Origin: a virus
IMG/VR virus record: IMGVR_UViG_3300047560_001038
Location: 1-61,743 of that record
Direction: 5' to 3' (one strand)
Length of the DNA: 61,743 nt
Translations under genes and position numbers: made by a program
Notes under the pieces: generated by a model
What the model saw: only the letters and a program-made list of their open reading frames with translations
What the model was told of the DNA's origin: nothing
Databases searched by the model: none
In this document: in pieces, positions 1 to 61,743 of the stretch
How the letters are laid out: each line of letters opens with the position of its first letter
How positions within the stretch are numbered: the stretch's first letter is position 1

Positions 1-89
1 TTGTCACAGTCGCACCAAGCGACATCGTTTTCACAAGCCATACAAACGTTTCCGTAGTATTCGTCTCGGAAGTCTTCATATTCAAACAT
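1..89 (-). CDS. Small Cys-rich protein, 3' end outside window
   Basis: Leftward reading frame cut by the window edge; 29 codons are visible. The start ATG (bases 87-89) follows an AAGGAC ribosome-binding site with normal spacing, the same site used by the small rightward genes near 1.1-1.3 kb. The visible product has Cys residues arranged CxxC then CxC with acidic residues between, suggesting a small metal-binding protein. The leader is over 100 bases and carries a two-copy repeat. No function can be named from this fragment. Confidence 0.6.
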   Translation of the reverse strand, partial: MFEYEDFRDEYYGNVCMACENDVAWCDCD

Positions 90-116
90 TCTTTGTCCTT
101 TCTAGAAACCTGAGAT

Positions 117-171
117 TTATTTGCTCTGAGAGGCTCATACCCTTTGGGTCTTATTTGCTCTGAGAGGCTCA
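117..171 (-). repeat. Two-copy direct repeat in a 5' leader
   Basis: A 21-base word occurs at 117-137 and 151-171 (period 34 bases). It lies between the leftward promoter at 207-229 and the start at 89, so it would be transcribed as leader RNA. Each copy contains CTCTGAGAG, which can fold as a 4-base-pair mini-hairpin. It could bind a protein at DNA or RNA level; no known element is recognised. Confidence 0.5.
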
Positions 172-206
172 CTCTCTTTGGTTTCTCTGTTTATCTTTAT
201 GTCTTC

Positions 207-229
207 ATTATAATCGAGACCACCGACAT
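207..229 (-). promoter_or_regulatory. Leftward promoter, ATGTC class
   Basis: On the minus strand TATAAT (212-207) lies 12 bases downstream of ATGTC (229-225). The same ATGTC-N12-(-10) geometry is seen at 790-767 and 1094-1116. It would drive the truncated gene ending at base 1. Confidence 0.5.
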
Positions 230-331
230 ATAACTAGCCAAAATGGGCTATTTTGCAACATTATTCAAAAATGTGCAAGAAATTTGCATTCTTAACGTAA
301 AGACGCAACAATCTTGCGTTTTGCCCGAGCC

Positions 332-352
332 TGTGGATAACTCTGTGGACAA
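332..352. promoter_or_regulatory. DnaA box pair A
   Basis: TGTGGATAA (332-340) is the exact reverse complement of the classical DnaA box TTATCCACA. TGTGGACAA (344-352) is the reverse complement of TTGTCCACA, the usual actinobacterial form. The two are on the same strand 12 bases apart. An inverted ACGCAA / TTGCGT pair lies just upstream near 303-319. Confidence 0.6.
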
Positions 353-404
353 CATTTGTTGCTGTTCACAACATTAGAGCACCCTTGTGGGGAGTGCCGA
401 TTGG

Positions 405-734
405 TTACGGCATCTCATTCACACGGAGAGGGTTACGGTCATAGTTACGAGGGCTAGACATTACCGAGAGGCAATTCACCTTGCCCTGTGCTTGGTTACG
501 AACACAAGAGGCACAAGAGTCACCGTCTACGATGATAGAACCCATACGGCTAGTGAGAGGGCTACCGTAGTAACGCTCACCATCAGTGTACATACGCTGT
601 ACATCAGTGTATCCACCAAGTGAACCATAGCCAGGACGACCGCCAGGGTGATTACGAGTTTCTGACTTGCCACAGTGTGAGCAAGTGATAACCATACTAC
701 GGAGGTTGATAATTCTTTGTACATTTTCATTCAT
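405..734 (-). CDS. Putative zinc-binding hypothetical protein
   Basis: A leftward 109-aa frame. It has a CSHCGK knuckle near the N-terminus and a second CASC pair about 60 residues later, spaced as in a four-Cys zinc ribbon, with a Gly/Arg/Tyr-rich middle. The inner ATG at 734 was chosen; an in-frame ATG at 746 is also possible and neither has a strong ribosome-binding site. A promoter of the ATGTC class lies just upstream. No family is recognised; a small regulatory or nucleic-acid-binding role is only a guess from the Cys pairs and position. Confidence 0.55.
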   Translation of the reverse strand: MNENVQRIINLRSMVITCSHCGKSETRNHPGGRPGYGSLGGYTDVQRMYTDGERYYGSPLTSRMGSIIVDGDSCASCVRNQAQGKVNCLSVMSSPRNYDRNPLRVNEMP

Positions 735-745
735 TTTATTTCTCA

Positions 746-884
746 TTTCTTTTTCTTTATGTATTCATTGTAACATCGACCTACGACATCAAACCCCTGT
801 TTTTCGGGAAAATGGAGGATTCTTGCGTAAAACGTAAAAAGACGCAAAAAAATTGCCCGAGCCTGTGGATAACTCTGTGTATAA
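746..884. repeat. Degenerate direct repeat, copy B (promoter + DnaA boxes)
   Basis: Second copy of the block at 188-352. It contains a leftward promoter, a CCC/GGG mini-hairpin near 794-808, TTGCGT and ACGCAA words in outward orientation and the shared TTGCCCGAGCCTGTGGATAA end. It separates the leftward gene at 405-734 from the rightward genes beginning at 985. Confidence 0.65.
767..790 (-). promoter_or_regulatory. Leftward promoter, ATGTC class
   Basis: Minus-strand TACAAT (772-767) lies 12 bases downstream of GATGTC (790-785). It drives the Cys-rich gene at 405-734. Confidence 0.5.
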
Positions 885-909
885 GTTTTTTATTTATTTT
901 ATTATTTAT
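841..909. other. Possible replication origin: DnaA box pair B plus AT-rich stretch
   Basis: TGTGGATAA (864-872) and TGTGTATAA (876-884) are reverse complements of the DnaA boxes TTATCCACA and TTATACACA, again 12 bases apart on one strand. Immediately after them, 885-909 is almost entirely A and T, as expected of a DNA-unwinding element. ACGCAA/TTGCGT words lie just upstream. DnaA boxes beside an AT-rich tract are a standard origin layout; that it acts as an origin here is inference, and it could instead be a host-DnaA-controlled switch. Confidence 0.45.
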
Positions 910-921
910 CGGCGTGTCGTG

Positions 922-949
922 TTGTTAGATGTCAGGGGTAGCGTATAGA
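922..949 (+). promoter_or_regulatory. Rightward early promoter
   Basis: TTGTTA (922-927), GATGTC (928-933) and TATAGA (944-949). The ten-base word GTTAGATGTC recurs before the next rightward promoter at 1089. A second TATAGA follows at 951-956. It would drive the 33-aa membrane peptide gene. Confidence 0.45.
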
Positions 950-984
950 GTATAGACATACCAAGAGATAAGGAAACAAACAAA

Positions 985-1086
985 ATGGAAATCACAATCG
1001 TCATCATCGGAGCACTCACCGTCATCGCTGTCGGAGTAGCAATTGGAAGTCTCCTCAGCTGGTGGGTACACAAGGACATCTACTAA
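985..1086 (+). CDS. 33-aa single-pass membrane peptide
   Basis: Begins with ATG eight bases after AAGGAA and encodes 33 aa. Residues 3-26 are almost wholly hydrophobic (Ile, Val, Leu, Ala, Gly), forming one transmembrane helix; the tail is short and polar with Trp-Trp at the membrane interface. It has its own promoter and a close downstream neighbour with a similar arrangement. Small membrane peptides in phage early regions often alter host envelope or superinfection, but nothing specific is recognised. A spurious frame is possible; ribosome-binding site and amphipathic layout argue against it. Confidence 0.6.
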   Translation: MEITIVIIGALTVIAVGVAIGSLLSWWVHKDIY

Positions 1087-1088
1087 CG

Positions 1089-1116
1089 GTTAGATGTCTG
1101 ACCCCTACCCTATACT
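1089..1116 (+). promoter_or_regulatory. Rightward early promoter, ATGTC class
   Basis: GTTAGATGTC (1089-1098) is followed after 12 bases by TATACT (1111-1116). It drives the small genes at 1142 and 1313. Confidence 0.5.
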
Positions 1117-1141
1117 GATAACAACAAACAAAGGACAAACA

Positions 1142-1303
1142 ATGGAACTCTACGCAGTAGGAATCGAATACGAAGGACTCTTCGCAGTATTCTCCACGGA
1201 GGAAAAGGCTAAGGCATATGTTGCTGAACAGGAAAAGCGTTGGGATATGGTAGGTTGCTCTGACTACTACATCGAAACAATCACGGTAGACGAAAACGAA
1301 TAA
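1142..1303 (+). CDS. 53-aa hypothetical protein
   Basis: The ATG at 1142 follows AAAGGAC with good spacing. An upstream in-frame ATG at 1094 lies within the promoter and is rejected. The product is a compact acidic protein alternating hydrophobic and charged residues (ELYAVGIEYEGLFAVFST then a Lys/Glu helix), consistent with a small alpha/beta fold. It ends one base before the ribosome-binding site of the next gene. No family recognised. Confidence 0.65.
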   Translation: MELYAVGIEYEGLFAVFSTEEKAKAYVAEQEKRWDMVGCSDYYIETITVDENE

Positions 1304-1312
1304 GGACAAAGA

Positions 1313-1426
1313 ATGAACAACACACAACGACTCCGTTACTTGGAACTAATCACTATCGCTAAGAGTGATGTGATGACAGCAAGCGAGTTCGATGAACTGC
1401 TAGGCTTGGAAAAACTAAAGCGATAG
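1313..1426 (+). CDS. 37-aa hypothetical protein
   Basis: Nine bases separate it from the preceding stop, and AAGGAC gives a good ribosome-binding site. The 37-aa product looks like two short helices with charged ends. The stop TAG overlaps the first bases of a hairpin that probably ends this transcript. Its presence is supported by translational coupling and the terminator; its function is unknown. Confidence 0.55.
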   Translation: MNNTQRLRYLELITIAKSDVMTASEFDELLGLEKLKR

Positions 1427-1440
1427 GGGCAGTACCCCTA
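1424..1440 (+). terminator. Hairpin ending the rightward early operon
   Basis: TAGGGG (1424-1429) and CCCCTA (1435-1440) form a perfect 6-base-pair stem with a 5-base loop. No T-run follows directly, so it is a weak intrinsic terminator or a processing hairpin. The 100 bases after it (to 1543) hold no gene and are AT-rich; this is the gap between converging transcripts. Confidence 0.4.
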
Positions 1441-1543
1441 GCAGTGTGCTCACTATGTTTTGCGAAAATAGTACACACGATCATGCATCATTCACATTAA
1501 TAAAAAATTCAGATTTTCATCAAATTGAAAAATAAAAATTTTT

Positions 1544-1636
1544 TCAGAAATCGTACAAATGCCAACAGCCATCCCAGCATTCACAATCTAGGATTTTAGG
1601 TTTTTCGGGGGTATCTGGATCAGTCTTTGTAGTCAT
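1544..1636 (-). CDS. 30-aa Cys/Trp-rich micropeptide
   Basis: The leftward ATG at 1636 is preceded by AGGA and overlaps the 3' end of the membrane-peptide gene upstream in another frame. The 30-aa product has a Thr/Pro/Lys-rich N-terminus and a C-terminal CECWDGCW cluster. The Cys-Trp spacing could bind metal or form disulfides. It is the last of a chain of three overlapping leftward genes. Very short, so a chance frame cannot be excluded. Confidence 0.4.
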   Translation of the reverse strand: MTTKTDPDTPEKPKILDCECWDGCWHLYDF

Positions 1637-1742
1637 CAAACATATCCTGATCTAACTTAAATGCAATACCTATAGCCAATATGCCAATAGCGATAGCTGC
1701 TACAGGAGCACACAATATGATAAGAAGTGCGGTATTTGTCAA
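1620..1742 (-). CDS. 40-aa single-pass membrane protein (TTG start)
   Basis: A TTG at 1742 overlaps the TGA stop of the upstream HTH gene, a typical coupled start. About 27 hydrophobic residues (Ala, Ile, Leu, Val, Gly) form one membrane helix, followed by an acidic tail rich in Asp. It overlaps the next gene by 17 bases. The start codon is inferred from coupling rather than from a strong ribosome-binding site. Function unknown. Confidence 0.45.
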   Translation of the reverse strand: MTNTALLIILCAPVAAIAIGILAIGIAFKLDQDMFDDYKD

Positions 1743-1918
1743 GGTAGATCACCAGGTTCTAACGAAGAACTCTTAATGATCCCATATTGTACAAGAAGGG
1801 CATTAATAACCTTTCTTGATGCTTTGAACTCACGAGCAATCTGTCGTGATGTCTTGCCAAGCTCAACAAACTGTGTTTGGAGCATATTCTGTGTGAGAAT
1901 TGTGTTGTAGTATGTCAT
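1739..1918 (-). CDS. Small helix-turn-helix protein, probably leaderless
   Basis: A 59-aa basic protein. Residues about 20-47 read as a helix-turn-helix: GKTSRQIAREF, a turn, then a recognition helix around SRKVINALLVQYG. The layout is similar to the 52-aa HTH protein at 56096-56254, and the two look like paralogs. Its ATG lies only six bases downstream of a full promoter (TTGATT-N17-TATACT), so the message is predicted to begin at the start codon. A role as a small DNA-binding regulator is likely; the target is unknown. Confidence 0.65.
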   Translation of the reverse strand: MTYYNTILTQNMLQTQFVELGKTSRQIAREFKASRKVINALLVQYGIIKSSSLEPGDLP

Positions 1919-1924
1919 GTTTAT

Positions 1925-1953
1925 AGTATAGCAAATTTTCGGAGGTAAATCAA
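1925..1953 (-). promoter_or_regulatory. Leftward sigma70-type promoter, leaderless
   Basis: On the minus strand, TTGATT (1953-1948), a 17-base spacer and TATACT (1930-1925), followed after six bases by ATG. This geometry predicts transcription starting at or next to the A of the start codon. Confidence 0.65.
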
Positions 1954-1981
1954 TCAGCTTCTGCTGATGGCGTAGCCGTAT

Positions 1982-2179
1982 TTACCATTTATGCTCAGGA
2001 CATCTAGCTCTCTCTAACTTAGTCTTCATACGCATAAAACACTTACATACGGTACATGTTTGAGAACTTTTGTGAAACAATGGACATTCCTGACATATCG
2101 CCAAACGCTCCTGTTGTAATTCTTTGGTACTACGCTTTTCATTTGGATTTAGTAGGTCCCAAGGTCGCACTTCGCTCAT
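1982..2179 (-). CDS. Small zinc-finger protein
   Basis: 65 aa from the ATG at 2179; the in-frame ATG at 2197 is upstream of the predicted transcription start and is rejected. The C-terminal half has Cys pairs in the order CQEC, CTVC, KC and a final Cys-Pro before a KW end, like the small Cys-rich proteins common in phages of many hosts that end CPxxKW. Probably binds zinc. The -10 lies six bases before the ATG, again predicting a leaderless message. Confidence 0.65.
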   Translation of the reverse strand: MSEVRPWDLLNPNEKRSTKELQQERLAICQECPLFHKSSQTCTVCKCFMRMKTKLERARCPEHKW

Positions 2180-2185
2180 ATGTCT

Positions 2186-2191
2186 ATTATA
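2186..2191 (-). promoter_or_regulatory. -10 element of a leaderless leftward promoter
   Basis: TATAAT on the minus strand (2191-2186), six bases from the ATG at 2179. No clear -35. Confidence 0.45.
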
Positions 2192-2415
2192 CAACAATTA
2201 AGTTTTTCGCCGTACAACCCAGTGTTTTGCTATATTTTAAAAACCCAACATTTAAGATTTTCTACACATATTTCCCCATATGGTGTTTGGTACAAAGCGG
2301 TGTTTGGGGATGGGGTGTTTGGTTACTCCACGCCGCCGATTTTTCGCTTCGCTCAAATGACACTACATCTAGTTATTGTCGAAGAACTTTACATCAAGAT
2401 ATTGTAAAAGTAGTT
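2192..2415. other. Non-coding gap between divergent genes
   Basis: AT-rich spacer between the leftward zinc-finger gene and the rightward holin-like gene. Open frames on both strands have poor composition and no ribosome-binding site. It contains repeated GGTGTTTGG words near 2282-2322 and nothing else I can name. Confidence 0.4.
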
Positions 2416-2421
2416 TATAAT
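2416..2421 (+). promoter_or_regulatory. -10 element before the holin-like gene
   Basis: TATAAT nine bases before the ATG at 2431, so at most a 2-3 base leader. No convincing -35. Confidence 0.45.
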
Positions 2422-2430
2422 TGAAACATC

Positions 2431-2700
2431 ATGGATTTTGCAACTTTACAAATGATCTTTGGAATCACAATTAGTATTGGTACTGTTATTACTCTTGTTG
2501 CGTCAGGTGTAAAGTGGTTAGTAAAACATTACTTTGATGATATTAAAAAAGAGCTTAAGCCCAATAGTGGTTCTTCACTAAAAGATCAAGTGACAAGACT
2601 TGAAAAGGAAATGGCTCAAGCAGAAGCACTTCGTAAAGAAATGAATACAAAAATAGATCACATGTATGAGATTCTACTTGATTTTGTATCCAAGAAGTAA
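2431..2700 (+). CDS. Holin-like membrane protein
   Basis: 89 aa. Residues 5-31 form one hydrophobic segment (ITISIGTVITLVASGVKWLV), followed by a basic stretch and, from about residue 50, a Glu/Lys/Met coiled coil. It lies directly upstream of the secreted endolysin, the usual place for a holin or lysis accessory protein. One membrane span with a cytoplasmic coiled coil fits a class III holin or a holin-like partner. The sequence alone does not prove pore formation. It ends before a good intrinsic terminator, so it is transcribed separately from the endolysin. Confidence 0.55.
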   Translation: MDFATLQMIFGITISIGTVITLVASGVKWLVKHYFDDIKKELKPNSGSSLKDQVTRLEKEMAQAEALRKEMNTKIDHMYEILLDFVSKK

Positions 2701-2713
2701 TATACTTGTCCTT

Positions 2714-2736
2714 AAGCCTTCGGCTTTGATTTGTTT
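2714..2736 (+). terminator. Intrinsic terminator after holin-like gene
   Basis: AAGCC (2714-2718), TTC loop, GGCTT (2722-2726), then a T-rich run (TGATTTGTTTC). Compact rho-independent layout. Confidence 0.65.
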
Positions 2737-2779
2737 CTTTAGGGAGACTATCTTGTAGGTTGTTTTTCTTACTTCCTCT

Positions 2780-2811
2780 CCCCCCTACCCCCCAAGTTAT
2801 ATAAATATAAC
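2780..2811. other. C-tract and inverted repeat in lysis control region
   Basis: Two runs of six C (2780-2785, 2788-2793) separated by TA give paired G6 runs on the minus strand, able in principle to form a G-quadruplex. Directly after is an inverted repeat GTTATA (2796-2801) / TATAAC (2806-2811). The 280 bases between 2700 and 2981 hold no gene. Confidence 0.4.
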
Positions 2812-2841
2812 AAGAAAATGGAACCTTGTCAAGTCCATTGT

Positions 2842-2877
2842 CGTAACTTTTCGTAAATATACGTAACATTTCGTAAC
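2842..2877. repeat. Four 10-bp iterons (CGTAA)
   Basis: CGTAAC, CGTAAA, CGTAAC and CGTAAC begin at 2842, 2852, 2862 and 2872, exactly ten bases apart, so all face the same side of the helix. They end about 30 bases upstream of the endolysin promoter. This is typical of a cooperative regulator binding array. CGTAAA words also occur near the DnaA boxes at the left end. Confidence 0.6.
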
Positions 2878-2905
2878 AATTGGTATTTGCGTATTTCTTA
2901 AACTC

Positions 2906-2914
2906 TGATATACT
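2906..2914 (+). promoter_or_regulatory. Extended -10 promoter of endolysin (TGATATACT)
   Basis: TGn extended -10 with no good -35. The following bases read GGTGT, as also after the promoter at 20124. Confidence 0.55.
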
Positions 2915-2950
2915 GGTGTAACAACACCTTAACCTATAAGGTGTTTTTCT
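2915..2950 (+). terminator. Attenuator-like hairpins in endolysin leader
   Basis: AACACCTT (2923-2930) pairs with AAGGTGTT (2938-2945) and runs into a T-rich tract (TTTTTCTCTTT), giving an intrinsic terminator only some 30 bases after the promoter. GGTGT (2915-2919) can alternatively pair with ACACC (2924-2928), which would break the terminator stem. A strong ribosome-binding site (GAGGAGGAGG) follows. Confidence 0.55.
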
Positions 2951-2980
2951 CTTTATAAAAGAGGAGGAGGTATCTGAAAT

Positions 2981-3676
2981 ATGAAAACAAATCCTAGAGT
3001 AGTAAAGAGCTTTTTAACAAGTTCTATAGTTTCATTTATATTGTTTGGCACTTCATTTTGTGGAGTGTCAAATGCAAATGCAGAGTCTGAAGACTTTAGC
3101 ATTTCTAGGTCAGTCTATAGTGAGGCTGAGGTACGAGAGGCCATCCAGTCTGCGAGGGATGAATACAACGCAGAATATAACAAAATATATAAGCAAGTAG
3201 TTCAAGACGAAATGAACAGAATTGCAGATCCAAACTCAACTCAATCAAAGTTTGTCAAATTTGCATTGCAGTTTGAAGGAACACCATATTGGTATGGGGG
3301 ATCAACTCCATCTGGTTTTGATTGTTCTGGATTTGTAGGATATGTCATTAAGCATGAACTAGGAATTGATGTTAGACACTCTGCTTCTTCACAGATGCAA
3401 TTAGGTGTTAAGGTATCAGATCCACTACCTGGCGATCTTATAGGCTGGGGATGGGGTAATTATTTTCACCACGTTGGTATTTACATTGGCGACGGTAAAG
3501 AAATAGATGCTCTGAATCCATACCGTGATCTATATGTTCGTGATGTAAAAACAATGACAGCATGGATGGGAAAACCAACCTATGTCAGAATAATTGAAAA
3601 GAACAGAAACTTCAATGCAGATAGAATTACAAAAAGAATCATGGATAATGGTTTTGCGTTTACATTTGCACAATAG
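2981..3676 (+). CDS. Secreted NlpC/P60 endolysin
   Basis: 231 aa. Residues 1-34 form a signal peptide: basic start, hydrophobic core, and an ANA-E cleavage site. Residues about 44-82 are a charged helical linker. From about residue 90 to the end is an NlpC/P60 cysteine peptidase domain: YGG and FDCSGFV with catalytic Cys115, then HHVGIYIG with catalytic His163/164, and GDL just before it. Such enzymes cut peptide stems of peptidoglycan. With its own signal it can leave the cell through the Sec route, so the holin may only trigger or assist. A virion-associated role is less likely given the signal peptide. Confidence 0.85.
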   Translation: MKTNPRVVKSFLTSSIVSFILFGTSFCGVSNANAESEDFSISRSVYSEAEVREAIQSARDEYNAEYNKIYKQVVQDEMNRIADPNSTQSKFVKFALQFEGTPYWYGGSTPSGFDCSGFVGYVIKHELGIDVRHSASSQMQLGVKVSDPLPGDLIGWGWGNYFHHVGIYIGDGKEIDALNPYRDLYVRDVKTMTAWMGKPTYVRIIEKNRNFNADRITKRIMDNGFAFTFAQ

Positions 3677-3680
3677 TTTC

Positions 3681-3689
3681 TGATATAAT
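3681..3689 (+). promoter_or_regulatory. Extended -10 (TGATATAAT) directly before a hairpin
   Basis: Five bases after the endolysin stop. The next element is a hairpin with T-rich tail, so this promoter would make a short RNA unless read through. Confidence 0.45.
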
Positions 3690-3691
3690 AT

Positions 3692-3751
3692 AAAGGACTG
3701 GTGCCTAGATATGTCTCTCATACCCACCGATCTAGGCATCAGTCTTTCTTT
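3692..3751 (+). terminator. Strong hairpin terminator after endolysin; possible short RNA
   Basis: The arm at 3692-3710 pairs with 3730-3747 (one bulge, one G-U), an 18-base-pair stem ending in CTTTCTTTAA. It terminates the endolysin message. Because an extended -10 lies just upstream, it could also be the body of a roughly 55-base RNA. CACCGAT in the loop side can instead pair with ATCGGTG at 3757-3763 next to the following promoter. Confidence 0.7.
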
Positions 3752-3761
3752 AATTAATCGG

Positions 3762-3770
3762 TGTTATAAT
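3762..3770 (+). promoter_or_regulatory. Extended -10 (TGTTATAAT), leaderless gene
   Basis: Five bases before the ATG at 3776; no -35. Confidence 0.55.
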
Positions 3771-3775
3771 TAAGT

Positions 3776-4144
3776 ATGCCATTATCAGAGTTTTTTGGAT
3801 CCGATCCTGCACGTATTGTTTGGAAAATTGTCCGTGGAGACACAGCAACAATTGCAGTAGATTTTCTTAATAACGATGAAACTGGCTTTGACTGCACAGG
3901 ATGGGATTATGCTTCAATTGCATATAATCTCAAGACAGATGAAGAATATGAGCTAGAGGTTTCTGCAGAAGGACACTCAGTTGCAATTACAGCACCAGCA
4001 GATATGACTGCAGAGTGGGGGAGCAACTATGGTCCTGTTGTGGCGGAACTTCTATTCGATCTTCAGGTTGACACAGGATCAGAAATCTGGACACCAGTTG
4101 TTGGAACTATTATTGTTTCTGGTGATGTCGGAGGTAGCCTGTAA
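3776..4144 (+). CDS. Fibre-cassette structural protein (BppU-like)
   Basis: 122 aa, acidic, predicted all-beta. The stretch WKIVRGDTATIAVDFLNND matches the pattern W.vvRGD(S/T)A...v in the 133-aa protein at 12114-12515, so the two are paralogs heading related cassettes. The W...GDT start resembles the N-terminal domains of baseplate upper proteins that anchor receptor-binding parts. Predicted leaderless. Overlaps the next gene by one base (TAATG). The role in linking fibres to the baseplate is inference. Confidence 0.6.
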   Translation: MPLSEFFGSDPARIVWKIVRGDTATIAVDFLNNDETGFDCTGWDYASIAYNLKTDEEYELEVSAEGHSVAITAPADMTAEWGSNYGPVVAELLFDLQVDTGSEIWTPVVGTIIVSGDVGGSL

Positions 4145-4260
4145 TGGCTGTCGTAAAAGTATCTGATATGAATACAAGTCGTCCACCACTTGTCAGAGTA
4201 ACCATTGGAAAAACAGTCACTGACTTTAAGAAAACCAATCTATCAAAGATCTATAAATAG
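4144..4260 (+). CDS. 38-aa protein between fibre genes
   Basis: Starts on TAATG shared with the previous stop, so translation is coupled. Basic, with RPPLVRVTIGK in the middle. In the second cassette the same position holds a 103-aa gene (12515-12826) beginning in a similar way, so this may be a shortened counterpart. No function recognised. Confidence 0.6.
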   Translation: MAVVKVSDMNTSRPPLVRVTIGKTVTDFKKTNLSKIYK

Positions 4261-4264
4261 ATTA

Positions 4265-4273
4265 TGATATAAT
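4265..4273 (+). promoter_or_regulatory. Extended -10 promoter (TGATATAAT)
   Basis: 15 bases before the ATG at 4289, which also has a GGTGA ribosome-binding site. No -35. Confidence 0.55.
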
Positions 4274-4288
4274 TTTATTGGTGACAAA

Positions 4289-4999
4289 ATGACAGAATCA
4301 ATAGGCGGAGCATACTCAGTAATCATACCATCGCTAGACGATGCTGCTGATATTCAGGTAGCCTTAAAGTACCTTCACTATGGTCAAGAAACTGCTTGGA
4401 CTACAAAGCCAGAAGGAAACACCAGTATTGCTGGATACCTTTATACAATTGAGCAAACACTAGACAACATTACTTCTGTTGGAACAATTACTTCTGGCAC
4501 TTGGAATGGTAGCGTAATTGCTGGTGCTTATGGTGGTACTGGAATTGCAAATACAGGAAAAACTATTACCCTTGGCGGAAACCTACAAACAGGTGCTGCA
4601 TTAAACATTGATACAACATCAGCAGAGAATGACGATGTTCTTGTTTATGATTCTGGAACGTCAACCTGGAAACCAGGTAAGAACAGATCAATCAACGATA
4701 TTCATGAGAATACTGATAACTATACCTTAGCACTTACAGATCAAAATGATCTTGTCAAAATGACAAAATCTGTTGCAGTTACACTTACAGTTCCAAAGAA
4801 CTCGTCTGTTGCATTCCCAATCAGAACAGAAATTAACATTGTACAATCTGGCGATGGTCAGGTGACTATTTCGCCAGTAGATGGAGACGTTACTATTCAC
4901 GGTACTCCAGGACTTAAGCTTCGTGATAAGTGGTCACTTGTTACCCTGATCAAAATTGACACTAACGAATGGATAGCGACAGGAGACCTTGCCTCCTAA
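4289..4999 (+). CDS. Tail fibre protein with C-terminal knob domain
   Basis: 236 aa. The N-terminal third is fibre-like (LKYLHYGQETAW, Gly/Thr/Asn-rich repeats), the middle has a GTGIANTGKT collar-like motif, and the last ~95 residues are a beta domain beginning DNYTLALTDQNDLVKM and ending WIATGDLAS. The same C-terminal domain closes the 612-aa fibre at 14717-16555. This domain is frequent at the tips of phage fibres and may fold as a trimer for receptor contact. Stop overlaps the next start (TAATG). Confidence 0.75.
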   Translation: MTESIGGAYSVIIPSLDDAADIQVALKYLHYGQETAWTTKPEGNTSIAGYLYTIEQTLDNITSVGTITSGTWNGSVIAGAYGGTGIANTGKTITLGGNLQTGAALNIDTTSAENDDVLVYDSGTSTWKPGKNRSINDIHENTDNYTLALTDQNDLVKMTKSVAVTLTVPKNSSVAFPIRTEINIVQSGDGQVTISPVDGDVTIHGTPGLKLRDKWSLVTLIKIDTNEWIATGDLAS

Positions 5000-7900
5000 T
5001 GCCTATTCTCGGAATTACTGCCAGTGCTGTAGTAGCAGCCTATAAAATGGTTGTTGCTACAATTGGGTCACGCATTTTTACATCATACAACGGAACAGAC
5101 ATTTCATATGGGAATACACCAAGTTCGTATAAGGTAGAGGCAGTTAATGGAACATGGGTAAGTGCTAATGCAGCAACCTACAAGGGTGGGACCATTGCTA
5201 ATGCACAAAACTTTATTTCTTATACTTCTGCACTATATTATCAATCAACCGACGGTGTGACTTGGAGTAGTGGGATACTTCCAAATACTGTTGGTTCAAT
5301 AATGGATATGAAATATAATTCAAATTTAGGAAAAACAGTACTATTGCAGGGATCAACATCACCACGAGCAATTTATGAATCAACAGATTTAATTACATGG
5401 ACAACAACTGTTACTGGAATAGCAAACACAACATACAAGGCTATATTACAAGACAACAATACATATATAGCTCAGCAATCTGGAAAGCTAGTTAGTTGGA
5501 TATCATCTGGTGGTACATGGGTAACACTATCATCTACAACTCTTTCTCAGACTGTAAATGAAATGCTTTATGTTAATGACGGTAATATCTATACTGTTGG
5601 ATATGCCCCACATATAGCAAAAGTACAGCATGTTGGTGGAACAATGTCATGGACAACATTTGCAGACTATCCAGGCGGTATTGGCGGAGCTGGAGTATCT
5701 AACGTACAGGTAATGTCAATAAAATATGGGAATGGAAGATATGTAGCACCATATCTTGACACATCAGAAGATGCTATTGGTGCAGTATCATCAACAGATG
5801 GCGTAACGTGGGTATCAGCATGGATTGGTGCTGGAGCAGCACTTCCTGGATCTGCAGTATCTGTTAGTAACTGCTTTGCATTTGAATTTTATAACGGATT
5901 GTTTTATTCTGCTGGTTATGACGTTAATACAGATTCCATAGCAATATTCACATCACTGGATGGAATTACATGGATTCCTGGAAACTCTTTTTCTTCATAT
6001 TTGCCTAGTTCTGGGGCAGATGCAGATGCTATGGGGTCAATTGTGTTTAAGGATAATGTTGCCCTAGCAGTATATAATCCATCTGCTGGTAGCTCACAAC
6101 TATACCTATCTAGTCAGGCAAACACAATATCTCCATCTATAGCCACAACATCTTTGTCATGGATAACAACTTCTCTAGCATCCAGTTCATCAATTGCCGA
6201 TGAAGATTATAATACTGGATGGTATGATAAATACCTAAATTCTCCAATCAGACATTTTTCTACAAGTACAACAGACTATCTCGCATATAGTAATGGATTA
6301 TCGTGGGTAACTATAATGAGTCGTGACATATCAAATATGTTTGGGACATATCTGTACAATGGTTCAAGACATGTTGTTGTATTTCAAAAAGCAAGTGATC
6401 AGCCAATATACTCAACAGATGGAATTTATTGGTTAACAGCAAGTGGATATACAGGTGCTCATTCTGTATCAACTAATTTGCCAGCATCTACCGTTAAAGC
6501 AGCAGCAAGCTCAACACACTTTATAGTTGGTTCACGTGGTTCTGGTAGCACTGGTGGCACAAGAATGGTAATAAGTACTGACGGTGCTGTATGGACAAGC
6601 CTTTCACTACCAGGAGTTACCTGGGGATTTAGCACTGAGCCCATAGATGTTATATATGCAAATGGATTTTGGACAATCCTTCTTGAGAATGGGAGGGTAT
6701 ATACTTCAACAGATACTACAACATGGACAAGCTCAGCTCCAGGACTTACTTTATCAGACACAGTATCACGCAAAAATGGACTAGTATCAGACAACTCTTA
6801 TATTTACGCAATTAGCAGAAGCTCTACTGCTGGCCTAGCTGTCCCTATGTTCAGATCAACTGATGCAATAACTTGGACAACATATGCTTCAGCTGCATAT
6901 GGTAGCTTTAGAGATATTGTAAAAGCTGGAGACACCTGGTATTCTTCGGTAACAAATAGCGGAAAACTGTATGTATCTACAGACGCAACAACATGGACAA
7001 GTGTTGGAGTTGGTGCAGATACATTTATCGATTCAACATACTCGTCTCTATTTACTGATGGAAAAGACTTATTCTTTGTTGGAGCTGACGGACTTGTAAA
7101 ACAAGCAGAAGTCTCTAGTCAGAATCAACTTACAGGCTTTAATGTAAAAGATATTCTTTATACTCCAAAAGAAACATCTGGTTTGTCAAAAGACACATAC
7201 CTTCTTTCTGGAAAAAATCTTCTTAAAGCAAATGAGGCTATGTCTTGGACAAGCGTGATTAATTCTGCGGTATTTGGAAAATATGGAGCAAATAAGGCAG
7301 AGTTTGTAAATTCTAAATTCTATGTTGGTGGAGCAGGTTCAAGAGTCATATACTCAACAGATAGTATTTCATGGTCTCCAATGAAGTCGCATTCAGTAAA
7401 AGACCTGGTGCCAATTGATCAAGCTATAAATCCAACTCCAACAGTTGGAATATCCTATGCAAACTCAACTCTTGGTATTGCAACAGCAAGCAGATTTATG
7501 GATACTGTACAGGACTCAAGATTATTTAGATACCGTTCTGGATATGAAGATACAGATACCTTACAAGAAATCCAGTCTTATAATTTTACAGTGTGGACAA
7601 CATCTGCTGTTGCATCAATTGCTATGCAAGACCTAACTTACCTTGACCACCAAAAACTTTGGGTATCTAATGGAAACTCTGGTGTAATTAAATACTCTAC
7701 CGATTTAATTACTTGGACAACCGTAACAACATCACAACTCGGAACTAATAATACTACAAAGGCAAAAATTATTGGTGGACCACAAAGAGTTAAGTATATT
7801 TATGTTGCTGGAGATTCTGGAAGAATTGTTAGATCAACAAACGGAATTGCTTGGGCTACAGCAACATCAGCAGCTACAACTGCACATGTTAATAGATTTG

Positions 7901-9780
7901 CAGTCTCTGATGATGGTGTAATTGTTGCAGCTGCAGGTGTTGCAGTTCAAGGTGTTGCACATTACGTTAGATCAACAGATGGAACAACGTGGACCACAGG
8001 ACTTATTAGTGCTGCAGGTACAAACGTTCGTACTGGATCAATTGATTATGGTCCATCATATCCAAATGGTCCAAAAGTATTTGCAGTACTAACTGGAACT
8101 GCTGCAGTACCAATTATTAAAAAGTCAACTGATGGAATTACTTGGACTACAACCACTGCAGCAGGTGGCACTACTGAATCAATTGCATACTCAAAAAACA
8201 TTAATCAGTGGGTTGCATCAAATGGATCAGACTTCAAGGCATCAACCGATCTGACAACATGGGTTACACTTATTTCTTCCGTTGGTGGTGCAAATAATCA
8301 AATTAATGAAGTTCCAGGATATATATTGCTTACAAGTGGATCTGCATTAACATATGGAAAGTACTCTACAAATGGTGTGACCTGGACAACATTCTATTTG
8401 CCAACATCTTCATCATTCAGAGGTATTGATGTTGATACTACAAATAAAACAATAGCCATGATGGATAATGTGACAACTGCATATAGAACATCTTTAACAT
8501 GGATAACCAACGTAACATCACTTTCCACAAATACTGATGGCACAAAGCACATAATTGTTGCTAGTGGAACACCATTAAGATCTAGTGATATGGTTGATTG
8601 GACAGATTATGCTTATACATCTGGAGCAATAGTAAATGCCAGAAAAATAAAGTATCTTGGTGGATTATTCATTGGTGCTGGCGGTAATGGAAAATCGTAT
8701 ATTTATAAATCAACAAATGGTTCGGCATGGACTTCTTCGCAACCATCTACTGTTGCAAACTCTGATGGTTCATCAATCGCATATGATGGAACAACATATG
8801 TTGCCACAATTGATAGTGGTGGAACAGCAAACAGTATTTATTATTCAACAAACCTTACAGCATGGACAACCATTACGCTTGCTACAACTCCTGGTCAAGT
8901 AAACGATATTCATTATGATGTAGATAAGTTTGTTTCAGTTACTTCAACTGGAAAGGTGTTCTATTCTACTAATGGAACAACTGGATGGACTGCTGGAACA
9001 TCAAATACTGCATCAGCACTTTACTTTGTTAATAATCAAAATGAACTTGGAACTGGAACAGGATGGATTGCGTCTGGAATAGTATTTAGAACTTCAACAA
9101 ATGGTGTTACTTGGACAACAAGATCTGCACCAACAGCAGGATTCTGGGGTGCAAGTGCTGATGCTATTGGTAGATTTATTTGGAAGAATCAGTTAGTTCT
9201 TGTTGATGGAACAGATAATCTTTTTGCACTAACAACAGACGGAATTACGTGGGATACAACATCGATAGTAGTTGCAAATAAAAATTATCCAGCTATAGAT
9301 AATGCTTTTGCTGCAGGTAATAAAATCTTCTCAGTAGATAAAACAACCAATCCAACTATGACACTTCTTGAGTATACAACAGATGGTACAACTTGGGTTT
9401 CAGTAAGTGCAAGTTGGAGTTCGGCTATAAATGCATCAGTTTATGGTGGAGGCATTTATGTTGGACATAATGCTGGAATTGGATCTGCAAGCAATTCAAG
9501 TTCTACAACTGTAAGATCAGTAAATCCTGGTTTTATTGCACCACAGGTAAATGACCATGCAAATGGAATATATGTTGGAAATGAAGGAATTTATTCAGAT
9601 TCTTCAACATATGGTGGATTACAAAGACTTGTATCTGGTGTATTCTCACATATCTCGTATAATGCAAAAAATGGATATGTTGCAACTGGAAATTCTGCAA
9701 TATATAAATCAACAGATGGCGTTGTGTGGACATCAACCTCAATCTCAACAGCAGGGCAATTCTCAATCGGTGGAGTTTAA
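4999..9780 (+). CDS. Giant Asp-box repeat receptor-binding protein
   Basis: 1593 aa from the coupled ATG at 4999 (an in-frame ATG at 4969 lies inside the previous gene). After a short Ala/Val-rich hydrophobic start, more than twenty copies of an Asp-box-like motif STDGxTW (also STDLITW, STNGVTW, SLDGITW) are spread over the whole length. Asp boxes mark blades of beta-propellers in sialidases and related glycan-binding or cleaving proteins. No sialidase Arg triad or FRIP motif is evident, so binding is more likely than hydrolysis. Probably a chain of propellers forming a long fibre or adhesin. Low charge and high Ser/Thr/Asn make it a good glycosylation target for the adjacent glycosyltransferases. 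Confidence 0.8.
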   Translation: MPILGITASAVVAAYKMVVATIGSRIFTSYNGTDISYGNTPSSYKVEAVNGTWVSANAATYKGGTIANAQNFISYTSALYYQSTDGVTWSSGILPNTVGSIMDMKYNSNLGKTVLLQGSTSPRAIYESTDLITWTTTVTGIANTTYKAILQDNNTYIAQQSGKLVSWISSGGTWVTLSSTTLSQTVNEMLYVNDGNIYTVGYAPHIAKVQHVGGTMSWTTFADYPGGIGGAGVSNVQVMSIKYGNGRYVAPYLDTSEDAIGAVSSTDGVTWVSAWIGAGAALPGSAVSVSNCFAFEFYNGLFYSAGYDVNTDSIAIFTSLDGITWIPGNSFSSYLPSSGADADAMGSIVFKDNVALAVYNPSAGSSQLYLSSQANTISPSIATTSLSWITTSLASSSSIADEDYNTGWYDKYLNSPIRHFSTSTTDYLAYSNGLSWVTIMSRDISNMFGTYLYNGSRHVVVFQKASDQPIYSTDGIYWLTASGYTGAHSVSTNLPASTVKAAASSTHFIVGSRGSGSTGGTRMVISTDGAVWTSLSLPGVTWGFSTEPIDVIYANGFWTILLENGRVYTSTDTTTWTSSAPGLTLSDTVSRKNGLVSDNSYIYAISRSSTAGLAVPMFRSTDAITWTTYASAAYGSFRDIVKAGDTWYSSVTNSGKLYVSTDATTWTSVGVGADTFIDSTYSSLFTDGKDLFFVGADGLVKQAEVSSQNQLTGFNVKDILYTPKETSGLSKDTYLLSGKNLLKANEAMSWTSVINSAVFGKYGANKAEFVNSKFYVGGAGSRVIYSTDSISWSPMKSHSVKDLVPIDQAINPTPTVGISYANSTLGIATASRFMDTVQDSRLFRYRSGYEDTDTLQEIQSYNFTVWTTSAVASIAMQDLTYLDHQKLWVSNGNSGVIKYSTDLITWTTVTTSQLGTNNTTKAKIIGGPQRVKYIYVAGDSGRIVRSTNGIAWATATSAATTAHVNRFAVSDDGVIVAAAGVAVQGVAHYVRSTDGTTWTTGLISAAGTNVRTGSIDYGPSYPNGPKVFAVLTGTAAVPIIKKSTDGITWTTTTAAGGTTESIAYSKNINQWVASNGSDFKASTDLTTWVTLISSVGGANNQINEVPGYILLTSGSALTYGKYSTNGVTWTTFYLPTSSSFRGIDVDTTNKTIAMMDNVTTAYRTSLTWITNVTSLSTNTDGTKHIIVASGTPLRSSDMVDWTDYAYTSGAIVNARKIKYLGGLFIGAGGNGKSYIYKSTNGSAWTSSQPSTVANSDGSSIAYDGTTYVATIDSGGTANSIYYSTNLTAWTTITLATTPGQVNDIHYDVDKFVSVTSTGKVFYSTNGTTGWTAGTSNTASALYFVNNQNELGTGTGWIASGIVFRTSTNGVTWTTRSAPTAGFWGASADAIGRFIWKNQLVLVDGTDNLFALTTDGITWDTTSIVVANKNYPAIDNAFAAGNKIFSVDKTTNPTMTLLEYTTDGTTWVSVSASWSSAINASVYGGGIYVGHNAGIGSASNSSSTTVRSVNPGFIAPQVNDHANGIYVGNEGIYSDSSTYGGLQRLVSGVFSHISYNAKNGYVATGNSAIYKSTDGVVWTSTSISTAGQFSIGGV

Positions 9781-9795
9781 CAATTATTGATTTTG

Positions 9796-9804
9796 TGGTA
9801 TACT
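9796..9804 (+). promoter_or_regulatory. Extended -10 promoter of glycosyltransferase operon (TGGTATACT)
   Basis: 26 bases before the ATG at 9830, with CTAG repeats in the leader and a GGTGGT ribosome-binding region. No strong -35. Confidence 0.5.
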
Positions 9805-9829
9805 AGTTTTCTAGAGAGAAAGCGGTGGT

Positions 9830-10501
9830 ATGACAAAGCCTCACTACAACGTAGTTATTGCTACCCCTGGACGATCAATGGAGAGTCCTTATGTAAAGAG
9901 TTTAGTAGCTACACTTCAATACCTTAATGAAAACGGTATTTCTTCAATTTACCTTAATGAATATTCTTCACAGGTAACTGCTGCACGAGAAGCAACAGCA
10001 ATGAACTCAATGTTCCTAAACATTTTTAATTCAGAGATTGGGTCTGGAGAATTCACATACGACAAGATCATATGGATTGATTCCGACATTTCTTGGACAG
10101 TAACAGATTTTATGCGTCTATATGAATCAGATAAGGAAATTGTTTCTGGAGTATATTTTAATCACACTGGTGTTCCTATGTTTTCTATGCCAGATTGGAA
10201 TATTGGAGATATAGGAATTCTTAGAGAAAATGAAAAACCATTTGAAATTGCAGCAGCAGGTTTCGGATTCATCTGCATGAAGTCTGGAGTATTTGAATCA
10301 TTGTCAAGACCTTGGTTTGAGTCAGCCTTCTCAGAAGTAGAAGATGGTGAAGGAAACAAGGCAGTCGTTCCATTTGGAGAAGACTATTCGTGGTGTACGA
10401 AAGCTGCTTCAGCAGGACATAAACTGTGGTTAGACCCAAGGGTATTGCTGACTCACCACAAGAATGTATCTATTGACGGAAGGATGATCGTAGGTGGATA
10501 A
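9830..10501 (+). CDS. Glycosyltransferase, GT-A fold (first of tandem pair)
   Basis: 223 aa. An N-terminal nucleotide-binding beta strand (NVVIATPGR) is followed by the metal-binding IIWIDSDISW, whose DSD at 84-86 is the DxD motif of GT-A enzymes. Near residue 185 comes FGEDYSWCTKA, the usual catalytic ED region, and then a HHK end. The enzyme should transfer a sugar from a nucleotide-sugar donor in the cytoplasm. It is about as long as the catalytic core alone. Same DxD position and layout as the next gene, so the pair arose by tandem duplication. Acceptor unknown: virion fibres or host glycans. Confidence 0.8.
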   Translation: MTKPHYNVVIATPGRSMESPYVKSLVATLQYLNENGISSIYLNEYSSQVTAAREATAMNSMFLNIFNSEIGSGEFTYDKIIWIDSDISWTVTDFMRLYESDKEIVSGVYFNHTGVPMFSMPDWNIGDIGILRENEKPFEIAAAGFGFICMKSGVFESLSRPWFESAFSEVEDGEGNKAVVPFGEDYSWCTKAASAGHKLWLDPRVLLTHHKNVSIDGRMIVGG

Positions 10502-11180
10502 GCCACATTTTAATATTATAATTGCTACTCCTGGAAATAATTTTACTCAGGGGTACGTTAGAAGTTTGCTTCAGACTGTATCTGCTATTAGTGCAGAGGG
10601 TCTATCCTGGAACTTCCTTAACCAGTCAAGCTCTCTCGTATCTATGGCACGAGAAATGACAATCGCTGGACCTGGTGTAAATGACCCATCAATTACAGAA
10701 CCATTTGCAGGACAGTTTACTTATGACAAGATCATTTGGATTGATTCAGACATTGAATGGACAGTTGCAGACTTCTTTAAACTATACAAGTCAGACTATG
10801 ACATTGTTTCTGGATGCTATCTAATGCAAGATCGTCACACACCCATCTACGAAGCTTATCGTGGCCCAATGATGTCGGAAGACGAAATTCTTAGTCGCAC
10901 AGAGCCATTTAAGGTTGCTGGCATTGGTTTTGGATTTGTGGCAATGAAGTCTGGAGTGTTTGAAAATATTCCTCGTCCCTGGTTTGGTCCAATTGGTATG
11001 CCAATCTCTGAGGGAAGTACAGAAATGCAAATGCTACTTATTGGAGAAGATCTTTCTTGGTCAACTAAAGCAATTCAGAGTGGATTTGAAATTTGGACAG
11101 ATCCATCAGTCCACGTAGTTCATAATAAGTCGTTTAATATTTTTTGGAAAGATCAGATCGAAAAGATGAAGAATGGATAA
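10494..11180 (+). CDS. Glycosyltransferase, GT-A fold (second of tandem pair)
   Basis: 228 aa. Starts at GTG 10494, eight bases inside the previous gene, after an AAGGATG ribosome-binding site. Shares ATPG, DKIIWIDSDIEW (DxD at 84-86), GFGFVAMKSGVFE and IGEDLSWSTKA with its neighbour. The acceptor-side regions differ most, consistent with a different sugar or acceptor. Overlaps the next gene by eight bases, so three transferases are translated as one unit. Confidence 0.8.
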   Translation: MDKPHFNIIIATPGNNFTQGYVRSLLQTVSAISAEGLSWNFLNQSSSLVSMAREMTIAGPGVNDPSITEPFAGQFTYDKIIWIDSDIEWTVADFFKLYKSDYDIVSGCYLMQDRHTPIYEAYRGPMMSEDEILSRTEPFKVAGIGFGFVAMKSGVFENIPRPWFGPIGMPISEGSTEMQMLLIGEDLSWSTKAIQSGFEIWTDPSVHVVHNKSFNIFWKDQIEKMKNG

Positions 11181-12090
11181 CTTCCCAGCTTCTGGAGGTA
11201 GTGAGTTACTCAAGAATGCACTACTTGAGAAGTCTAGCCTTTCATCAAGAGATAATATTAACTTAATTATGTCTATTCCAGACATTAAGAATATAAAATA
11301 TTCTAAGCAAAACATTCTTTGGCAACACCTTAACCACAGAGAGCCAACGCTTGGTCAGTTAACAGATCGTGCATTTGTAGACAGTGTTGATGCATTTGTA
11401 TATGTTTCAAATTGGCAATACGAAAAGTACATGTATTCGTTTGATATTCCTACAAAGAACGCACACGTTATCAAAAACGCAATTAACCCAATTGAACTTA
11501 TTGCAAAGCCAAAGGAAAAGATTAAGTTAATCTATACATCAACTCCATACCGTGGCCTTGACATTCTATTGGAAGCATTCTCAAGACTTGACAGAGATGA
11601 TGTAGAGCTAGACATTTATTCATCAACAATTATTTATGGTTCTGGATTTGCAGAGCATGTTGGAGACGAGTTCGAACCACTTTTTGAACGTGCAAGAAAT
11701 ATGAAGAATGTTAATTACATGGGATATGCAACTAATGAAGAGATTCATAAAGCACTTCAGGAAGCTCACATATTTGCATACCCAAGCATTTTTGAAGAGA
11801 CTTCGTGCCTAGCATTGATTGAGGCTGGTGCTGCTGGATGTAGCCTTGTTACAACAAACTTTGGGGCATTGTATGAAACTGGATCAGAGTATGCAAAGTT
11901 TGTAACAATGCAAAAGACGGTAGATAAGCTAGTCTCTAACTTTACAAATGCACTCAATGAAGCAATTGATTCGTATTGGGATAAGTCAAATCAAAAGCTA
12001 TTAAAAGAACAGTCAGCTTTCTATAACAAGTTCTATAGCTGGGATACTCGTATTCCTGAATGGGAAAGACTTTTCGATAAACTATCCTAG
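11173..12090 (+). CDS. Glycosyltransferase, GT-B fold (GT4-like)
   Basis: 305 aa. The C-terminal half has the GT-B signature: YTSTPYRGLDILLEAF (about 121-136), the domain motif YMGYATNEEI, then FAYPSIFEETSCLALIEAGA with the E-x7-E motif (Glu209/Glu217) that holds the nucleotide sugar. The N-terminal Rossmann domain is short compared with typical GT4 enzymes of 350-400 aa. With the two GT-A enzymes it could build a short oligosaccharide. The operon ends here, before a new promoter at 12096. Confidence 0.85.
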   Translation: MDNFPASGGSELLKNALLEKSSLSSRDNINLIMSIPDIKNIKYSKQNILWQHLNHREPTLGQLTDRAFVDSVDAFVYVSNWQYEKYMYSFDIPTKNAHVIKNAINPIELIAKPKEKIKLIYTSTPYRGLDILLEAFSRLDRDDVELDIYSSTIIYGSGFAEHVGDEFEPLFERARNMKNVNYMGYATNEEIHKALQEAHIFAYPSIFEETSCLALIEAGAAGCSLVTTNFGALYETGSEYAKFVTMQKTVDKLVSNFTNALNEAIDSYWDKSNQKLLKEQSAFYNKFYSWDTRIPEWERLFDKLS

Positions 12091-12095
12091 TATTG

Positions 12096-12104
12096 TGATA
12101 TAAT
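12096..12104 (+). promoter_or_regulatory. Extended -10 promoter (TGATATAAT)
   Basis: Nine bases before the ATG at 12114, so a 2-3 base leader at most; no -35. Confidence 0.55.
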
Positions 12105-12113
12105 TTAAATATC

Positions 12114-12515
12114 ATGGCAACTAGAAAAAATTATGCTGTTGGAAATGTTCCCCCTCTTGTAACATGGACGGTAGTTCGTGGAGACTCTGCATCATTTAGA
12201 GTTTATGTAACAGACGATACAAAGGCAGCATTAGATGTTTCCTTATGGACAATCGATATGGAAATTAAGCGTCCAGATGTTGCACAAACAACTCCAGAAA
12301 TGACAGATGCTGCAACTCTAATTCTTACACTTATTCCAGAGATCACAGATGCAGATGGTCCAGGAGAGTTTACTGTAACACTTGCACCAGAAGAATCTGC
12401 ACTACTTGAGACAGGAGACATCTTCGATATTGAGCTATCACAGGAGTCAACAAGCAGAGTCTGGACTGTTGCTCAGGGTAGCGTTGTAATCATTGAAGAT
12501 GTAACAAACTCCTAA
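12114..12515 (+). CDS. Fibre-cassette structural protein (BppU-like), second copy
   Basis: 133 aa, acidic, all-beta. WTVVRGDSASFRVYVTDD corresponds to WKIVRGDTATIAVDFLNND of the protein at 3776, and both end in a VVGTIIVSG / AQGSVVIIEDV type strand. It heads the second fibre cassette. Likely an anchoring or baseplate-linking protein; overlaps the next gene by one base. Confidence 0.6.
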   Translation: MATRKNYAVGNVPPLVTWTVVRGDSASFRVYVTDDTKAALDVSLWTIDMEIKRPDVAQTTPEMTDAATLILTLIPEITDADGPGEFTVTLAPEESALLETGDIFDIELSQESTSRVWTVAQGSVVIIEDVTNS

Positions 12516-12826
12516 TGGCTAAAGCTGTAATAGTCAATACGAGTAAGTCTCGTACATCAACAGCAAAATCAACAGATTATGCAATCCCCTCTATTGAGCA
12601 AATATCCCACTCTTCATCTGTTCAAGATATTAATCACGATTCTAAGCCAGTAACAACTGATTATGGAATTGCTAAAATCACAGACATTATCCATGATTCA
12701 AAGCTTGAGTCTATCTTGCCATTCTATGTAAGATTTACAAATATTGGAATTGAGGGTGGGTATGGACCAAGTAATCCTGCCCCTATTGGCATTGCTGTTA
12801 TTGGTGTTAATAACTATATTCTTTAA
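12515..12826 (+). CDS. Fibre-cassette structural protein
   Basis: 103 aa starting on TAATG. N-terminal half is Ser/Thr/Lys-rich with two IxHDSK(P/L) repeats; the C-terminal half is a hydrophobic beta segment ending PIGIAVIGVNNYIL. Takes the place of the 38-aa gene in the first cassette. Virion component by context; exact role unknown. Confidence 0.6.
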   Translation: MAKAVIVNTSKSRTSTAKSTDYAIPSIEQISHSSSVQDINHDSKPVTTDYGIAKITDIIHDSKLESILPFYVRFTNIGIEGGYGPSNPAPIGIAVIGVNNYIL

Positions 12827-12830
12827 CATC

Positions 12831-12839
12831 TGATATAAT
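12831..12839 (+). promoter_or_regulatory. Extended -10 promoter (TGATATAAT)
   Basis: Nine bases before the ATG at 12849; no -35. Confidence 0.55.
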
Positions 12840-12848
12840 TAAAGAGTT

Positions 12849-13286
12849 ATGACTAGACCTACCCTCGCACAAATCAAGTCCAACTTTGAGACTGGAGATG
12901 TTCCAAATGGTGAAAACTATGCACAGCTAATTGATGCACTTGCTGCACAGTCAACTGAGCTTGGAACTGTGGGCAACAATGAAGAGACAATCAACGGTAT
13001 TGAAAATGCAACAACCATTGATACTTTTCTTGCCACAGAGTGGAGAATGGTCAAATACTTAGTATCAATTAGATATTCAACAACTAAGTATTACGCAACA
13101 GAATTAACTATACTGATGGATACCTCTGGTGTCAATGTAAGTCAGTATGGTGTAATAGACAATGATGGGGATATTGGAACCGTTAATGTCTCAAGGTCAG
13201 GAGATAGCGTTAACTTAACTGTTACACCTAATCCTGCCATAACGCCAGTCACTGTACGATTTGCTCGTATGGGACTTAAGGCATAA
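12849..13286 (+). CDS. Fibre-associated protein with tip-like domain
   Basis: 145 aa. Begins PTLAQIKSNFETGDVPNG, a helical start common in phage fibre-linked proteins. The C-terminal ~85 residues (from WRMVKYLVSI to VRFARMGLKA) are a beta domain whose layout, including a TVTP strand near the end, recurs at the end of the 454-aa protein next door. Probably a short fibre or fibre tip. Separated from the next gene by 11 bases carrying a TAAGGAG ribosome-binding site. Confidence 0.65.
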   Translation: MTRPTLAQIKSNFETGDVPNGENYAQLIDALAAQSTELGTVGNNEETINGIENATTIDTFLATEWRMVKYLVSIRYSTTKYYATELTILMDTSGVNVSQYGVIDNDGDIGTVNVSRSGDSVNLTVTPNPAITPVTVRFARMGLKA

Positions 13287-13297
13287 GGAGATAAAAA

Positions 13298-14662
13298 ATG
13301 GCAACAGTCAATAAGAAATTTAATGTTAAGAATGGTCTTGGCGTTGATGGAAATGTTGCGGTATCCAATGCTACATCGTTTACCGTAGATGGACCATCTG
13401 CAGACAGTCTTACCTTTGCACTTACAAATGTAACTGCAGCAACAATTAATGGGTCACCAATTGCTACTCAGGGATGGGTATCAAGTCAGAGCTATCTAAC
13501 ATCTGAAACAGACCCAGTGTTCGTAGCGTCTGACGCATATGGAATCACAAGCACAGACATCTCAAATTGGGATACAGCGTATGGCTGGGGTAATCATGCA
13601 TCAGCAGGATATCTAACAACAGAGTCTGACCCAGTATTCACCGCTTCTGATGTTTATGGAGTAACTACTTCAGACATTTCGAACTGGGACACAGCCTACG
13701 GATGGGGAAACCATGCTTCTGCAGGTTATCTAACTACTGAATCAGATCCAGTCTTCACAGCTTCAGATGTTTACGGTGTAACAACATCGGATATCTCAAA
13801 CTGGGATACTGCATACGGTTGGGGAAATCACGCTAGTGCAGGTTACCTTACAACCGAATCCGATCCTGTATTCGTGGCATCAGATGTCTATGGAGTTACC
13901 TCAACAGATATCTCAAACTGGGATACAGCCTATGGTTGGGGCAACCACGCTTCGGCAGGGTATCTTACATCAGCAGTAGAATCAATTTCAAACACAGATG
14001 GAAACATTACATTTAGTGCTGCAAGTGGCACAGTAACTGCAGATCTCGCTACTGATGTTGAGATTGCTGGAGACCTTATTGTTCAGGGAGACCTCACTGT
14101 AAATGGTGATGTCACTACAATTAATACAGCAACACTTGCGGTTGAAGATAACATTGTTGTTCTAAACACAAATGTAACAGGAACACCAACTCTTGACGCA
14201 GGTATTGAGGTTGAGCGTGGAGATTACACTAATGCAAAACTTTTCTGGAAAGAGTCTGCAAATGCTTGGTATCTTGGAACTCCAGGAGACAGCAGTTCGT
14301 CAGCTACTGAAGCTCAGATTGCTACAGTTGGAAACGTCCTAACACTTGAAGATGCTGCAGTAATTAGTGCTCACGCATCTGCAACAAGTGGTGCTCCTAG
14401 TGTTTACGCTTGGGACAGTGCGGTTTATTCAACTGCAAAGTTCACAATCCAGATGAAGCAGGGTAGCGATATCCACGTACTTGAGCTTCTAGCCACAGTT
14501 GCTGGATCAAACGTATACGTCACAGAATACGCAGAAATCATTAGCAATGTTGCACTTGGAGAAACAGATGTTACACTTTCAGCAGGAACTGCAACACTTA
14601 CAGTAACTCCTGTAACTGGTACTGTTGTAACCAAGATCGCAGCAACTCTCATTGAGGCCTAA
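13298..14662 (+). CDS. Tail fibre protein with four tandem 39-aa repeats
   Basis: 454 aa. Residues 1-20 (NKKFNVKNGLGVDGN) match the start of the 612-aa fibre, suggesting a shared attachment segment. Residues 69-224 are four 39-aa repeats of the type ESDPVFTASDVYG...NWDTAYGWGNHASAGYLT, a shaft repeat known in many phage fibres. A following section (VNGDVTTINTATLAVEDNIV) resembles collar repeats. The last ~90 residues form a tip-like beta domain related to the end of the 145-aa neighbour. Likely trimeric. Confidence 0.8.
   Translation: MATVNKKFNVKNGLGVDGNVAVSNATSFTVDGPSADSLTFALTNVTAATINGSPIATQGWVSSQSYLTSETDPVFVASDAYGITSTDISNWDTAYGWGNHASAGYLTTESDPVFTASDVYGVTTSDISNWDTAYGWGNHASAGYLTTESDPVFTASDVYGVTTSDISNWDTAYGWGNHASAGYLTTESDPVFVASDVYGVTSTDISNWDTAYGWGNHASAGYLTSAVESISNTDGNITFSAASGTVTADLATDVEIAGDLIVQGDLTVNGDVTTINTATLAVEDNIVVLNTNVTGTPTLDAGIEVERGDYTNAKLFWKESANAWYLGTPGDSSSSATEAQIATVGNVLTLEDAAVISAHASATSGAPSVYAWDSAVYSTAKFTIQMKQGSDIHVLELLATVAGSNVYVTEYAEIISNVALGETDVTLSAGTATLTVTPVTGTVVTKIAATLIEA
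13502..13969 (+). repeat. Four 117-bp in-frame tandem repeats
   Basis: Each unit encodes 39 residues (13502, 13619, 13736, 13853). The amino acids are almost identical while third codon positions differ widely between units, e.g. four different codings of GNHASAGYL. A single diverged unit is also present in the 612-aa fibre near 16100-16210. Confidence 0.85.
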
Positions 14663-14689
14663 TTAGTTAGTCGTCAAGTATTATTAATC

Positions 14690-14698
14690 TGGTATAAT
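14690..14698 (+). promoter_or_regulatory. Extended -10 promoter (TGGTATAAT)
   Basis: 18 bases before the TTG start at 14717, which has an AAGGTGATG ribosome-binding site. No -35. Confidence 0.55.
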
Positions 14699-14716
14699 TT
14701 ACTAAGGTGATGATAC

Positions 14717-16555
14717 TTGGCGACTACTAATAAAAACTTTAAGGTTAAGCACGGTCTTGACGTTAATGGTGAAATAAATATATCCGCAGCAGGTGGAAGT
14801 GAAGGCGGTCAGTTAAATCTTGATAAGCCAGCATCTGGAACTACACTTGCTGGTAATGTCGCTATTGATGTTTATGAAAATAAACTACGTATATTTGAGC
14901 AGGGAGGAACTGCTCGTGGTGCATACATAGATCTAACAGGAACTGCCTCAAGCGTTGGAACCAATCTTATTGCAACATCTGGTGCAATGAACTATGCACA
15001 GCAACAATCTACGAAACAATCTGGTATTTCTGCATCTGGTACAACAATTATCAGTAAATCATTTACAACTAATGGATATCCAGTTCAAGTTTTAGTAACT
15101 GGAGATGCAGAAAACTCTACTGCTGGAGGATGGGTAAAGCTTCAACTATACCGTGATTCAACTGCAATTGGAAAAGTTGTTCACGTAGAAATGTCTTCTG
15201 GATCGGAAAATGTTCCATATGCACTTACAGTTATTGATACACCTGCTGCTGGAACATATGTTTATGCATTAAAGACTGTATCAGTTGTATCTACTGGAAC
15301 AATGAATTTTGGTGAAACTGATGGCCCAGTACTCACACTAATTGAGCTTTCTGGAAGCAAGGGGGCAGACGGTGCAGCTGGGCTATCAGACATCGTTAGT
15401 GATACTACACCACAACTTGGTGGAGACCTTGATACAAATGGTTATGATATTACAGGGCTTAATGCACTAACTCTTGATACTACTCCAACAGGAGTTCCAA
15501 CAGGTGCAGGAGTAATTTCTTGGGATACTGATTTTGATACGCCAGCAATACAGTTAAATACTGCTGTAACACTTCAAGTTGGTCAGGAACACCTGGTTCG
15601 TGTTAAAAACAATAGCAATTCTGTAGCAATTCCAAATGGGGCAGTCGTTATGTTTGCAGGTGCAACTGGTGACACAGTTAAGGTTTCTCCAGCTGTTTCG
15701 ACATCAGCCAATGAACCATATAAGCTTGTTGGTATAGCAACACAAGAAATATCTGCAGATGGATTTGGATTTGTTACACAGTTTGGATTTGTCAATGGAT
15801 TAAATACAAGCTCTTATTCGCTTGGTGACTTGCTATACTCTAATCCATCTTCCCCTGGAGAATTGACTGCTACTCAGCCAACAGCACCAAACTGGACATT
15901 CCCAATAGCAGCAGTTGCAAGAGTTGGTAGTGGTAGTAGCGGAAGAATTCTTGTACGTGCAATTCCTGGAGCACACGTTCATGACCTAATTGATGTAACC
16001 ATTGATTCACCAGCAGACAATGAGATTCTTGCGTGGAACTCTGCAACATCTACATGGATTAATCAAACTGCTGCAGAGGCAGGTCTTCTCACAGCAGAAA
16101 CCGATCCAGTCTTTACCGCTTCAGCAGCACACGGCATTAGTTCTACAGATATAGCCCATTGGAATAGTGCCTATGGTTGGGGAAACCATGCTTCAGCAGG
16201 GTATTTGACAACACTTACTGGAACACTTGATGGATATGCTAAGTATTCAATTGCAGACATTCAGCAAAAAACAACAAGCTATACTCTCGTCATTACAGAT
16301 GCAAATGACATGATTGAGGTAAGCAGTTCGTCTCCAACAACAATCACAGTTCCAACAAATGCTTCGGTAGCATTCCCAACAAAAACTGAAATACATATTC
16401 TTCAAACAGGATCAGGACAAATTACTATTGCTGGAGATACAGGGGTAACAGTAAATGGAACTCCAGGGCTCAACCTCAGAGCACAATGGTCAATGGCTAC
16501 TCTTATCAAGAGAGACACAAATACCTGGCTACTTGTCGGAGACCTTATTGGTTAG
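14717..16555 (+). CDS. Large tail fibre protein
   Basis: 612 aa, TTG start chosen because of AAGGTGATG just upstream and because the product then begins like the 454-aa fibre (TNKNFKVKHGLDVNGE). The middle contains a GSKGADGAAG collagen-like turn and several beta domains. One 39-aa shaft repeat (ETDPVFTASAAHG...GWGNHASAGYLT) precedes the C-terminal ~95-residue knob shared with the 236-aa fibre. Probably a trimeric receptor-binding fibre. Its stop overlaps by 11 bases the convergent gene on the other strand. Confidence 0.75.
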   Translation: MATTNKNFKVKHGLDVNGEINISAAGGSEGGQLNLDKPASGTTLAGNVAIDVYENKLRIFEQGGTARGAYIDLTGTASSVGTNLIATSGAMNYAQQQSTKQSGISASGTTIISKSFTTNGYPVQVLVTGDAENSTAGGWVKLQLYRDSTAIGKVVHVEMSSGSENVPYALTVIDTPAAGTYVYALKTVSVVSTGTMNFGETDGPVLTLIELSGSKGADGAAGLSDIVSDTTPQLGGDLDTNGYDITGLNALTLDTTPTGVPTGAGVISWDTDFDTPAIQLNTAVTLQVGQEHLVRVKNNSNSVAIPNGAVVMFAGATGDTVKVSPAVSTSANEPYKLVGIATQEISADGFGFVTQFGFVNGLNTSSYSLGDLLYSNPSSPGELTATQPTAPNWTFPIAAVARVGSGSSGRILVRAIPGAHVHDLIDVTIDSPADNEILAWNSATSTWINQTAAEAGLLTAETDPVFTASAAHGISSTDIAHWNSAYGWGNHASAGYLTTLTGTLDGYAKYSIADIQQKTTSYTLVITDANDMIEVSSSSPTTITVPTNASVAFPTKTEIHILQTGSGQITIAGDTGVTVNGTPGLNLRAQWSMATLIKRDTNTWLLVGDLIG

Positions 16556-17078
16556 CTTTTTCAATATCAGATTGAACAGCTAAGTCGTAATCTTCTTTTC
16601 TCGTTACGCACAAGATCTCATTGAATGAAAGATCTTCTGCACGATAAACAAGAATCGCCCCATCTTCCTGAGCCATTTCAAAAAGTTCGGAATCTGCAAA
16701 CCAGAAAGAATACTCTTCATTAGCAGTAAATTCATAATCAGCAGTTATTGAGAATAATCCACCATCGCTAAAATTGATAACTGGAACAAACTCATTTGCC
16801 TCAATTACAGGTATGATTGTTGAAAGATTTAGATTTTCTATATTCTTTGCAACAAGTATGTGAGTTGCACCATTAGATTTGGCATATTGAATACCCTGGT
16901 TCCAAGCCTTTGAATTATTGAATGAGTCAACCACAATGTTGTTTATGCCAGGATATTCTGTATATTCATCCTGAAAATGTGCAAAAATTGTTCTCCCTGC
17001 GTAATCGCCAAGGGATTCGACTAGAGAAGAGTAATCTGCGTTCTCTTCAAGTACGCTGTATAGAATCCAAATGTTCAT
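16545..17078 (-). CDS. Divergent glycosyltransferase-like protein on opposite strand
   Basis: 177 aa, the only leftward gene between 2.2 and 61.7 kb. Its plan resembles the N-terminal half of GT2 enzymes: an initial beta strand (NIWILYSVLEE), then NNSKAWNQGIQYAKSNGATHILVAKN, the stretch that in GT2 proteins leads to the DxD; here the position reads KNIEN, so the metal-binding Asp pair is missing. It may be a degenerate or binding-only glycosyltransferase. Predicted leaderless from its own extended -10. Annotation is by pattern only and moderately uncertain. Confidence 0.6.
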   Translation of the reverse strand: MNIWILYSVLEENADYSSLVESLGDYAGRTIFAHFQDEYTEYPGINNIVVDSFNNSKAWNQGIQYAKSNGATHILVAKNIENLNLSTIIPVIEANEFVPVINFSDGGLFSITADYEFTANEEYSFWFADSELFEMAQEDGAILVYRAEDLSFNEILCVTRKEDYDLAVQSDIEKANQ

Positions 17079-17084
17079 ATTTAA

Positions 17085-17093
17085 ATTATATCA
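17085..17093 (-). promoter_or_regulatory. Leftward extended -10 (TGATATAAT), leaderless
   Basis: Six bases before the ATG at 17078; exact match to the commonest motif of the rightward genes. Confidence 0.6.
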
Positions 17094-17104
17094 TGAAGCT
17101 TATA

Positions 17105-17113
17105 TGATAAAAT
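17105..17113 (+). promoter_or_regulatory. Rightward extended -10 (TGATAAAAT)
   Basis: Back to back with the leftward promoter at 17085-17093; 14 bases before the ATG at 17128, which has GGTGA. Confidence 0.5.
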
Positions 17114-17127
17114 AAAATAGGTGAACA

Positions 17128-20121
17128 ATGACTATAGCATCAAACTTATATGCAGATAAAATCTTTGCAGAGCAACCCTCAGCCCTGTGGTCGCTTGACG
17201 ACGATCTTTCTGTTTCGGCATCAACAATATCTGGTATAGCCATTTCAGATACAAAAGGAATTCCTGCAACATCTTATGGTGTTGGTGCATATCCTGGATA
17301 CTACATTACCGATTCTTTTGGATCTTCATACTCAAATAATGATGGAGTTCCAATGGTTTATGGTGCTACTAATATCACAACAATTTACCCAAATCTTTCT
17401 AACGCAGATTCCCCATCACTGATTCTTCCAGCTTTTGGATTTATGAATGAACTAGGTAAGACAAGGCCAATCACATATGAGATGTGGCTAAGAATTAGTT
17501 CAGAGGCATCTCAGCCAAAAAAGATATTTGGTCCAATAGGTTCAGATGATGGATTATACGTTTATGGCTCATTCTTATCGCTCAGATTCAATGGAAAGAT
17601 TTACTCGCATCCAGTTGGATCGTGGGGTAGACCAATGCTTATTCAGATAACAGTAGCACAATCATCAGTAAGCCTAATGCTTAATGGCGAACAGATTCTC
17701 TCCGAGTACTACGATCCAGAAACTGTTGTTCTTGCATCGCAATATGATGATGAAGGAAATAATCAGGATTGGGTTGGTTTTTACGCATATGACGATGTGA
17801 TGCCAATTAATATCGATTGCTGTGCTGTGTATCCTTTCCAAATACCATTGCTTGTCGCAAAGAAAAGATTCGCATATGGTCAGGCAGTAAAGTCTCCAGA
17901 GTTCGGAATGTCCCTGAATTCAGATGTTCCATTTATTGCAGATTTTCAATTTGCAGAATATGCAAAAAACTATATTTATCCAGATATTGGCAAATGGGAG
18001 CAGGGTGTATTTAATAACTGCTCATTCAAGAACAACAATCTTTCTACACCAGAATATTCTTTGCCAGAGGCAGTATTCTCAAATAATCAGTCAGTAGACA
18101 CCTGGTATTTAAAACAAAATAGTTCTGGAGAATACGACAAGCTTGAGACAAACAATCTATACTTTAAGATTAATCCATTGAGCGAAGACTATTCTGGATA
18201 CTTGTTCTTTAAAAACCTGAACATGCTTGATCAGCCAATTGCATCCATTTATGGCGTGTTTGAAATCGGAAGTTCTGCTGTAAACGGAGAAGTTCTATTT
18301 GAAATAGCTGGATCAGCAGGGCAGAAGTTCTCAGCAAAGATATCTGAGTCTGGCGGAGTATATTCTCTTTCTTATGTCTTTACAAAGTCTGATTCTTCTA
18401 CAGTCAATATTGGTGGTGTGGAAAACTTAACGTTAGACACAAAGTTTGTTGCAGGTTTGAACATCCAAGATCTTCTTCTACAAACGGAGTTAGACGTATC
18501 ATTCCTAGTTCCATTCTTTAGCAACCTTAATAGTCTTTCGCTCTATATCGGCGGTACATCAAACTTTGAAAATACATTCTCTGGGAAGGTGTATCGTTTT
18601 GGATTTGACAATGCCCTCACGCACACAGAGCTATCCGAATCATATACTTTTGGAATACCAGCATTTGACGATTCAACATTGTTTATGAACCACTATGCTG
18701 CATATACTTTGTTCTCAACAAATACTTTTGGTATTTTTGGATTAGACATAGCGGTTTCTTTTATGTGGAGAGATTACATGCCACTGTCTTACTTTGGTAA
18801 AAACGTGGTAGATGCAGAAGACAATCAGACATTCGACCTTGACTTTTTGCAATTTAACATCGACTATCCAGAACCATTTAGGTACACGGTAGAAAGTACA
18901 TTTGAGCAATCGCAGGTTGACACATCAGACTCAATTGTAAAATCTTATGCCCTGCTATCCAATATAGGATCAGAAAATACTGCCTTAACAGATGTACCTT
19001 TGGGATATGGGAAATACATTTATCCATATAATGATTGGGCAACAGAAAGATACGAGCTTGTAAATGAGTCAGTTATCTACATGCCACAATATGTTGATTC
19101 AGAAACTACTACTGATGTTCCGTTTGAAGAATTACAGATTCTTATTTTGATAGAGGGAAAAGTTCCAGGTATTCTAAGAAATCCAATTGGCATAAGGTCC
19201 GTTAGATTAAGTTCACAAGCCCTTAACATAGACATAGAAACTGCTATTGGATCTAAGTTTGGAAAGAAAGCTTACCCATATACAGAAATAGACGAAGCAA
19301 AAGATTATAAGGTAGCAAATCCTGTTTCAGTTTATACAGGAAGTACGCCCTATCTTTATATGGATCACTACTCTGGTGTTAGATTGCTTGGGGACACACT
19401 ATCTGGTGAGCGAGGGGTATTGATTAAAATTAATCCAGAAGCTTCAGATTACTATAAGCTGAGTCTGATCCAGTTTGCAATTAAGACAGAAGACCTGTTC
19501 CCACTAGAGCCAACAAAAATATTTGAAATGGAAGACACATCAAATATTTATTATGTCTACGTAGATAGACTTGATGGTGGAGAAGAGGCCGTAATCTATG
19601 TCAACAAGGTAGTCGATGGAGTAGAAGAACTATTTAATGGTGTAAAAATTTACATCAACGGAAAAGAGTATTCAGACTCTCAGGACTCAGATTCCCTAAT
19701 CGACGAACAGCCAATCATTAGATATAAAGAATGGAATATCATTGGTGTTAAATTTAAATCACCACTTAACTTTAGCTATACATCAGATGGATATATTAGC
19801 TTTGTTGGCCCATTCATTTTTAATAACATCAACTCGTTCAAGGTTAATAAGATTGAAGAGGGTGCGAGAATTCTATTTAGAAAGTGGTCAGATGTAGATG
19901 GATCAGACTGGTCAGCATACTCTACTGGTTCTTGGGATAATGTAAGAGTTTTGTCGTCCACAGAAATTCCAGGTACAGATGGCACAAAAGCATATAGAAC
20001 ATATTTTGGTAGCAACAGGTTAATAATTGACAATGCAGAGTCAGTTTTAGGTTTCGGAATGTACGAATATGACGTATATCCAAACATTGTGTGGAAGACA
20101 AATTCGGTAGCTGCTGTATAG
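17128..20121 (+). CDS. Large virion protein with LamG/concanavalin-like domains
   Basis: 997 aa. Residues about 1-240 look like a laminin-G/concanavalin A-like lectin: SPSALWSLDD at the start, then PITYEMWLRI, LYVYGSFLSLRFNGK and VSLMLNGEQI, the usual strands of this sandwich. A similar pattern returns around 340-480 and near 740-880 (KIYINGKEYSD, EWNIIGVKF). Likely binds surface carbohydrate and forms part of the tail tip or a fibre. No catalytic motif is seen. Stands alone between two promoters. Confidence 0.65.
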   Translation: MTIASNLYADKIFAEQPSALWSLDDDLSVSASTISGIAISDTKGIPATSYGVGAYPGYYITDSFGSSYSNNDGVPMVYGATNITTIYPNLSNADSPSLILPAFGFMNELGKTRPITYEMWLRISSEASQPKKIFGPIGSDDGLYVYGSFLSLRFNGKIYSHPVGSWGRPMLIQITVAQSSVSLMLNGEQILSEYYDPETVVLASQYDDEGNNQDWVGFYAYDDVMPINIDCCAVYPFQIPLLVAKKRFAYGQAVKSPEFGMSLNSDVPFIADFQFAEYAKNYIYPDIGKWEQGVFNNCSFKNNNLSTPEYSLPEAVFSNNQSVDTWYLKQNSSGEYDKLETNNLYFKINPLSEDYSGYLFFKNLNMLDQPIASIYGVFEIGSSAVNGEVLFEIAGSAGQKFSAKISESGGVYSLSYVFTKSDSSTVNIGGVENLTLDTKFVAGLNIQDLLLQTELDVSFLVPFFSNLNSLSLYIGGTSNFENTFSGKVYRFGFDNALTHTELSESYTFGIPAFDDSTLFMNHYAAYTLFSTNTFGIFGLDIAVSFMWRDYMPLSYFGKNVVDAEDNQTFDLDFLQFNIDYPEPFRYTVESTFEQSQVDTSDSIVKSYALLSNIGSENTALTDVPLGYGKYIYPYNDWATERYELVNESVIYMPQYVDSETTTDVPFEELQILILIEGKVPGILRNPIGIRSVRLSSQALNIDIETAIGSKFGKKAYPYTEIDEAKDYKVANPVSVYTGSTPYLYMDHYSGVRLLGDTLSGERGVLIKINPEASDYYKLSLIQFAIKTEDLFPLEPTKIFEMEDTSNIYYVYVDRLDGGEEAVIYVNKVVDGVEELFNGVKIYINGKEYSDSQDSDSLIDEQPIIRYKEWNIIGVKFKSPLNFSYTSDGYISFVGPFIFNNINSFKVNKIEEGARILFRKWSDVDGSDWSAYSTGSWDNVRVLSSTEIPGTDGTKAYRTYFGSNRLIIDNAESVLGFGMYEYDVYPNIVWKTNSVAAV

Positions 20122-20123
20122 TA

Positions 20124-20132
20124 TGGTATACT
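20124..20132 (+). promoter_or_regulatory. Extended -10 promoter (TGGTATACT), leaderless
   Basis: Seven bases before ATG 20140. The word TATACTGGTGT is shared with the endolysin promoter at 2909-2919. Confidence 0.55.
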
Positions 20133-20139
20133 GGTGTCT

Positions 20140-20535
20140 ATGAGTAATCTGAACATCGGTCCTGTTATGAAGGGACAAATCGGAAAAACAAGTGTTCGTG
20201 TTGTCGAAGAGCCATTCTCAAATGCAGGTCTTTATATTTGGGTAAAGCCAGATGGAAAAGCGTTCACTGGTGGAAACAATGATCCACTATGTATTGAGTC
20301 AATGCGTGGAGATCAGTCAAAGATTGATGAACTTACAAAGGCTGCAGCACACTACGGTCAGCCAGAAGGCAAAGCGGTATTCTTTCCAAACCAAAGAATG
20401 GTTAGCGACGAGACACACTCAGAGCAGGTAGACAAGATGTCACAAGGATTTATTCCTTCAGACAATGACCTTGGTGCTCTAATTGCTGCAAAGCAAACAA
20501 TCGATCTATATGGAGTTGACGCATACAATGCCTAA
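20140..20535 (+). CDS. Hypothetical protein upstream of portal
   Basis: 131 aa from ATG 20140; a GTG at 20134 is in frame but lies at or before the predicted transcription start. No signal, membrane segment or known motif; the text GLYIWVKPDGKAF and a C-terminal helix suggest a small mixed fold. It overlaps the portal start by eight bases, so it is co-translated with the head genes and may be a structural or assembly protein. No family recognised. Confidence 0.65.
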   Translation: MSNLNIGPVMKGQIGKTSVRVVEEPFSNAGLYIWVKPDGKAFTGGNNDPLCIESMRGDQSKIDELTKAAAHYGQPEGKAVFFPNQRMVSDETHSEQVDKMSQGFIPSDNDLGALIAAKQTIDLYGVDAYNA

Positions 20536-22135
20536 TGATGAACTAATGAGAGTTCCAATTCCAATCAAGCTTGATGATGAAATCATTAACGAAAGTCCAT
20601 TCAAAAATGCTGACCCATTTAAAAAGTCATGGGATCAACTAAAGGACCTGGCTGGACTTGACACAAACTTTAAGCGTCGCACATCTCGTATTGAAAAGGT
20701 TCAGTACACAGATAACTATATGGATTCTGCAAATGCAGTACAAAGTGGTACTAATGATGCAAAGTCAAAGAAAATCAATCCTGGTGTTGTATACCGCAAC
20801 GCATACGGACTCTTTGATGTTATTACTCCACCATACGATCTTTATGAGCTTGCAAATTACTATGACACATCCTTTGCAAACCACGCTGCTGTTGATGCAA
20901 AGGTTGAGAACACAGTTGGTCTTGGATATGACTTTATGGTTTCAGACAAGACAATGCTTAAGCTTGAGGACACAGAAGACAAGGAAGCCGTAAAGAGAGC
21001 ACGTAAGCGTATTGAACGACTTAAGATTCAGCTTCGTGATTGGATTGAAAGCCTTAACCTTGATGAAAGCTTTACCAATGTTCTTGAGAAAGTTATCACA
21101 GATTATTATTCAGTAGGTAACGGCTACATCGAAGTTGGTCGTACCACAACAGGTGAGATTGGCTACATTGGTCATATCCCTGCTACAACACTTCGTGTCC
21201 GTCGTATGCATGATGGATTCGTTCAGATTATCGGTAACAAGGTAGTCTACTTTAGAAATTTCGGGGCAAAGAATCCAAACCCCATCACACAGGATCCACG
21301 TCCTAACGAGATCATTCACATTAAGGAATACTCTCCACTAAACACATTCTATGGTGTACCAGATGTTATTGCTGCAATGCCATCGCTTCTTGGAGACGCA
21401 CTTGCATCACAATACAACATCGACTACTTTGGAAACAAGGCAGTTCCTCGTTACGTTGTAACCCTTAAGGGTGCTCAGCTTTCACAAGAGGCCGAAGACA
21501 AGATGTTTAGATTCCTTCAGGCAGGTCTCAAGGGTCAGAACCACAGAACACTTTACATTCCACTTCCTGGAGACTCAGATCTTAACAAGGTTGAGTTTAA
21601 GATGGAAGCAATCGAAAGTGGTGTTCAAGAAGGATCCTTCAGTCAGTACCGTAAGCAGACTCGTGATGATATTCTCATTGCCCACCAGGTTCCACTTTCC
21701 AAACTAGGTGGATCGGATTCTTCTCAGATTGCGGCAAGCTTGGCACAGGATCGCACATTTAAAGAACAGGTCGCTAGACCAGCCCAACGCAATCTTGAGA
21801 AGATTCTAAACAAGATCATCCGTGAAAAGACAGACATCCTTGAACTCAAGTTTAATGAACTTACACTCACAGATGAAATCGCACAATCACAGATTCTTGA
21901 GCGTTATGTTAAGACACAGATTATGCTTCCAAACGAAGCTCGTGAAAAGCTTGGTCTTCCACAGATTCCTGGCGGAGACAAGCCATTTGAAATGACATCT
22001 CGTCAGTCTACAGATGCTCGTGCTAACACAGCACAGAACAGAGGACGTGACTCTGAACGAGCAGCCAACTCTTCAGATGGACCAACCACAACAAGTGGTC
22101 GTAACCCAAAGGGCGAGGGTAGATCCTCAAACTGA
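20528..22135 (+). CDS. Portal protein
   Basis: 535 aa from ATG 20528 inside the end of the previous gene. Features of SPP1/HK97-type portals: an N-terminal NPGVVYRNAYGLFDVITPPYD region, VENTVGLGYDFMV, a long helical stem, HIKEYSPLNTFYGVPDV (the common L..fYGvP motif), then RDDILIAHQVPLSKLG and LPNEAREKLGLPQIPGGD near the C-terminus. Forms the dodecameric ring at the capsid vertex through which DNA is packaged. Followed by protease and capsid genes as usual; the terminase genes are unusually 35 kb away. Confidence 0.9.
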   Translation: MPNDELMRVPIPIKLDDEIINESPFKNADPFKKSWDQLKDLAGLDTNFKRRTSRIEKVQYTDNYMDSANAVQSGTNDAKSKKINPGVVYRNAYGLFDVITPPYDLYELANYYDTSFANHAAVDAKVENTVGLGYDFMVSDKTMLKLEDTEDKEAVKRARKRIERLKIQLRDWIESLNLDESFTNVLEKVITDYYSVGNGYIEVGRTTTGEIGYIGHIPATTLRVRRMHDGFVQIIGNKVVYFRNFGAKNPNPITQDPRPNEIIHIKEYSPLNTFYGVPDVIAAMPSLLGDALASQYNIDYFGNKAVPRYVVTLKGAQLSQEAEDKMFRFLQAGLKGQNHRTLYIPLPGDSDLNKVEFKMEAIESGVQEGSFSQYRKQTRDDILIAHQVPLSKLGGSDSSQIAASLAQDRTFKEQVARPAQRNLEKILNKIIREKTDILELKFNELTLTDEIAQSQILERYVKTQIMLPNEAREKLGLPQIPGGDKPFEMTSRQSTDARANTAQNRGRDSERAANSSDGPTTTSGRNPKGEGRSSN

Positions 22136-22161
22136 CAATTGTTACAATAAATTAACAATTG
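22136..22161. repeat. Inverted repeat overlapping a -35
   Basis: CAATTGTTA (22136-22144) and TAACAATTG (22153-22161) are a perfect 9-base inverted repeat with 8-base spacing. The right arm contains the TTAACA that fits as -35 for the promoter at 22176. It may be an operator or a weak terminator of the portal message. Confidence 0.55.
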
Positions 22162-22181
22162 CATAAAATATAGTGTATAAT
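22152..22181 (+). promoter_or_regulatory. Promoter of protease/scaffold/capsid genes
   Basis: TTAACA (22152-22157), 18-base spacer, TATAAT (22176-22181), nine bases before ATG 22191. Confidence 0.55.
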
Positions 22182-22190
22182 AAAAACAGT

Positions 22191-23483
22191 ATGAGTATTC
22201 AAAAGGCCCATTGGCAAACTGAAGGCGATAACGTTCGTCTTTCAATGCCGTTCTCAAAAGTTGACCAAGAGCGTAGAATCGTTTCTGGTTTCGCAACTCT
22301 TGACAACATCGACAAGCAAGCAGACGTTGTTACAACAGATGCTTCTATGAAGGCTTTTGAAAAGTTCCGTGGCAACATTCGTGAGATGCACCAACCAATT
22401 GCTGTTGGCAAGATGCTCTCATTCAAAGAAGACAAGTACTTCGATCCTGAAACAAAGAAGTTTTATTCTGGAGTTTATGTATCAGCATATATCTCAAAGG
22501 GTGCTCAGGATTGCTGGGAAAAGGTCATGGATGGTACATACTCAGGTTTTTCAATCGGTGGACGTATGAATAAGTGGGATGACGCATATGATGAAAAAAT
22601 GGATGCCCCCATTCGAATTATTAAGGATTATGATCTAATGGAACTCTCATTAGTTGATACTCCTGCTAACCAATTTGCAAACATTCTTTCTATTGAAAAG
22701 AATGATAATGGTGATACAGTTGTTACAGGTGAAATGACAGAACTTGAAACAGAAAATGTTTTCTGGGACAAGGAGTCTGGGCTAGTTATGGTTTCAGCCA
22801 ATGAGTTTGAAGCAAGCCCAGCAACTGGAGAGCCAATGCAAAATATTGGATTTGTTGAGAAGTCAGATGTTGACAAGCTTGACATGGTAAAGTTCTTAGT
22901 TGATAGTGCTAAAGGTACTAATCTTTCTAAGATGAACGAGGAGGATGAAATGACAGACGAAATCGTAAATGATGCCCCTGAAACTGCTGAGGTAGTTGAA
23001 GAGGTCGTAGCTGTTGAAGAAGTCGCTCCAGAGGCAGATGCCGAAGTCGTTACTGACGTTGAGAAGGCTGTTAAGCCTGAAGAAGAGGTCGAACCAGCTA
23101 CTCCTGAAGAGGATGCAGTTGAGGATGCCGCAGAAGGCGAAACAGAAAACGATGAAGAGGTTAAGAAGTCAGACGAGGGAGCTGCAGACGCAGTTACTGA
23201 ACTCAAGGATGCCGTTACATCAGCCTTTAGCGAACTTACAACAGTAGTTAAGTCACTCAGCGAAGAAATTGCTGAGTTAAAGAAGTCAGTTGGACACATC
23301 GATGCAAAAGTCAACGATGCAGAAAGCGACTTTAACAATCTTGGGAAGCGAATTGATGCAGTAGAAGCAGATACCGCTTTCCGCAAGTCTGGCGATCTGG
23401 GTGAGATCGTACAGGAACCAGCAATGGTTGAAAAATCAGTATGGGGTGGACGTTTCCTCAACACATCCGATCTACTGAAATAA
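22191..23483 (+). CDS. Prohead protease with C-terminal scaffold region
   Basis: 430 aa from ATG 22191 (an in-frame GTG at 22173 lies in the promoter). Residues about 15-170 are an XkdF-type prohead protease: VSGFATLDNIDKQADVV, REMHQPIAVGK with the probable catalytic His67, then GTYSGFSIGG with the likely catalytic Ser121, and a LSLVDTPAN motif. From about 240 the protein is a very acidic Glu/Val/Ala segment and then a coiled coil (LSEEIAELKKSVGHIDAKV), the composition of a scaffold. An in-frame internal start gives the scaffold alone. Protease plus scaffold in one gene resembles lambda C/Nu3. Confidence 0.8.
   Translation: MSIQKAHWQTEGDNVRLSMPFSKVDQERRIVSGFATLDNIDKQADVVTTDASMKAFEKFRGNIREMHQPIAVGKMLSFKEDKYFDPETKKFYSGVYVSAYISKGAQDCWEKVMDGTYSGFSIGGRMNKWDDAYDEKMDAPIRIIKDYDLMELSLVDTPANQFANILSIEKNDNGDTVVTGEMTELETENVFWDKESGLVMVSANEFEASPATGEPMQNIGFVEKSDVDKLDMVKFLVDSAKGTNLSKMNEEDEMTDEIVNDAPETAEVVEEVVAVEEVAPEADAEVVTDVEKAVKPEEEVEPATPEEDAVEDAAEGETENDEEVKKSDEGAADAVTELKDAVTSAFSELTTVVKSLSEEIAELKKSVGHIDAKVNDAESDFNNLGKRIDAVEADTAFRKSGDLGEIVQEPAMVEKSVWGGRFLNTSDLLK
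22950..23483 (+). CDS. Nested scaffold protein (internal in-frame start)
   Basis: A perfect AGGAGG (22939-22944) lies five bases before an ATG at 22950, in frame with the protease gene and just at the junction to its acidic scaffold part. The product would be 177 aa: acidic N-terminal half, coiled coil, and a basic/aromatic C-terminus (EKSVWGGRF) that could contact the capsid protein. A strong internal site at such a domain border is unlikely by chance. Expression from this start is inference. Confidence 0.6.
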   Translation: MTDEIVNDAPETAEVVEEVVAVEEVAPEADAEVVTDVEKAVKPEEEVEPATPEEDAVEDAAEGETENDEEVKKSDEGAADAVTELKDAVTSAFSELTTVVKSLSEEIAELKKSVGHIDAKVNDAESDFNNLGKRIDAVEADTAFRKSGDLGEIVQEPAMVEKSVWGGRFLNTSDLLK

Positions 23484-23508
23484 AAAATACACTTTGGAGG
23501 TGAAAATA

Positions 23509-24612
23509 ATGTCGGAAGAAATCATTAATAAGAACCTGCCTGGTAGCTACCCTAACTCAGACGGTAGCACATTCGCAGGTGGTATTGGTGGTGTAGCAGA
23601 TCCTGCTTTCGCATACCTTGGTAACACTGAGGGTGACGCAAGCATGGGTCTTACAGACGGTCCAAACGCCGTTAACCCATCATTTACCGAAAGCCCAAAC
23701 TACCCAGGTGCTGGTATCCTACGTCCCGATCAAGCTCGTCGCTTTATCGATTACGTTTGGGACGCAACAACTCTCGCACAAGATGGTCGTCGTGTCACAA
23801 TGAGAGCCAACACTATGGAACTTGAGAAGGTTAACGTTGGAGAGCGTGTCGTTCGTGCCGCTAACCAGGGTGACGCTTCATTCACAAATGCTGGAGCTAC
23901 ATTCAGCAAGGTAGAGCTTACAACTAAGAAGCTCCGTCTTGACTGGGAAGTTTCAAGCGAAGCACTAGAAGACAACATTGAAGGAGGTGCTCTTGAGGAC
24001 CACCTTGTACGTCTTATGACTACAGCCTTTGGTAACGACATCGAAGATCTCGCTATCAACGGTGACACAGCTCAGTCAGGAGACGACTTCCTCGGAATCA
24101 TGGACGGCTTCATTGCCCACACACAGGGTGATGGATACGCACACGAGGCTGTTGTTGCTCAGGACGACGCTAACTGGACAGTACACGACATGCAGAAGCT
24201 AATTCTTGCCATGCCACGTCGTTACCGTGCTCTCCAGACTGGACTTAAGTTCTACGCAGGTACAGACACATTCGCAAACATCGTTAAGAACAACGGTACT
24301 ACATTCGATGCAATCGGTTCAACCGAAGCTGCTCGTGGTAGCTACCTTGGGGGTATCGACCAAACATTTGGTGGTGCTCGTCAGACACGTGTTCTCGGTG
24401 TGCCTGTCTTGGAAGTTCCTTACTTCCCTGCAGACTACGTTGAACTTACATTCCCACAGAACCGTATCTGGGGATTCCAGCGTGATATCACAGTCAACCG
24501 TTTCTACGTTCCCAAGAAGGACACAATCGAATACACCGTATTCGTTCGTTTCGGAATCAACTGGGAAGAGCAGGACGCAATTGCTTGGGCAACCAAGCCA
24601 GCTGCTTCCTAA
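23509..24612 (+). CDS. Major capsid protein (HK97 fold)
   Basis: 367 aa from ATG 23509, eight bases after GGAGGTG; the TTG at 23494 overlaps that ribosome-binding site and is rejected. Layout matches HK97-fold capsid proteins: flexible Gly/Asn-rich N-terminus, spine-like region (LRPDQARRFIDYVWD), E-loop (VRAANQGDASFTNAG), KKLRLDWEVSSEALEDNI, and DTIEYTVFVRFG near the end. Codons are strongly biased to C-ending forms compared with the fibre genes, typical of a very highly expressed gene. A strong terminator follows. Confidence 0.88.
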   Translation: MSEEIINKNLPGSYPNSDGSTFAGGIGGVADPAFAYLGNTEGDASMGLTDGPNAVNPSFTESPNYPGAGILRPDQARRFIDYVWDATTLAQDGRRVTMRANTMELEKVNVGERVVRAANQGDASFTNAGATFSKVELTTKKLRLDWEVSSEALEDNIEGGALEDHLVRLMTTAFGNDIEDLAINGDTAQSGDDFLGIMDGFIAHTQGDGYAHEAVVAQDDANWTVHDMQKLILAMPRRYRALQTGLKFYAGTDTFANIVKNNGTTFDAIGSTEAARGSYLGGIDQTFGGARQTRVLGVPVLEVPYFPADYVELTFPQNRIWGFQRDITVNRFYVPKKDTIEYTVFVRFGINWEEQDAIAWATKPAAS

Positions 24613-24631
24613 TCTATAGAAGCACTAATGG

Positions 24632-24664
24632 GGGGCAGGGGATAAAACCTCTGCCCCTTATTTA
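24632..24664 (+). terminator. Strong terminator after capsid gene
   Basis: GGGGCAGGGG (24632-24641) pairs with CCTCTGCCCC (24648-24657; one G-U), followed by TTATTT. GC-rich stem in an AT-rich genome. Confidence 0.85.
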
Positions 24665-24670
24665 ATTAAA

Positions 24671-24679
24671 TGATATACT
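24671..24679 (+). promoter_or_regulatory. Extended -10 promoter of connector operon (TGATATACT)
   Basis: 16 bases before ATG 24696, which has a full AGGAGG. No -35. Confidence 0.55.
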
Positions 24680-24695
24680 TATACAGGAGGTAGAT

Positions 24696-25019
24696 ATGAC
24701 TACTGAAACTACAAATAATGTTATATCCCCAACTTCCAAGAAATCTGGTAAGGGGATGGGTTCTGTTGCAGACGGAACAATTGGTAGCGTAATTGTCGAA
24801 GCAGAAGACGTTGCCAAACCAAAGGTTACAAACCGAACATCTGGCTCAGACAGCGAAAAGGTTGCAGTATATTCAACTCGCAATGTTAGTTGGCAAGATG
24901 TTGGGGTACTTAGTAAGGGATATAATATCCTAACTAAAGAGAAGGCTGATATCTGGCTCAAGAGAGACCACGTAAGACTGGCTACACCAGAAGAGCTTGC
25001 TAAGGAGTTTGACAAGTAA
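24696..25019 (+). CDS. Head-associated small protein
   Basis: 107 aa. Ser/Gly/Thr/Lys-rich, low-complexity first half; the second half (VGVLSKGYNILTKEKADIWL) looks like a small globular domain ending in a helix. Sits between capsid and connector genes, where head decoration or head-tail joining proteins usually are. Precise role not determinable. Confidence 0.6.
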   Translation: MTTETTNNVISPTSKKSGKGMGSVADGTIGSVIVEAEDVAKPKVTNRTSGSDSEKVAVYSTRNVSWQDVGVLSKGYNILTKEKADIWLKRDHVRLATPEELAKEFDK

Positions 25020-25020
25020 A

Positions 25021-25929
25021 ATGGAAATTTTGAGGCTTCCCCCATATCCTCTAACTAGCACATGGGATTTACCAGAGGCAAATACTGATTATATTCTATA
25101 TGTTGAGGACTTGGTTGATCACTCAATTGAAACCACAGATATTACGTCAGACGACAATGCAAAATATGACTATGTTATTCCACTAGCAAAAGTACAGTAT
25201 GATCGTAAATTCTTAATTCGTTTCTACGATTCAGACTTTGAGCACATCCTCGTGGAAAGCAACTTGGACATTCTCCGTCCTTATGTTGATCCAGGTATGT
25301 ATACAGATACCCCAACAGAATATGAAGAATACAAAATGCTTGAGCTTGTTGCTCGCTCCATCATTGACAGTGTTGTTTCAGATGGATTCTATAACCACAA
25401 ACAAATTATTCAAGATACTGGACATGGAACTGACTACTTTCCTGTCTGGCTAGACGTAAACAGAGTTCTGAAAGTTTGGGAAAACAACGTCCTTGTTTAT
25501 GATTATGAAAATGAGTCGGACTATGAAAATAAGTATCTGGTTACTCTTGACAACTCTGCAATTTTAAAATATTCTGCAGATCAAATTGACAGAATGGAAA
25601 AGGCCGCTCCTCGTTTGCCACTAGCAATCGGAGACCTTGGTTTTTATGGACGATCTGGTGCTACATTCCCCAAGGGATTCGACTACATCTTCCTAATCGA
25701 TACTGGATACAAGGCAGTGCCACCAGACATTGAATATGCTACTAGGCTACTAATTGACGACATAAAGTGTGGAAAGTTAGATTACTACAAGCGATACGTT
25801 ACATCCTATAACACCGATGATTTCCAAATCAAGTTTGCTGATAGACAATTCGACGGTACTGGAAACTTTGTTGTAGACAAGATCCTTGAGAAGTATGCTA
25901 ACAGAATCACCAAGCTAGGAATCGTATAA
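25021..25929 (+). CDS. Head-tail connector protein (probable)
   Basis: 302 aa from ATG 25021, directly after the previous stop; an upstream in-frame ATG at 24997 is inside the earlier gene. N-terminal beta domain (LPPYPLTSTWDLPEANTDY), then a helical section EYEEYKMLELVARSIIDSVV typical of gp6-type adaptor proteins, then another beta section. By position just after the capsid, it is likely the head-completion adaptor under the portal. Overlaps the next start by one base. Confidence 0.55.
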   Translation: MEILRLPPYPLTSTWDLPEANTDYILYVEDLVDHSIETTDITSDDNAKYDYVIPLAKVQYDRKFLIRFYDSDFEHILVESNLDILRPYVDPGMYTDTPTEYEEYKMLELVARSIIDSVVSDGFYNHKQIIQDTGHGTDYFPVWLDVNRVLKVWENNVLVYDYENESDYENKYLVTLDNSAILKYSADQIDRMEKAAPRLPLAIGDLGFYGRSGATFPKGFDYIFLIDTGYKAVPPDIEYATRLLIDDIKCGKLDYYKRYVTSYNTDDFQIKFADRQFDGTGNFVVDKILEKYANRITKLGIV

Positions 25930-26375
25930 TGATATGCGAATCAACAGACTTTATGTATCCACTTCTAGCAGACGTATATTTTCCAATCGTCACACAAGAT
26001 GGATATGGTTCAGTTAACAAGCAATGGACACTAGATAGAACTGTCGCATGTTCTCTTGCAAGTGTTTCAAGAAAGGCTCGTGCCGAAGTCACCGTTGATG
26101 TTGAAATTCTACTTGACGGAATGCTTGTAGGTAAAGTAAAGAAAGATCTTAGAATTGATAGCACTGGTACTGAGAATGCAATTACAAATGTAATTCTTAC
26201 AAATGTGCGTGATGCAAATGGCAACATTCTTCATTTAGAGACCGCAGGTCCACGAAAAGGCAAGGGAACAATTTTTGAGGTTGCAAAGAATGAACCAATT
26301 GTTGGACCATTTGGTTCTGTAGAATACTGGAGAATTCTTCTTCGCAGATCAGAAAACCAGGGGGTTGACGTATGA
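25929..26375 (+). CDS. Head-closure protein (probable)
   Basis: 148 aa, mainly beta (YPLLADVYFPIVTQDGYGSV, then NVILTNVRDANGNILHLET). Size, order and beta composition fit stopper/head-closure proteins such as SPP1 gp16 or HK97 gp9. Overlaps the next gene by four bases. Confidence 0.55.
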   Translation: MICESTDFMYPLLADVYFPIVTQDGYGSVNKQWTLDRTVACSLASVSRKARAEVTVDVEILLDGMLVGKVKKDLRIDSTGTENAITNVILTNVRDANGNILHLETAGPRKGKGTIFEVAKNEPIVGPFGSVEYWRILLRRSENQGVDV

Positions 26376-27052
26376 TTTCGGTAACCTTTGATGATCGTGA
26401 ATTTGTTAAAAAGTTTAACAACTTAGTAAATTACTCTCTTGGATTTTTGGATGGTGTCCAGACAGGCAAGATGCAGTTTCTTTCATCTCTAGGTTTAGCA
26501 ATGAAGGAAATGCTTATGGAATACCTAGATTCGTCTGCACGAGCAAACCCAGCATCCCTACATCATGTTTACGAGTGGTATCAGACTGGCAGTCCAGATG
26601 CAAGACTATATGAGATTGATTACCGTGTAAGTAATGTAGGACTATCGTTCGACTATACATTTAGACAATCCACATCGGTTAAGCAGGGATCGTCAATACC
26701 ATTTTACGACAAGGCTAGAATCATGGAAGCTGGAATTCCTGTAGTCATTAGACCACGCAAAGCAGATGTCCTAGCCTTTGAGGTAGATGGCAAAACAGTT
26801 TTTACAAAGAACCCAGTAAGAGTTGAAAACCCTGGTGGTGCTGGAGTTGAGGGAAGCTTCTCAGAAACTTTCCAATCATTTTTCTCACGATACTTTACAC
26901 AGGCATTTTTACAGACTAGCGGAATAATGTCATACATTCAGGAAGCAAGAGACTTTAGACGATATGTTATTTCTGGAATGAATGGCGGAGGCAAGGGTCT
27001 TGGTTTTAAAGTTGGGTATCGATGGATCGCAAAGGCAGGTGAGCTTGGGTAA
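26372..27052 (+). CDS. Neck / HK97 gp10-like protein (probable)
   Basis: 226 aa. Starts FDDREFVKKFNNLVNYSLGF with a long N-terminal helix, then a beta region. The third gene after the portal-proximal adaptor is usually the gp10-like neck protein, and the helix-beta plan agrees. The C-terminus is basic and Gly-rich. One-base overlap with the next gene. Confidence 0.5.
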   Translation: MISVTFDDREFVKKFNNLVNYSLGFLDGVQTGKMQFLSSLGLAMKEMLMEYLDSSARANPASLHHVYEWYQTGSPDARLYEIDYRVSNVGLSFDYTFRQSTSVKQGSSIPFYDKARIMEAGIPVVIRPRKADVLAFEVDGKTVFTKNPVRVENPGGAGVEGSFSETFQSFFSRYFTQAFLQTSGIMSYIQEARDFRRYVISGMNGGGKGLGFKVGYRWIAKAGELG

Positions 27053-27624
27053 TGGCTATTTACTATCCCCCAGTTTTTATTAATAAATATTTGCAAGAGA
27101 AACTTGCTGTTAATGGGTTTGGAGCAATTCCAATGTTTCCAACATATCCAAGCGATTTTAATATCGCTAATGACTTTACACTAGATGTGCTTCACGGTGG
27201 TGGACCAACCAGATATAGCTTCCAGGGACAAGCTGCGGTATTTGACAGAATGTTCAGGGTACGTAGACGAGTATTCCCACACATCAAGTGCGAACAAACA
27301 CTTTACTATTTTTATGCACTTACAGAAACAGCAGTAACTAACATAATTGAGATAACTCAACACATCCAGGACCTGCTTGACGCACAAGATGAATCAGCAC
27401 AGGATCTTAATAAGTGGATTGCATCTAAAGTATCTGGCACAATTACTGTAGATGGAAAAGAACACAAGAAGGTAACATTTGATGGTACAGATTTCTTGGT
27501 TCCATATTTCCATTCCGTTAAAGCTTATCAGCTTGAAGAAACAAGAGACATTGTTGATTTTGGTACTGCTAGAACATATGCAAGCAATAAGATAATTATC
27601 GACTACGACTGGCATAAATCCTAA
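27052..27624 (+). CDS. Tail terminator protein (probable)
   Basis: 190 aa. An N-terminal strand (AIYYPPVFINKYLQEKL), RYSFQGQAAVFDRMFRVRRR, and a central helix pair before a C-terminal beta hairpin agree with the alpha/beta fold of tail terminators. It immediately precedes the major tail protein, the usual location. Confidence 0.55.
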   Translation: MAIYYPPVFINKYLQEKLAVNGFGAIPMFPTYPSDFNIANDFTLDVLHGGGPTRYSFQGQAAVFDRMFRVRRRVFPHIKCEQTLYYFYALTETAVTNIIEITQHIQDLLDAQDESAQDLNKWIASKVSGTITVDGKEHKKVTFDGTDFLVPYFHSVKAYQLEETRDIVDFGTARTYASNKIIIDYDWHKS

Positions 27625-27630
27625 TAAATG

Positions 27631-27644
27631 ACCAGTATACTGGT
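27631..27644 (+). promoter_or_regulatory. Palindromic promoter/operator before major tail protein
   Basis: ACCAGTATACTGGT is a perfect 14-base palindrome whose centre is TATAC. TATACT could be the -10; a second candidate, TGGTATAGA, overlaps it. The following 46-base leader has a good AGAGGTG ribosome-binding site. Confidence 0.5.
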
Positions 27645-27690
27645 ATAGAGGAAACCCACCCATATTCTTTAGAAAAAGAGGTGAAAAAAT

Positions 27691-28365
27691 ATGGTATATA
27701 CACGTGGTACAAGTGCTAACATCATCGTTGGTGCAGCAGCACTTTTTACATACGAGGCAGGTCCAATTGGTCTTGACGCACAAGGCAAGATCACAGACAC
27801 TCAGGCAGGTACAGACCTTCCTGCATTCGCTGACGGTACAGATTACGTACAGACTCTTTCAAACGATGCAGACTTCCGTAACGTTGGTTACACCAGCAAC
27901 GGTCTTGAGCTTCAGTTCCAGCCCGACTTCGGTGAAGTTCGTGTTGACCAGGTTCTTGACGTAGCCAAGCTTTACAAGCAGGGCATGCAGGTCAACCTTA
28001 ACACAACATTCGCAGAAGCAACACTAGAGAACCTTCTCTTTGCTGTCGCAGGTCAGGGAACTGATCTTACAGACACAAAGAGTTCAAACGGCCTTAACAG
28101 CCTAAGACTCTCAGCAGGTAACATCGGTGAATGTCCTGTTGAGCGTGGTCTCGTTGCAGTCGGTCCAGGTACTGGTGACTGTGCAGATTCTCCCGATTAC
28201 GAGCGTATCTACACTGCTTACCGTGCTCTCTCAATTGAGAACGTCTCAGTATCAGCAAAGCGTGATGAAGCAACAATGTTTGAGGTTTCATTCCGTCTTC
28301 TCCCTAACGACGACGCATCCTACGGCAAGATCGTAGACCGTTACGTTCCTGGAGCAATTTCCTAA
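27691..28365 (+). CDS. Major tail protein
   Basis: 224 aa. The N-terminal VYTRGTSANIIVGAAALFTYEAG and the body are beta-rich, as in tail-tube proteins; C-ending codons dominate, as in the capsid gene, pointing to high expression. It has its own promoter and is followed by a strong terminator. Lies between tail terminator and tail-assembly chaperones, the canonical place. Confidence 0.8.
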   Translation: MVYTRGTSANIIVGAAALFTYEAGPIGLDAQGKITDTQAGTDLPAFADGTDYVQTLSNDADFRNVGYTSNGLELQFQPDFGEVRVDQVLDVAKLYKQGMQVNLNTTFAEATLENLLFAVAGQGTDLTDTKSSNGLNSLRLSAGNIGECPVERGLVAVGPGTGDCADSPDYERIYTAYRALSIENVSVSAKRDEATMFEVSFRLLPNDDASYGKIVDRYVPGAIS

Positions 28366-28379
28366 TTTAATAGACATTA

Positions 28380-28412
28380 CTGCCCTGGCTTCGGCTGGGG
28401 CAGTTTTGTTTT
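28380..28412 (+). terminator. Strong terminator after major tail protein
   Basis: CTGCCC (28380-28385) and GGGCAG (28398-28403) flank an inner GC-TTCG-GC tetraloop stem; TTTTGTTTTT follows. Confidence 0.85.
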
Positions 28413-28421
28413 TGGTACAAT
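28413..28421 (+). promoter_or_regulatory. Extended -10 promoter (TGGTACAAT), leaderless
   Basis: Starts at the end of the terminator T-run and lies six bases before ATG 28428; there is no ribosome-binding site. Confidence 0.55.
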
Positions 28422-28427
28422 TGAAGA

Positions 28428-29108
28428 ATGGCAACAAGCATATATAAATCAGGATTTACAGAATTGGTAGATGGAACAGAGATCTACATGACACCACTCA
28501 AGATTAAATATCTTAGACACTTTCTTCAAGAATTTGAAAAAATTAAAGATTGTCAAAATGACATAGAATCTTTAGAGGTATTGGCAAAATGTGCGACGGT
28601 AGCAATGAAGCAATACTATCCATCTATAAAGACAGTAGAACAGCTAGAGGATAGCGTAGACCTGTCCACCATATATACGATTCTTGAATATGCAGCAGAC
28701 ATTGTATTTAACAGGAAAGACGAACAGGAGCCAGTAAAAGAATCTGTAAAAAAGAAATCTGGATCTTGGGAAGACCTAGACCTAGCAGCCCTTGAATCTG
28801 AAGTATTTATGCTTGGCATTTGGAAAGACTACGAAGAGCTTGAGACATCTCTTTCGCTACCAGAACTAACAGCCATTCTTGAGCAAAAGCGAGAAGCTGA
28901 ATATGAAGACAAAAAGTTTATGGCAGCTCTACAGGGCGTAGACCTTGACCAACAGTCTGGCAAACAGAATGCCTGGGAAGAGATGAAAGCCAGGGTATTT
29001 AGTGGTGGAGCAACAAATGACCCCAATGATATTACAGCCTTCCAGGGTGCAAATGCACAGCAAGCTGGATTTGGAATTGGCATGGGTCTGAGTTATGAAA
29101 AAGTTTAA
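28428..29108 (+). CDS. Tail assembly chaperone, long form
   Basis: 226 aa. Residues 1-95 (LVDGTEIYMTPLKIKYLRHF ... VAMKQYYPSI ... LEDSVDLSTIYTILEYA) are homologous to the whole of the 104-aa protein at 29161. A charged linker follows, then a C-terminal domain (WKDYEELETSLSLPELTAIL ... WEEMKARVFSGG ... QQAGFGIGMGLSYE) of the T type seen in long chaperone forms. Such proteins coat the tape measure during tail assembly. Usually the long form is made by frameshift; here it is an uninterrupted gene. A slippery AAAAAAG lies at the domain border. Confidence 0.75.
   Translation: MATSIYKSGFTELVDGTEIYMTPLKIKYLRHFLQEFEKIKDCQNDIESLEVLAKCATVAMKQYYPSIKTVEQLEDSVDLSTIYTILEYAADIVFNRKDEQEPVKESVKKKSGSWEDLDLAALESEVFMLGIWKDYEELETSLSLPELTAILEQKREAEYEDKKFMAALQGVDLDQQSGKQNAWEEMKARVFSGGATNDPNDITAFQGANAQQAGFGIGMGLSYEKV
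28748..28754 (+). other. Slippery heptamer A AAA AAG in chaperone gene
   Basis: Correctly phased for -1 slippage (gtA AAA AAG). The shifted frame ends after about 14 codons at TGA, which would give a short product of about 120 aa. AGGAG lies about 20 bases upstream. Function unproven. Confidence 0.35.
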
Positions 29109-29126
29109 TTTTTAGATACTTAACTA

Positions 29127-29135
29127 TGCTATAAT
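29127..29135 (+). promoter_or_regulatory. Extended -10 promoter (TGCTATAAT)
   Basis: 25 bases before the TTG start at 29161, which has a full AGGAGG. No -35. Confidence 0.55.
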
Positions 29136-29160
29136 AAATTGAGCCTATTAGGAGGATAAA

Positions 29161-29475
29161 TTGGCAACTACAGTAAACGAAACCCAGGAAATCACGCTTA
29201 TCGATGGAACAGTCATCGAAGTAAAGCCACTCAAGATTTCCCTTCTCCGTGAATTCATGAAGAAGTTTGAGGGTATTCAGAAGGTCGCAGAGGATAACGA
29301 CAAGTCAATGAATCTGCTCATGGAGTGCGTACAAATCGCCATGAAGCAGTACAAGCCAGAACTCGCAGGAGATCTAGCAGCACTTGAAGATAACATTGAC
29401 CTTCCTACAGTCTACAGAATTGTAGAGGTAGCATCAGGTTATAACCCAGGAGCTATCGCTAGTCTCGTAGGATAA
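29161..29475 (+). CDS. Tail assembly chaperone, short form (paralog)
   Basis: 104 aa, TTG start supported by AGGAGG eight bases upstream. Matches the first domain of the 226-aa chaperone throughout: LIDGTVIEVKPLKISLLREF, IAMKQYKPEL, LEDNIDLPTVYRIVEVAS. It lacks the T domain. It takes the role of the short G-type chaperone, as a separate gene with its own promoter and ribosome-binding site. The tape measure follows after 21 bases. Confidence 0.75.
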   Translation: MATTVNETQEITLIDGTVIEVKPLKISLLREFMKKFEGIQKVAEDNDKSMNLLMECVQIAMKQYKPELAGDLAALEDNIDLPTVYRIVEVASGYNPGAIASLVG

Positions 29476-29496
29476 TCTTTAAAGAGGTGTAAATGA

Positions 29497-32400
29497 ATGG
29501 CTGAAGCTCCAGTAAATATTCCAGTTAACATAGAGACTGGAGCTGCGATTGCAGAACTCAAAAAGCTGCAATCAGCCATTTCATCTTTTCATTCAGGTAT
29601 GGCTGCTGCTGGCAAGGCGGCAAACAACGAGCTTGCCAACATGCAGCAGAACCTGATTAACAATATCAATTCTCTCGGTGGCGGTAATGCATTCGCTGCT
29701 AGAATTGCTAAGGTACGTTCAGAGACTGAGGCATTCACCAGATCTCTTGAACGCAACGATTTTACAATGCGTCAGTTGTTCCGCAACGCTGCAGGATCGA
29801 CAAATGTGTTTGGACGTGCATTTAAGAGTGAATTTGACACAATTCAGAAGGTAGCAGAGTCACGAGTAAGAACTCTGCAGACACAGTACATCAACCTTGG
29901 TCGTGACGCTAGTGGTGCTATGCGAGCTATTGCAGTTCGTCCATTAGCACTCAATATGGATGATCTTGGTACAAGAACTCAGATTGCTGCTCAGAAGATG
30001 CAAATCTTCAATGAAAGCGTTAAACAGGGTGCAACGCAACTTCTAAACTGGGGTAAGAATACACAGTGGGCTGGTCGTCAGCTTATGGTTGGTTTTACAA
30101 TTCCGTTGAGTATGATGGGGGCTGCTGCAGCTAAATCATTCATGGAACTTGAAAAGCAGACAATTGCATTCAAGCGTGTTTATGGAGACCTAAATACAAC
30201 TACTGCACAAACAGAACAAGCTGCAAAAGCTGTACAAGATCTTGCAGTAAACTTTACTCAATATGGTGTTTCGCTAAGCGACACTATGGCACTTGCAGCT
30301 AAGGCTGCTGCTATGGGTAAAACTGGTGCAGACCTTATGGCACAAGTTTCAGAAACAACTCGTCTATCTGTTCTTGGTCAAGTAGATCAGCAACAAGCAC
30401 TTGAAACAACTATCTCTCTTACTAACGCATTCGGTACTGCAGCAGACGAACTTGCAGGAAAGATTGACTTCCTTAACGCAGTCGAAAACCAAACTGTAAC
30501 ATCTATTGACGATCTCACAGTTGCTATTCCAAAGGCTGGTCCAGTCATTCAGCAACTTGGAGGTAATGTAGAAGACCTCACCTTCTTCCTGACAGCGATG
30601 CGTGAAGGTGGCATTAATGCATCTGAAGGTGCTAACGCACTTAAGTCAGGTCTTGCATCAATTATTAACCCAACACAAAAAGCAAAAGATATGCTTGCTG
30701 GATTCGGCATTGATTTGCAGGGTATTGTAGACAAGGACAAGGGTAATGTTAAGCAGATGGTTATCGATATTGCGTCTGCACTCGACAAACTTGACCCAAC
30801 AAATAGAGCACAGGCGATTGAACAGCTATTTGGAAAGTTCCAATTCTCACGTATTTCTACTCTATTCCAAAACGTTATTGCAGAAGGTTCTCAGGCTCAA
30901 AAAGTTCTAGAGTTAACTAGTGCAACATCACAAGAACTTGCAATGCTATCAGAGCGAGAACTTAAAAAGGTTTCAGAGTCAACAACATACAAGTTTGAGC
31001 AAGCACTTGCTAAGTTTCAAACAGCACTGGCCCCTGTCGGAGAACAGTTCCTGAAGATTATCACACCACTGATTGATCTTGGAACTCAAATTCTTGAACA
31101 GTTTAATAGTTGGAGCGATGGTGCAAAGAATTTTGCCACAACTCTTGTAACAGTAATTTTTGGTGCAATGCCAGTGGTAGTTATGATGGTTGGTCTATTC
31201 GCTAACTTCGGATCATTCATTGTGAACCTGATTAGAAAGATTGTCGGATTCTTTGCCTTAGCCAAGAATGGCTTCAAGACTGTTGGTGGAACAATCAACT
31301 ACATGACACAAGAAGAGCTACAGGCAGAAGCTATGGCTGGCTCACTTGACCAGGCACATGCAAAACTTACTCAAAGATTTGATATTCAGAATGAGCACAT
31401 GCAAGCTCTAATGCTTACGTATGATCGATTTATTCAAAAGCAAAAAGATTTGATGGGTATGGTTAATGGCACAATGCCTAGCCAGGCAATTGCTGGTGGA
31501 AGAGTTGGAAACTTTAAAGATGCTCGTAAGACACCAACAACTTTCTCAGTATCTGGTGGAAATTTTGAACAAAAGAGATATTCTGGAATGGCCCTAATGG
31601 GTCCTGGAAATAATGCACAAGGTTTTGGTATTGACAAAGAATGGTTAAAGACAAGCCAGGAAGCAGTAGCATCTTGGAGAGGTGCAATCATTGCTGGAGT
31701 AAATACATCACAGACTGGGCAGAAATTTAATCAAGCTGCAACACCACTACTAGATGAACTTTTAACTACGTATAGAAGTGGAATAGATGGTGCCAAAAAT
31801 GTTGCAGATATCGGTAAGTCAACATATCCTCAAATGAAACAGCAGCTTGCCGATGCCGTAAAGCAGGGAACAATAACCTTAAGAGAAGCTGCAAGAATAA
31901 ACAATTCTTTAAGAATGCTTGTTGCACCAACAGCAAGGCAAATGACACAATATACATCTGCTCCAAGATATGAGGGCGGAATTGCTGAAGATGGATCATC
32001 ATTCCTAAAACGTGCTGGGGCCACAGAAAGAGCTGGAAAGAGTGGCAAGACAGCAAACATTCGTGAAACAAATATTCAGAGAGCATCAATGGGTCTTCCA
32101 CCACTTCTCACTGGAAGGGGTGGATTTCAGTATGCACACATGTCGGACAGTGTTTCTATGGGAACTATATACCAAGAACCAAGAATCAGAACACAAGAGG
32201 GAGAAATTGGAAAAGCATCTGCTGCAATAATTAAAAAAACTCTTGAGTCTGGCGGAACATTGAAGCAAGGACAAGTTATTGTTAATGCAGGAGACGCAAT
32301 TATTAATGATGCAACTCCAGGAACGACTGCTCCAAATCTTAATACTCAGGCTGGAAAGTATAATCCTGCACCTGGCATCTCAGATGTTCCTTATGGTCCA

Positions 32401-35145
32401 ATGACAAAGGGACAGGCACGTAAACAAAAAATTGTTGGAGGCCTTAAGTCGTTTGGATCTAAGTTTGGTAGTGGTGCAGCAGGAATGCTTGCGTATGGTG
32501 TTGGCTCAGTAGCCAGTATGATCCCTGGAGGAGAACAGGTTGCACAGCTTGCAAACATGGTTGGAACAATTGGAATGGTTGTTCAGGGTCTACAAATGAT
32601 GGGTGTTACACTAACTGGTATTCAGGCTGGGTTTGCAACATTTGCTGCAGCTCTTGGTGGACTTGCAATACCACTTACATTGCTTGTTGGAATAATTGGA
32701 GTAGTTGCATATGCTACCTGGCAAGCAAATGAAAATATGAAGCAAGCTGGTATTGAGGCAAACAATGCAGCACTACAGTTTGGTGCAAGTGCAGATTCTA
32801 TGCACAAACTTGCAGAAGAGCAGGGTAAGGTTCTAGCATCTGATGTCGTTGCCAATGAAAGAACAACAGCTATCTCTTCAATAACTGCAGGTGGACAGGT
32901 AGATACACAGGCTGGAAACACGTTCCTTACTACACAAACTGGGAAGGATCTAGCAGATCAAGTAAAAACACAAATAGATGCTGGTGCAGATCAATCCAAG
33001 ATTGGAGAACTTATTGGGCAGAAGCTTTCTCTAGCTGTTATTAATGGACTCATGGACGCTGCTACTGCACGAGGTGCTGCTGCAGAACTTGGTCAAACAT
33101 ACGGTAGTGCAATTGGAATGTCGATTAATCAATCATTAACCGATATTCTTAATTCTAAAGATGGTGCCATTAGTGGACTTGTTCAAAACCAAGTAGCAAA
33201 TGTTGGCGATTCTTTGGCAATTCTTAAAAATGATTCTACAAAAACAGTAGCAACACAGTCACAAACTGGTGGACAATCTGGAACAATGAATGTTTCAACA
33301 TATACTGATGCTGAAAGAAGAGCTGCTGGCGGAGCTGCAATTGGTCAAATGGCAAATATTCGTAATGCTCAAAATGAGGGTCTTGCACAATTAGATCTTG
33401 AATGGCAGAAGAGAAAGGCAATTCTTACACAAGCTGGTGATATGAAAAAGCTCACGGAAGAGCAGAATAAGTATGAATCAGATAGGAATACCCTTCTCGA
33501 TGCGAGCACAAGACAATACCAGCAGCAGTTACTAACTATTGGTGGTCTTACTGCAGATCAAAAGCAAAGTGCTCTATTTGCTGGTACAGATACTATTCTT
33601 AAAAATACTAAGGGTACTGCACAAGAAGGTGCTGCACAAACATCTGTAGACTCAATCCTTGGAATGACAAATCAGACTGTGGCAATTACTGCAACTGCTG
33701 CTCTACAGAGTGGATCGCTTGGTTACGAAACATTTAATAGCCTTATTAATGTCATGGGCAAGGATTCACCAACTATTAGCAAGATTCTAGCACTTGATGC
33801 AAAGCAGGGGCCAGGAACAACAGATATGATTGCTCAGCTTTCTCCAATCATTGGTACAACTGGTACAGATGAAATTACCAAATACCTTACAATTGCTTCA
33901 CATGTTGAGGGACAGGATGCTATGGACTCTGTGATGGAAGTGCTAGACGACCCAGCACTTAATGGAGATGAAAAGCAAGCAGTAATTAAATACATGTCTG
34001 AAAATGCAGATCAGGTATTTGGATTTATTAGTGATTGGGAATCTAAACCACCAAAGGATGAAAAAGAAGCACTTCAATTATTTGCACAAAACGGATACGC
34101 ACAAGTAGCATTTGACTACAATGCCTGGGCCGCACTTGATGATGAACAAAAGAAAGTCTTTACAACAATTTTCCAAGAAGTGATGCAGCAAATTAGGCAA
34201 CAGGTTGGTGAAGGACATATGACTGCAGATGCTGCAGATCGTCAAATTAGAGCTGCTGCAAATACTGCAACACAACAAGCAGCAAGATATAGTTCTACTA
34301 GCAAGACATTGCCTGGTCCATCTGGAGCACAGGATCGTCAGGGTGGTGGCACTGGTGGAGGAAGCGGTGGCGGAGGAAGCAACTCGTCTCAAGATTCTGG
34401 AACACAGGAAGATCCACAACTTGCAAAGCTTAACAAGCAAAAAGATTATGCTGATAAGCAAATGGCTGTTGTTAACCTAAAAGAAAAGGCAATTAATAAA
34501 ACATACGAAGATCGTAAAAAAGCATTGCAAGAAATATTTGATATTCAAAAGCAAATTGCTGAACAGCAGCAAAAGCAGTTGACACTTGCTGACGCACTTT
34601 CAAAGGGTGACATTGCGGCTGCTGCAAGAGCTACACAAGATTATAGAATGTCTGCTGCTGCAAGAGCACAAGATATGCAAATGAAATCACTTGATAAGAG
34701 TCAGCAAAATGCTATTGACAATATCATGGTTAATGGTAAAACAAAGAAACAACTTGAGGATGAACTTACAGCACTTGAAATGAAGATTGCTCTTAGAGAG
34801 CTTGAACTTGCCAAGAAAGATCAAACAACAAAGGCTTACGGTGGAATGATTCGTGGATATTCTGCTGGAGGATTTGTTGCAAGATTCAAGTCGATGGGAA
34901 CAGATACAATCCCTGCCATGCTTACACCAGGAGAATTTGTAGTTAAAAAGCCAGCGGTAGACAAGATTGGTATTAATAGATTAAACAACATCAACTCTGG
35001 AAACACTGGGTCCGAATCAGTGTATAATTATGGTATAACCATTAACGCTGGATATGGAACTGATGCAGATGAAATTGCTAGAGTAGTTATGCAACAGATT
35101 AAGCGTAGTGAGTCTTATGCAATTAAGGGGAACAAGATTAAATGA
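29497..35145 (+). CDS. Tape measure protein
   Basis: 1882 aa, the expected position after the chaperones. The first ~500 residues are helical with a TP901-type tape-measure core (MGAAAAKSFMELEKQTIAFK, TEQAAKAVQDLAVNFTQYG). Hydrophobic segments near 545-580 and 1010-1080 probably insert into the host membrane. The C-terminus has the typical GGFV...GTDTIPAMLTPGEFV...IGINRLNNIN motif; a related GQVIVNAGDAIINDA lies near 925. A Gly/Ser-rich linker is seen near 1610. At about 0.15 nm per residue the tail would be near 280 nm. Overlaps the next gene by four bases. Confidence 0.92.
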   Translation: MAEAPVNIPVNIETGAAIAELKKLQSAISSFHSGMAAAGKAANNELANMQQNLINNINSLGGGNAFAARIAKVRSETEAFTRSLERNDFTMRQLFRNAAGSTNVFGRAFKSEFDTIQKVAESRVRTLQTQYINLGRDASGAMRAIAVRPLALNMDDLGTRTQIAAQKMQIFNESVKQGATQLLNWGKNTQWAGRQLMVGFTIPLSMMGAAAAKSFMELEKQTIAFKRVYGDLNTTTAQTEQAAKAVQDLAVNFTQYGVSLSDTMALAAKAAAMGKTGADLMAQVSETTRLSVLGQVDQQQALETTISLTNAFGTAADELAGKIDFLNAVENQTVTSIDDLTVAIPKAGPVIQQLGGNVEDLTFFLTAMREGGINASEGANALKSGLASIINPTQKAKDMLAGFGIDLQGIVDKDKGNVKQMVIDIASALDKLDPTNRAQAIEQLFGKFQFSRISTLFQNVIAEGSQAQKVLELTSATSQELAMLSERELKKVSESTTYKFEQALAKFQTALAPVGEQFLKIITPLIDLGTQILEQFNSWSDGAKNFATTLVTVIFGAMPVVVMMVGLFANFGSFIVNLIRKIVGFFALAKNGFKTVGGTINYMTQEELQAEAMAGSLDQAHAKLTQRFDIQNEHMQALMLTYDRFIQKQKDLMGMVNGTMPSQAIAGGRVGNFKDARKTPTTFSVSGGNFEQKRYSGMALMGPGNNAQGFGIDKEWLKTSQEAVASWRGAIIAGVNTSQTGQKFNQAATPLLDELLTTYRSGIDGAKNVADIGKSTYPQMKQQLADAVKQGTITLREAARINNSLRMLVAPTARQMTQYTSAPRYEGGIAEDGSSFLKRAGATERAGKSGKTANIRETNIQRASMGLPPLLTGRGGFQYAHMSDSVSMGTIYQEPRIRTQEGEIGKASAAIIKKTLESGGTLKQGQVIVNAGDAIINDATPGTTAPNLNTQAGKYNPAPGISDVPYGPMTKGQARKQKIVGGLKSFGSKFGSGAAGMLAYGVGSVASMIPGGEQVAQLANMVGTIGMVVQGLQMMGVTLTGIQAGFATFAAALGGLAIPLTLLVGIIGVVAYATWQANENMKQAGIEANNAALQFGASADSMHKLAEEQGKVLASDVVANERTTAISSITAGGQVDTQAGNTFLTTQTGKDLADQVKTQIDAGADQSKIGELIGQKLSLAVINGLMDAATARGAAAELGQTYGSAIGMSINQSLTDILNSKDGAISGLVQNQVANVGDSLAILKNDSTKTVATQSQTGGQSGTMNVSTYTDAERRAAGGAAIGQMANIRNAQNEGLAQLDLEWQKRKAILTQAGDMKKLTEEQNKYESDRNTLLDASTRQYQQQLLTIGGLTADQKQSALFAGTDTILKNTKGTAQEGAAQTSVDSILGMTNQTVAITATAALQSGSLGYETFNSLINVMGKDSPTISKILALDAKQGPGTTDMIAQLSPIIGTTGTDEITKYLTIASHVEGQDAMDSVMEVLDDPALNGDEKQAVIKYMSENADQVFGFISDWESKPPKDEKEALQLFAQNGYAQVAFDYNAWAALDDEQKKVFTTIFQEVMQQIRQQVGEGHMTADAADRQIRAAANTATQQAARYSSTSKTLPGPSGAQDRQGGGTGGGSGGGGSNSSQDSGTQEDPQLAKLNKQKDYADKQMAVVNLKEKAINKTYEDRKKALQEIFDIQKQIAEQQQKQLTLADALSKGDIAAAARATQDYRMSAAARAQDMQMKSLDKSQQNAIDNIMVNGKTKKQLEDELTALEMKIALRELELAKKDQTTKAYGGMIRGYSAGGFVARFKSMGTDTIPAMLTPGEFVVKKPAVDKIGINRLNNINSGNTGSESVYNYGITINAGYGTDADEIARVVMQQIKRSESYAIKGNKIK

Positions 35146-36026
35146 GTATAACAAATGAACTCTACCTGAATAATAGACAGGCATATAAGAGACCCCAAGC
35201 AATGCTATGGTCTGAGACACCTGGCACAACATATAATTCACTATACTTTCCAATCCCTGCTGGTTACGAGTTTGGCTCAGATGTCCCCACTGGCGAATCT
35301 GCAAGCTTTTTGATCCTTTCAGACCACAATAGATCACCGCTTGACCTAAGTACGAATCGTATTGAAAAGCGTTCACGTATGGTAAATGCAAGAATGAGGT
35401 CTTACCATGTTGCAGACAAAAAGACTTTGACAGTATCTTGGCAAATGCTTCCTTCACGTTCACACAAAGAGGAGCCATCATTTGTTGCAGATGTTCCAAT
35501 GATTATTACAGGAATCAGCGTTGATAATACAAACCCACCAGTTAGCGTCATTACTGTAACAACTGAGGACGATCACAACTATGTCGCAGGAGACATCATT
35601 TCTATCGTTGGTGTAAATCCATCACAGTTTAATTTTTCCAATGTAGAGGTAAGATCGGATATAACAAGCAATACTTTCAGCTTCGAATCAACACTAGTTA
35701 CAGCAGTATATGTGGACGGTGGAGAATCGACAAGATCATCTGTTGGAACTACTGCCTTGCGTAGAACAAAAGACGAGTATACAGTTGATGGTGGAGCAGG
35801 TGGGGTAGAGATGCTGGACTGGTACGAGAATCACACAGGGTCATTCTATGTTTTCCTAGCATACGATAAATACAACAACCTTGCAAACGATGACAGGGAC
35901 GGCCTTGATGGATATAATGAAGTTCTAGAAATGTTTATAACAGATTTCAACTATACAGTGGTACAGCGAGGCACTGACCCCAAGCATGACTTCTGGAACA
36001 TATCTGTTACACTAGAAGAGGCATAA
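35142..36026 (+). CDS. Distal tail protein (probable)
   Basis: 294 aa, translated from an ATGA overlap. Order directly after the tape measure and an N-C split plan fit a Dit-type protein: an N-terminal part with KKTLTVSWQMLPSR and a C-terminal part (LDWYENHTGSFYVFLAYDKY ... FNYTVVQRG) that surround an inserted beta domain (VSVITVTTEDDHNYVAGDII) about residues 118-200. The insert may bind a receptor or stabilise the baseplate. Confidence 0.6.
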   Translation: MSITNELYLNNRQAYKRPQAMLWSETPGTTYNSLYFPIPAGYEFGSDVPTGESASFLILSDHNRSPLDLSTNRIEKRSRMVNARMRSYHVADKKTLTVSWQMLPSRSHKEEPSFVADVPMIITGISVDNTNPPVSVITVTTEDDHNYVAGDIISIVGVNPSQFNFSNVEVRSDITSNTFSFESTLVTAVYVDGGESTRSSVGTTALRRTKDEYTVDGGAGGVEMLDWYENHTGSFYVFLAYDKYNNLANDDRDGLDGYNEVLEMFITDFNYTVVQRGTDPKHDFWNISVTLEEA

Positions 36027-39000
36027 TGTTTGTAAATGATAATCTTAAATCCTATCTTGAAAACTCCCCAGTAGTTGAGGCGAGTCCATTAATCGTTGCT
36101 GAAATTAATATGAATTCGGCAGATAGAATTGCAAAGATTGGAAACTATCGCTATAGACCAAATGATATAGGCTCAGATTATCACTCAATTGCTACAACTT
36201 ACGATAGCACAGACGCTGACAATAACTACACTGGTGCAACAGATTCAGATGCACTGATCGACGGCGGTACTGATGAAAATGATAACCCAATTGCCTATTC
36301 AAGCATTCAGACTAATAAGCAACTATATTACTCACTAGAAGATTGCTTTGGAAAGTTTAGACCACGCTCTGGTATTAACAAGGCTATGTGGTTTGGTGGA
36401 CAGCCTGGCAAGTATGTTGGTTATGACAACTCAAGCATGATGCGACGACCTCGTTATTATATGGCAAGCAAAGACGATAAGTTTAAATACTGGACATCAA
36501 TGCGAACTGAAAATGGAATTGAGTATGGAGTTTCTGCCTTAGACAAGAGCATTACAGATACTGCACCTTTTGTTGTATATAATGAAAAAATTCCAACTAA
36601 CAGAATCATTCTCAAAATGCAAACAAATGTTGGCGATGTAGATCTTGGACCTTTTACACGCTCAAATTTGTCAGGAACATTTGAAGACCCATTTTATGAT
36701 GCGACAGATGAACTTGTAAATAGAACGGTCCCCACTATCTGGAGGGTTGAGTACTTAGACGCTACTAATACATGGAATACCCTGTTAGACTTTGGGTCTG
36801 AAATCTTTGATGTACCAAGAGATGGATATGTTGAGATAGGATATTCAGGTGGTAACTGGACCATCGGTGAAGAGAGCATTACTGATTCAACAGCCTTTAT
36901 GAAGGATTTCATTTCTCCAGTAGAAATTGATACAGACAAATACGAAGAGTTTCAGTATATCTATGGGCTAAGAGTTGTTGTAGATGAAATGAGTAAGTCA
37001 GACGCAGCATTTGACCTGATTGAACTTTCTCCAAGACTTGCCATCGACCTGACAGAGATTACAACAGATTTTAGAATTAGCAAGATAGCATCAGATCTTG
37101 GCGTTAGCGGTATGCCTGTAGGACAACTCCTAGCCTCTACAGGCTCTATTACAATCGCTGACTATGAAGATGCGTTCAATGCACTAAATGCAGACAGCGT
37201 AATTGCAAACTTCATTGGAAAGAACATTCAGATAAAGTTCTATGAAATAATTACAGATGCTACCACAAACTATTATGTACCAGTAAAAACTTTATACGCA
37301 CAATCATTCCCAACATTTAATGTTAATGAAAGAACTGCAAGTATCGATTTAAGAGATATGTACACATACTTTGAATCAGTTACAGCCCCACAAATTTTAT
37401 TAAAGAATGTATCATTTAGCTATGCCATAGCAATGCTGTTAGACTCAGTTGGATTTACTAATTACATTTATTATAGGGTAGATGGTGAAGACGATCCGAT
37501 CATCCCATTCTTCTTTATTTCTCCAGAAAAAACGGTAGCTGAAGTTTTGGCAGACCTAGCCATCTCAACACAAACAGCCATGTTCTTTGATGAATACAAC
37601 AATCTTGTTCTCATGAGCAAGAACTATATTATGCCAGCACTTGGAGAAAGATCTACAAATGTAGACCTAGTTCTTTATGGAACAAAAGATTTTGAAAAGC
37701 GTAATGAGCTTGCTGGATATCACGATGGAACAACTCCACTAGCAAATATTATCGATATTGCTGCTAAGGACAATACAGTTTTTAATGGCGGAACCATTAC
37801 ATACTCGGCAAGGTACATTCAGAAGAGCTACCAAAATATAAAACAGGCCAGCCTTGTTGATAGAGATAAGACCTGGATTTACAAGCCAGTTCTTCTGTGG
37901 GAGGTAGCAGGAGAAGAAACAACAAAATCAGTCAACGAAGATGATGCAAAACAAAGTTCATTCACTCTCTCTGCAATTCCACTCAACTCAGATTTGTCAA
38001 AGGATGTTCCTTATGTGGATGCCAATGGAGATGTAAAGAACAACATTCTTGATCTTGGAGATGGCGTTTACTGGATGGGTAGATATAATGGCTACTTCTA
38101 CTCTGGCTCGGAAATAATTCGTTTCGATGCCGTTGAATATAACATTAGTCAGGAAAAGGTTGTAGCTGCAGATGTACAGGCTATTTCTGTAAATGGCACA
38201 TCAAATCTAATTATTGAAGATGACACAGTAACTTCAAGCTTATTGGAAGGACAAAAGATTGTACAAACAGGTGCATATTCAAGATCTTTGTCTGGTAAAA
38301 AAATATCTGCAACTTTATCTGGGACAGACACATTAACACTTTCTTCTGCAGACAATGCCCAAGATCTTTTTATCGGTCAGAATCTTACAAAGATTTCAGA
38401 CCCAGACCTAACATTCAAGAACATTAAATTTGCCTACCCAAACTATGTGATTCTTGACAAGGACGATGATAAGGCAATAACAGAAAACCTTTATTTAGAC
38501 TGCAGCGTTTCAGCAGGAGACACAGTTCCATATCGTACTACACGAGAATATATATTTAAACTTACAAAAAATCACAATGACATAGTTGTAACCTCTGCCG
38601 AAAAAAATGCCTACAACGTTGCACTTCCAGATTTAACGCCAAAACAACTTGGTGAAATGATGCAAGAAGAACTTGATAGCGTAAACAGTGGAGAACTTAG
38701 AAAAATTGAGCCAGCAACTAGCGATAACGCAGAGGCAAAACTATACCTAGACGCATTGCCACAATCTCCAAAAGTAAAGACTGTTTATTATGATGCAAGA
38801 AAATCTACTCTAACAATAAGCTTAAAAGATAAAGCTAGAAAGACAGCAACAGTAAAAGTTAGAATTGTATCTATTCCAATTCAGTTGCCAAGTGGAGCAA
38901 GAATTGCATCATTTATGGGATCTGGAAAAGTAAAGTTAGATGGAAAAGAGTACCAGGGAAACAAGGTATTTACGATTGATAAAACATTCTCAAAAACTGG

Positions 39001-41914
39001 AACTAATGTGTTTGAAAAGACTCTAGTTGTTGGGCCAACTCAGGGGGTATTTGGATCAGGCCCAACCATTATTGAAAAGCTTTCTGACACATCCTATAAG
39101 TTAGACGTAAACCATGCATCAACAGGCTATGTTGTATTTAACGGAACAGATCTTCAAGAGGGTGAACTCAATGACAACATCGCATCGACACCACTAAGAA
39201 TCCAGTCTATTGACAAAACGAGTTCAAAGAAGATGACAATGAGTCTGCCACCAACCATAAGTGGTGGAGTTGTTTTTGATGTAAAGATTCCTTCTGGAAA
39301 TGTTTGGATTAGTTCTGTAGAAGAGTACCAAAGCTATTTTTCTAAGATTCCATTCGGCGGAAAGCTTTACCCAACAGGTCGTGTACGCATTTACTCAGAA
39401 CCGTTCATTGACGAAAACGGTCACAGAGTTCCTGGTGCTGTATCAAAGCATGGTCGTGGTCAATTTGGTACAACTATTCAAAGTCATACAGCAGGTCTGG
39501 CTAAGCACTGGTCAGACGATAATAACGTTGCTGGATGCTTTATGGAATCAAGAGAGCTATTTTCTCAGGTGGAACAGACAAGCTTTGTAATAGATACCAT
39601 TGTTCAGTCTGACGGCTACTCTTCAAATGGTGTAAATATCTATGTTGGAAATGTAGAAAATATTGTTAAGGGACAGCTTGTAACAGAAGACGATCCTGGT
39701 CCAACAGCAAAGCTTCAGGCAGACACCAAGGTTGTATCTGTTCCAAGTGATGCAAACGGAACTCCTACTGGATATATGGTTGTTGATAAAGCACCGACTA
39801 CAAGATTGCAGGGTGACGATCTTGTTGTTTCTTCAACAAAGCCAATGAGACAAATTGGAACAACTAACATAGTTCATGACGACATTGAAGAAACTCTAAA
39901 AAGAGTTAGTGTTTCTGCCTACCCATCTGCAAAATCTTATGCACAGAAAACAACCAGAAATGGAATTATGAGAAACTTCTTGTCAAGCTCATACTTTTCA
40001 GATACTGGAGCAAACAAGCTTTATTCAACACAGACTGGAACAATCCAATCATCTGCACTAATCATGAATGGTAGAGACTTCCCAGATTCTTCAGTAATTA
40101 AACCACTAGACTTTCTTTCGATGGTTACAAAAGATCTTTCCACAGAAATTGGCGGTATGTCAACTCACGTTGGAACAAGAGTTAGAATTGTTGGTAGAGT
40201 AGGAAACGATACTGATTCGCAAAGACCTGCTGGAGCAACTACATACTTTGCTGCATCAACAGCTAATGCTGATACACCAACCATTGTTGAAGGAGGTTCA
40301 GCTGGACTTGGAATCATGATTAATGATAACGGAAACCTAACAGGAATTACCAGTGGGTACTTCTATGAAATCATCGCACTTGATACAAACAATGTTAGTA
40401 AGTTTTCTAATGATGAAAACCTGGCTAATGTTGTCTTCTATAAGGTTGAATCTCCAGAAATTTATAGAGTAGTAAAGTCTGTAAAGGTAACAAAGGCTGG
40501 GAAAAAGTATAAGGCTATATACACACTTGATGATACTGGAAACTCCGTTGGCGGAAAAATGAAACTGAGAAAGAAAATGGGAGTAATCATTTCTGAAAAC
40601 GGAACATCGTCTGTTCCAGCAACACTTAGATTTGCCAAGGAAGACTTAAAGACAATTAAGAGTATTGGAAATACATCTAAGAATGTTACAACAATATCTA
40701 TTAATCTTGGAACATCTCTACCATCTGGCGTAACACTAAACACAACTTATACATTTGCTAATGGTAAGGTAGAAATTCCTGGAAAGCGTAAGGCTATCCC
40801 AAGACCAATGTGGAGTGGCTTCGCACCAATCCTTGTTGACGACGGACTCTTTACAGGACAATATAGAATTAGTGGTCAAGAAAATCAAACCGTCTATGAT
40901 CTTGCGGTTGAATACCAAGAAAATTACGAGGGTGGAACAAAGTTCTTGCTATACCTAAACAATAAAGTTATTGGTTCAGTTGTAGACCCAGAGCCATTGC
41001 CAAAGAAGAATAAGGTTGCCATGTTTGTACGTGGATCAACAAGGGCAATGTTTGAAAAGATTTATGCAATTCAGCCAAACAGTGAAGGTGACACAATTAA
41101 TCCTGCAGACACCCCATTGTCTGGATTTACAAATTTTGAAAAGCAAATGGATTCCGCATTTAGTAGCTACAAGAATCCAGAGCAGGTCTCTAGGTCGTAC
41201 CTTGAAGCGGTCAGCCCGATAAAGTCTCCAAAGAACAACATGTATCTAGATGAATTTGGATCAATCATGCGTGAGGCACACTACTTTAATGTTAAGTATG
41301 ATAAGGCTTACCCAGCATTCTATGCAACCCTTGCACCAACCTTTAATAAGCTTCAGGGGTATGCTATTGCTGGATTTACAGCAGGTGCTTATGGGGCAGA
41401 ATTCTTAATCTTCAACACAACGGATACAGTCGTCACCCTTGACTCTGAAACAGGAAACTACCTAAGAATTCTTGGGGTAACATTCACGCAGCAATCCGAT
41501 CATCAGCTAACCGTAGATGAATTCTTTAAGCAGAATAGTGATTTCTCACAGACAGAATTGGCTGGTAGTGACTTAGTGTTGGCTAAGCAGCAATATCAAG
41601 ATCTCAAGAGCAGCAGAATTACTTATGGTCTAAACGAGTTTAATATTAATGCACCATACATTCAAAGCCAGGATGCCGCAAACGCACTCATGAAGTGGAT
41701 GACATCTAAGATTATGAAGCCAAGAAAATCTGTTGGTCTAAATATATTCCCCAATCCAACAATTCAACTTGGAGATATCGTTACAATTGATTACTCAGTT
41801 GATGGTTCAGATCAAATTGTAGACAGTGCCTCAAGATTTGTTGTTTACAATATTGATTATTCAAGAAGTGCTGATGGTCCAGGAATGACGATATACTTAA
41901 GTGAGGTCAAGTAA
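36026..41914 (+). CDS. Giant tail tip / baseplate hub protein
   Basis: 1962 aa. Begins with a head like tail-associated hub proteins (SYLENSPVVEASPLIVAEIN) and ends with NPTIQLGDIVTIDYS ... RFVVYNIDY, a wedge-like domain found at the C-terminus of long minor tail proteins. A concanavalin-like sandwich lies near 1590-1700 (GLFTGQYRISG, YLAVEY-type strands, FLLYLNNKVIGSV). The middle has several beta repeats. Likely the Tal/gp18-type hub onto which fibres attach. No peptidase motif is obvious. Confidence 0.7.
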   Translation: MFVNDNLKSYLENSPVVEASPLIVAEINMNSADRIAKIGNYRYRPNDIGSDYHSIATTYDSTDADNNYTGATDSDALIDGGTDENDNPIAYSSIQTNKQLYYSLEDCFGKFRPRSGINKAMWFGGQPGKYVGYDNSSMMRRPRYYMASKDDKFKYWTSMRTENGIEYGVSALDKSITDTAPFVVYNEKIPTNRIILKMQTNVGDVDLGPFTRSNLSGTFEDPFYDATDELVNRTVPTIWRVEYLDATNTWNTLLDFGSEIFDVPRDGYVEIGYSGGNWTIGEESITDSTAFMKDFISPVEIDTDKYEEFQYIYGLRVVVDEMSKSDAAFDLIELSPRLAIDLTEITTDFRISKIASDLGVSGMPVGQLLASTGSITIADYEDAFNALNADSVIANFIGKNIQIKFYEIITDATTNYYVPVKTLYAQSFPTFNVNERTASIDLRDMYTYFESVTAPQILLKNVSFSYAIAMLLDSVGFTNYIYYRVDGEDDPIIPFFFISPEKTVAEVLADLAISTQTAMFFDEYNNLVLMSKNYIMPALGERSTNVDLVLYGTKDFEKRNELAGYHDGTTPLANIIDIAAKDNTVFNGGTITYSARYIQKSYQNIKQASLVDRDKTWIYKPVLLWEVAGEETTKSVNEDDAKQSSFTLSAIPLNSDLSKDVPYVDANGDVKNNILDLGDGVYWMGRYNGYFYSGSEIIRFDAVEYNISQEKVVAADVQAISVNGTSNLIIEDDTVTSSLLEGQKIVQTGAYSRSLSGKKISATLSGTDTLTLSSADNAQDLFIGQNLTKISDPDLTFKNIKFAYPNYVILDKDDDKAITENLYLDCSVSAGDTVPYRTTREYIFKLTKNHNDIVVTSAEKNAYNVALPDLTPKQLGEMMQEELDSVNSGELRKIEPATSDNAEAKLYLDALPQSPKVKTVYYDARKSTLTISLKDKARKTATVKVRIVSIPIQLPSGARIASFMGSGKVKLDGKEYQGNKVFTIDKTFSKTGTNVFEKTLVVGPTQGVFGSGPTIIEKLSDTSYKLDVNHASTGYVVFNGTDLQEGELNDNIASTPLRIQSIDKTSSKKMTMSLPPTISGGVVFDVKIPSGNVWISSVEEYQSYFSKIPFGGKLYPTGRVRIYSEPFIDENGHRVPGAVSKHGRGQFGTTIQSHTAGLAKHWSDDNNVAGCFMESRELFSQVEQTSFVIDTIVQSDGYSSNGVNIYVGNVENIVKGQLVTEDDPGPTAKLQADTKVVSVPSDANGTPTGYMVVDKAPTTRLQGDDLVVSSTKPMRQIGTTNIVHDDIEETLKRVSVSAYPSAKSYAQKTTRNGIMRNFLSSSYFSDTGANKLYSTQTGTIQSSALIMNGRDFPDSSVIKPLDFLSMVTKDLSTEIGGMSTHVGTRVRIVGRVGNDTDSQRPAGATTYFAASTANADTPTIVEGGSAGLGIMINDNGNLTGITSGYFYEIIALDTNNVSKFSNDENLANVVFYKVESPEIYRVVKSVKVTKAGKKYKAIYTLDDTGNSVGGKMKLRKKMGVIISENGTSSVPATLRFAKEDLKTIKSIGNTSKNVTTISINLGTSLPSGVTLNTTYTFANGKVEIPGKRKAIPRPMWSGFAPILVDDGLFTGQYRISGQENQTVYDLAVEYQENYEGGTKFLLYLNNKVIGSVVDPEPLPKKNKVAMFVRGSTRAMFEKIYAIQPNSEGDTINPADTPLSGFTNFEKQMDSAFSSYKNPEQVSRSYLEAVSPIKSPKNNMYLDEFGSIMREAHYFNVKYDKAYPAFYATLAPTFNKLQGYAIAGFTAGAYGAEFLIFNTTDTVVTLDSETGNYLRILGVTFTQQSDHQLTVDEFFKQNSDFSQTELAGSDLVLAKQQYQDLKSSRITYGLNEFNINAPYIQSQDAANALMKWMTSKIMKPRKSVGLNIFPNPTIQLGDIVTIDYSVDGSDQIVDSASRFVVYNIDYSRSADGPGMTIYLSEVK

Positions 41915-42441
41915 TGAGTAATGGAAATAATTCTAACCAGGGGGCAAGCACAACAAGTGGTGTAACAACACCTGTAACACCTACCAGTCCATTCTTACCC
42001 AAGCCACTATACAAGTATGCAGAAAGTGGCATTAGAGTTGCAAGACCAGATATCATTGTTCCAAATGAAGAGCTTTCCGTTGAGGTAATGACGGATCTGA
42101 TCTTTGAAGAGATTGGTGGTCAAGAACTTCTAGAAACATCAAGAGCGGATCTGATTAATAGTTCTGCTAAAAATGTCTACTCTCCAATAACTAATCAGAA
42201 ACAGGTTAACTCACAATTCACTCCAACAAACATTCTTTCATCTCAGGGTGTCATGGCAAAAGCATCACTTGACCTTGAGCAATATATTCCAAAACTAACA
42301 AACTTTATAGAGACAAATGAGAGCGGATTTACAGTATCTTCAGAAGGAAAGCTTGAAATAAAGACAATTAATCTTGAGAACGGAGATATTGTAGAGGTAC
42401 AGGTATGGGGATACAGTGCCAATGATGCTACAATATATTAG
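41914..42441 (+). CDS. Minor tail / baseplate protein
   Basis: 175 aa, one-base overlap with the hub gene. Low-complexity Asn/Ser/Thr/Pro N-terminus of about 30 residues, then a helical region EELSVEVMTDLIFEEIGGQE and an acidic beta end (TINLENGDIVEVQVWGY). Probably a baseplate component; not recognised beyond context. Confidence 0.6.
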   Translation: MSNGNNSNQGASTTSGVTTPVTPTSPFLPKPLYKYAESGIRVARPDIIVPNEELSVEVMTDLIFEEIGGQELLETSRADLINSSAKNVYSPITNQKQVNSQFTPTNILSSQGVMAKASLDLEQYIPKLTNFIETNESGFTVSSEGKLEIKTINLENGDIVEVQVWGYSANDATIY

Positions 42442-42449
42442 GGAGTAAA

Positions 42450-43667
42450 ATGATTACAAATACTGGAAAGTCCATTCTTGGCAAATACCTAATCGGTCAG
42501 GCACCAGCCTATGCCTCATATATTGCTGTTGGTTGTGGTGCAAAGCCATTAGCGTCAACAGATGCATTTGCAGATTATTCGTCAAAGGAAACCCTTGACT
42601 TTGAAATGTTTAGAGTTCCAATTACTTCAAGCGGCTATATCTCGGACGGTAGCACAACAAAGATTGCATTTACTGCAGAACTGCCAACAACTGAGAGATA
42701 TGACATAACAGAGATTGCTCTTTATCCAAGTAGCACAAACCCAATTGCTCAGGGATCAGACAGTAGAATGCTCTACACTTTTACCGAAGTTGAAAACTGG
42801 GAATATCATAATGCAACTGGAACAACAATTGTAACTGCTCCAGGAACTACCATTTCCACAAATAGTGTTATTGACCCTGTTGCCCTACCTAAATCATTTA
42901 TTCTATCATCAAATGATCTTTTGTTTGCAAACGAAGATAGATTAGATACTTATGAGAAACCAAGATTCCTAGAAAATACAATCCTTCTAAACGGAAGCAC
43001 ATCGTCTATTGTCCCAAATAGTGTGACTGGAGAATTTGAGGTTCAGGAAGACGATACTGATGGTCACATTCACGCAACTGGTCAGAACGTAAATTTCGAC
43101 AAGAATACAGCAAATGATGAACTAAAACTTTCTTTCTCTATTATTCCAACAGAATCAACAAACGTTCTTCCAGATAATGTTTATATAGTAATTCAATTTA
43201 CTTCGTCAGAGTCAACGTCTGTTGCTTCAGAATATGCAAAGATGCAGATCATGGTCACATCCGAAGATTTTGCAGACGGAAACTATTTTGTAAAAACAGT
43301 AAAGCTTGGTGGGGGGAAAACCACGGTAGATGGAAATGACTATTATATCGATTCACTATACAAGACATCACAGTTTAGCTGGGCTCAGGTAAGCACTGTA
43401 AAGGTGTACGCATGTGCAATTCGTGACGACGCAAATAGTGCCACCTCACCAGATGTTATTGACGAATTCTACATCGCACTTGATGGACTAAGATTTGAAA
43501 ACAAGACATCGCTCATTGCAAATCCACTCTATGGTCTTGTCGCATATTCTCCAGTTAAAAATGATATTGTTGGTGTTACTCCTGCAACTGGTGGACCAAT
43601 TGAAAAGAGCATTAATAGCAACAACATGATTGAGTTTAGATTTGGATTTGACGTTGGTGGTGCATAG
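42450..43667 (+). CDS. Baseplate / minor tail protein
   Basis: 405 aa with GGGAG ribosome-binding site. Starts ITNTGKSILGKYLIGQAPAY ASYIAVG-like, a start known in phage baseplate proteins that carry a beta scaffold; the rest is beta-rich and acidic. Overlaps the next gene on TAGTG. Role inferred from position. Confidence 0.6.
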   Translation: MITNTGKSILGKYLIGQAPAYASYIAVGCGAKPLASTDAFADYSSKETLDFEMFRVPITSSGYISDGSTTKIAFTAELPTTERYDITEIALYPSSTNPIAQGSDSRMLYTFTEVENWEYHNATGTTIVTAPGTTISTNSVIDPVALPKSFILSSNDLLFANEDRLDTYEKPRFLENTILLNGSTSSIVPNSVTGEFEVQEDDTDGHIHATGQNVNFDKNTANDELKLSFSIIPTESTNVLPDNVYIVIQFTSSESTSVASEYAKMQIMVTSEDFADGNYFVKTVKLGGGKTTVDGNDYYIDSLYKTSQFSWAQVSTVKVYACAIRDDANSATSPDVIDEFYIALDGLRFENKTSLIANPLYGLVAYSPVKNDIVGVTPATGGPIEKSINSNNMIEFRFGFDVGGA

Positions 43668-44167
43668 TGGCACAAGAAATAATCAAAAAGGCTATCGTTC
43701 TTAGAGAAGATCTCCCACCAGTTGGTCCAGAAAATAGCTATCTTGTAAGGTATCGTGTTGTGTCTGAAAAAGGTAATGCTGTGTCCGACTGGTCAATTCC
43801 TGTAGAAGTACAAGACCTACCTCTATCTTTGGTAGACGGAGACATCGATGTTTCTTCTGCAAAAACTGCAATCTCACTTACTTGGGGAGATGCAAATTTA
43901 AGACCATCCTATGATGTATATGTTAGGTTTGGAACTAACTCAGCAGTTGAGGGTGTTGATAGTGCAGAGTGGAAGTCTTGGTTCTATCACGGTACATCTC
44001 CAATCCATACCTACAAGTTCCTAATTCCTTCATCTGGAGATACTGTTCCAGGTAGTGGTGCAAAAAGGGTAGAGGTTCAAATCCAAGTAGCATCATCTGT
44101 AAAAGAACTACCAGAAACAATTATCAACGATACACTAAAAATATACCGTGGATACTCCACCATCTGA
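43667..44167 (+). CDS. Minor tail protein, fibronectin-III-like
   Basis: 166 aa, GTG start overlapping the previous stop. The first ~70 residues (YLVRYRVVSEKGNAVSDWSI) look like a fibronectin type III fold, and a second beta domain follows (ISLTWGDANLRPSYDVYVRF). Such domains on tails bind cell-surface carbohydrate weakly. Its TGA stop overlaps the next promoter. Confidence 0.6.
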   Translation: MAQEIIKKAIVLREDLPPVGPENSYLVRYRVVSEKGNAVSDWSIPVEVQDLPLSLVDGDIDVSSAKTAISLTWGDANLRPSYDVYVRFGTNSAVEGVDSAEWKSWFYHGTSPIHTYKFLIPSSGDTVPGSGAKRVEVQIQVASSVKELPETIINDTLKIYRGYSTI

Positions 44168-44173
44168 TATAAT
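44165..44173 (+). promoter_or_regulatory. Extended -10 (TGATATAAT), leaderless
   Basis: Shares its TGA with the preceding stop codon; six bases before ATG 44180. Confidence 0.6.
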
Positions 44174-44179
44174 TAGGAT

Positions 44180-44644
44180 ATGGCAAAACTACCAATTCCA
44201 CAAAGAGGTCAGCCTATCGACCTTTCGCTGATGTACGATATCATCAATTCAATTAACGAGCTTTATTCCACAGTAAGTCAGCGTGGATCAACATACGCAA
44301 AGCTTGCAACCTCAATGTCTGGTGTTTCTCCAGTAGATCTAAAGGTCAACAACATTAAGCTAGTTACTGGCTACACTGAAATTAGCAATCAGACAATTGC
44401 ATCAAACGCAACCCTGACATTCTCGGCACCATTTGAAACAGCAGCAGACTTCAAGACTCCACCAATTATAAGTGCGACTCTTCAGGCCAATAGCTCGTCT
44501 GCAGCATCTGCAAAGAATGCCACAGTAATTATTACAAACGTTACAACTTCTCGTGTTGAAGGACAGATCAACTTTGGAACTCTGTCACAATCAACCCAGT
44601 TCTCTGGTGCTGTACACATCATTGCTATCGGTCAACCAATGTAG
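44180..44644 (+). CDS. Structural protein, last of the tail module
   Basis: 154 aa, predicted leaderless. N-terminal helix (LSLMYDIINSINELYSTV) then a beta domain (PPIISATLQANSSSA ... ATVIITNVTTSRV ... GAVHIIAIG) resembling the small beta domains of baseplate-attached proteins. Last gene before the regulator and replication genes. Confidence 0.6.
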   Translation: MAKLPIPQRGQPIDLSLMYDIINSINELYSTVSQRGSTYAKLATSMSGVSPVDLKVNNIKLVTGYTEISNQTIASNATLTFSAPFETAADFKTPPIISATLQANSSSAASAKNATVIITNVTTSRVEGQINFGTLSQSTQFSGAVHIIAIGQPM

Positions 44645-44652
44645 GGCTGAGA

Positions 44653-45186
44653 ATGAAGTCTACACGAACAATGCAGGAGTACAATGCTGCTCCTATTGTG
44701 AAAGCAAATCAAAAAGTCTGGTTCCTTAACGGAGATCTTGTCAGGGTACATCACTTAAATAGATCTAACGGAATCATGTCTGTTTATAACATCATTAAAG
44801 ATCAAATTGAAAGCTGCTTAATTGCTGACTTTAAAAAGAAACGTGAAAGAGCATACACTGTTGGACAAACGGCAGATCTTGTAAACAGGAATAAAAAGTA
44901 TATGCCAGACCTTATGAAAAGAGGAGTAATTCCACATCCTCTTGGTAGCAGCAAGGGTGGGGTAACAGGATTTCAGATCCGTAGTTATTACTCAGAATCC
45001 CAAGTTAGAGACATTCGTGACATACTTGCTACCTATCACATGGGTCGCCCACGTAAAGATGGCCTGATTACAAATGACATCACTCCCTCACGACAAGAGT
45101 TGACAAGACGTATGGGAGATGGTATACTGACTTATACGATGACTGAAGACGGACGGTTCGTTCCCATTTGGTCGGAATCAATATAA
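44653..45186 (+). CDS. MerR-like DNA-binding regulator with AT-hook
   Basis: 177 aa. Residues about 72-135 form a winged helix of the MerR/excisionase type: YTVGQTADLVNRNKKYMP, LMKRGVIPHP, wing, then RSYYSESQVRDIRDIL. A GRPRK just after is an AT-hook-like minor-groove motif. It lies at the junction of structural and replication modules, and the replication promoter is inside its own 3' end, so regulation of that promoter is plausible. Without an integrase in view an excisionase role is unlikely. Confidence 0.7.
   Translation: MKSTRTMQEYNAAPIVKANQKVWFLNGDLVRVHHLNRSNGIMSVYNIIKDQIESCLIADFKKKRERAYTVGQTADLVNRNKKYMPDLMKRGVIPHPLGSSKGGVTGFQIRSYYSESQVRDIRDILATYHMGRPRKDGLITNDITPSRQELTRRMGDGILTYTMTEDGRFVPIWSESI
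45100..45128 (+). promoter_or_regulatory. Consensus promoter of replication operon
   Basis: TTGACA (45100-45105), 17-base spacer, TATACT (45123-45128) with TGG extension, inside the regulator gene and about 75 bases before ATG 45203. Closest to full consensus in the window. Confidence 0.75.
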
Positions 45187-45202
45187 TCCATAAGGAGAGA
45201 CA

Positions 45203-45412
45203 ATGGAAAACGAAAGCACTAAAATCAACGTTACGCTTGGTTATACACTTAACCTTGGTAACTTTCAGTCATTGCGTGTAGATTTGGGTATTGAAGACTC
45301 ACGCCGTGACGGAGAAAACATCAACGATGCCTTTGAGCGTGTATACAGCTTTGTAGAAGAAAAGCTTGCAGAAAAGGTTCGTGAAGCAGCCTCTGAAATC
45401 GAAGGCAAGTAA
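45203..45412 (+). CDS. Small conserved-type phage protein
   Basis: 69 aa, AAGGAGA ribosome-binding site. A beta hairpin (YTLNLGNFQSLRVDLGIED) followed by a charged helix (DAFERVYSFVEEKLAEKV). This plan is common in small proteins next to phage helicases; function unknown. Overlaps the next gene by one base. Confidence 0.65.
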   Translation: MENESTKINVTLGYTLNLGNFQSLRVDLGIEDSRRDGENINDAFERVYSFVEEKLAEKVREAASEIEGK

Positions 45413-45720
45413 TGGCTGAACGCAAAGACCGTATGGCTTTGCTCAGTAGATACAACAAGTTGCACCTGCAACACTATGAAGCAAAGTCGTTGCTAAATCT
45501 AAACGTTGAGCAATGGGCTGCAGACGGACTAGTAGAGTCTTATGGTCTGCCATATTGCTACGACTTACTTGAGTATTTCTTCTCAGTAAGTCAGTCCCCA
45601 TCCTGGAAGTATTTTGCCAACAACGCAGACAAGATCATTGATGCACGAGACATGGCAAACCAAGACATTATCGATAGAGAACAACGCCGTAAAATGGCAA
45701 AGGAGTGGTTAAGTGAATGA
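45412..45720 (+). CDS. Hypothetical protein upstream of helicase
   Basis: 102 aa, helical and charged, with an aromatic centre (LPYCYDLLEYFFSVSQSPSW). Co-translated with the helicase (eight-base overlap), so it could be a loader or accessory subunit; no motif proves this. Confidence 0.6.
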   Translation: MAERKDRMALLSRYNKLHLQHYEAKSLLNLNVEQWAADGLVESYGLPYCYDLLEYFFSVSQSPSWKYFANNADKIIDARDMANQDIIDREQRRKMAKEWLSE

Positions 45721-46933
45721 CACGGAATCGAAGCTTATATCTGCAGTCCTTGAGGACAAGCAGGTACATGTACTGTTGCAAGCCAACGTCGATACAATTC
45801 TTCGTACCCATAATGATGTATGGAATTTTATTAGGACTTACTTTGAGCATAACAGCACTGTCCCACCTGTAAGCCTCGTAGTTGAGAAGTTTCGTGACTT
45901 TGAGCCTGTCCAGGGTATTGGTGCAACAAAGTATCACCTAGAAGAACTACAGGCAGAATACATGAATGATAGCCTCAAGGATATCCTTCGTAACGCTGCT
46001 GCAGAGGTTCAGAGTGGTCAGAGTGTACAGGCACTTGAGGAACTAATCACAAAGACTTCAGAGCTTAAGAAGAATACATCTGCAATTCGTGATATCGATG
46101 TAACAGATATTGATTCAGCAGTTGCATTCTATGAGCAGGTCCAGAAACAAAATGAACTTGGATCAATCGGAATCAAGACTGGACTTCCAGGGTTTGACAA
46201 CTACCTTCCTTCTGGAATTATGCCAGGACAGCTTGGAGTATTTCTTGCATATCCAGGTATCGGAAAGTCATGGCTCTCCCTATACTTTGCGGTACAGGCA
46301 TGGAAGCAGGGCAAGTCTCCTATGGTAATCAGCCTTGAAATGAGTGAGACTGAAGTTCGTAACCGTGTGTTTACAATCATGGGAGATGGTCTTTGGTCAC
46401 ATCGAAAGCTTTCTGCTGGTCAGGTAGAACTTGATATGCTGAAGTCGTGGCACGAAAAGAATCTCAAGGGTAAGCCAGAGTTTCATATCATTTCTAATGA
46501 TTCTGGCGGAGAAGTAACTCCTTCAGTTTTGCGAGGGAAGATTGACCAGTACAAGCCAGACTTCATTATCGTAGACTATCTACAGCTCATGGCTCCTAAT
46601 CAAAAGTCAGACAATGAGACTGTTCGTATGAAGAACCTCTCACGTGAGCTAAAGCTTATGGCTATTTCTGAAGAAGTTCCAATCATTGCTATCTCGTCAG
46701 CAACACCAGACGATGTTAACAAGCTTGACACTGTTCCTACACTTGGTCAAACAGCGTGGTCACGTCAGATCGCATACGATGCTGACTGGGTTATGGCTCT
46801 TGGTCGTGGTACAAACTCAGATGTCATTGAGTGTGTCTTCCGTAAGAACCGTAACGGATTCATGGGGGAGTTCATGGTACAGGCAGATTTCGATAAGGGA
46901 TACTATAAGTACAAGGACTTTGAAGATAACTAG
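45713..46933 (+). CDS. dnaB: Replicative DNA helicase (DnaB-like)
   Basis: 406 aa, GTG start after AGGAG. Residues 1-120 are a helical N-terminal domain. The RecA-like motor begins with GLPGFDNYLPSGIMPGQLG, Walker A AYPGIGKS (179-186), the B-motif FIIVDYLQLM near 280, and the arginine-finger region FRKNRNGFMG near the end. Unwinds DNA 5' to 3' as a hexamer, with the primase two genes downstream. Slightly shorter than host DnaB because the N-terminal domain is reduced. Confidence 0.9.
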   Translation: MNDTESKLISAVLEDKQVHVLLQANVDTILRTHNDVWNFIRTYFEHNSTVPPVSLVVEKFRDFEPVQGIGATKYHLEELQAEYMNDSLKDILRNAAAEVQSGQSVQALEELITKTSELKKNTSAIRDIDVTDIDSAVAFYEQVQKQNELGSIGIKTGLPGFDNYLPSGIMPGQLGVFLAYPGIGKSWLSLYFAVQAWKQGKSPMVISLEMSETEVRNRVFTIMGDGLWSHRKLSAGQVELDMLKSWHEKNLKGKPEFHIISNDSGGEVTPSVLRGKIDQYKPDFIIVDYLQLMAPNQKSDNETVRMKNLSRELKLMAISEEVPIIAISSATPDDVNKLDTVPTLGQTAWSRQIAYDADWVMALGRGTNSDVIECVFRKNRNGFMGEFMVQADFDKGYYKYKDFEDN

Positions 46934-46934
46934 T

Positions 46935-46940
46935 TATAAT
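46935..46940 (+). promoter_or_regulatory. Possible -10 before hypothetical gene
   Basis: TATAAT five bases before ATG 46946; overlaps GGAG. No -35. Confidence 0.3.
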
Positions 46941-46945
46941 GGAGT

Positions 46946-47272
46946 ATGCAAAATCTTCATCACAGGTCTATCAAGAAGTTCGGTCTTGACGGTGTTATCC
47001 ACGAGGATATCGCTGTTGGTAGATTAAAAGATGAATACATTAGATTACTTACTCTGGAAATGCAACTTTCGGGGTATGCCAAGAGACTGGATATTGACCC
47101 AGACTTCACAATCAGCTATAATGAACATAACGACACATATAGTTTCATATTAACAATGTACGGTGTATATGTAGGAAAGAATAAATCACAATGGATATCA
47201 GGAATAGACGGAACAACAATAATATTTACACAAAAGAGCAAATCCAAAGAGTTCTCACAGGAGCAGGGGTAA
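46946..47272 (+). CDS. Hypothetical protein between helicase and primase
   Basis: 108 aa. Helix (DEYIRLLTLEMQLSGYAKRL) then beta strands (YSFILTMYGVYVG). Its last 27 codons are also read by the primase gene in another frame, an unusually long overlap. Function unknown. Confidence 0.65.
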   Translation: MQNLHHRSIKKFGLDGVIHEDIAVGRLKDEYIRLLTLEMQLSGYAKRLDIDPDFTISYNEHNDTYSFILTMYGVYVGKNKSQWISGIDGTTIIFTQKSKSKEFSQEQG

Positions 47273-48135
47273 CTATTGAATCAGAGGTAGACTCTGACTT
47301 TATTATCTTCTGCCCATATCACGGTAATCATAGAACACCTGCTGGTGAAATTGATAAGAACAACGGTACGTTCTTTTGCTTTTCCTGCCACAAGATTGCT
47401 AACCTAACTGAATTTGTTATGTACATGACAAACCGTACATTCTTTGAGGCAGCACGGTATATCAAGTCGAAGGAGACTGGATCTAACATTGAGGCAGACG
47501 TTAGTCGTCAACTTATTGAGAAGCCAGATTACGTCCCATTTGACGAGCTGTTAATTCAACGCCTCAACTCACAGGCTCTTGAAGCACCTCGTGCTATGCG
47601 TTACTACGAGGGTCGTCAGATTAATGAAGATTCCGTAAACAAGTTTAAACTTGGCTTTTCTGAAAAGCAGGATATGGTAACCATTCCAGTCCACTCTCCA
47701 GATGGTATGCCAGTAGGATTTGTTGGTCGCTCAATTGAGGGTAAGGAGTTTAAGAATACTCCAGGACTACCCAAAGCAAAACTTCTGTTTAACCTGCATA
47801 GGGTCAAAACAGCAGACAGGGTATATGTAGTCGAATCATCTTTCGATGCCATACGCCTTGATCAAGTTGGAATGCCAGCCGTTGCCACACTAGGGGCAAA
47901 TGTTTCCAACATTCAAATAGACCTGCTAAAGAAGTATTTCAATAACATATACGTTATTGCAGATAACGATGAAGCAGGGGGAAATATGAAAGACAAGATC
48001 GTAGAGAAGCTTGGATCTCGTGTGACTGTCGTACAACTAGATAAACAATACAAGGATATCGGAGACATGTTGGATGAAGATATAAAAAATCTTGACACAT
48101 CATTTGACAAAACCATCATGTCTATGCTAAACTGA
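47191..48135 (+). CDS. dnaG: DNA primase (DnaG-like)
   Basis: 314 aa. CHC2 zinc ribbon with Cys41, His44, Cys63, Cys66, then an RNA-polymerase domain with YYEGRQINEDSV and GFVGRSI. Toprim motifs are VVESSFDAIRL (the catalytic Glu) and YVIADNDEAGG (metal-binding Asp pair). Makes primers for the phage polymerase. Shorter than bacterial DnaG since the helicase-binding domain is absent or very small. The early start is needed to include the helix before the zinc ribbon. Confidence 0.88.
   Translation: MDIRNRRNNNNIYTKEQIQRVLTGAGVTIESEVDSDFIIFCPYHGNHRTPAGEIDKNNGTFFCFSCHKIANLTEFVMYMTNRTFFEAARYIKSKETGSNIEADVSRQLIEKPDYVPFDELLIQRLNSQALEAPRAMRYYEGRQINEDSVNKFKLGFSEKQDMVTIPVHSPDGMPVGFVGRSIEGKEFKNTPGLPKAKLLFNLHRVKTADRVYVVESSFDAIRLDQVGMPAVATLGANVSNIQIDLLKKYFNNIYVIADNDEAGGNMKDKIVEKLGSRVTVVQLDKQYKDIGDMLDEDIKNLDTSFDKTIMSMLN
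48104..48133 (+). promoter_or_regulatory. Promoter of ssDNA-binding protein gene
   Basis: TTGACA (48104-48109), 18-base spacer, TAAACT (48128-48133) with TGC extension, in the 3' end of the primase gene. Confidence 0.6.
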
Positions 48136-48161
48136 TAACCTCAACAATTAAGGAGAAAACT

Positions 48162-48812
48162 ATGAGTGCAATTAAGGGACTTAAAAATCTAAACGCCCTA
48201 CTCGAAAAACCAAAATATGAAGGCACAAAGGTTCGTTGGCTAAAGCTTGCTGACGGACAGGCTGCAACAATCCGTTTCATGGGAGAGCTTGATGCAGATT
48301 CGCCATACTATGACGAGTCTCGTGGAGAATCTGTTGCTTTCCGAGAGCACACAAATCCAAAGGATTACAAGCGTAAGGCTGCTTGCACTATGGATTCAGA
48401 AGGTCGTTGCTACGGCTGTGAAATGGACCGCAAGGAACCAAAAACAGGATGGAGATTCCGTGACCGCTTCTACTGCAACGTAATCGTTGACGACGGTCTT
48501 GAGGCTCCATACGTAGCAGTTTGGTCACAAGGAACTTCCAAGCAATCTGCATTTCCGCTATTGCTGGAATACTTCCACGACACTAACGGTATCACAAACC
48601 TTGAGTGGAAGATCAAGCGTAATGGACAGGGAACTGAAACCAGCTACACTCTTCTTCCCAAGGGTCCAGACACTGAGCCATTCAAGTGGGATGGATTTGA
48701 GGGATTTGACCTCAACTCAGTTCTTCGTGAGATTCCTTACGCTGAGCAGGAAGCATTCTACTTCGGTTTTGATGCTCCCTCAACTACCTCTGCAACTAAC
48801 GCAGACTGGTAA
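48162..48812 (+). CDS. Single-stranded DNA-binding protein (probable)
   Basis: 216 aa, TAAGGAGA ribosome-binding site. An N-terminal LAST-like basic stretch precedes a beta domain. A zinc site is suggested by His63, Cys75, Cys83 and Cys86 (CTMDSEGRCYGC), as in T4 gp32-type proteins. The C-terminus (TTSATNADW) is short and ends with an aromatic residue. Location between primase and polymerase supports an SSB role. Codons are highly biased and it has its own promoter, so abundant expression is likely. Confidence 0.65.
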   Translation: MSAIKGLKNLNALLEKPKYEGTKVRWLKLADGQAATIRFMGELDADSPYYDESRGESVAFREHTNPKDYKRKAACTMDSEGRCYGCEMDRKEPKTGWRFRDRFYCNVIVDDGLEAPYVAVWSQGTSKQSAFPLLLEYFHDTNGITNLEWKIKRNGQGTETSYTLLPKGPDTEPFKWDGFEGFDLNSVLREIPYAEQEAFYFGFDAPSTTSATNADW

Positions 48813-48824
48813 AGACCATAGTGC

Positions 48825-48856
48825 TGGGCATCACGTTAAACTGCCCACTTTAAACT
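48825..48856 (+). terminator. Hairpin between SSB and polymerase genes
   Basis: TGGGCA (48825-48830) pairs with TGCCCA (48842-48847), then a CTTTAAACTTTT run. A partial terminator that would lower polymerase relative to SSB. Confidence 0.5.
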
Positions 48857-48881
48857 TTTCATCGCTAACGTAAGGATATTA

Positions 48882-51800
48882 ATGAGTTACGCTGGGCTTC
48901 ACGTACACACCCACTACTCGCTATTTGACGGAATTGCCACACCACAAGAATATGTGGATCGTGCCGTAGAGCTGGGAATGCCAGCAGTAGCAATCACTGA
49001 CCACGGTAGTCTCTCAGGACACCGTGAATTCTATCGCTCTGCTAAGGAAGCAGGGATTATCCCCATTCTGGGAATCGAAGGGTACATTACTAAAGACCGC
49101 TTTGACCATGAAGATAAGAAGGATAAGAACGATCCCCTAGACCTTAACTATAATCACCTTATTATTCTTGCTAAGAATGCTGAGGGTCTAGAGAACCTTA
49201 ACAAGCTTAATGAACTTGCTTGGACAGATGGGTTTTTCAAGAAGCCTCGTATGGACTGGGAAATCCTTGAGAAGTACAAGGACGGTCTCATTATTACCTC
49301 TGGCTGTTTGTCTGGCTACCTTGCCAAAGCAATTGAAGCAGACAATCTTGCTGCTGCAAAGATGCACTTGCAGTGGGCTAAGGATGTATTCGGTGACGAC
49401 TACTACATTGAGGTAATGCCACACAATCCTGCAGAGGTTAATAAGATTATTCTTGAACTTGCAGACGAGTTCGGTATCAAGCCAATCACCACTCCTGACT
49501 GCCACCACGCAGACAAGAGCCAGAAGGAAATTCAGGAACTCAAGCTTATCCTCAACTCGTATGCAAACAAGACTGAAAAGGATGTTACCTACGAGAAGTC
49601 CAAGAAGTATGACAACCTCATGGATCGTCTGGACTACCTTTATGGTGCAGACCGTCAAATGTCGTTTAATAAATTTGATATTCATTTGCTCTCTGACCAA
49701 GAGATGCGTGATGCTATGGGTGCTCAGGGCATTGACCGTGAAGACATCTATTCCAACACCCTTGAGATTGTTGGCAAGATTGAGGACTACGGCATTGAGG
49801 ACCACCGTGATCTTCTCCCTGTCCAGTATCAAGACCCTAACGGAGAGCTGCTCAGCCTCGCTATGGAGGGCTTAAAGGCTAAGGGGCTAGACCAGAACCA
49901 AGAGTATCTTGATCGTCTTAACGAAGAACTGAAGATTATTGGAGACAAGAACTTTGGTCCATACTTCCTCGTTGTACGCTCCATGATTTCATGGGCTAAG
50001 AAAGAGGGCATCCGTGTGGGTCCAGGTCGTGGTTCTGCTGCAGGTTCACTGCTTTGTTATGCACTAGAAATTACAGACATTGACCCAATCGTACATGGTC
50101 TTCTGTTTTTCCGATTCATTAATCCAGAGCGTAATGACTTCCCAGATATTGATACAGACATTCAGGATTCACGACGTGAAGAGGTCAAGGATTACCTTGT
50201 ACGTCAGTACCGTCACGTTGCATCTATTGCTACATTCTTGCAGTTCAAGGATAAGGGTGTTGTGCGAGACATTGCTCGTGTACTCAACATCCCACTTCCT
50301 GACGTTAACAAGGTTATGAAGCTTGTAGACACTTGGGACGAGTACTGCTCCTCACCATCGACTGCAGAGTTCCGTGAGAAGTATCCAGAGATTGAGAAGT
50401 ATGGAGAGCAACTCCGTGGTCGCATTCGTGGTACTGGTATCCACGCTGCAGGTGTTGTTACATCCAAGGAGCCTATCTTCAAGTTTGCACCACTAGAGAC
50501 TCGTACATCTCCAGGAAACAAAGAACGTATCCCAGTTGTGGCGGTAGACATGGAAGAAGCAGAGCGTATTGGTCTAATTAAGATCGATGCTCTGGGTCTT
50601 AAGACACTCTCTGTTATTCAAGACACTTTGGATATTATCAAAGAACGTTCTGGTAAATCACTAGACCTCAAGACGATTGACATGGAGGATGCAAATGTAT
50701 ATCGTATGCTTTCAGACGGATACACCAAGGGTGTCTTCCAGTGTGAAGCCACACCATATACTAACCTGCTTGTAAAGATGGGTGTCAAGAACTTCTCAGA
50801 ACTTGCTGCATCTAACGCTCTTGTTCGTCCTGGTGCTATGAACACCATTGGTAAAGATTACATTGCTCGTAAGCATGGTAAGCAGAACATTGCATATCAC
50901 CACCAAGTTATGAAGTCATTCACACAGGACACCTATGGATGTATTCTGTACCAGGAGCAGGTCATGCTTGCCTGTGTGGAGCTTGGCGGTATGTCAATGG
51001 CTACTGCTGACAAGGTTCGTAAGATCATTGGTAAGAAGAAAGATGCTAAAGAGTTCAAGCAGTTCCAAGATCAGTTCGTAAAGGGTGCATCACGTTTCGT
51101 ATCGCCCAACATCGCTGAGGAGTTATGGCACGACTTTGAGGCACACGCTGGCTACTCATTTAACAAGAGTCACGCTGTAGCCTACTCTACGCTCTCTTAC
51201 CAGACTGCATGGCTAAAGACATACTACCCAATTGAGTTTATGTTTGCACTTCTCAAGAACGAGAAGGATAAGGATGCTCGCACAGAATACCTTATTGAAG
51301 CCAAGCGTATGGGAATTCCAATCAAGTTGCCACACATCAACGACAGCGATGCAGACTTCAAGATTGAGGGCAAGGGTATCCGATTCGGACTGACAGCAAT
51401 CAAGTTTATTTCCGATAACATTGCTGAAAAGTATATTGCTGCTCGTCCATTTAATTCTTACAAAGAACTTGAAGAGTTCACGTTTGGCAAAGGTAACGGA
51501 GTTAACTCTCGTGCATTGTCAGCACTACGTTTAATCGGTGCTGCAACCTTCCCAGACAATCCTCGTAATGATGAAGAGGTACGTGAAAACCTCTACGAGT
51601 ACTTAAACCTACCAGAGTTCAATGCTTCTATTCCACAACACTACTACGCATTTATCAGCGATGCAGAGGAGTACGAAGAAAAGGGTGCATTCATTCTGAT
51701 GGGAATGGTTAAGGGCATCAAGCGAGGTAAGGGATGGTCACGAGTAGAGATTCTGGACAAGACTGGAGCCGTTGGTATCTTCGATGAAGAACAGTCCCAG

Positions 51801-52160
51801 ATCGAAGCAGGTAAGACATATCTTATTCTAGCCAGTGACAACAGAGTAGTCACAGCAATCCCTGCTGATGAACTCAAGGGTAATGATTCAGGAATGATCA
51901 AGATCCTTAACTACAAGATGTTGCCATACAAGGACGATGAAATGTTTGTCGTCTCATTCAAACCACGCATTACAAAGGCTGGCAAGAAAATGGCATCGAT
52001 GGTCGTTGCAGACTCCTCACGAGACCTGCACTCCATCACAGTCTTCCCGACTACATTCGCTAAGGCGTATATGAAAATTAAGGAAGGCAACGTATATAAA
52101 TTCTCTTTTGGTAAGACAAAAGACGGAACAACAATAATGGAAGAGGTATATGATGTTTGA
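48882..52160 (+). CDS. dnaE: DNA polymerase III alpha subunit (DnaE-like)
   Basis: 1092 aa. PHP domain at the N-terminus with metal-ligand motifs HVHTHYS (7-13), ITDHGSLSG and later PDCHHADK, so the PHP nuclease looks intact. Palm signature PDIDTDIQ (D424, D426) sits after GPGRGSAAGSLL. Fingers/tail include RPGAMNTIG, SFNKSHAVAYSTLSYQTAWL and an OB-fold-like C-terminus (GMVKGIKRGKGWSRVEIL). This is the phage's replicative polymerase; a separate epsilon proofreader was not seen. Overlaps the next gene by 11 bases. Confidence 0.93.
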   Translation: MSYAGLHVHTHYSLFDGIATPQEYVDRAVELGMPAVAITDHGSLSGHREFYRSAKEAGIIPILGIEGYITKDRFDHEDKKDKNDPLDLNYNHLIILAKNAEGLENLNKLNELAWTDGFFKKPRMDWEILEKYKDGLIITSGCLSGYLAKAIEADNLAAAKMHLQWAKDVFGDDYYIEVMPHNPAEVNKIILELADEFGIKPITTPDCHHADKSQKEIQELKLILNSYANKTEKDVTYEKSKKYDNLMDRLDYLYGADRQMSFNKFDIHLLSDQEMRDAMGAQGIDREDIYSNTLEIVGKIEDYGIEDHRDLLPVQYQDPNGELLSLAMEGLKAKGLDQNQEYLDRLNEELKIIGDKNFGPYFLVVRSMISWAKKEGIRVGPGRGSAAGSLLCYALEITDIDPIVHGLLFFRFINPERNDFPDIDTDIQDSRREEVKDYLVRQYRHVASIATFLQFKDKGVVRDIARVLNIPLPDVNKVMKLVDTWDEYCSSPSTAEFREKYPEIEKYGEQLRGRIRGTGIHAAGVVTSKEPIFKFAPLETRTSPGNKERIPVVAVDMEEAERIGLIKIDALGLKTLSVIQDTLDIIKERSGKSLDLKTIDMEDANVYRMLSDGYTKGVFQCEATPYTNLLVKMGVKNFSELAASNALVRPGAMNTIGKDYIARKHGKQNIAYHHQVMKSFTQDTYGCILYQEQVMLACVELGGMSMATADKVRKIIGKKKDAKEFKQFQDQFVKGASRFVSPNIAEELWHDFEAHAGYSFNKSHAVAYSTLSYQTAWLKTYYPIEFMFALLKNEKDKDARTEYLIEAKRMGIPIKLPHINDSDADFKIEGKGIRFGLTAIKFISDNIAEKYIAARPFNSYKELEEFTFGKGNGVNSRALSALRLIGAATFPDNPRNDEEVRENLYEYLNLPEFNASIPQHYYAFISDAEEYEEKGAFILMGMVKGIKRGKGWSRVEILDKTGAVGIFDEEQSQIEAGKTYLILASDNRVVTAIPADELKGNDSGMIKILNYKMLPYKDDEMFVVSFKPRITKAGKKMASMVVADSSRDLHSITVFPTTFAKAYMKIKEGNVYKFSFGKTKDGTTIMEEVYDV

Positions 52161-52470
52161 TGAAGCAGCTAAGTTCCTTCACGCCACGGCGGTAGACAAG
52201 GGATTCTGGAATGAAGAAGTCAATGACATTTTTATTACAAAGCAGTTGATGATGATTGTATCGGAAGCTGTAGAGGTAATGGAGGCTATTCGCAAGGATA
52301 AAGGGGAGCCAGCAATTCGTGACGAGATTGCAGACATCCTGATTCGCACACTTGATCTTTATGAAGGTATGCGACAGCACGGATATGTAGATGGATCACT
52401 GGACGATGCATTTACAGAAAAGATTCAGTTTAACAAGACACGTCCAGAGAAGCACGGAGTAAAGTTCTAA
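52150..52470 (+). CDS. MazG-like nucleotide pyrophosphohydrolase
   Basis: 106 aa. All-helical, with the MazG metal motif: SEAVEVMEAIRK (E-x2-E pattern) followed about 15 residues later by DEIADILIRT (E-x2-D). Likely hydrolyses NTPs or dNTPs to monophosphates, or lowers ppGpp as proposed for phage MazG. Lies in the nucleotide-metabolism part of the operon. Confidence 0.8.
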   Translation: MMFDEAAKFLHATAVDKGFWNEEVNDIFITKQLMMIVSEAVEVMEAIRKDKGEPAIRDEIADILIRTLDLYEGMRQHGYVDGSLDDAFTEKIQFNKTRPEKHGVKF

Positions 52471-52694
52471 TGAGTGTAACAGTATACACAAAGCCTAATT
52501 GTGTACAGTGTGAGGCAACCAAGCGTCTTTTAGACAAGCTTGTTATTGAGTATGATACGGTAGATATCACTCAGGATATTGGAGCATACGATATGTTAAT
52601 TGACAAGGGGTTCCGAGCAGCACCTGTAGTCAATGCAGGAGACGACTGGTGGGCTGGATTTAACCCAGACAAGATTAATGGGTTGGTAGAGTAA
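52470..52694 (+). CDS. nrdH: Glutaredoxin-like NrdH
   Basis: 74 aa, starts on TAATG. VYTKPNCVQC contains the CxxC redox site, then TVDITQD and APVVNAGDDWWAGFNPDKI, the NrdH-typical loop. Supplies electrons to the class Ib reductase encoded at the right end, some 6 kb away. Unlike many genomes it is not next to nrdI-E-F. Confidence 0.9.
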   Translation: MSVTVYTKPNCVQCEATKRLLDKLVIEYDTVDITQDIGAYDMLIDKGFRAAPVVNAGDDWWAGFNPDKINGLVE

Positions 52695-53707
52695 TGATGA
52701 CAACGCAGGACGTACTAGCACAGCTAGACCCACGAATCAGAAAGCGTCTAAGCACTGGTGAGGGCATTCAAACCGAACTTCAACCCACACCTAGCTATGG
52801 TCTAAATAAGGCTTTAAACGGAGGTCTGCCCTATGGTCGTCAGATTCTGCTATGGGGTAGCAAGTCTTCTGCCAAGTCCTCGCTATGCCTTCAGATGATT
52901 GGTATGGCACAGAAGGAAGGCAAGGTCTGTGCATGGATTGATGCTGAGATGTCGTATGACGAAGCGTGGGCTGTAAAGCTTGGGGTAGATCCAACAGAAC
53001 TTATCTACTCAGAGGCACGTACAATCAATGACATGGTAGATGTAGCCACCAGCCTTATCAATGCAGGTGTAGATATGATTGTTATTGACTCAATCACATC
53101 ACTCCTACCTGCTATCTACTTTGAGAAGGACTCTGACGAACTCAAGCAGTTGGAGAATACAAAGCAGATTGGTGCTGAGTCTCGTGACTTCAGTAACGCA
53201 TGGAAGATGATTAACTATGTTAACAACAAAGTTAAACCAACTTTGATCGTTGCAATCTCACAGGCTCGTAATAACATTAGTGCGATGTATACTCAGCAGA
53301 TTCCTACTGGTGGACAGTCAACAAAGTTCTACTCGTCAACCGTTATCAAGCTCTTCAGTTCTGAATCAGATAATCAGGCCATTAAGGGCAAGATCCAGGT
53401 AGGTGACAAGTTGATCGAAGAGAAGGTTGGTCGTAAGGTTAGATGGGAACTACAGTTCTCTAAGACCTCTCCAGGCTTCCAGAGCGGTGAATACGACTTC
53501 TACTTCCGTGGACCCAATGTAGGTATCGACACCGTTGGTGACCTTGTAGACACCGCAGAGATGTCAGGCATCGTACAGCGTACAGGTGCTTGGTATATTG
53601 TCTCTGAGGACAAGAAGGTTCAGGGTAGAGAGGCATTTATCAACTATGTCAAGGAGAACGAAGAGTTCCGTAAGAGCATTGAGGATAAGCTAAATGGCAC
53701 GTTATGA
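52694..53707 (+). CDS. recA: RecA-like recombinase
   Basis: 337 aa. RecA core: LNKALNGGLPYGRQILLWG, Walker A GSKSSAKS (55-62), KVCAWIDAEMSYD, MIVIDSITSLLP (Walker B), TLIVAISQARNNI and a L2-type loop (PTGGQSTKFYSS). In the P-loop the usual Gly before Lys is Ala60. The N-terminal domain is very short compared with host RecA. Drives strand exchange in recombination-dependent replication or repair. Overlaps the next gene by 14 bases. Confidence 0.88.
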   Translation: MMTTQDVLAQLDPRIRKRLSTGEGIQTELQPTPSYGLNKALNGGLPYGRQILLWGSKSSAKSSLCLQMIGMAQKEGKVCAWIDAEMSYDEAWAVKLGVDPTELIYSEARTINDMVDVATSLINAGVDMIVIDSITSLLPAIYFEKDSDELKQLENTKQIGAESRDFSNAWKMINYVNNKVKPTLIVAISQARNNISAMYTQQIPTGGQSTKFYSSTVIKLFSSESDNQAIKGKIQVGDKLIEEKVGRKVRWELQFSKTSPGFQSGEYDFYFRGPNVGIDTVGDLVDTAEMSGIVQRTGAWYIVSEDKKVQGREAFINYVKENEEFRKSIEDKLNGTL

Positions 53708-53879
53708 AGTTCTTAGTGGACAGTTTGTTTGCCATACTTGTAAAGAGGAAGTGCCAACACTACGTTGGTACTCCTCTCTCAAGGAGCTGACATGGATGTG
53801 CAAGTCTAAACATCTAAGTAAGGTAAACTTAAATACTAAAAAGAAGAAAGAGGATTATGAGCGAGAGATCGGAGAGTAA
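53694..53879 (+). CDS. Small zinc-ribbon protein
   Basis: 61 aa. CHTCKEE and later WMCKSKH give Cys/His pairs for one zinc, then a Lys-rich tail. Basic; may bind nucleic acid. Overlaps its neighbours on both sides. Confidence 0.65.
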   Translation: MARYEVLSGQFVCHTCKEEVPTLRWYSSLKELTWMCKSKHLSKVNLNTKKKKEDYEREIGE

Positions 53880-54144
53880 GCGAATTGGAGCGACTCAGCA
53901 TAAGAATTCGGGCAGGAATACGCAAAAGGGTGATGCTTCTTGGGGACAGTTTGTTGTTGACTTTAAAGAGGTTGGAAAATCGTTTACTATCAACAAGGAA
54001 GTTTGGGCTAAGGCTACAACTGACGCAATTCGTAACAAGAAAGACCCAGCAATTGTTATTGTACTTGGCGAGGGTAATTCTAAAGTAAGACTAGCACTGA
54101 TTGAACTCAGTATCCTAGAACAATTGACGGATACCTCTGAGTAG
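53857..54144 (+). CDS. Holliday-junction-resolvase-like nuclease
   Basis: 95 aa. Has the compact PD-(D/E)xK plan: NTQKGDASWGQFVVDFKEVG with Asp26, then Asp35-x-Lys37, followed by FTINKEVWAKATTDAIRNKK and a PAIVIVLGEG strand. This resembles small archaeal/phage HJR-type resolvase-like proteins. Could resolve branched DNA before packaging. Short length leaves some doubt. Confidence 0.6.
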   Translation: MSERSESKRIGATQHKNSGRNTQKGDASWGQFVVDFKEVGKSFTINKEVWAKATTDAIRNKKDPAIVIVLGEGNSKVRLALIELSILEQLTDTSE

Positions 54145-54152
54145 TGTATAAT
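54124..54152 (+). promoter_or_regulatory. Sigma70-type promoter
   Basis: TTGACG (54124-54129), 17-base spacer, TATAAT (54147-54152), in the 3' end of the nuclease gene; start of the next gene is 27 bases downstream. Confidence 0.7.
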
Positions 54153-54178
54153 AGATAGAACAACAGAAATTGGAAACA

Positions 54179-54484
54179 ATGGAACAACACAAGACAACAC
54201 TGGATGCAGTCAATGGTTTAGCAGAGATTGCAGATTTCATGAATGACGAAGAACTGACTACGGCACTAACATTTATTGCCAAGGTCATTCTTAAGCCAGA
54301 CATTCCAATGAACGTCGTTACAACAGAGATTGTACGCTTACAGGCAATCGCTGCAAAGATGTCATTCAAGGCAACTTGGATGGCTAACGTAGACAAGGGA
54401 GATAGGGCGAAGAAGAACATCTACTTCACTGCTGCATCAGCCATTAATGATTTGGTTGCAGCACTCAAGTATGTTACTCGCTAA
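54179..54484 (+). CDS. Hypothetical helical protein
   Basis: 101 aa. All-helical (LDAVNGLAEIADFMNDEELT, TEIVRLQAIAAKMSFKATWM). ATG 54179 chosen over an in-frame TTG at 54170. Has its own full promoter and is followed closely by the Cas4-like gene. Unknown function. Confidence 0.65.
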   Translation: MEQHKTTLDAVNGLAEIADFMNDEELTTALTFIAKVILKPDIPMNVVTTEIVRLQAIAAKMSFKATWMANVDKGDRAKKNIYFTAASAINDLVAALKYVTR

Positions 54485-54493
54485 GGTATCATT

Positions 54494-55297
54494 ATGGCTA
54501 AAAACCTATTACAGCAAGTTATGCTCAAGAAGGGTGACGACGTTAAGAAGACATCGTTCCTGGACACAGACGAGCTGATCGCAAAAATTCAGCACGGATA
54601 TATCATTAACCGTGTTGATAAGTTCCAAACTAAAAAGACATTCGCACCAAGCACGATTGCGTTCTCTCATGGAGAGTGTCCTCGTTATTGGTACATTGCC
54701 TTTGAGGGTGCTACCTTTACCGATAATGCAGATGCATACGGTGGAGCGAACATGACAGCAGGAACAAAGTCCCACGAACGTATTCAGCAAGCAATGAAGG
54801 ATGCTGGCGTTCTAAAGGATGCAGAGTTCAAGGTAACAAGTCAAGACCCACCTATCTTTGGGTATGGCGACGTTATTCTTGATTGGGGTGGCGAAGATCT
54901 CCTTGGTGAGATTAAGACCATGCCAAACGAGGGATTCGAATATCGTAAAGCCTCTGGTAAGGCAAAGCTTGGACACCTTGTTCAGCTTGTTATCTATATG
55001 AAGATTCTTCGCAGAGAGAGGGCAGTTCTGATCTATGAGAACAAGAACAATCACGAACTGCTTGTCATTCCAGTAGTACTGAATGACTATCTAAAAGGGT
55101 GGGTAGACAACGCTTTCGATTGGATGCGTACAGTTCGCAAGGCATGGGAAGATAAGACTCTTCCTACCAAGAACTACCGTAGCAATTCGAAAATCTGCAA
55201 GACATGTCCAGTACGTGCTACTTGCGATATTGCTGGTCCAGGGACACTACAAATCAAATCCTTGGAGCCAATCAATGAAGCATTGTCAATGGTGTGA
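54494..55297 (+). CDS. Cas4/RecB-like exonuclease
   Basis: 267 aa. PD-(D/E)xK core: His94 in GTKSHERIQ, Asp126 in FGYGDVILD, Glu139-x-Lys141 in LLGEIKT, and Gln164 in HLVQLVIYMK. One N-terminal Cys (62) and a C-terminal CKTCPVRATC group (235, 238, 244) can hold a 4Fe-4S cluster, the Cas4/AddB signature. No cas genes are near, so a recombination or end-processing role with RecA is likely. Confidence 0.85.
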   Translation: MAKNLLQQVMLKKGDDVKKTSFLDTDELIAKIQHGYIINRVDKFQTKKTFAPSTIAFSHGECPRYWYIAFEGATFTDNADAYGGANMTAGTKSHERIQQAMKDAGVLKDAEFKVTSQDPPIFGYGDVILDWGGEDLLGEIKTMPNEGFEYRKASGKAKLGHLVQLVIYMKILRRERAVLIYENKNNHELLVIPVVLNDYLKGWVDNAFDWMRTVRKAWEDKTLPTKNYRSNSKICKTCPVRATCDIAGPGTLQIKSLEPINEALSMV

Positions 55298-55571
55298 TAA
55301 ACAATTCAAAACATCAGTTTCTTATCAGATCTACTGCTCACCTGAATGTAGAGCAGAAGCAACTCGTGAAAAGATAGCTGAGAAATATGAAATCACACGA
55401 CGAAATAACAGAGCAAAAAAGAAAAGACTCTGTAAGTCTTGTGGCATTCCACTATCAATTTATAATGACGATGTAATTTGTCAGAATTGTACAATTAAGC
55501 CACAGGATGTAGCAAAAGCAATTAAAGAAATTAGGGGGATGGCAAATGACAAAGACAATATGCACGATTGA
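55275..55571 (+). CDS. Double zinc-finger protein
   Basis: 98 aa from ATG 55275 after GGAG. First zinc site CQWCDKQF...YCSPEC, basic helical middle (KIAEKYEITRRNNRAKKKR), second site CKSCGI...CQNC. It may bind DNA. An HNH motif is not evident. Overlaps both neighbours. Confidence 0.65.
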   Translation: MKHCQWCDKQFKTSVSYQIYCSPECRAEATREKIAEKYEITRRNNRAKKKRLCKSCGIPLSIYNDDVICQNCTIKPQDVAKAIKEIRGMANDKDNMHD

Positions 55572-56094
55572 TGCAAGCACAAACAGTCTAGCATTTGCCA
55601 TCTTCACTGGTAAGGACCTCTCAAGGTTTGGCAAGATCAACTTTGAGGGTGTCACTGCCTACGACAAGGTTGGCGATGCCTGTAGAAAAACATTCGCATT
55701 CCTGAAGAATTTTAACATTGATGGGATTGTAATTGAACACACAGTTTTTATTAATAGTCCCAAGACTGCTGCAGACCTAGCACTTGTACAGGGTGCTTTG
55801 CTTGGGGCAGCAGCACTACACGGAATAAAGGTCTATGGGTCAGTTAGTCCCATTACCTGGCAGATCTTTATTAACAACGGAAAGCTAACCCCTGCAGAAA
55901 AGCTTGCACTCCGTAAGGATAATCCTGGCAAGTCCGATGGATGGTATAAAGGTAGAGAGCGTGAGATTAGAAAAAATAAAACAATTCATTTTGTTAATAC
56001 TTATTATGATAGGACTGTCACTGATAATGATGTGGCGGATGCTATCGGCATTGGTCACTGGGCTATTAACAATCCTGAGAAGGTCAAGGCGTGA
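55546..56094 (+). CDS. ruvC: RuvC-like Holliday junction resolvase
   Basis: 182 aa. RNase H-like fold with acidic catalytic set: Asp9 (ICTIDAST), Glu64 (IVIEHTVF), and Asp162/Asp165 in DNDVADAIGIG. Basic middle near KGREREIRKNK. Cuts four-way junctions, needed before packaging of recombined DNA. Immediately follows Cas4-like and zinc-finger genes. Confidence 0.85.
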   Translation: MTKTICTIDASTNSLAFAIFTGKDLSRFGKINFEGVTAYDKVGDACRKTFAFLKNFNIDGIVIEHTVFINSPKTAADLALVQGALLGAAALHGIKVYGSVSPITWQIFINNGKLTPAEKLALRKDNPGKSDGWYKGREREIRKNKTIHFVNTYYDRTVTDNDVADAIGIGHWAINNPEKVKA

Positions 56095-56095
56095 C

Positions 56096-56254
56096 ATGGC
56101 AATCAAACTCTATGCAAATGAGGCATGGCTCAAAAAGCGTTTCCATGTGGACAAGAAGACACCAGAAGAGATTGCAAAGGAATGCGGTACTAGTGTCGAA
56201 ACAATTTATGTTTATCTCGCAAAATTCGGATTAAGAAAGTCAAACAGAAAGTAG
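56096..56254 (+). CDS. Small helix-turn-helix protein
   Basis: 52 aa from ATG 56096. KTPEEIAKECGTSVETIYVYLAKFG-like HTH with basic ends; similar to the 59-aa HTH protein at 1739-1918 (KTSRQIAREF, ...INALLVQYG). Likely a DNA-binding regulator. Starts two bases after the ruvC stop. Confidence 0.7.
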   Translation: MAIKLYANEAWLKKRFHVDKKTPEEIAKECGTSVETIYVYLAKFGLRKSNRK

Positions 56255-56258
56255 AACA

Positions 56259-56558
56259 ATGGCAAGACGTAAAGTAGAGTATACTAAAACAGTGATTAAT
56301 GATCCTTTTGAGCGTGTGTACTCAATGCAGTACGAGAACTTCACAATTGAGCGTGGAGATCTAATCAAGGTTACTGGTGAGTATGGTACTCGTTTTAGAT
56401 TTGAATCAATCACAACCAATCCTAAAAACGGTGCGGTATGGGTAGACTGCTTTGAGATGCACCGTGGACAAGTGGGACCATACCGTTCATTCACTATTGA
56501 TCGTGTAAAGCGTATTCCTAAGCGTAGACCAAGAAAGGCTAAGAGCAATGTCGTTTGA
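56259..56558 (+). CDS. Conserved-type hypothetical protein
   Basis: 99 aa, basic, mostly beta: FTIERGDLIKVTGEYGTRF, FRFESITTNPKNGAVWVDCF, then an Arg/Lys-rich tail (KRIPKRRPRKAKS). A small nucleic-acid-binding beta barrel is possible. It overlaps the terminase small subunit by 11 bases. Confidence 0.65.
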   Translation: MARRKVEYTKTVINDPFERVYSMQYENFTIERGDLIKVTGEYGTRFRFESITTNPKNGAVWVDCFEMHRGQVGPYRSFTIDRVKRIPKRRPRKAKSNVV

Positions 56559-57081
56559 AGACTTGACAGTAGAACACCTTGATGAAGTAAACAGGGTTGT
56601 AGAAAAATATCTACAGGGCAATGACCCAACACAAATATCTAAAGAGCTTGCCCTTCCTCGTCAGAAGGTTGTCTCTCACATTAAAGAGTGGCAGCTCATG
56701 GCTGCAGATAATGCACTCATTCGTCAACGTGCCAAGGAAGCCCTTGTTGCTGCAGACACACATTATAACTTCCTAATTAATAAAGCATATGAAGTAATCG
56801 ACGAGGCTACCACTGTTGGTAATCTTGGTGCAAAGAACGCAGGTATTAAGTTGGTTCTTGATATCGAATCTAAGCGTATCGATATGCTACAGAAAGCTGG
56901 CTTGCTTGAGAACAAGGAGTTGGCAGAAGAGATGCTTGAGATTGAACGTAAGCAAGATGTATTAAAGGATATCCTTAAAGACATTGCTTCAGAGCATCCA
57001 GAGGTACGTGACAAGATTATGCGTAGACTCTCTGATATATCCAAGAGTGGAGAAGTGATTACGGTTGTCCACGATGTTTGA
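56548..57081 (+). CDS. Terminase small subunit (probable)
   Basis: 177 aa. N-terminal helix-turn-helix (DPTQISKELALPRQKVVSHI), then a long helical oligomerisation region ending in a Lys/Glu-rich coil. Its 3' end overlaps the large subunit start, the usual terS-terL arrangement. Would recognise the packaging site and form a ring. Confidence 0.7.
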   Translation: MSFEDLTVEHLDEVNRVVEKYLQGNDPTQISKELALPRQKVVSHIKEWQLMAADNALIRQRAKEALVAADTHYNFLINKAYEVIDEATTVGNLGAKNAGIKLVLDIESKRIDMLQKAGLLENKELAEEMLEIERKQDVLKDILKDIASEHPEVRDKIMRRLSDISKSGEVITVVHDV

Positions 57082-58852
57082 TGATTTTATTGATGCTCTA
57101 AAAGATGATAACTTTGACGAGATCCCAGTAGATGCCAGAACTTTTGTAGAGGGTGAGGCTTATCTTGGTCAGCCACCACTGTCAGATATTCAGTATGACA
57201 TCGTTGAGGCTATGAGCCAGATCTATCGCCAGGAGGACCTGGAGAACCTTATGGGTCACGAGGCAGGTGCTCGTTACTATAAGAAGTACACTAAGAACGA
57301 AATTATCCTGCAGCTTGGAAAGGGTAGTGGGAAGGACTTCACATCTACTGTAGCATGTTCTTATATCGTGTATAAGCTTCTATGCCTTAAGGATCCAGCT
57401 CGCTACTTTGGAAAGCCATCTGGTGACGCTATCGATATTATCAACGTTGCTATCAACGCACAACAGGCCAAGAACGTCTTCTTCAAGGGATTTAAGACAA
57501 AGATTGAGAAGTCTCCTTGGTTTGCTGGAAAGTATTATGCAAAGGCTGAGAGCATTGAGTTTGAAAAATCTATCACTGTTTACTCTGGTCACTCAGAGCG
57601 TGAATCTCACGAGGGTCTAAACCTTATGCTTGCTGTGCTTGACGAGATCTCTGGTTTTGCTCAGGAGATTGGATCTGGTAACGACCAGGGTAAGACTGCA
57701 GATAACATCTACAAAGCATTCCGTGCATCTGTAGATTCTCGCTTCCCAGACTTAGGCAAGGTAGCCCTGCTGTCCTTCCCTCGTTATCCTGGAGACTTTA
57801 TTTCAACACAATACGATAAGGTAATTGCCGAGAAGGACGTTATTCATAAGACTCACAAGTTTATTTTAAATCCAGAGCTGCCAGATGATGCAGAAGGCAA
57901 TAGCCTAGAGATTGAGTGGGAAGAAGATGAAATTGTTTCATACAAGTATCCAGGGGTATTCGCACTTAAACGACCTACATGGGTAGTTAATCCCACTCGT
58001 AAGATCGACGACTTTAAGCTTGCATTCTTTACAGACATTGGAGATGCCATGCAACGCTTTGCCTGTATCCCCACATTCGCCTCTGACGCATTCTTCAAAG
58101 ATCGTGACAAGGTTAGAGCCTGTATGACGATACGCAACCCCATCGACACCTTTAAGCGTTTTGACGAGGCATTTAAGCCAGACCCAGACAAGAAATACTT
58201 TGTCCACGCTGACCTTGCACAGAAGCATGACAAGTGTGCTGTAGCAATTGCTCACGTAGAAAAGTGGGTAAACATTCAGGTAATTAAGGACTACCAACAA
58301 GTAGCACCTATTGTAGTAGTAGATGCTGTTGTGTGGTGGGAGCCTCGTGTAGAAGGTCCTGTCAACCTGTCAGAAGTCAAGCAGTGGATCCAAAATCTAA
58401 GACGATTAGGATTTGATATAGGAATGGTTAGCTTTGACCGTTGGAACTCTTTCGATATTCAGAATGAGCTTAAACAAGTTGGCATGAGAACTGACACTGT
58501 TTCTGTTGCTAAGAAGCACTACGAAGACATGGCAATGCTCGTGTATGAAGAGCGACTTGTTATGCCATCAATTGAGTTGTTGTTTGAAGAACTTACAGAA
58601 CTTAAGATCGTAAAGCAGAATCGTGTAGATCACCCTCGCAAGCTTTCTAAAGACCTTGCAGACGCTGTTTGTGGTGCGGTATTCGGTGCAATCTCTCACA
58701 CTCCAAAGGATATAAACACTGAAGTTGAGATCCACACCTTTAGAGACAGGCCAAAACGCCAACTTGACGAACTACCCGAAAATGTGATACACTATACTCC
58801 TAGCCAAAAAAAAGAAATCGAAGACTACCTCGCTGGCTTCGAAATAATGTAG
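57074..58852 (+). CDS. terL: Terminase large subunit
   Basis: 592 aa from ATG 57074 (an in-frame TTG at 57065 is possible). ATPase: Walker A QLGKGSGKD (about 80-88), Walker B MLAVLDEISG near 190, coupling region SFPRYPGD. Nuclease: HADLAQKHDKCAVAIAH, with a later Asp in FDRWN and DLADAVCGAV. Pumps DNA into proheads and cuts it. Unusually separated from portal and capsid by the whole structural and replication regions. Confidence 0.9.
   Translation: MFDDFIDALKDDNFDEIPVDARTFVEGEAYLGQPPLSDIQYDIVEAMSQIYRQEDLENLMGHEAGARYYKKYTKNEIILQLGKGSGKDFTSTVACSYIVYKLLCLKDPARYFGKPSGDAIDIINVAINAQQAKNVFFKGFKTKIEKSPWFAGKYYAKAESIEFEKSITVYSGHSERESHEGLNLMLAVLDEISGFAQEIGSGNDQGKTADNIYKAFRASVDSRFPDLGKVALLSFPRYPGDFISTQYDKVIAEKDVIHKTHKFILNPELPDDAEGNSLEIEWEEDEIVSYKYPGVFALKRPTWVVNPTRKIDDFKLAFFTDIGDAMQRFACIPTFASDAFFKDRDKVRACMTIRNPIDTFKRFDEAFKPDPDKKYFVHADLAQKHDKCAVAIAHVEKWVNIQVIKDYQQVAPIVVVDAVVWWEPRVEGPVNLSEVKQWIQNLRRLGFDIGMVSFDRWNSFDIQNELKQVGMRTDTVSVAKKHYEDMAMLVYEERLVMPSIELLFEELTELKIVKQNRVDHPRKLSKDLADAVCGAVFGAISHTPKDINTEVEIHTFRDRPKRQLDELPENVIHYTPSQKKEIEDYLAGFEIM
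58764..58793 (+). promoter_or_regulatory. Promoter of nrdI-nrdE-nrdF
   Basis: TTGACG (58764-58769), 18-base spacer, TACACT (58788-58793) with TGA extension; inside the end of terL, about 68 bases before nrdI. Confidence 0.6.
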
Positions 58853-58860
58853 GGAGACCA

Positions 58861-59259
58861 GTGGTACACATTGTATACTTTTCCAACTATTCTGGAAACA
58901 CAAAGCGATTTGTGGACAAGCTAGACGTAGATTCTACAAGAATCTCAATCAGTGATGAAAATGATCCTGTCATAATTAGGCAGGATTATGTGCTCTTTGT
59001 ACCAACATATGGTGGTGGAGCAGAATCATCAGCAATCCCAAGACAAGTAAAAGCATTTCTCAATGTAGAAGCTAACAGGAAACGACTAAAGGCAGTTGTT
59101 GGTTTTGGGAATACAAACTTTGGGGAACACTATTGCAAAGCTGCAGATTTAATTGCAGCTAAAATAGGTGTCCCCATATTGGGCAGGGTAGAGATATTCG
59201 GCACAGAAGAAGACGTAAACACTATTAAAGAAAGGCTGGCGATGCTAGATGACAAGTAA
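58861..59259 (+). CDS. nrdI: NrdI flavodoxin
   Basis: 132 aa, GTG start after GGAGA. FMN-binding loop [11 protein letters not shown], then FVPTYGGG and [14 protein letters not shown], as in NrdI. Activates the Mn cofactor of NrdF. Overlaps nrdE by 11 bases. Confidence 0.9.
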
Positions 59260-61366
59260 CTACAGTTACCATGAATTAAACGCAATGCTGAATCTCTACG
59301 ACGAGAATGGTAAGATTCAGTTTGATAAGGACAAGGAGGCTGCAAGGGCATACTTCCTTGATCATGTTAATCAGAATACTGTCTTCTTCCACAGCCTACA
59401 AGAAAAGCTTGACTACCTCGTAGAAAACGAATACTACGAAAAAGAAGTACTGGACATGTATGACTTTCCATTTATTAAGTCATTGTTCCAACACGCATAT
59501 GCACAACGATTCCGTTTCCCAACATTCCTTGGGGCTTATAAGTTCTATACATCGTATGCACTAAAGACATTCGACGGCTCACGATACCTTGAGCGATTTG
59601 AGGATCGTATCTGTATGAACGCACTGATGCTTGCAAAGGGAGACAAGAAGCTTGCCATGTCCCTCGTCAGTGAAATCATCAGTGGTCGTTTTCAGCCAGC
59701 TACACCAACCTTTCTCAATGCTGGCAAGAAGCAACGTGGTGAATTTGTTTCTTGTTTTCTACTCCGTATTGAGGACAACATGGAATCGATTGCTCGTGCA
59801 ATTAACTCCTCCCTCCAGCTTTCTAAGCGTGGTGGTGGTGTAGCTCTTAACCTCACAAACCTTCGTGAGACTGGAGCACCTATCAAGAAGATTGAGAATC
59901 AGTCCTCTGGTGTGCTTCCAGTTATGAAGTTGCTAGAAGACTCGTTCTCATATGCTAACCAGCTTGGTGCTCGTCAGGGTGCTGGGGCAGTGTATCTCAA
60001 TGCACATCACCCAGACATCATGCAATTCTTAGACACCAAGCGTGAGAACGCAGACGAGAAGATGCGAATCAAGACACTATCCATTGGTGTCGTAATCCCC
60101 AACATCACACTAGAATTGGCTAGAGAGAATGCAGACATGTACCTCTTCTCGCCATATGACGTTGAGCGTATCTATGGTGTACCAATGAGCGACATCTCAA
60201 TCACTGAGAAGTACGACGAGATGGTTGACAATCCTGAGATTCGTAAGTCAAAGATCAAGGCTCGTGTCTTGTTCGAACGCATTGCGGAACTCCAGTTTGA
60301 GTCAGGGTATCCATACATTGTTTATGAAGACACAGTAAACGATGCCAACCCCATCGATGGTCGTATCAACATGTCAAACCTTTGTTCAGAGATTCTTCAG
60401 GTAAGCACACCAACCACATACAATGCAGATCTTAGTTATGACAAGATTGGTAAGGATATCTCCTGCAACCTTGGCTCACTAAACATTGCTGCAGTAATGG
60501 ATGGTAAGGACTTTGGTCACACAATTGAGACAGCCATCCGTGCTCTCACAGCAGTAGCAGACCTTTCCTACATTGAATCGGTCATGTCAATTGCTGAGGG
60601 CAACAAGAAGTCTCGTGCTATTGGTCTTGGTCAAATGAACCTACATGGCTACCTTGGTCGTGAGAAGATTCACTACGGATCTGAAGAGGGTATTGACTTT
60701 ACCAACATTTACTTCTATACTGTTCTATACCACGCTCTTAAAGCATCTAACAAACTTGCCAAAGAGACTGGTAGCCCATTCGATGGATTTGAGCGTAGTA
60801 AGTATGCTACAGGAGAATTCTTCGATAAGTACACAAGCCAGGAATGGAAACCAGCCACAAAGAAGGTTGCCAAACTATTTGCAGATGCAAAGGTAGAAAT
60901 TCCAACCCAGCATGATTGGGCTGAACTTGCCAAGTCTGTAAAGAAGCACGGCATTTACAATCAGAACCTTCAGGCTGTTCCACCAACTGGTTCAATTAGT
61001 TACATCAATAATTCAACAAGTTCTATTCACCCAATTGCATCACAGATTGAGATTCGCAAGGAAGGAAAGCTTGGTCGTGTTTACTACCCTGCACCATTCC
61101 TTACCAATGACAACCTTGAGTACTTCAAAGATGCCTACGAGATTGGACCAGAGGCCATTATTGATACCTACGCTGCTGCAACACAGCACGTAGACCAGGG
61201 ACTATCCCTTACCCTCTTCTTTAAAGATACTGCCACAACACGTGACGTGAACAAGGCACAGATCTATGCATGGAAGAAGGGTATCAAGACCATTTACTAC
61301 ATCCGTATTCGACAGCTCGCTCTTGAGGGGACTGACGTTGAGGGTTGCGTAAGCTGTATGCTTTAA
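59249..61366 (+). CDS. nrdE: Class Ib ribonucleotide reductase alpha subunit
   Basis: 705 aa, full length for NrdE. N-terminal domain, then GEFVSCFLL with the first redox Cys, [23 protein letters not shown] with the thiyl-radical Cys and Glu, [10 protein letters not shown], and C-terminal GCVSCML with the reductant CxxC. Converts NDPs to dNDPs with NrdF and NrdH. Overlaps nrdI. Confidence 0.95.

Positions 61367-61743
<377 letters not shown>

Follow-up and report, generated by a model that had tools for sequence, protein, structure and literature searches.

DnaA-box pairs upstream of two leftward promoter-like sites in a phage record: candidate early promoters with host-DnaA sites

Phage lambda carries host DnaA sites at its pR promoter, where DnaA works together with the phage's own origin and a single promoter is involved, and to our knowledge the use of DnaA as a transcription factor by phages is known mainly from this example. 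Direct DnaA-box pairs are a feature of bacterial oriC, and datA is a site of DnaA titration. Here we describe two blocks with paired DnaA boxes at the left end of a viral record, together with their counterparts in related phages. Like lambda pR, they tie host DnaA sites to a phage promoter that is presumably early; they differ in that several modules stand before different small genes, and in that the phages are unrelated to lambda and encode a helicase, primase and polymerase of their own. With oriC they share the box words, the 12-bp pair and an AT-rich stretch beside one pair, but the AT tract is on the opposite side, the modules are scattered and a promoter is attached.

The window, that is the whole stretch of DNA analysed, is a complete IMG/VR record, classed as virus, with a length of 61,743 bases. 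An earlier note made from the sequence had assigned to it its own DnaB-like helicase, DnaG-like primase and DnaE together with host-type DnaA boxes. All of these are confirmed (Table 1), as are genes for SSB and RecA, and the boxes proved to be non-random and conserved in the lineage. DnaE is nearest to that of Streptomyces phages of the Loccivirinae (57% to BillNye), the gene order helicase-primase-SSB-DnaE-RecA-terminase resembles that of Stanwilliamsviridae/Loccivirinae phages, and the host is presumably an actinobacterium. A blastn comparison of positions 1-3000 with phage records gave no match, and protein scans of IMG/VR with the NlpC-like ORF or the 1603-aa ORF yielded no relatives. A phage-encoded DnaA was considered and rejected: a search of 16 records (the window and 15 relatives, some of them fragments) returned no Bac_DnaA_C domain, and its control was positive in 10 of 14 cases.

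Table 1. Coordinates of features in the window and, in the last two rows, of DnaA-box elements in related phages
Feature	Position	Strand	Remarks
Start of leftward gene behind copy 1 (MFEYEDFRDEYYGNVCMACEND..)	3..89	-	truncated by contig start at base 1
Copy-1 transcript leader	117..181	-	31-nt direct repeat
Leftward promoter-like site 1	207..229	-	ATGTCGGTGGTC motif (from 229) and -10 TATAAT (207-212)
Inverted repeat ACGCAA-N5-TTGCGT	303..319	.	17 bp, between box pair and promoter
DnaA-box pair, copy 1	332..352	-	TTGTCCACA-GAG-TTATCCACA; 332-340 TTATCCACA (perfect), 344-352 TTGTCCACA (one mismatch); 12 bp apart; pair in 0/1000 shuffles
Leftward ORF behind copy 2	405..746	-	113 aa, CxxC pairs
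Leftward promoter-like site 2	767..789	-	ATGTCGTAGGTC motif (from 789) and -10 TACAAT (767-772)
DnaA-box pair, copy 2	864..884	-	TTATACACA-GAG-TTATCCACA; 864-872 TTATCCACA (perfect), 876-884 TTATACACA (one mismatch); 12 bp apart
AT-rich tract	880..909	.	least stable 30-bp window of the record (nearest-neighbour energy)
Rightward promoter-like site, ATGTC family	929..960	+	without DnaA boxes
DnaB-like helicase	45713..46933	+	PF03796 2.2e-29, phrog_19 2.2e-64
DnaG-like primase	47191..48135	+	PF13155/PF01807, phrog_47 5.9e-57
DnaE-type DNA polymerase III alpha	48882..52160	+	
Loccivirinae DnaA-box gap	L245:19428-19715 (BillNye 119428-119715)		homologues L246-L253; no origin annotation
Second-type ATCTTACTG elements	L226:16825, L227:4789, L233:3970, L238:11844, L239:5942		

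The two box pairs are present where the earlier note had placed them, and their perfect members are the only perfect DnaA boxes of the record. Their number alone is unremarkable, with two or more perfect boxes in 181 of 1000 dinucleotide shuffles, and boxes with at most one mismatch (22 against 19.9 expected) are not in excess, so that the signal in the window is the arrangement of the boxes. Two perfect boxes within 600 bp occurred in 8 of 1000 shuffles, and a perfect box with a partner of at most one mismatch 12 bp off in none. The 19-mer GCCTGTGGATAACTCTGTG is carried by at least 119 viral stretches; among the matches listed it continues as GATAA, completing the second box, in 90 of 121 occurrences, and the stretches range from 31 to 73% GC, which makes the pair as such common in phage contigs. 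Specific to the present case is the architecture around the pair, not the pair itself.

The duplication described earlier is real in a gapped alignment, whose ungapped segments measure 37 nt (89% identity at a spacing of 532), 45 nt (76% at 560) and 19 nt (84%). The blocks are not free-standing, however, but form the upstream regions of two leftward genes. On the minus strand the order is DnaA-box pair, GGCTCGG, TTGCGT/ACGCAA words, promoter-like site, leader and leftward gene. The ACGCAA/TTGCGT words, also pointed out before, are located at 303/314 and 842/823, and the inverted repeat formed at copy 1 recurs at L226:3168, L226:4795 and L227:17270. Promoter-like site 1 lies 102 bp downstream of the perfect box of copy 1 and site 2 lies 74 bp downstream of that of copy 2. 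Both belong to a motif compiled from 131 sites, approximately AAATGTC(A/G)G(A/T)CCC with TATAAT 17 bases after its A and often an extended TG, which is a consensus and not a mapped transcription start. A second rightward site of the same ATGTC family starts at 1094 and is, like the first, without boxes. The ORF behind copy 2 matches nothing in Pfam or PHROGs, and a search of 17 relative stretches yielded no homologue. The leader repeat of copy 1 contains GAGCCT and AGCAAATAA. An Rfam scan gave no match in the window and tRNAs only in 12 relative stretches.

Relatives were collected by two routes. With DnaE, 80 loci were kept and the records of 40 searched, many of them fragments that perhaps lack the early arm; a box pair with at most three mismatches was found in 14 of these 40 records (none in a backward-read control), and of 41 records, the window included, 26 have a perfect box. 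A scan with an alignment of the neighbouring ORF at 2431-2700 gave 80 loci; a few with very short upstream arms were dropped, and the 38 with an arm of at least 5 kb were used for counting. These 38 related IMG/VR arms, 353 kb in all, hold 97 perfect copies of TTATCCACA, and the 337 kb downstream in these loci hold 5; permuted words (n=300) reached a mean of 3.9 and a maximum of 18. At least one perfect box is present in 31 of the 38 arms and at least two in 25, although not all of these counts are independent since some loci are close relatives (e.g. L261/L263). Among whole neighbour-gene records 27 of 29 have a perfect box, the records G050 and G051 having none. When the 9-mers in the arms of nine loci resembling the window were ranked by enrichment, with no prior choice of word, TTATCCACA came second. 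The top one, CGACACGCC/GGCGTGTCG (41 against 0 downstream), often lies immediately upstream of promoters and has a single copy in the window at 911-919.

Same-strand box spacings below 60 bp fall only at 11/12 (17 cases), 21/22 (7) and 41/42 bp (4), as expected from helical phasing, and permuted words (n=150) gave no 12-bp pairs. Three relatives, G001 (locus L226), G002 (L227) and G004 (L230), are syntenic with the genes at the left end of the window. Each has two box clusters 420-745 bp apart in the orientation of the window and upstream of two promoters, with a spacing within clusters of 21-33 bp, not 12, and single perfect boxes in L227. Their arms contain 8-13 promoters each, a minority of them with boxes; two neighbouring promoters have three boxes each in L226 and two each in L230, and two promoters of L227 have one and two.

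In the relatives boxes and promoters are linked more often than expected by chance. Of 79 box clusters, 39 are followed in the leftward direction by a promoter no more than 250 bp downstream, against 13.6% at random. This set, which is partly hand-picked, was drawn from the window and 38 of the 80 loci after removal of near-duplicates, and among the loci are five with short arms that were known to have boxes (L259, L273, L288, L312 and L318; 6 of 10 clusters); without these five and the window (2 of 2) the link holds for 31 of 67 clusters. The distance from box to promoter is mostly 40-120 bp, with a range of 36 to 247 bp. The genes behind the boxed promoters vary and include CxxC proteins, several small families and singletons, so that box, promoter and leader are kept while the downstream gene is swapped; a module in L258, for example, has leader repeats of the copy-1 type after its promoter but a different gene behind. 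Six modules of one geometry have a mean identity of 0.27 over the 60 bp upstream, which jumps to 0.76 between the boxes and is 0.65 on the promoter side of box 2; only this contrast of the flanks is used, as the modules were selected by perfect boxes and a box identity of 1.0 is circular. Other conserved repeats occur between boxes and promoter in the relatives.

With moderate confidence we propose that the blocks are early promoters bearing host-DnaA sites, the binding and the regulation being predicted from the sequence. They would be two copies of one control region, each placed before a leftward early gene. Host DnaA would recognise the box pairs, which are in helical phase and some 75-100 bp upstream of the phage promoter, and once bound would either activate or repress transcription from the ATGTC motif and -10 box, which are taken to work as a promoter; early transcription would thereby become responsive to host DnaA. 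The relatives suggest that the boxes precede early-gene switches rather than mark a proven replication origin. A phased DnaA-box promoter module that extends across the lineage would make it testable whether these phages read the replication cycle of their host.

Several findings run against a promoter function. Some boxes are oriented away from the promoter, the distance between box and promoter is not constant, 42 of the 97 arm boxes are intergenic and about half lie inside naive ORFs, and 40 of the 79 clusters, among them noncoding elements at convergent junctions, have no recognised promoter within 250 bp. Clusters away from promoters, the many perfect boxes per arm and the inconstant downstream genes would suit a sink in the style of datA or a decoy array, in which the growing number of phage copies would titrate host DnaA on their boxes and halt host initiation. 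The likeness to datA is a cluster of perfect boxes; here, however, the boxes are attached to promoters, only four are present in the window, and G050 and G051 lack a perfect box altogether. A sink would need neither the promoter linkage nor the fixed geometry seen in several lineages. We regard titration as unlikely.

Binding by DnaA is itself a prediction from the sequence, and another protein, of phage or host, might bind a word that happens to match the DnaA box. The promoter-proximal words CGACACGCC and TGTGAN6TCACA are equally enriched, which indicates that the arm is rich in protein sites generally. We know of no alternative binder of the DnaA-box word, and the exact 9-mer, its variants TTGTCCACA and TTATACACA and the turn-phased spacing match what is familiar from chromosomal DnaA sites. 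A different binder is quite improbable.

The blocks had been put forward in the earlier note as a candidate origin. Host DnaA on the two clusters, with their box pairs 532 bp apart, would then open the AT tract, and the DnaB-like helicase, primase and DnaE of the phage would be loaded as at a bipartite oriC. The tract described after the second pair is real: the 30-bp window from 880 is the weakest duplex of the record and adjoins copy 2. Over longer windows its best 50-bp stretch ranks about 250th and its best 100-bp stretch about 1787th for stability in the record. It could serve to unwind the duplex, or else act as an upstream element for the rightward promoter. In the origins of E. coli and B. 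subtilis the AT-rich element lies on the opposite side of the DnaA boxes from the tract found here, which is 5' of the boxes, and inspection by eye revealed no such tract at the boxes of relatives and no DnaA-trio element. In L226, L227 and L230 the two clusters, at a distance of 420-745 bp, would fit a bipartite origin; so would the exact copy-1 pair, which as a 23-mer occurs in 57 bacterial stretches, mostly actinobacterial by title, that need not be origins.

An origin would be expected once per replicon, a test that rests on the relatives because the window holds only the end of an arm. They carry from one to several modules over kilobases, for example four clusters in L271, about half of them before early promoters with differing genes. 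In G001 the clusters coincide with a change of gene direction and of GC skew; skew follows the coding strand, however, in G001, G060 and G065 (e.g. at 81-84 kb of G001), and does not flip at the box cluster of BillNye. The skew analysis proposed earlier thus does not support an origin in the relatives, and the window starts too near the blocks to display an inflection of its own. GC skew was rejected as proof of an origin, being confounded by gene strand. What stands of the earlier interpretation is a phage with its own replication genes and host-type, non-random boxes; the part that made the blocks an origin is unsupported. An origin at the blocks is possible and ranks second to early promoters with DnaA boxes, and on the present evidence we consider it rather unlikely.

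Other noncoding elements with DnaA boxes look more origin-like. Cultured Loccivirinae have a noncoding gap in which two to four perfect boxes fall inside 300 bp; this was so in all seven whole records examined, and also in Circinus and Byblos. These phages resemble the present one in DnaE (57%) and in having clustered perfect boxes; they differ in that no promoter family was recognised there, the noncoding gap extends over 1.0-1.8 kb and most have a further box about 253-256 bp away. The gap DNA is conserved in 35 and, in another search, 42 records, duplicate entries counted. Four of the 42 are tectiviruses sharing the core only. A TTATCCACA cluster of this type is absent from Bmoc and Paradiddles (Boydwoodruffvirinae) and from five more distant phages. 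Literature searches, covering titles and the starts of abstracts, found no paper on origins or DnaA boxes of Stanwilliamsviridae. In the relatives of the window a second type of element consists of boxes followed by a conserved ATCTTACTG with an AT-rich flank. By naive ORF calls it lies in a gap between convergent genes in 6 of 9 stretches, the other three being at a contig end or ambiguous, and in G001 and G002 it is about 11-12 kb from the first box clusters. These noncoding gaps of relatives and Loccivirinae are better candidates for an origin than the blocks of the window. In the cultured Streptomyces phages the conserved, unannotated region is accessible to a direct test of origin function.

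The core of the Loccivirinae gap, without the DnaA boxes, is common to Deltatectivirus phages, which belong to a different viral realm; the match is 71-81% over 96-150 bp, as seen in the comparison of L414 at about 810-1000 (Streptomyces tectivirus Forthebois) with L248:1529-1679.

A pause site for DNA entry, similar to the injection stop signal of T5, was also considered. One paper (PMC13250531) describes the T5 signal as a noncoding phage region holding repeats and DnaA boxes, and in BillNye the Loccivirinae gap sits at 119.4 of 127.1 kb, some 6% of the length from an end. The position differs from that in T5, two-step entry has no support here, and the blocks of the window are promoter regions near structural genes. 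An entry signal is a very remote prospect.

Sister clades add a second class of sites to the early promoters proposed here. CRP-like TGTGAN6TCACA with at most one mismatch occurs 198 times in the 35 arms counted and 9 times downstream (no permutation of the half-sites exceeded 24), and 52 of these sites lie within 120 bp of a box where 11 are expected. They crowd the early arms of L259, L260, L272, L282, L290, L305, L324 and others, close to DnaA boxes and promoters. The three CRP-like sites of the window, at 21085, 50909 and 57328, are far from the blocks, and the feature is thus one of the sister clades and is not claimed for the window. As a tentative suggestion, an actinobacterial phage lineage may have wired its early promoters to global regulators of the host, to DnaA across most of the lineage and in sister clades also to a CRP-family protein, with an exchangeable cassette of box, promoter and leader before changing small genes and a takeover timed by the replication and nutrient state of the host. 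Elsewhere in the window, four CGTAA words with 10-bp spacing at 2841-2878, upstream of an NlpC/P60 gene and followed by a promoter-like TATACT, form a possible regulator site.

Follow-up and report, generated by a model that had tools for sequence, protein, structure and literature searches.

The window analysed here (the whole stretch of 61,743 nucleotides) represents part of the genome of a Stanwilliamsviridae-like actinophage, as shown by synteny and by homology of its structural and replication core, and it carries near-consensus extended -10 elements without a -35 element. These are best explained, at a probability of about 0.85, as promoters read by a host primary sigma factor (SigA/HrdB type) and producing leaderless mRNAs where the spacing fits. 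In such a mechanism the extended -10 (TGnTATAAT) would replace the -35 contact for recognition, and RNA polymerase would initiate some 7 nt beyond the -10; a start codon at that point would give a leaderless mRNA beginning with AUG (rarely GUG), which the actinobacterial ribosome could translate without a Shine-Dalgarno (SD) sequence. A -10 at 16-29 nt upstream would give a short leader with an SD. Throughout the family each gene keeps its own layout, predicted leaderless or leadered, and some units are presumably insulated by a terminator just upstream. This phage and its relatives would seem to have taken up an actinobacterial habit as conserved genome organisation at many genes, several virion genes included.

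Extended -10 elements and their spacing in the window

The window has a GC content of 41% and intergenic DNA makes up 5.5% of it. All nine perfect copies of TGNTATAAT are intergenic, and the eight on the plus strand (one is on the minus strand) compare with an expectation of 0.19 per strand in shuffled intergenic DNA (maximum 1 in 200 shuffles); the outcome that the initial annotation had named as fatal to its proposal, a motif no commoner than in shuffled sequence, is therefore not what we find. Plain TATAAT with one mismatch showed no enrichment in the window shuffle test. The 15 motifs listed in that annotation are all present, with positions and strands as stated, and its remark that the upstream hexamers do not resemble TTGACA is borne out (mean mismatch 3.53 versus 3.43 in shuffles; 17 sites, 16-18 nt spacing): the -35 signal is absent from the extended -10 sites of the window, the main exception being that at 9796 (TTAACA, spacing 16). 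A T stands two bases ahead of the TG in 13/17 window sites and, that T apart, no conserved box was found when the window was searched for one ahead of the -10. An Rfam search of the window gave no match.

The distances from -10 to start codon were also as first described. On the plus strand, predicted leaderless starts follow TGTTATAAT at 3762-3770 (gap 5 to ATG 3776), TGGTATACT at 20124-20132 (gap 7 to ATG 20140), TGGTACAAT at 28413-28421 (gap 6 to ATG 28428) and TGATATAAT at 44165-44173 (gap 6 to ATG 44180). On the minus strand, a gap of 6 separates TGATATAAT at 17085-17093 from the leftward gene 16545-17078, TGCTATACT at 1925-1933 from the leftward gene 1739-1918, and TATAAT at 2186-2191 from the leftward gene 1982-2179; in the last of these the TG abuts TATAAT without a spacer base and is hence not a canonical TGn. 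Two further copies of TGATATAAT, at 12096-12104 and 12831-12839 (both plus strand), have gaps of 9 to ATG 12114 and ATG 12849, gaps that are mostly 6 in relatives. Two further sites were missing from the original list, namely a plus-strand TATAAT without TGn at 22176-22181 (gap 9 to ATG 22191 of the head maturation protease), with TTAACA at 22152-22157, 18 nt upstream of the TATAAT, and, within the replication half, a plus-strand TATAAT without TG at 46935-46940 (gap 5 to ATG 46946). A gap of 9 (12114, 12849, protease) implies a predicted leader of 2-3 nt rather than zero.

The remaining sites (2906, 3681, 4265, 9796, 14690, 17105, 24671 and 29127) are not leaderless, as their omission from the earlier account of leaderless starts had implied, and wherever one of them precedes a gene it leaves a leader, usually with an SD. 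All lie on the plus strand: TGATATAAT at 4265-4273 (gene 4289), TGGTATACT at 9796-9804 (gene 9830; TTAACA at 9777) and TGGTATAAT at 14690-14698 (gene 14717) are leadered, while TGATATACT at 24671-24679 (gene 24696) and TGCTATAAT at 29127-29135 (gene 29161) are leadered with an SD. TGATAAAAT at 17105-17113, divergent from the 17093 promoter, leaves a short leader (gap 14) before gene 17128, with a gap of 7 in some orthologues. TGATATACT at 2906-2914 and TGATATAAT at 3681-3689 each have a terminator-like hairpin directly downstream (2923-2945 and 3696-3744). Hairpins also lie upstream of two promoters, both on the plus strand: a terminator hairpin at 24628-24662 (-24.4 kcal/mol), after the capsid gene and upstream of the 24671 promoter, with a hairpin there in 32/33 relatives versus 0/25 shuffled sequences, and an intrinsic terminator at 28379-28404, just upstream of the 28413 promoter, where 37/37 relatives have a terminator-like hairpin versus 2/25 shuffled sequences.

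Conservation of the promoters across relatives

The initial annotation had proposed a comparison with related phages, and this revealed -35-less extended -10 elements and leaderless spacing kept at orthologous genes, the motif recurring at the same genes across hundreds of relatives (up to 80 per gene group), which are not independent samples. In six groups (genes 12114, 12849, 20140, 28428 and 46946 and the protease) the -10 lies mostly 5-9 nt before the start, without a real ribosome-binding site; in others it lies at 16-29 nt, with an SD. For gene 12114 the -10 is found in 76/76 relatives, with gap 6 in 65 and TG in all (1.0), and for gene 12849 in 79/79, with gap 6 in 72 and a TG fraction of 0.66; most SD-like matches in these two groups fall within the promoter itself. 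Gene 20140 has the -10 in 60/60 relatives (gap 7 in 54, SD 0/60), gene 28428 in 33/37 (gap 5-6, SD 0/37) and the protease in 79/79 (SD 0/79), while gene 46946 is predicted to be leaderless, with a gap of 5-7, in 53/53 (SD 0/53, TG fraction 0.0). The protease group, with TG in 4% and a -35-like signal (z -7.3), is an exception to the -35-less rule. At gene 44180 the -10 is present in 65/66 relatives with a variable gap of 1-19.

Among the leadered groups, gene 24696 has the -10 in 33/33 relatives (gap 16-27, SD 33/33) and gene 29161 in 37/37 (gap mostly 24-29, SD 36/37); the capsid gene has an SD in 77/77, without a promoter. The TG fraction is 0.88-1.0 for genes 20140, 28428, 24696, 29161, 42450 and 44180, and no -35 signal was detected in the groups of genes 28428, 24696, 29161 and 42450. 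When the structural and right-arm blocks of four near-complete relatives and the window were pooled, one replication-block site being left out, 45/65 leaderless sites had a gap of 6. TTG starts number 0 in leaderless groups and 5 in SD groups, a comparison in which start choice is biased and the relatives are not independent. Neither the lysin (2981) nor gene 17128 retrieved useful relatives in the scans, and the sites 2906, 3681, 3762 and 4265 are for this reason outside the comparative tests. The gap-spacing peak was also sought in the actinophages phiC31 and TM4 and in lambda and found in none; its absence from phiC31 and TM4 means that the trait is not general to actinophages.

Genome distribution and alternative explanations

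The elements had been described as a late-gene class, distinct from the TTGACA promoters of the replication half. The contrast holds in one direction: the replication and right-arm blocks have TTGACA promoters and the structural block has nearly none (2 perfect promoters versus 47 elsewhere, p = 1e-8), which raises the question of what excludes them from that block. Examples on the plus strand are TTGACA-17-TATACT at 45100-45128, upstream of the helicase operon, with an equivalent site in G010, G004 and G007, and the ssb promoter, TTGACA-18-TAAACT at 48104-48133, whose -35 hexamer matches TTGACA without mismatch in the 16 relatives scored; TTGACA is near-perfect in the ssb and pol groups. However, neither the motif nor the leaderless starts are confined to the structural block. 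In four near-complete relatives and the window, perfect TGNTATAAT on the plus strand reaches 2.09 per 10 kb in the right arm versus 1.81 in the structural block, the leaderless share of extended -10 sites is 43/116 versus 21/51, and gene 46946 is leaderless within the replication half; a late-specific promoter class was accordingly rejected.

A dedicated late class unique to structural genes, with recognition by a sigma factor or RNA polymerase that the phage itself encodes, is thus very unlikely: the strong consensus and the scarcity of TTGACA in the structural block would suit it, whereas the equal frequency in the right arm would not, and the motif is that of an ordinary SigA extended -10. 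A phage sigma factor was sought in 19 family records and none was found above the cut-off, sigma region 2 giving no match and sigma region 4 only weak sub-threshold helix-turn-helix matches. A chance origin of TATAAT-like strings from AT-rich intergenic DNA, with which the 41% GC and the unenriched one-mismatch TATAAT might agree, has a negligible probability given the shuffle tests, a 38:2 strand asymmetry in structural blocks and the conservation in up to 80 relatives per group, which refutes it. It is also quite unlikely that the promoters are real and the mRNAs not leaderless, owing to a more downstream transcription start or to translation from an internal SD-led codon. The gap of 9 nt at some genes would allow this, yet protein conservation begins at the predicted leaderless ATGs, nearly all leaderless groups lack an SD where SD-led groups retain it, and the gap-6 peak is the distance expected for a start.

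An AsiA-like switch is also unlikely. Here a phage WhiB would bind sigma region 4 and weaken -35 recognition, and RNA polymerase would leave TTGACA promoters (early and replication genes) for -35-less extended -10 promoters (structural genes). WhiB expressed from a TTGACA promoter might shut -35-dependent promoters, its own included, and the structural genes would take over, partly with leaderless mRNAs, a sequence of events we likewise regard as unlikely. WhiB scored above the cut-off in 18/18 family records besides the window fragment; the nine sequences read keep four Cys, the N-terminal Trp and the WGG turn (LFF in most), the protein matches WhiB7 and WhiB1 structures, and a TTGACA-18-TACAAT promoter lies ~640 bp upstream of whiB in 4/4 genomes. 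Region 4 of sigmaA is the binding target of known Wbl proteins (PMC10245118), and the 2 versus 47 partition of TTGACA promoters is of the kind such a switch would leave. Against it, the right arm equals the structural block in richness of -35-less extended -10 elements; the Streptomyces phage Wakanda has WhiB together with a weak partition and a good -35 at 5/13 structural promoters; WhiB7 is an activator, not a blocker (PMC3905903); whiB is widespread in actinophages (PMC10914622); and a -35 is equally missing from the leaderless promoters of an actinobacterial metagenome-assembled genome (MAG), where no phage plays a part.

Host context and known systems

That MAG (45% GC), in which one phage contig was binned, has TANNNT at gap 6 in 29/199 starts versus 3.9 expected, almost no signal when profiled with TATAAT at ≤1 mismatch, and no -35 at its leaderless promoters. 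Its own leaderless -10s are TA(G/A)NNT without TG, and the phage promoters are therefore not simple copies of host ones. A 16S search of the MAG gave no match. A single binned contig is a weak indication of the host; an actinobacterial host for the window's phage appears probable.

There is ample evidence of leaderless initiation in actinobacterial hosts: leaderless genes are frequent in Actinobacteria (PMC3160421), and in mycobacteria a 5'-terminal RTG suffices for translation (PMC4633059). TANNNT precedes the transcription start by 7-12 bp in M. tuberculosis, where a -35 motif is absent and TGN marks the strongest promoters (PMC3898074). The phage shares with these actinobacterial promoters (PMC3898074, PMC3160421) a -10 separated from the start codon by about 6 nt and the lack of -35 and SD, and differs from M. 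tuberculosis in its near-consensus TATAAT, usually with TGn, which only 7% of the TANNNT promoters have in that species. With primary-sigma extended -10 promoters in general it shares a TGn directly upstream of TATAAT and a dispensable -35 (here seen as absence); unlike them, its promoters are coupled to leaderless starts and fixed gene by gene in a family. The middle promoters of T4 (AsiA/MotA) likewise combine an extended -10 without a -35 with -35-dependent earlier promoters, although the window has no conserved MotA-like box and WhiB as a switch protein is hypothetical. An actinophage promoter predicted to yield a leaderless transcript has been described for mycobacteriophage Adephagia gene 90 (PMC11373665), a single gene as opposed to the family-wide arrangement here, and we found no account in the literature of a phage family fixing leaderless initiation gene by gene over virion genes. 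For annotation the arrangement is of use, as leaderless starts offer gene finders no SD.

The Streptomyces phages Wakanda and BillNye (Stanwilliamsviridae) are syntenic with the window, their protease and DNA polymerase sequences being 53-57% identical to those of the window, and have predicted leaderless starts at orthologous genes in the same layout; they differ in a less regular TGn and a more frequent -35, and the left part of Wakanda has 52% GC. Such cultured Streptomyces relatives allow leaderless translation in virion protein production to be tested directly.

Extended -10 elements in the window

The window, a viral fragment of about 41% GC in which no tRNA genes were found, gave PHROG matches to structural functions (portal, head maturation protease, capsid-like protein, tail genes and terminase) and to replication and metabolism (DnaB-like helicase, primase, SSB, DNA polymerase, UvsX-like recombinase, resolvase and ribonucleotide reductase). 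Every one of the 15 TGn-TATAAT motifs reported by the initial annotation was found where it had been placed, and the gaps assigned between -10 elements and start codons were correct on recheck. The perfect motif TGNTATAAT occurs nine times, always in intergenic DNA, which makes up 3.4 of the 61.7 kb; eight copies lie on the + strand, against 0.19 expected from dinucleotide shuffles of intergenic DNA, a comparison that the annotation had named as able to refute its reading. The same shuffle test showed enrichment of plain TATAAT (13 vs 3.4 expected) and none of TTGACA (1 vs 1.4 expected). The proposed lack of a -35 element was also borne out, the best TTGACA-like hexamer at 16–18 nt averaging 3.53 mismatches compared with 3.43 in shuffled upstream DNA. 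Two further leaderless candidates, that is, genes whose mRNA is predicted to begin at the start codon, were the protease gene 22191 (gap of 9 nt) and gene 46946 in the replication half (gap of 5 nt).

Two extended -10 promoters stand directly before terminator-like hairpins, at 2906 (window 2906–2952; -9.7 kcal/mol, z about -5) and 3681 (window 3681–3750; -24.7 kcal/mol, z about -7), and so would yield hairpin RNAs of ~30–55 nt, barring terminator read-through. The divergent -10 elements at 17093 (minus) and 17105 (plus; window 17085–17113) are separated by 11 bp, which would preclude simultaneous occupancy by two polymerases. The 14690 promoter sits within a putative inverted repeat picked out by eye, TTAGTTAGTCGTCAAGTAT ... 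ATACTTGGCGACTACTAA (window 14665–14740).

Conservation at orthologous genes

The closest named phages were the Streptomyces phages BillNye and Wakanda (Stanwilliamsviridae), whose DNA polymerases are 56–57% and proteases about 53% identical to those of the window and whose gene order resembles it. Relatives were gathered around the protease, the helicase and gene 12849 (80 loci each), start codons were picked by rule, and each orthologue was scored for a Shine-Dalgarno (SD) sequence and for the -10 lying closest to the start within 60 nt, which had to be exact TATAAT or a single-mismatch form accompanied by TGn; 100 nt of sequence was used for g12114 and g12849 (groups are named by the start of the window gene). 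The resulting counts represent kin by descent rather than independent events, yet the flanking intergenic DNA has diverged. Predicted leaderless groups comprised g20140 (-10 in 60/60, gap 7 in 54, no SD), the protease (79/79, gaps 4–10, no SD), g28428 (33/37, gap 5–6, no SD), g46946 (53/53, gap 5–7, no SD), g12114 (76/76, gap 6 in 65) and g12849 (79/79, gap 6 in 72), the last with 19 SD-like matches that, in the sequences displayed, were AAGGAG immediately before the -10. Leadered groups were g24696 (-10 in 33/33, gap 16–27, SD in 33/33) and g29161 (37/37, gap mostly 24–29, SD in 36/37). For the capsid gene, 77/77 had an SD and promoters were essentially absent, and g44180 had a -10 in 65/66 at varying gaps. 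Predicted leaderless starts were also present at orthologous genes of the cultured phages Wakanda and BillNye.

TGn was present in 88–100% of g20140, g28428, g24696, g29161, g42450 and g44180, and no clear -35 was seen in these six groups apart from a slight excess in g20140 and g44180. The protease promoter (window 22152–22191; protease loci L002–L081) forms a separate sub-type with a TTAACA-like -35 (z -7.3), TATAAT, no TGn and a short or absent leader; g46946 had neither TGn nor a -35, and the ssb and pol groups combined near-perfect TTGACA (z -15 and -12) with TGn. A terminator-like hairpin stands ahead of the promoter in 37/37 relatives for g28428 and in 32/33 for g24696, against 2/25 and 0/25 shuffled sequences, respectively, and the window copies fold well; their conservation indicates that downstream of the capsid gene, and again downstream of gene 27691, one transcription unit stops and another starts at a conserved junction.

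Gene 9830, leadered in the window and leaderless (gap 7) in a relative (L038/L285), appears from these predictions to have changed its initiation mode. The sole relative of gene 17128 found by the scan, IMGVR_UViG_3300043410_000419 (L286), encodes a protein 100% identical to it over 997 aa.

Distribution over genome blocks

Synteny was used to cut four near-complete relatives (about 115–118 kb, 35% GC) into a structural block, a replication block and the rest of the right arm, the borders being our own choice and any "early" or "late" label inferred from gene content. Together with the window, they carried perfect TGNTATAAT on the + strand at 1.81, 0.71 and 2.09 per 10 kb, respectively, and predicted leaderless starts at 21/51, 1/20 and 43/116 extended -10 sites; the gap was exactly 6 in 46 of the 65 leaderless sites, 45 of them structural or right-arm and one in the replication block. 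Within the structural block the perfect motif was strongly strand-biased (38 on +, 2 on -), with a -35 in none of the 38. Since the right arm matches the structural block in both respects, late genes are not set apart by the motif or by leaderless starts, and the late-gene class originally proposed is not upheld. The contrast drawn with TTGACA promoters held in part: perfect TTGACA with a good -10 was nearly absent from structural blocks (2 sites, or 1.0 per 100 kb) compared with replication blocks (11 sites, 13.0 per 100 kb) and right-arm blocks (36 sites, 15.3 per 100 kb; binomial p = 1e-8), at positions recurring from genome to genome, but extended -10 promoters were not confined to the structural blocks. 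Leftward (minus-strand) clusters of perfect TTGACA-17/18-TATAAT promoters in right-arm blocks (L304–L327) are perhaps immediate-early.

Candidate readers of the promoters

Across 19 family records, sigma region 2 was not found and nothing scored above the cut-off for sigma region 4, and the host primary sigma factor is therefore the likely reader of the extended -10 promoters, as far as sequence searches indicate. Weak, sub-threshold matches to a sigma region 4-like HTH were seen in several relatives (window 56129–56206; Wakanda 58583–58723). An AsiA-like switch, in which phage WhiB binds sigma region 4 and moves polymerase from TTGACA to extended -10 promoters, is conceivable given that WhiB occurs in all 18 family records other than the window (L294–L301; Wakanda 82443–82751), that the nine sequences read keep the four cysteines, N-terminal Trp and WGG turn and resemble WhiB7 and WhiB1 structures, that sigma region 4 is a binding target of Wbl proteins (PMC10245118), and that a TTGACA-18-TACAAT promoter lies 638–646 bp upstream of whiB in 4/4 genomes. 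We nevertheless consider such a switch improbable, as it is weakened both by the -35-less promoters of the right arm and by Wakanda, where the TTGACA trend is similar but weaker (2, 1 and 11 sites in structural, replication and right-arm blocks) and 5/13 structural promoters have a good -35. In freshwater actinophages whiB is a known marker gene (PMC6802176, PMC10914622), and cultured Nanopelagicales phages of about 39 kb have a sigma factor gene in addition to whiB (PMC10202952).

As regards recognition by the host sigma factor, M. tuberculosis has TANNNT 7–12 bp upstream of the TSS without a -35 motif, TGN accompanying only 7% of these sites, which are the strongest (PMC3898074). A 5'-end RTG suffices for leaderless translation in mycobacteria (PMC4633059), and leaderless genes exceeded 20% in a genome survey of Actinobacteria (PMC3160421). 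A published description of the phage arrangement was not found in the open-licence literature, an absence that is not proof of novelty; unlike this family, phiC31, TM4 and lambda lack a comparable spacing peak. The only genome-contig match of the capsid was in an actinobacterial MAG (45% GC), which is suggestive, not proof, of the host phylum. Its ORFs have TANNNT at gap 6 in 29/199 starts (3.9 expected), and as these elements are TA(G/A)NNT without TGn or a -35, the phage arrangement amounts to a stronger form of this layout.
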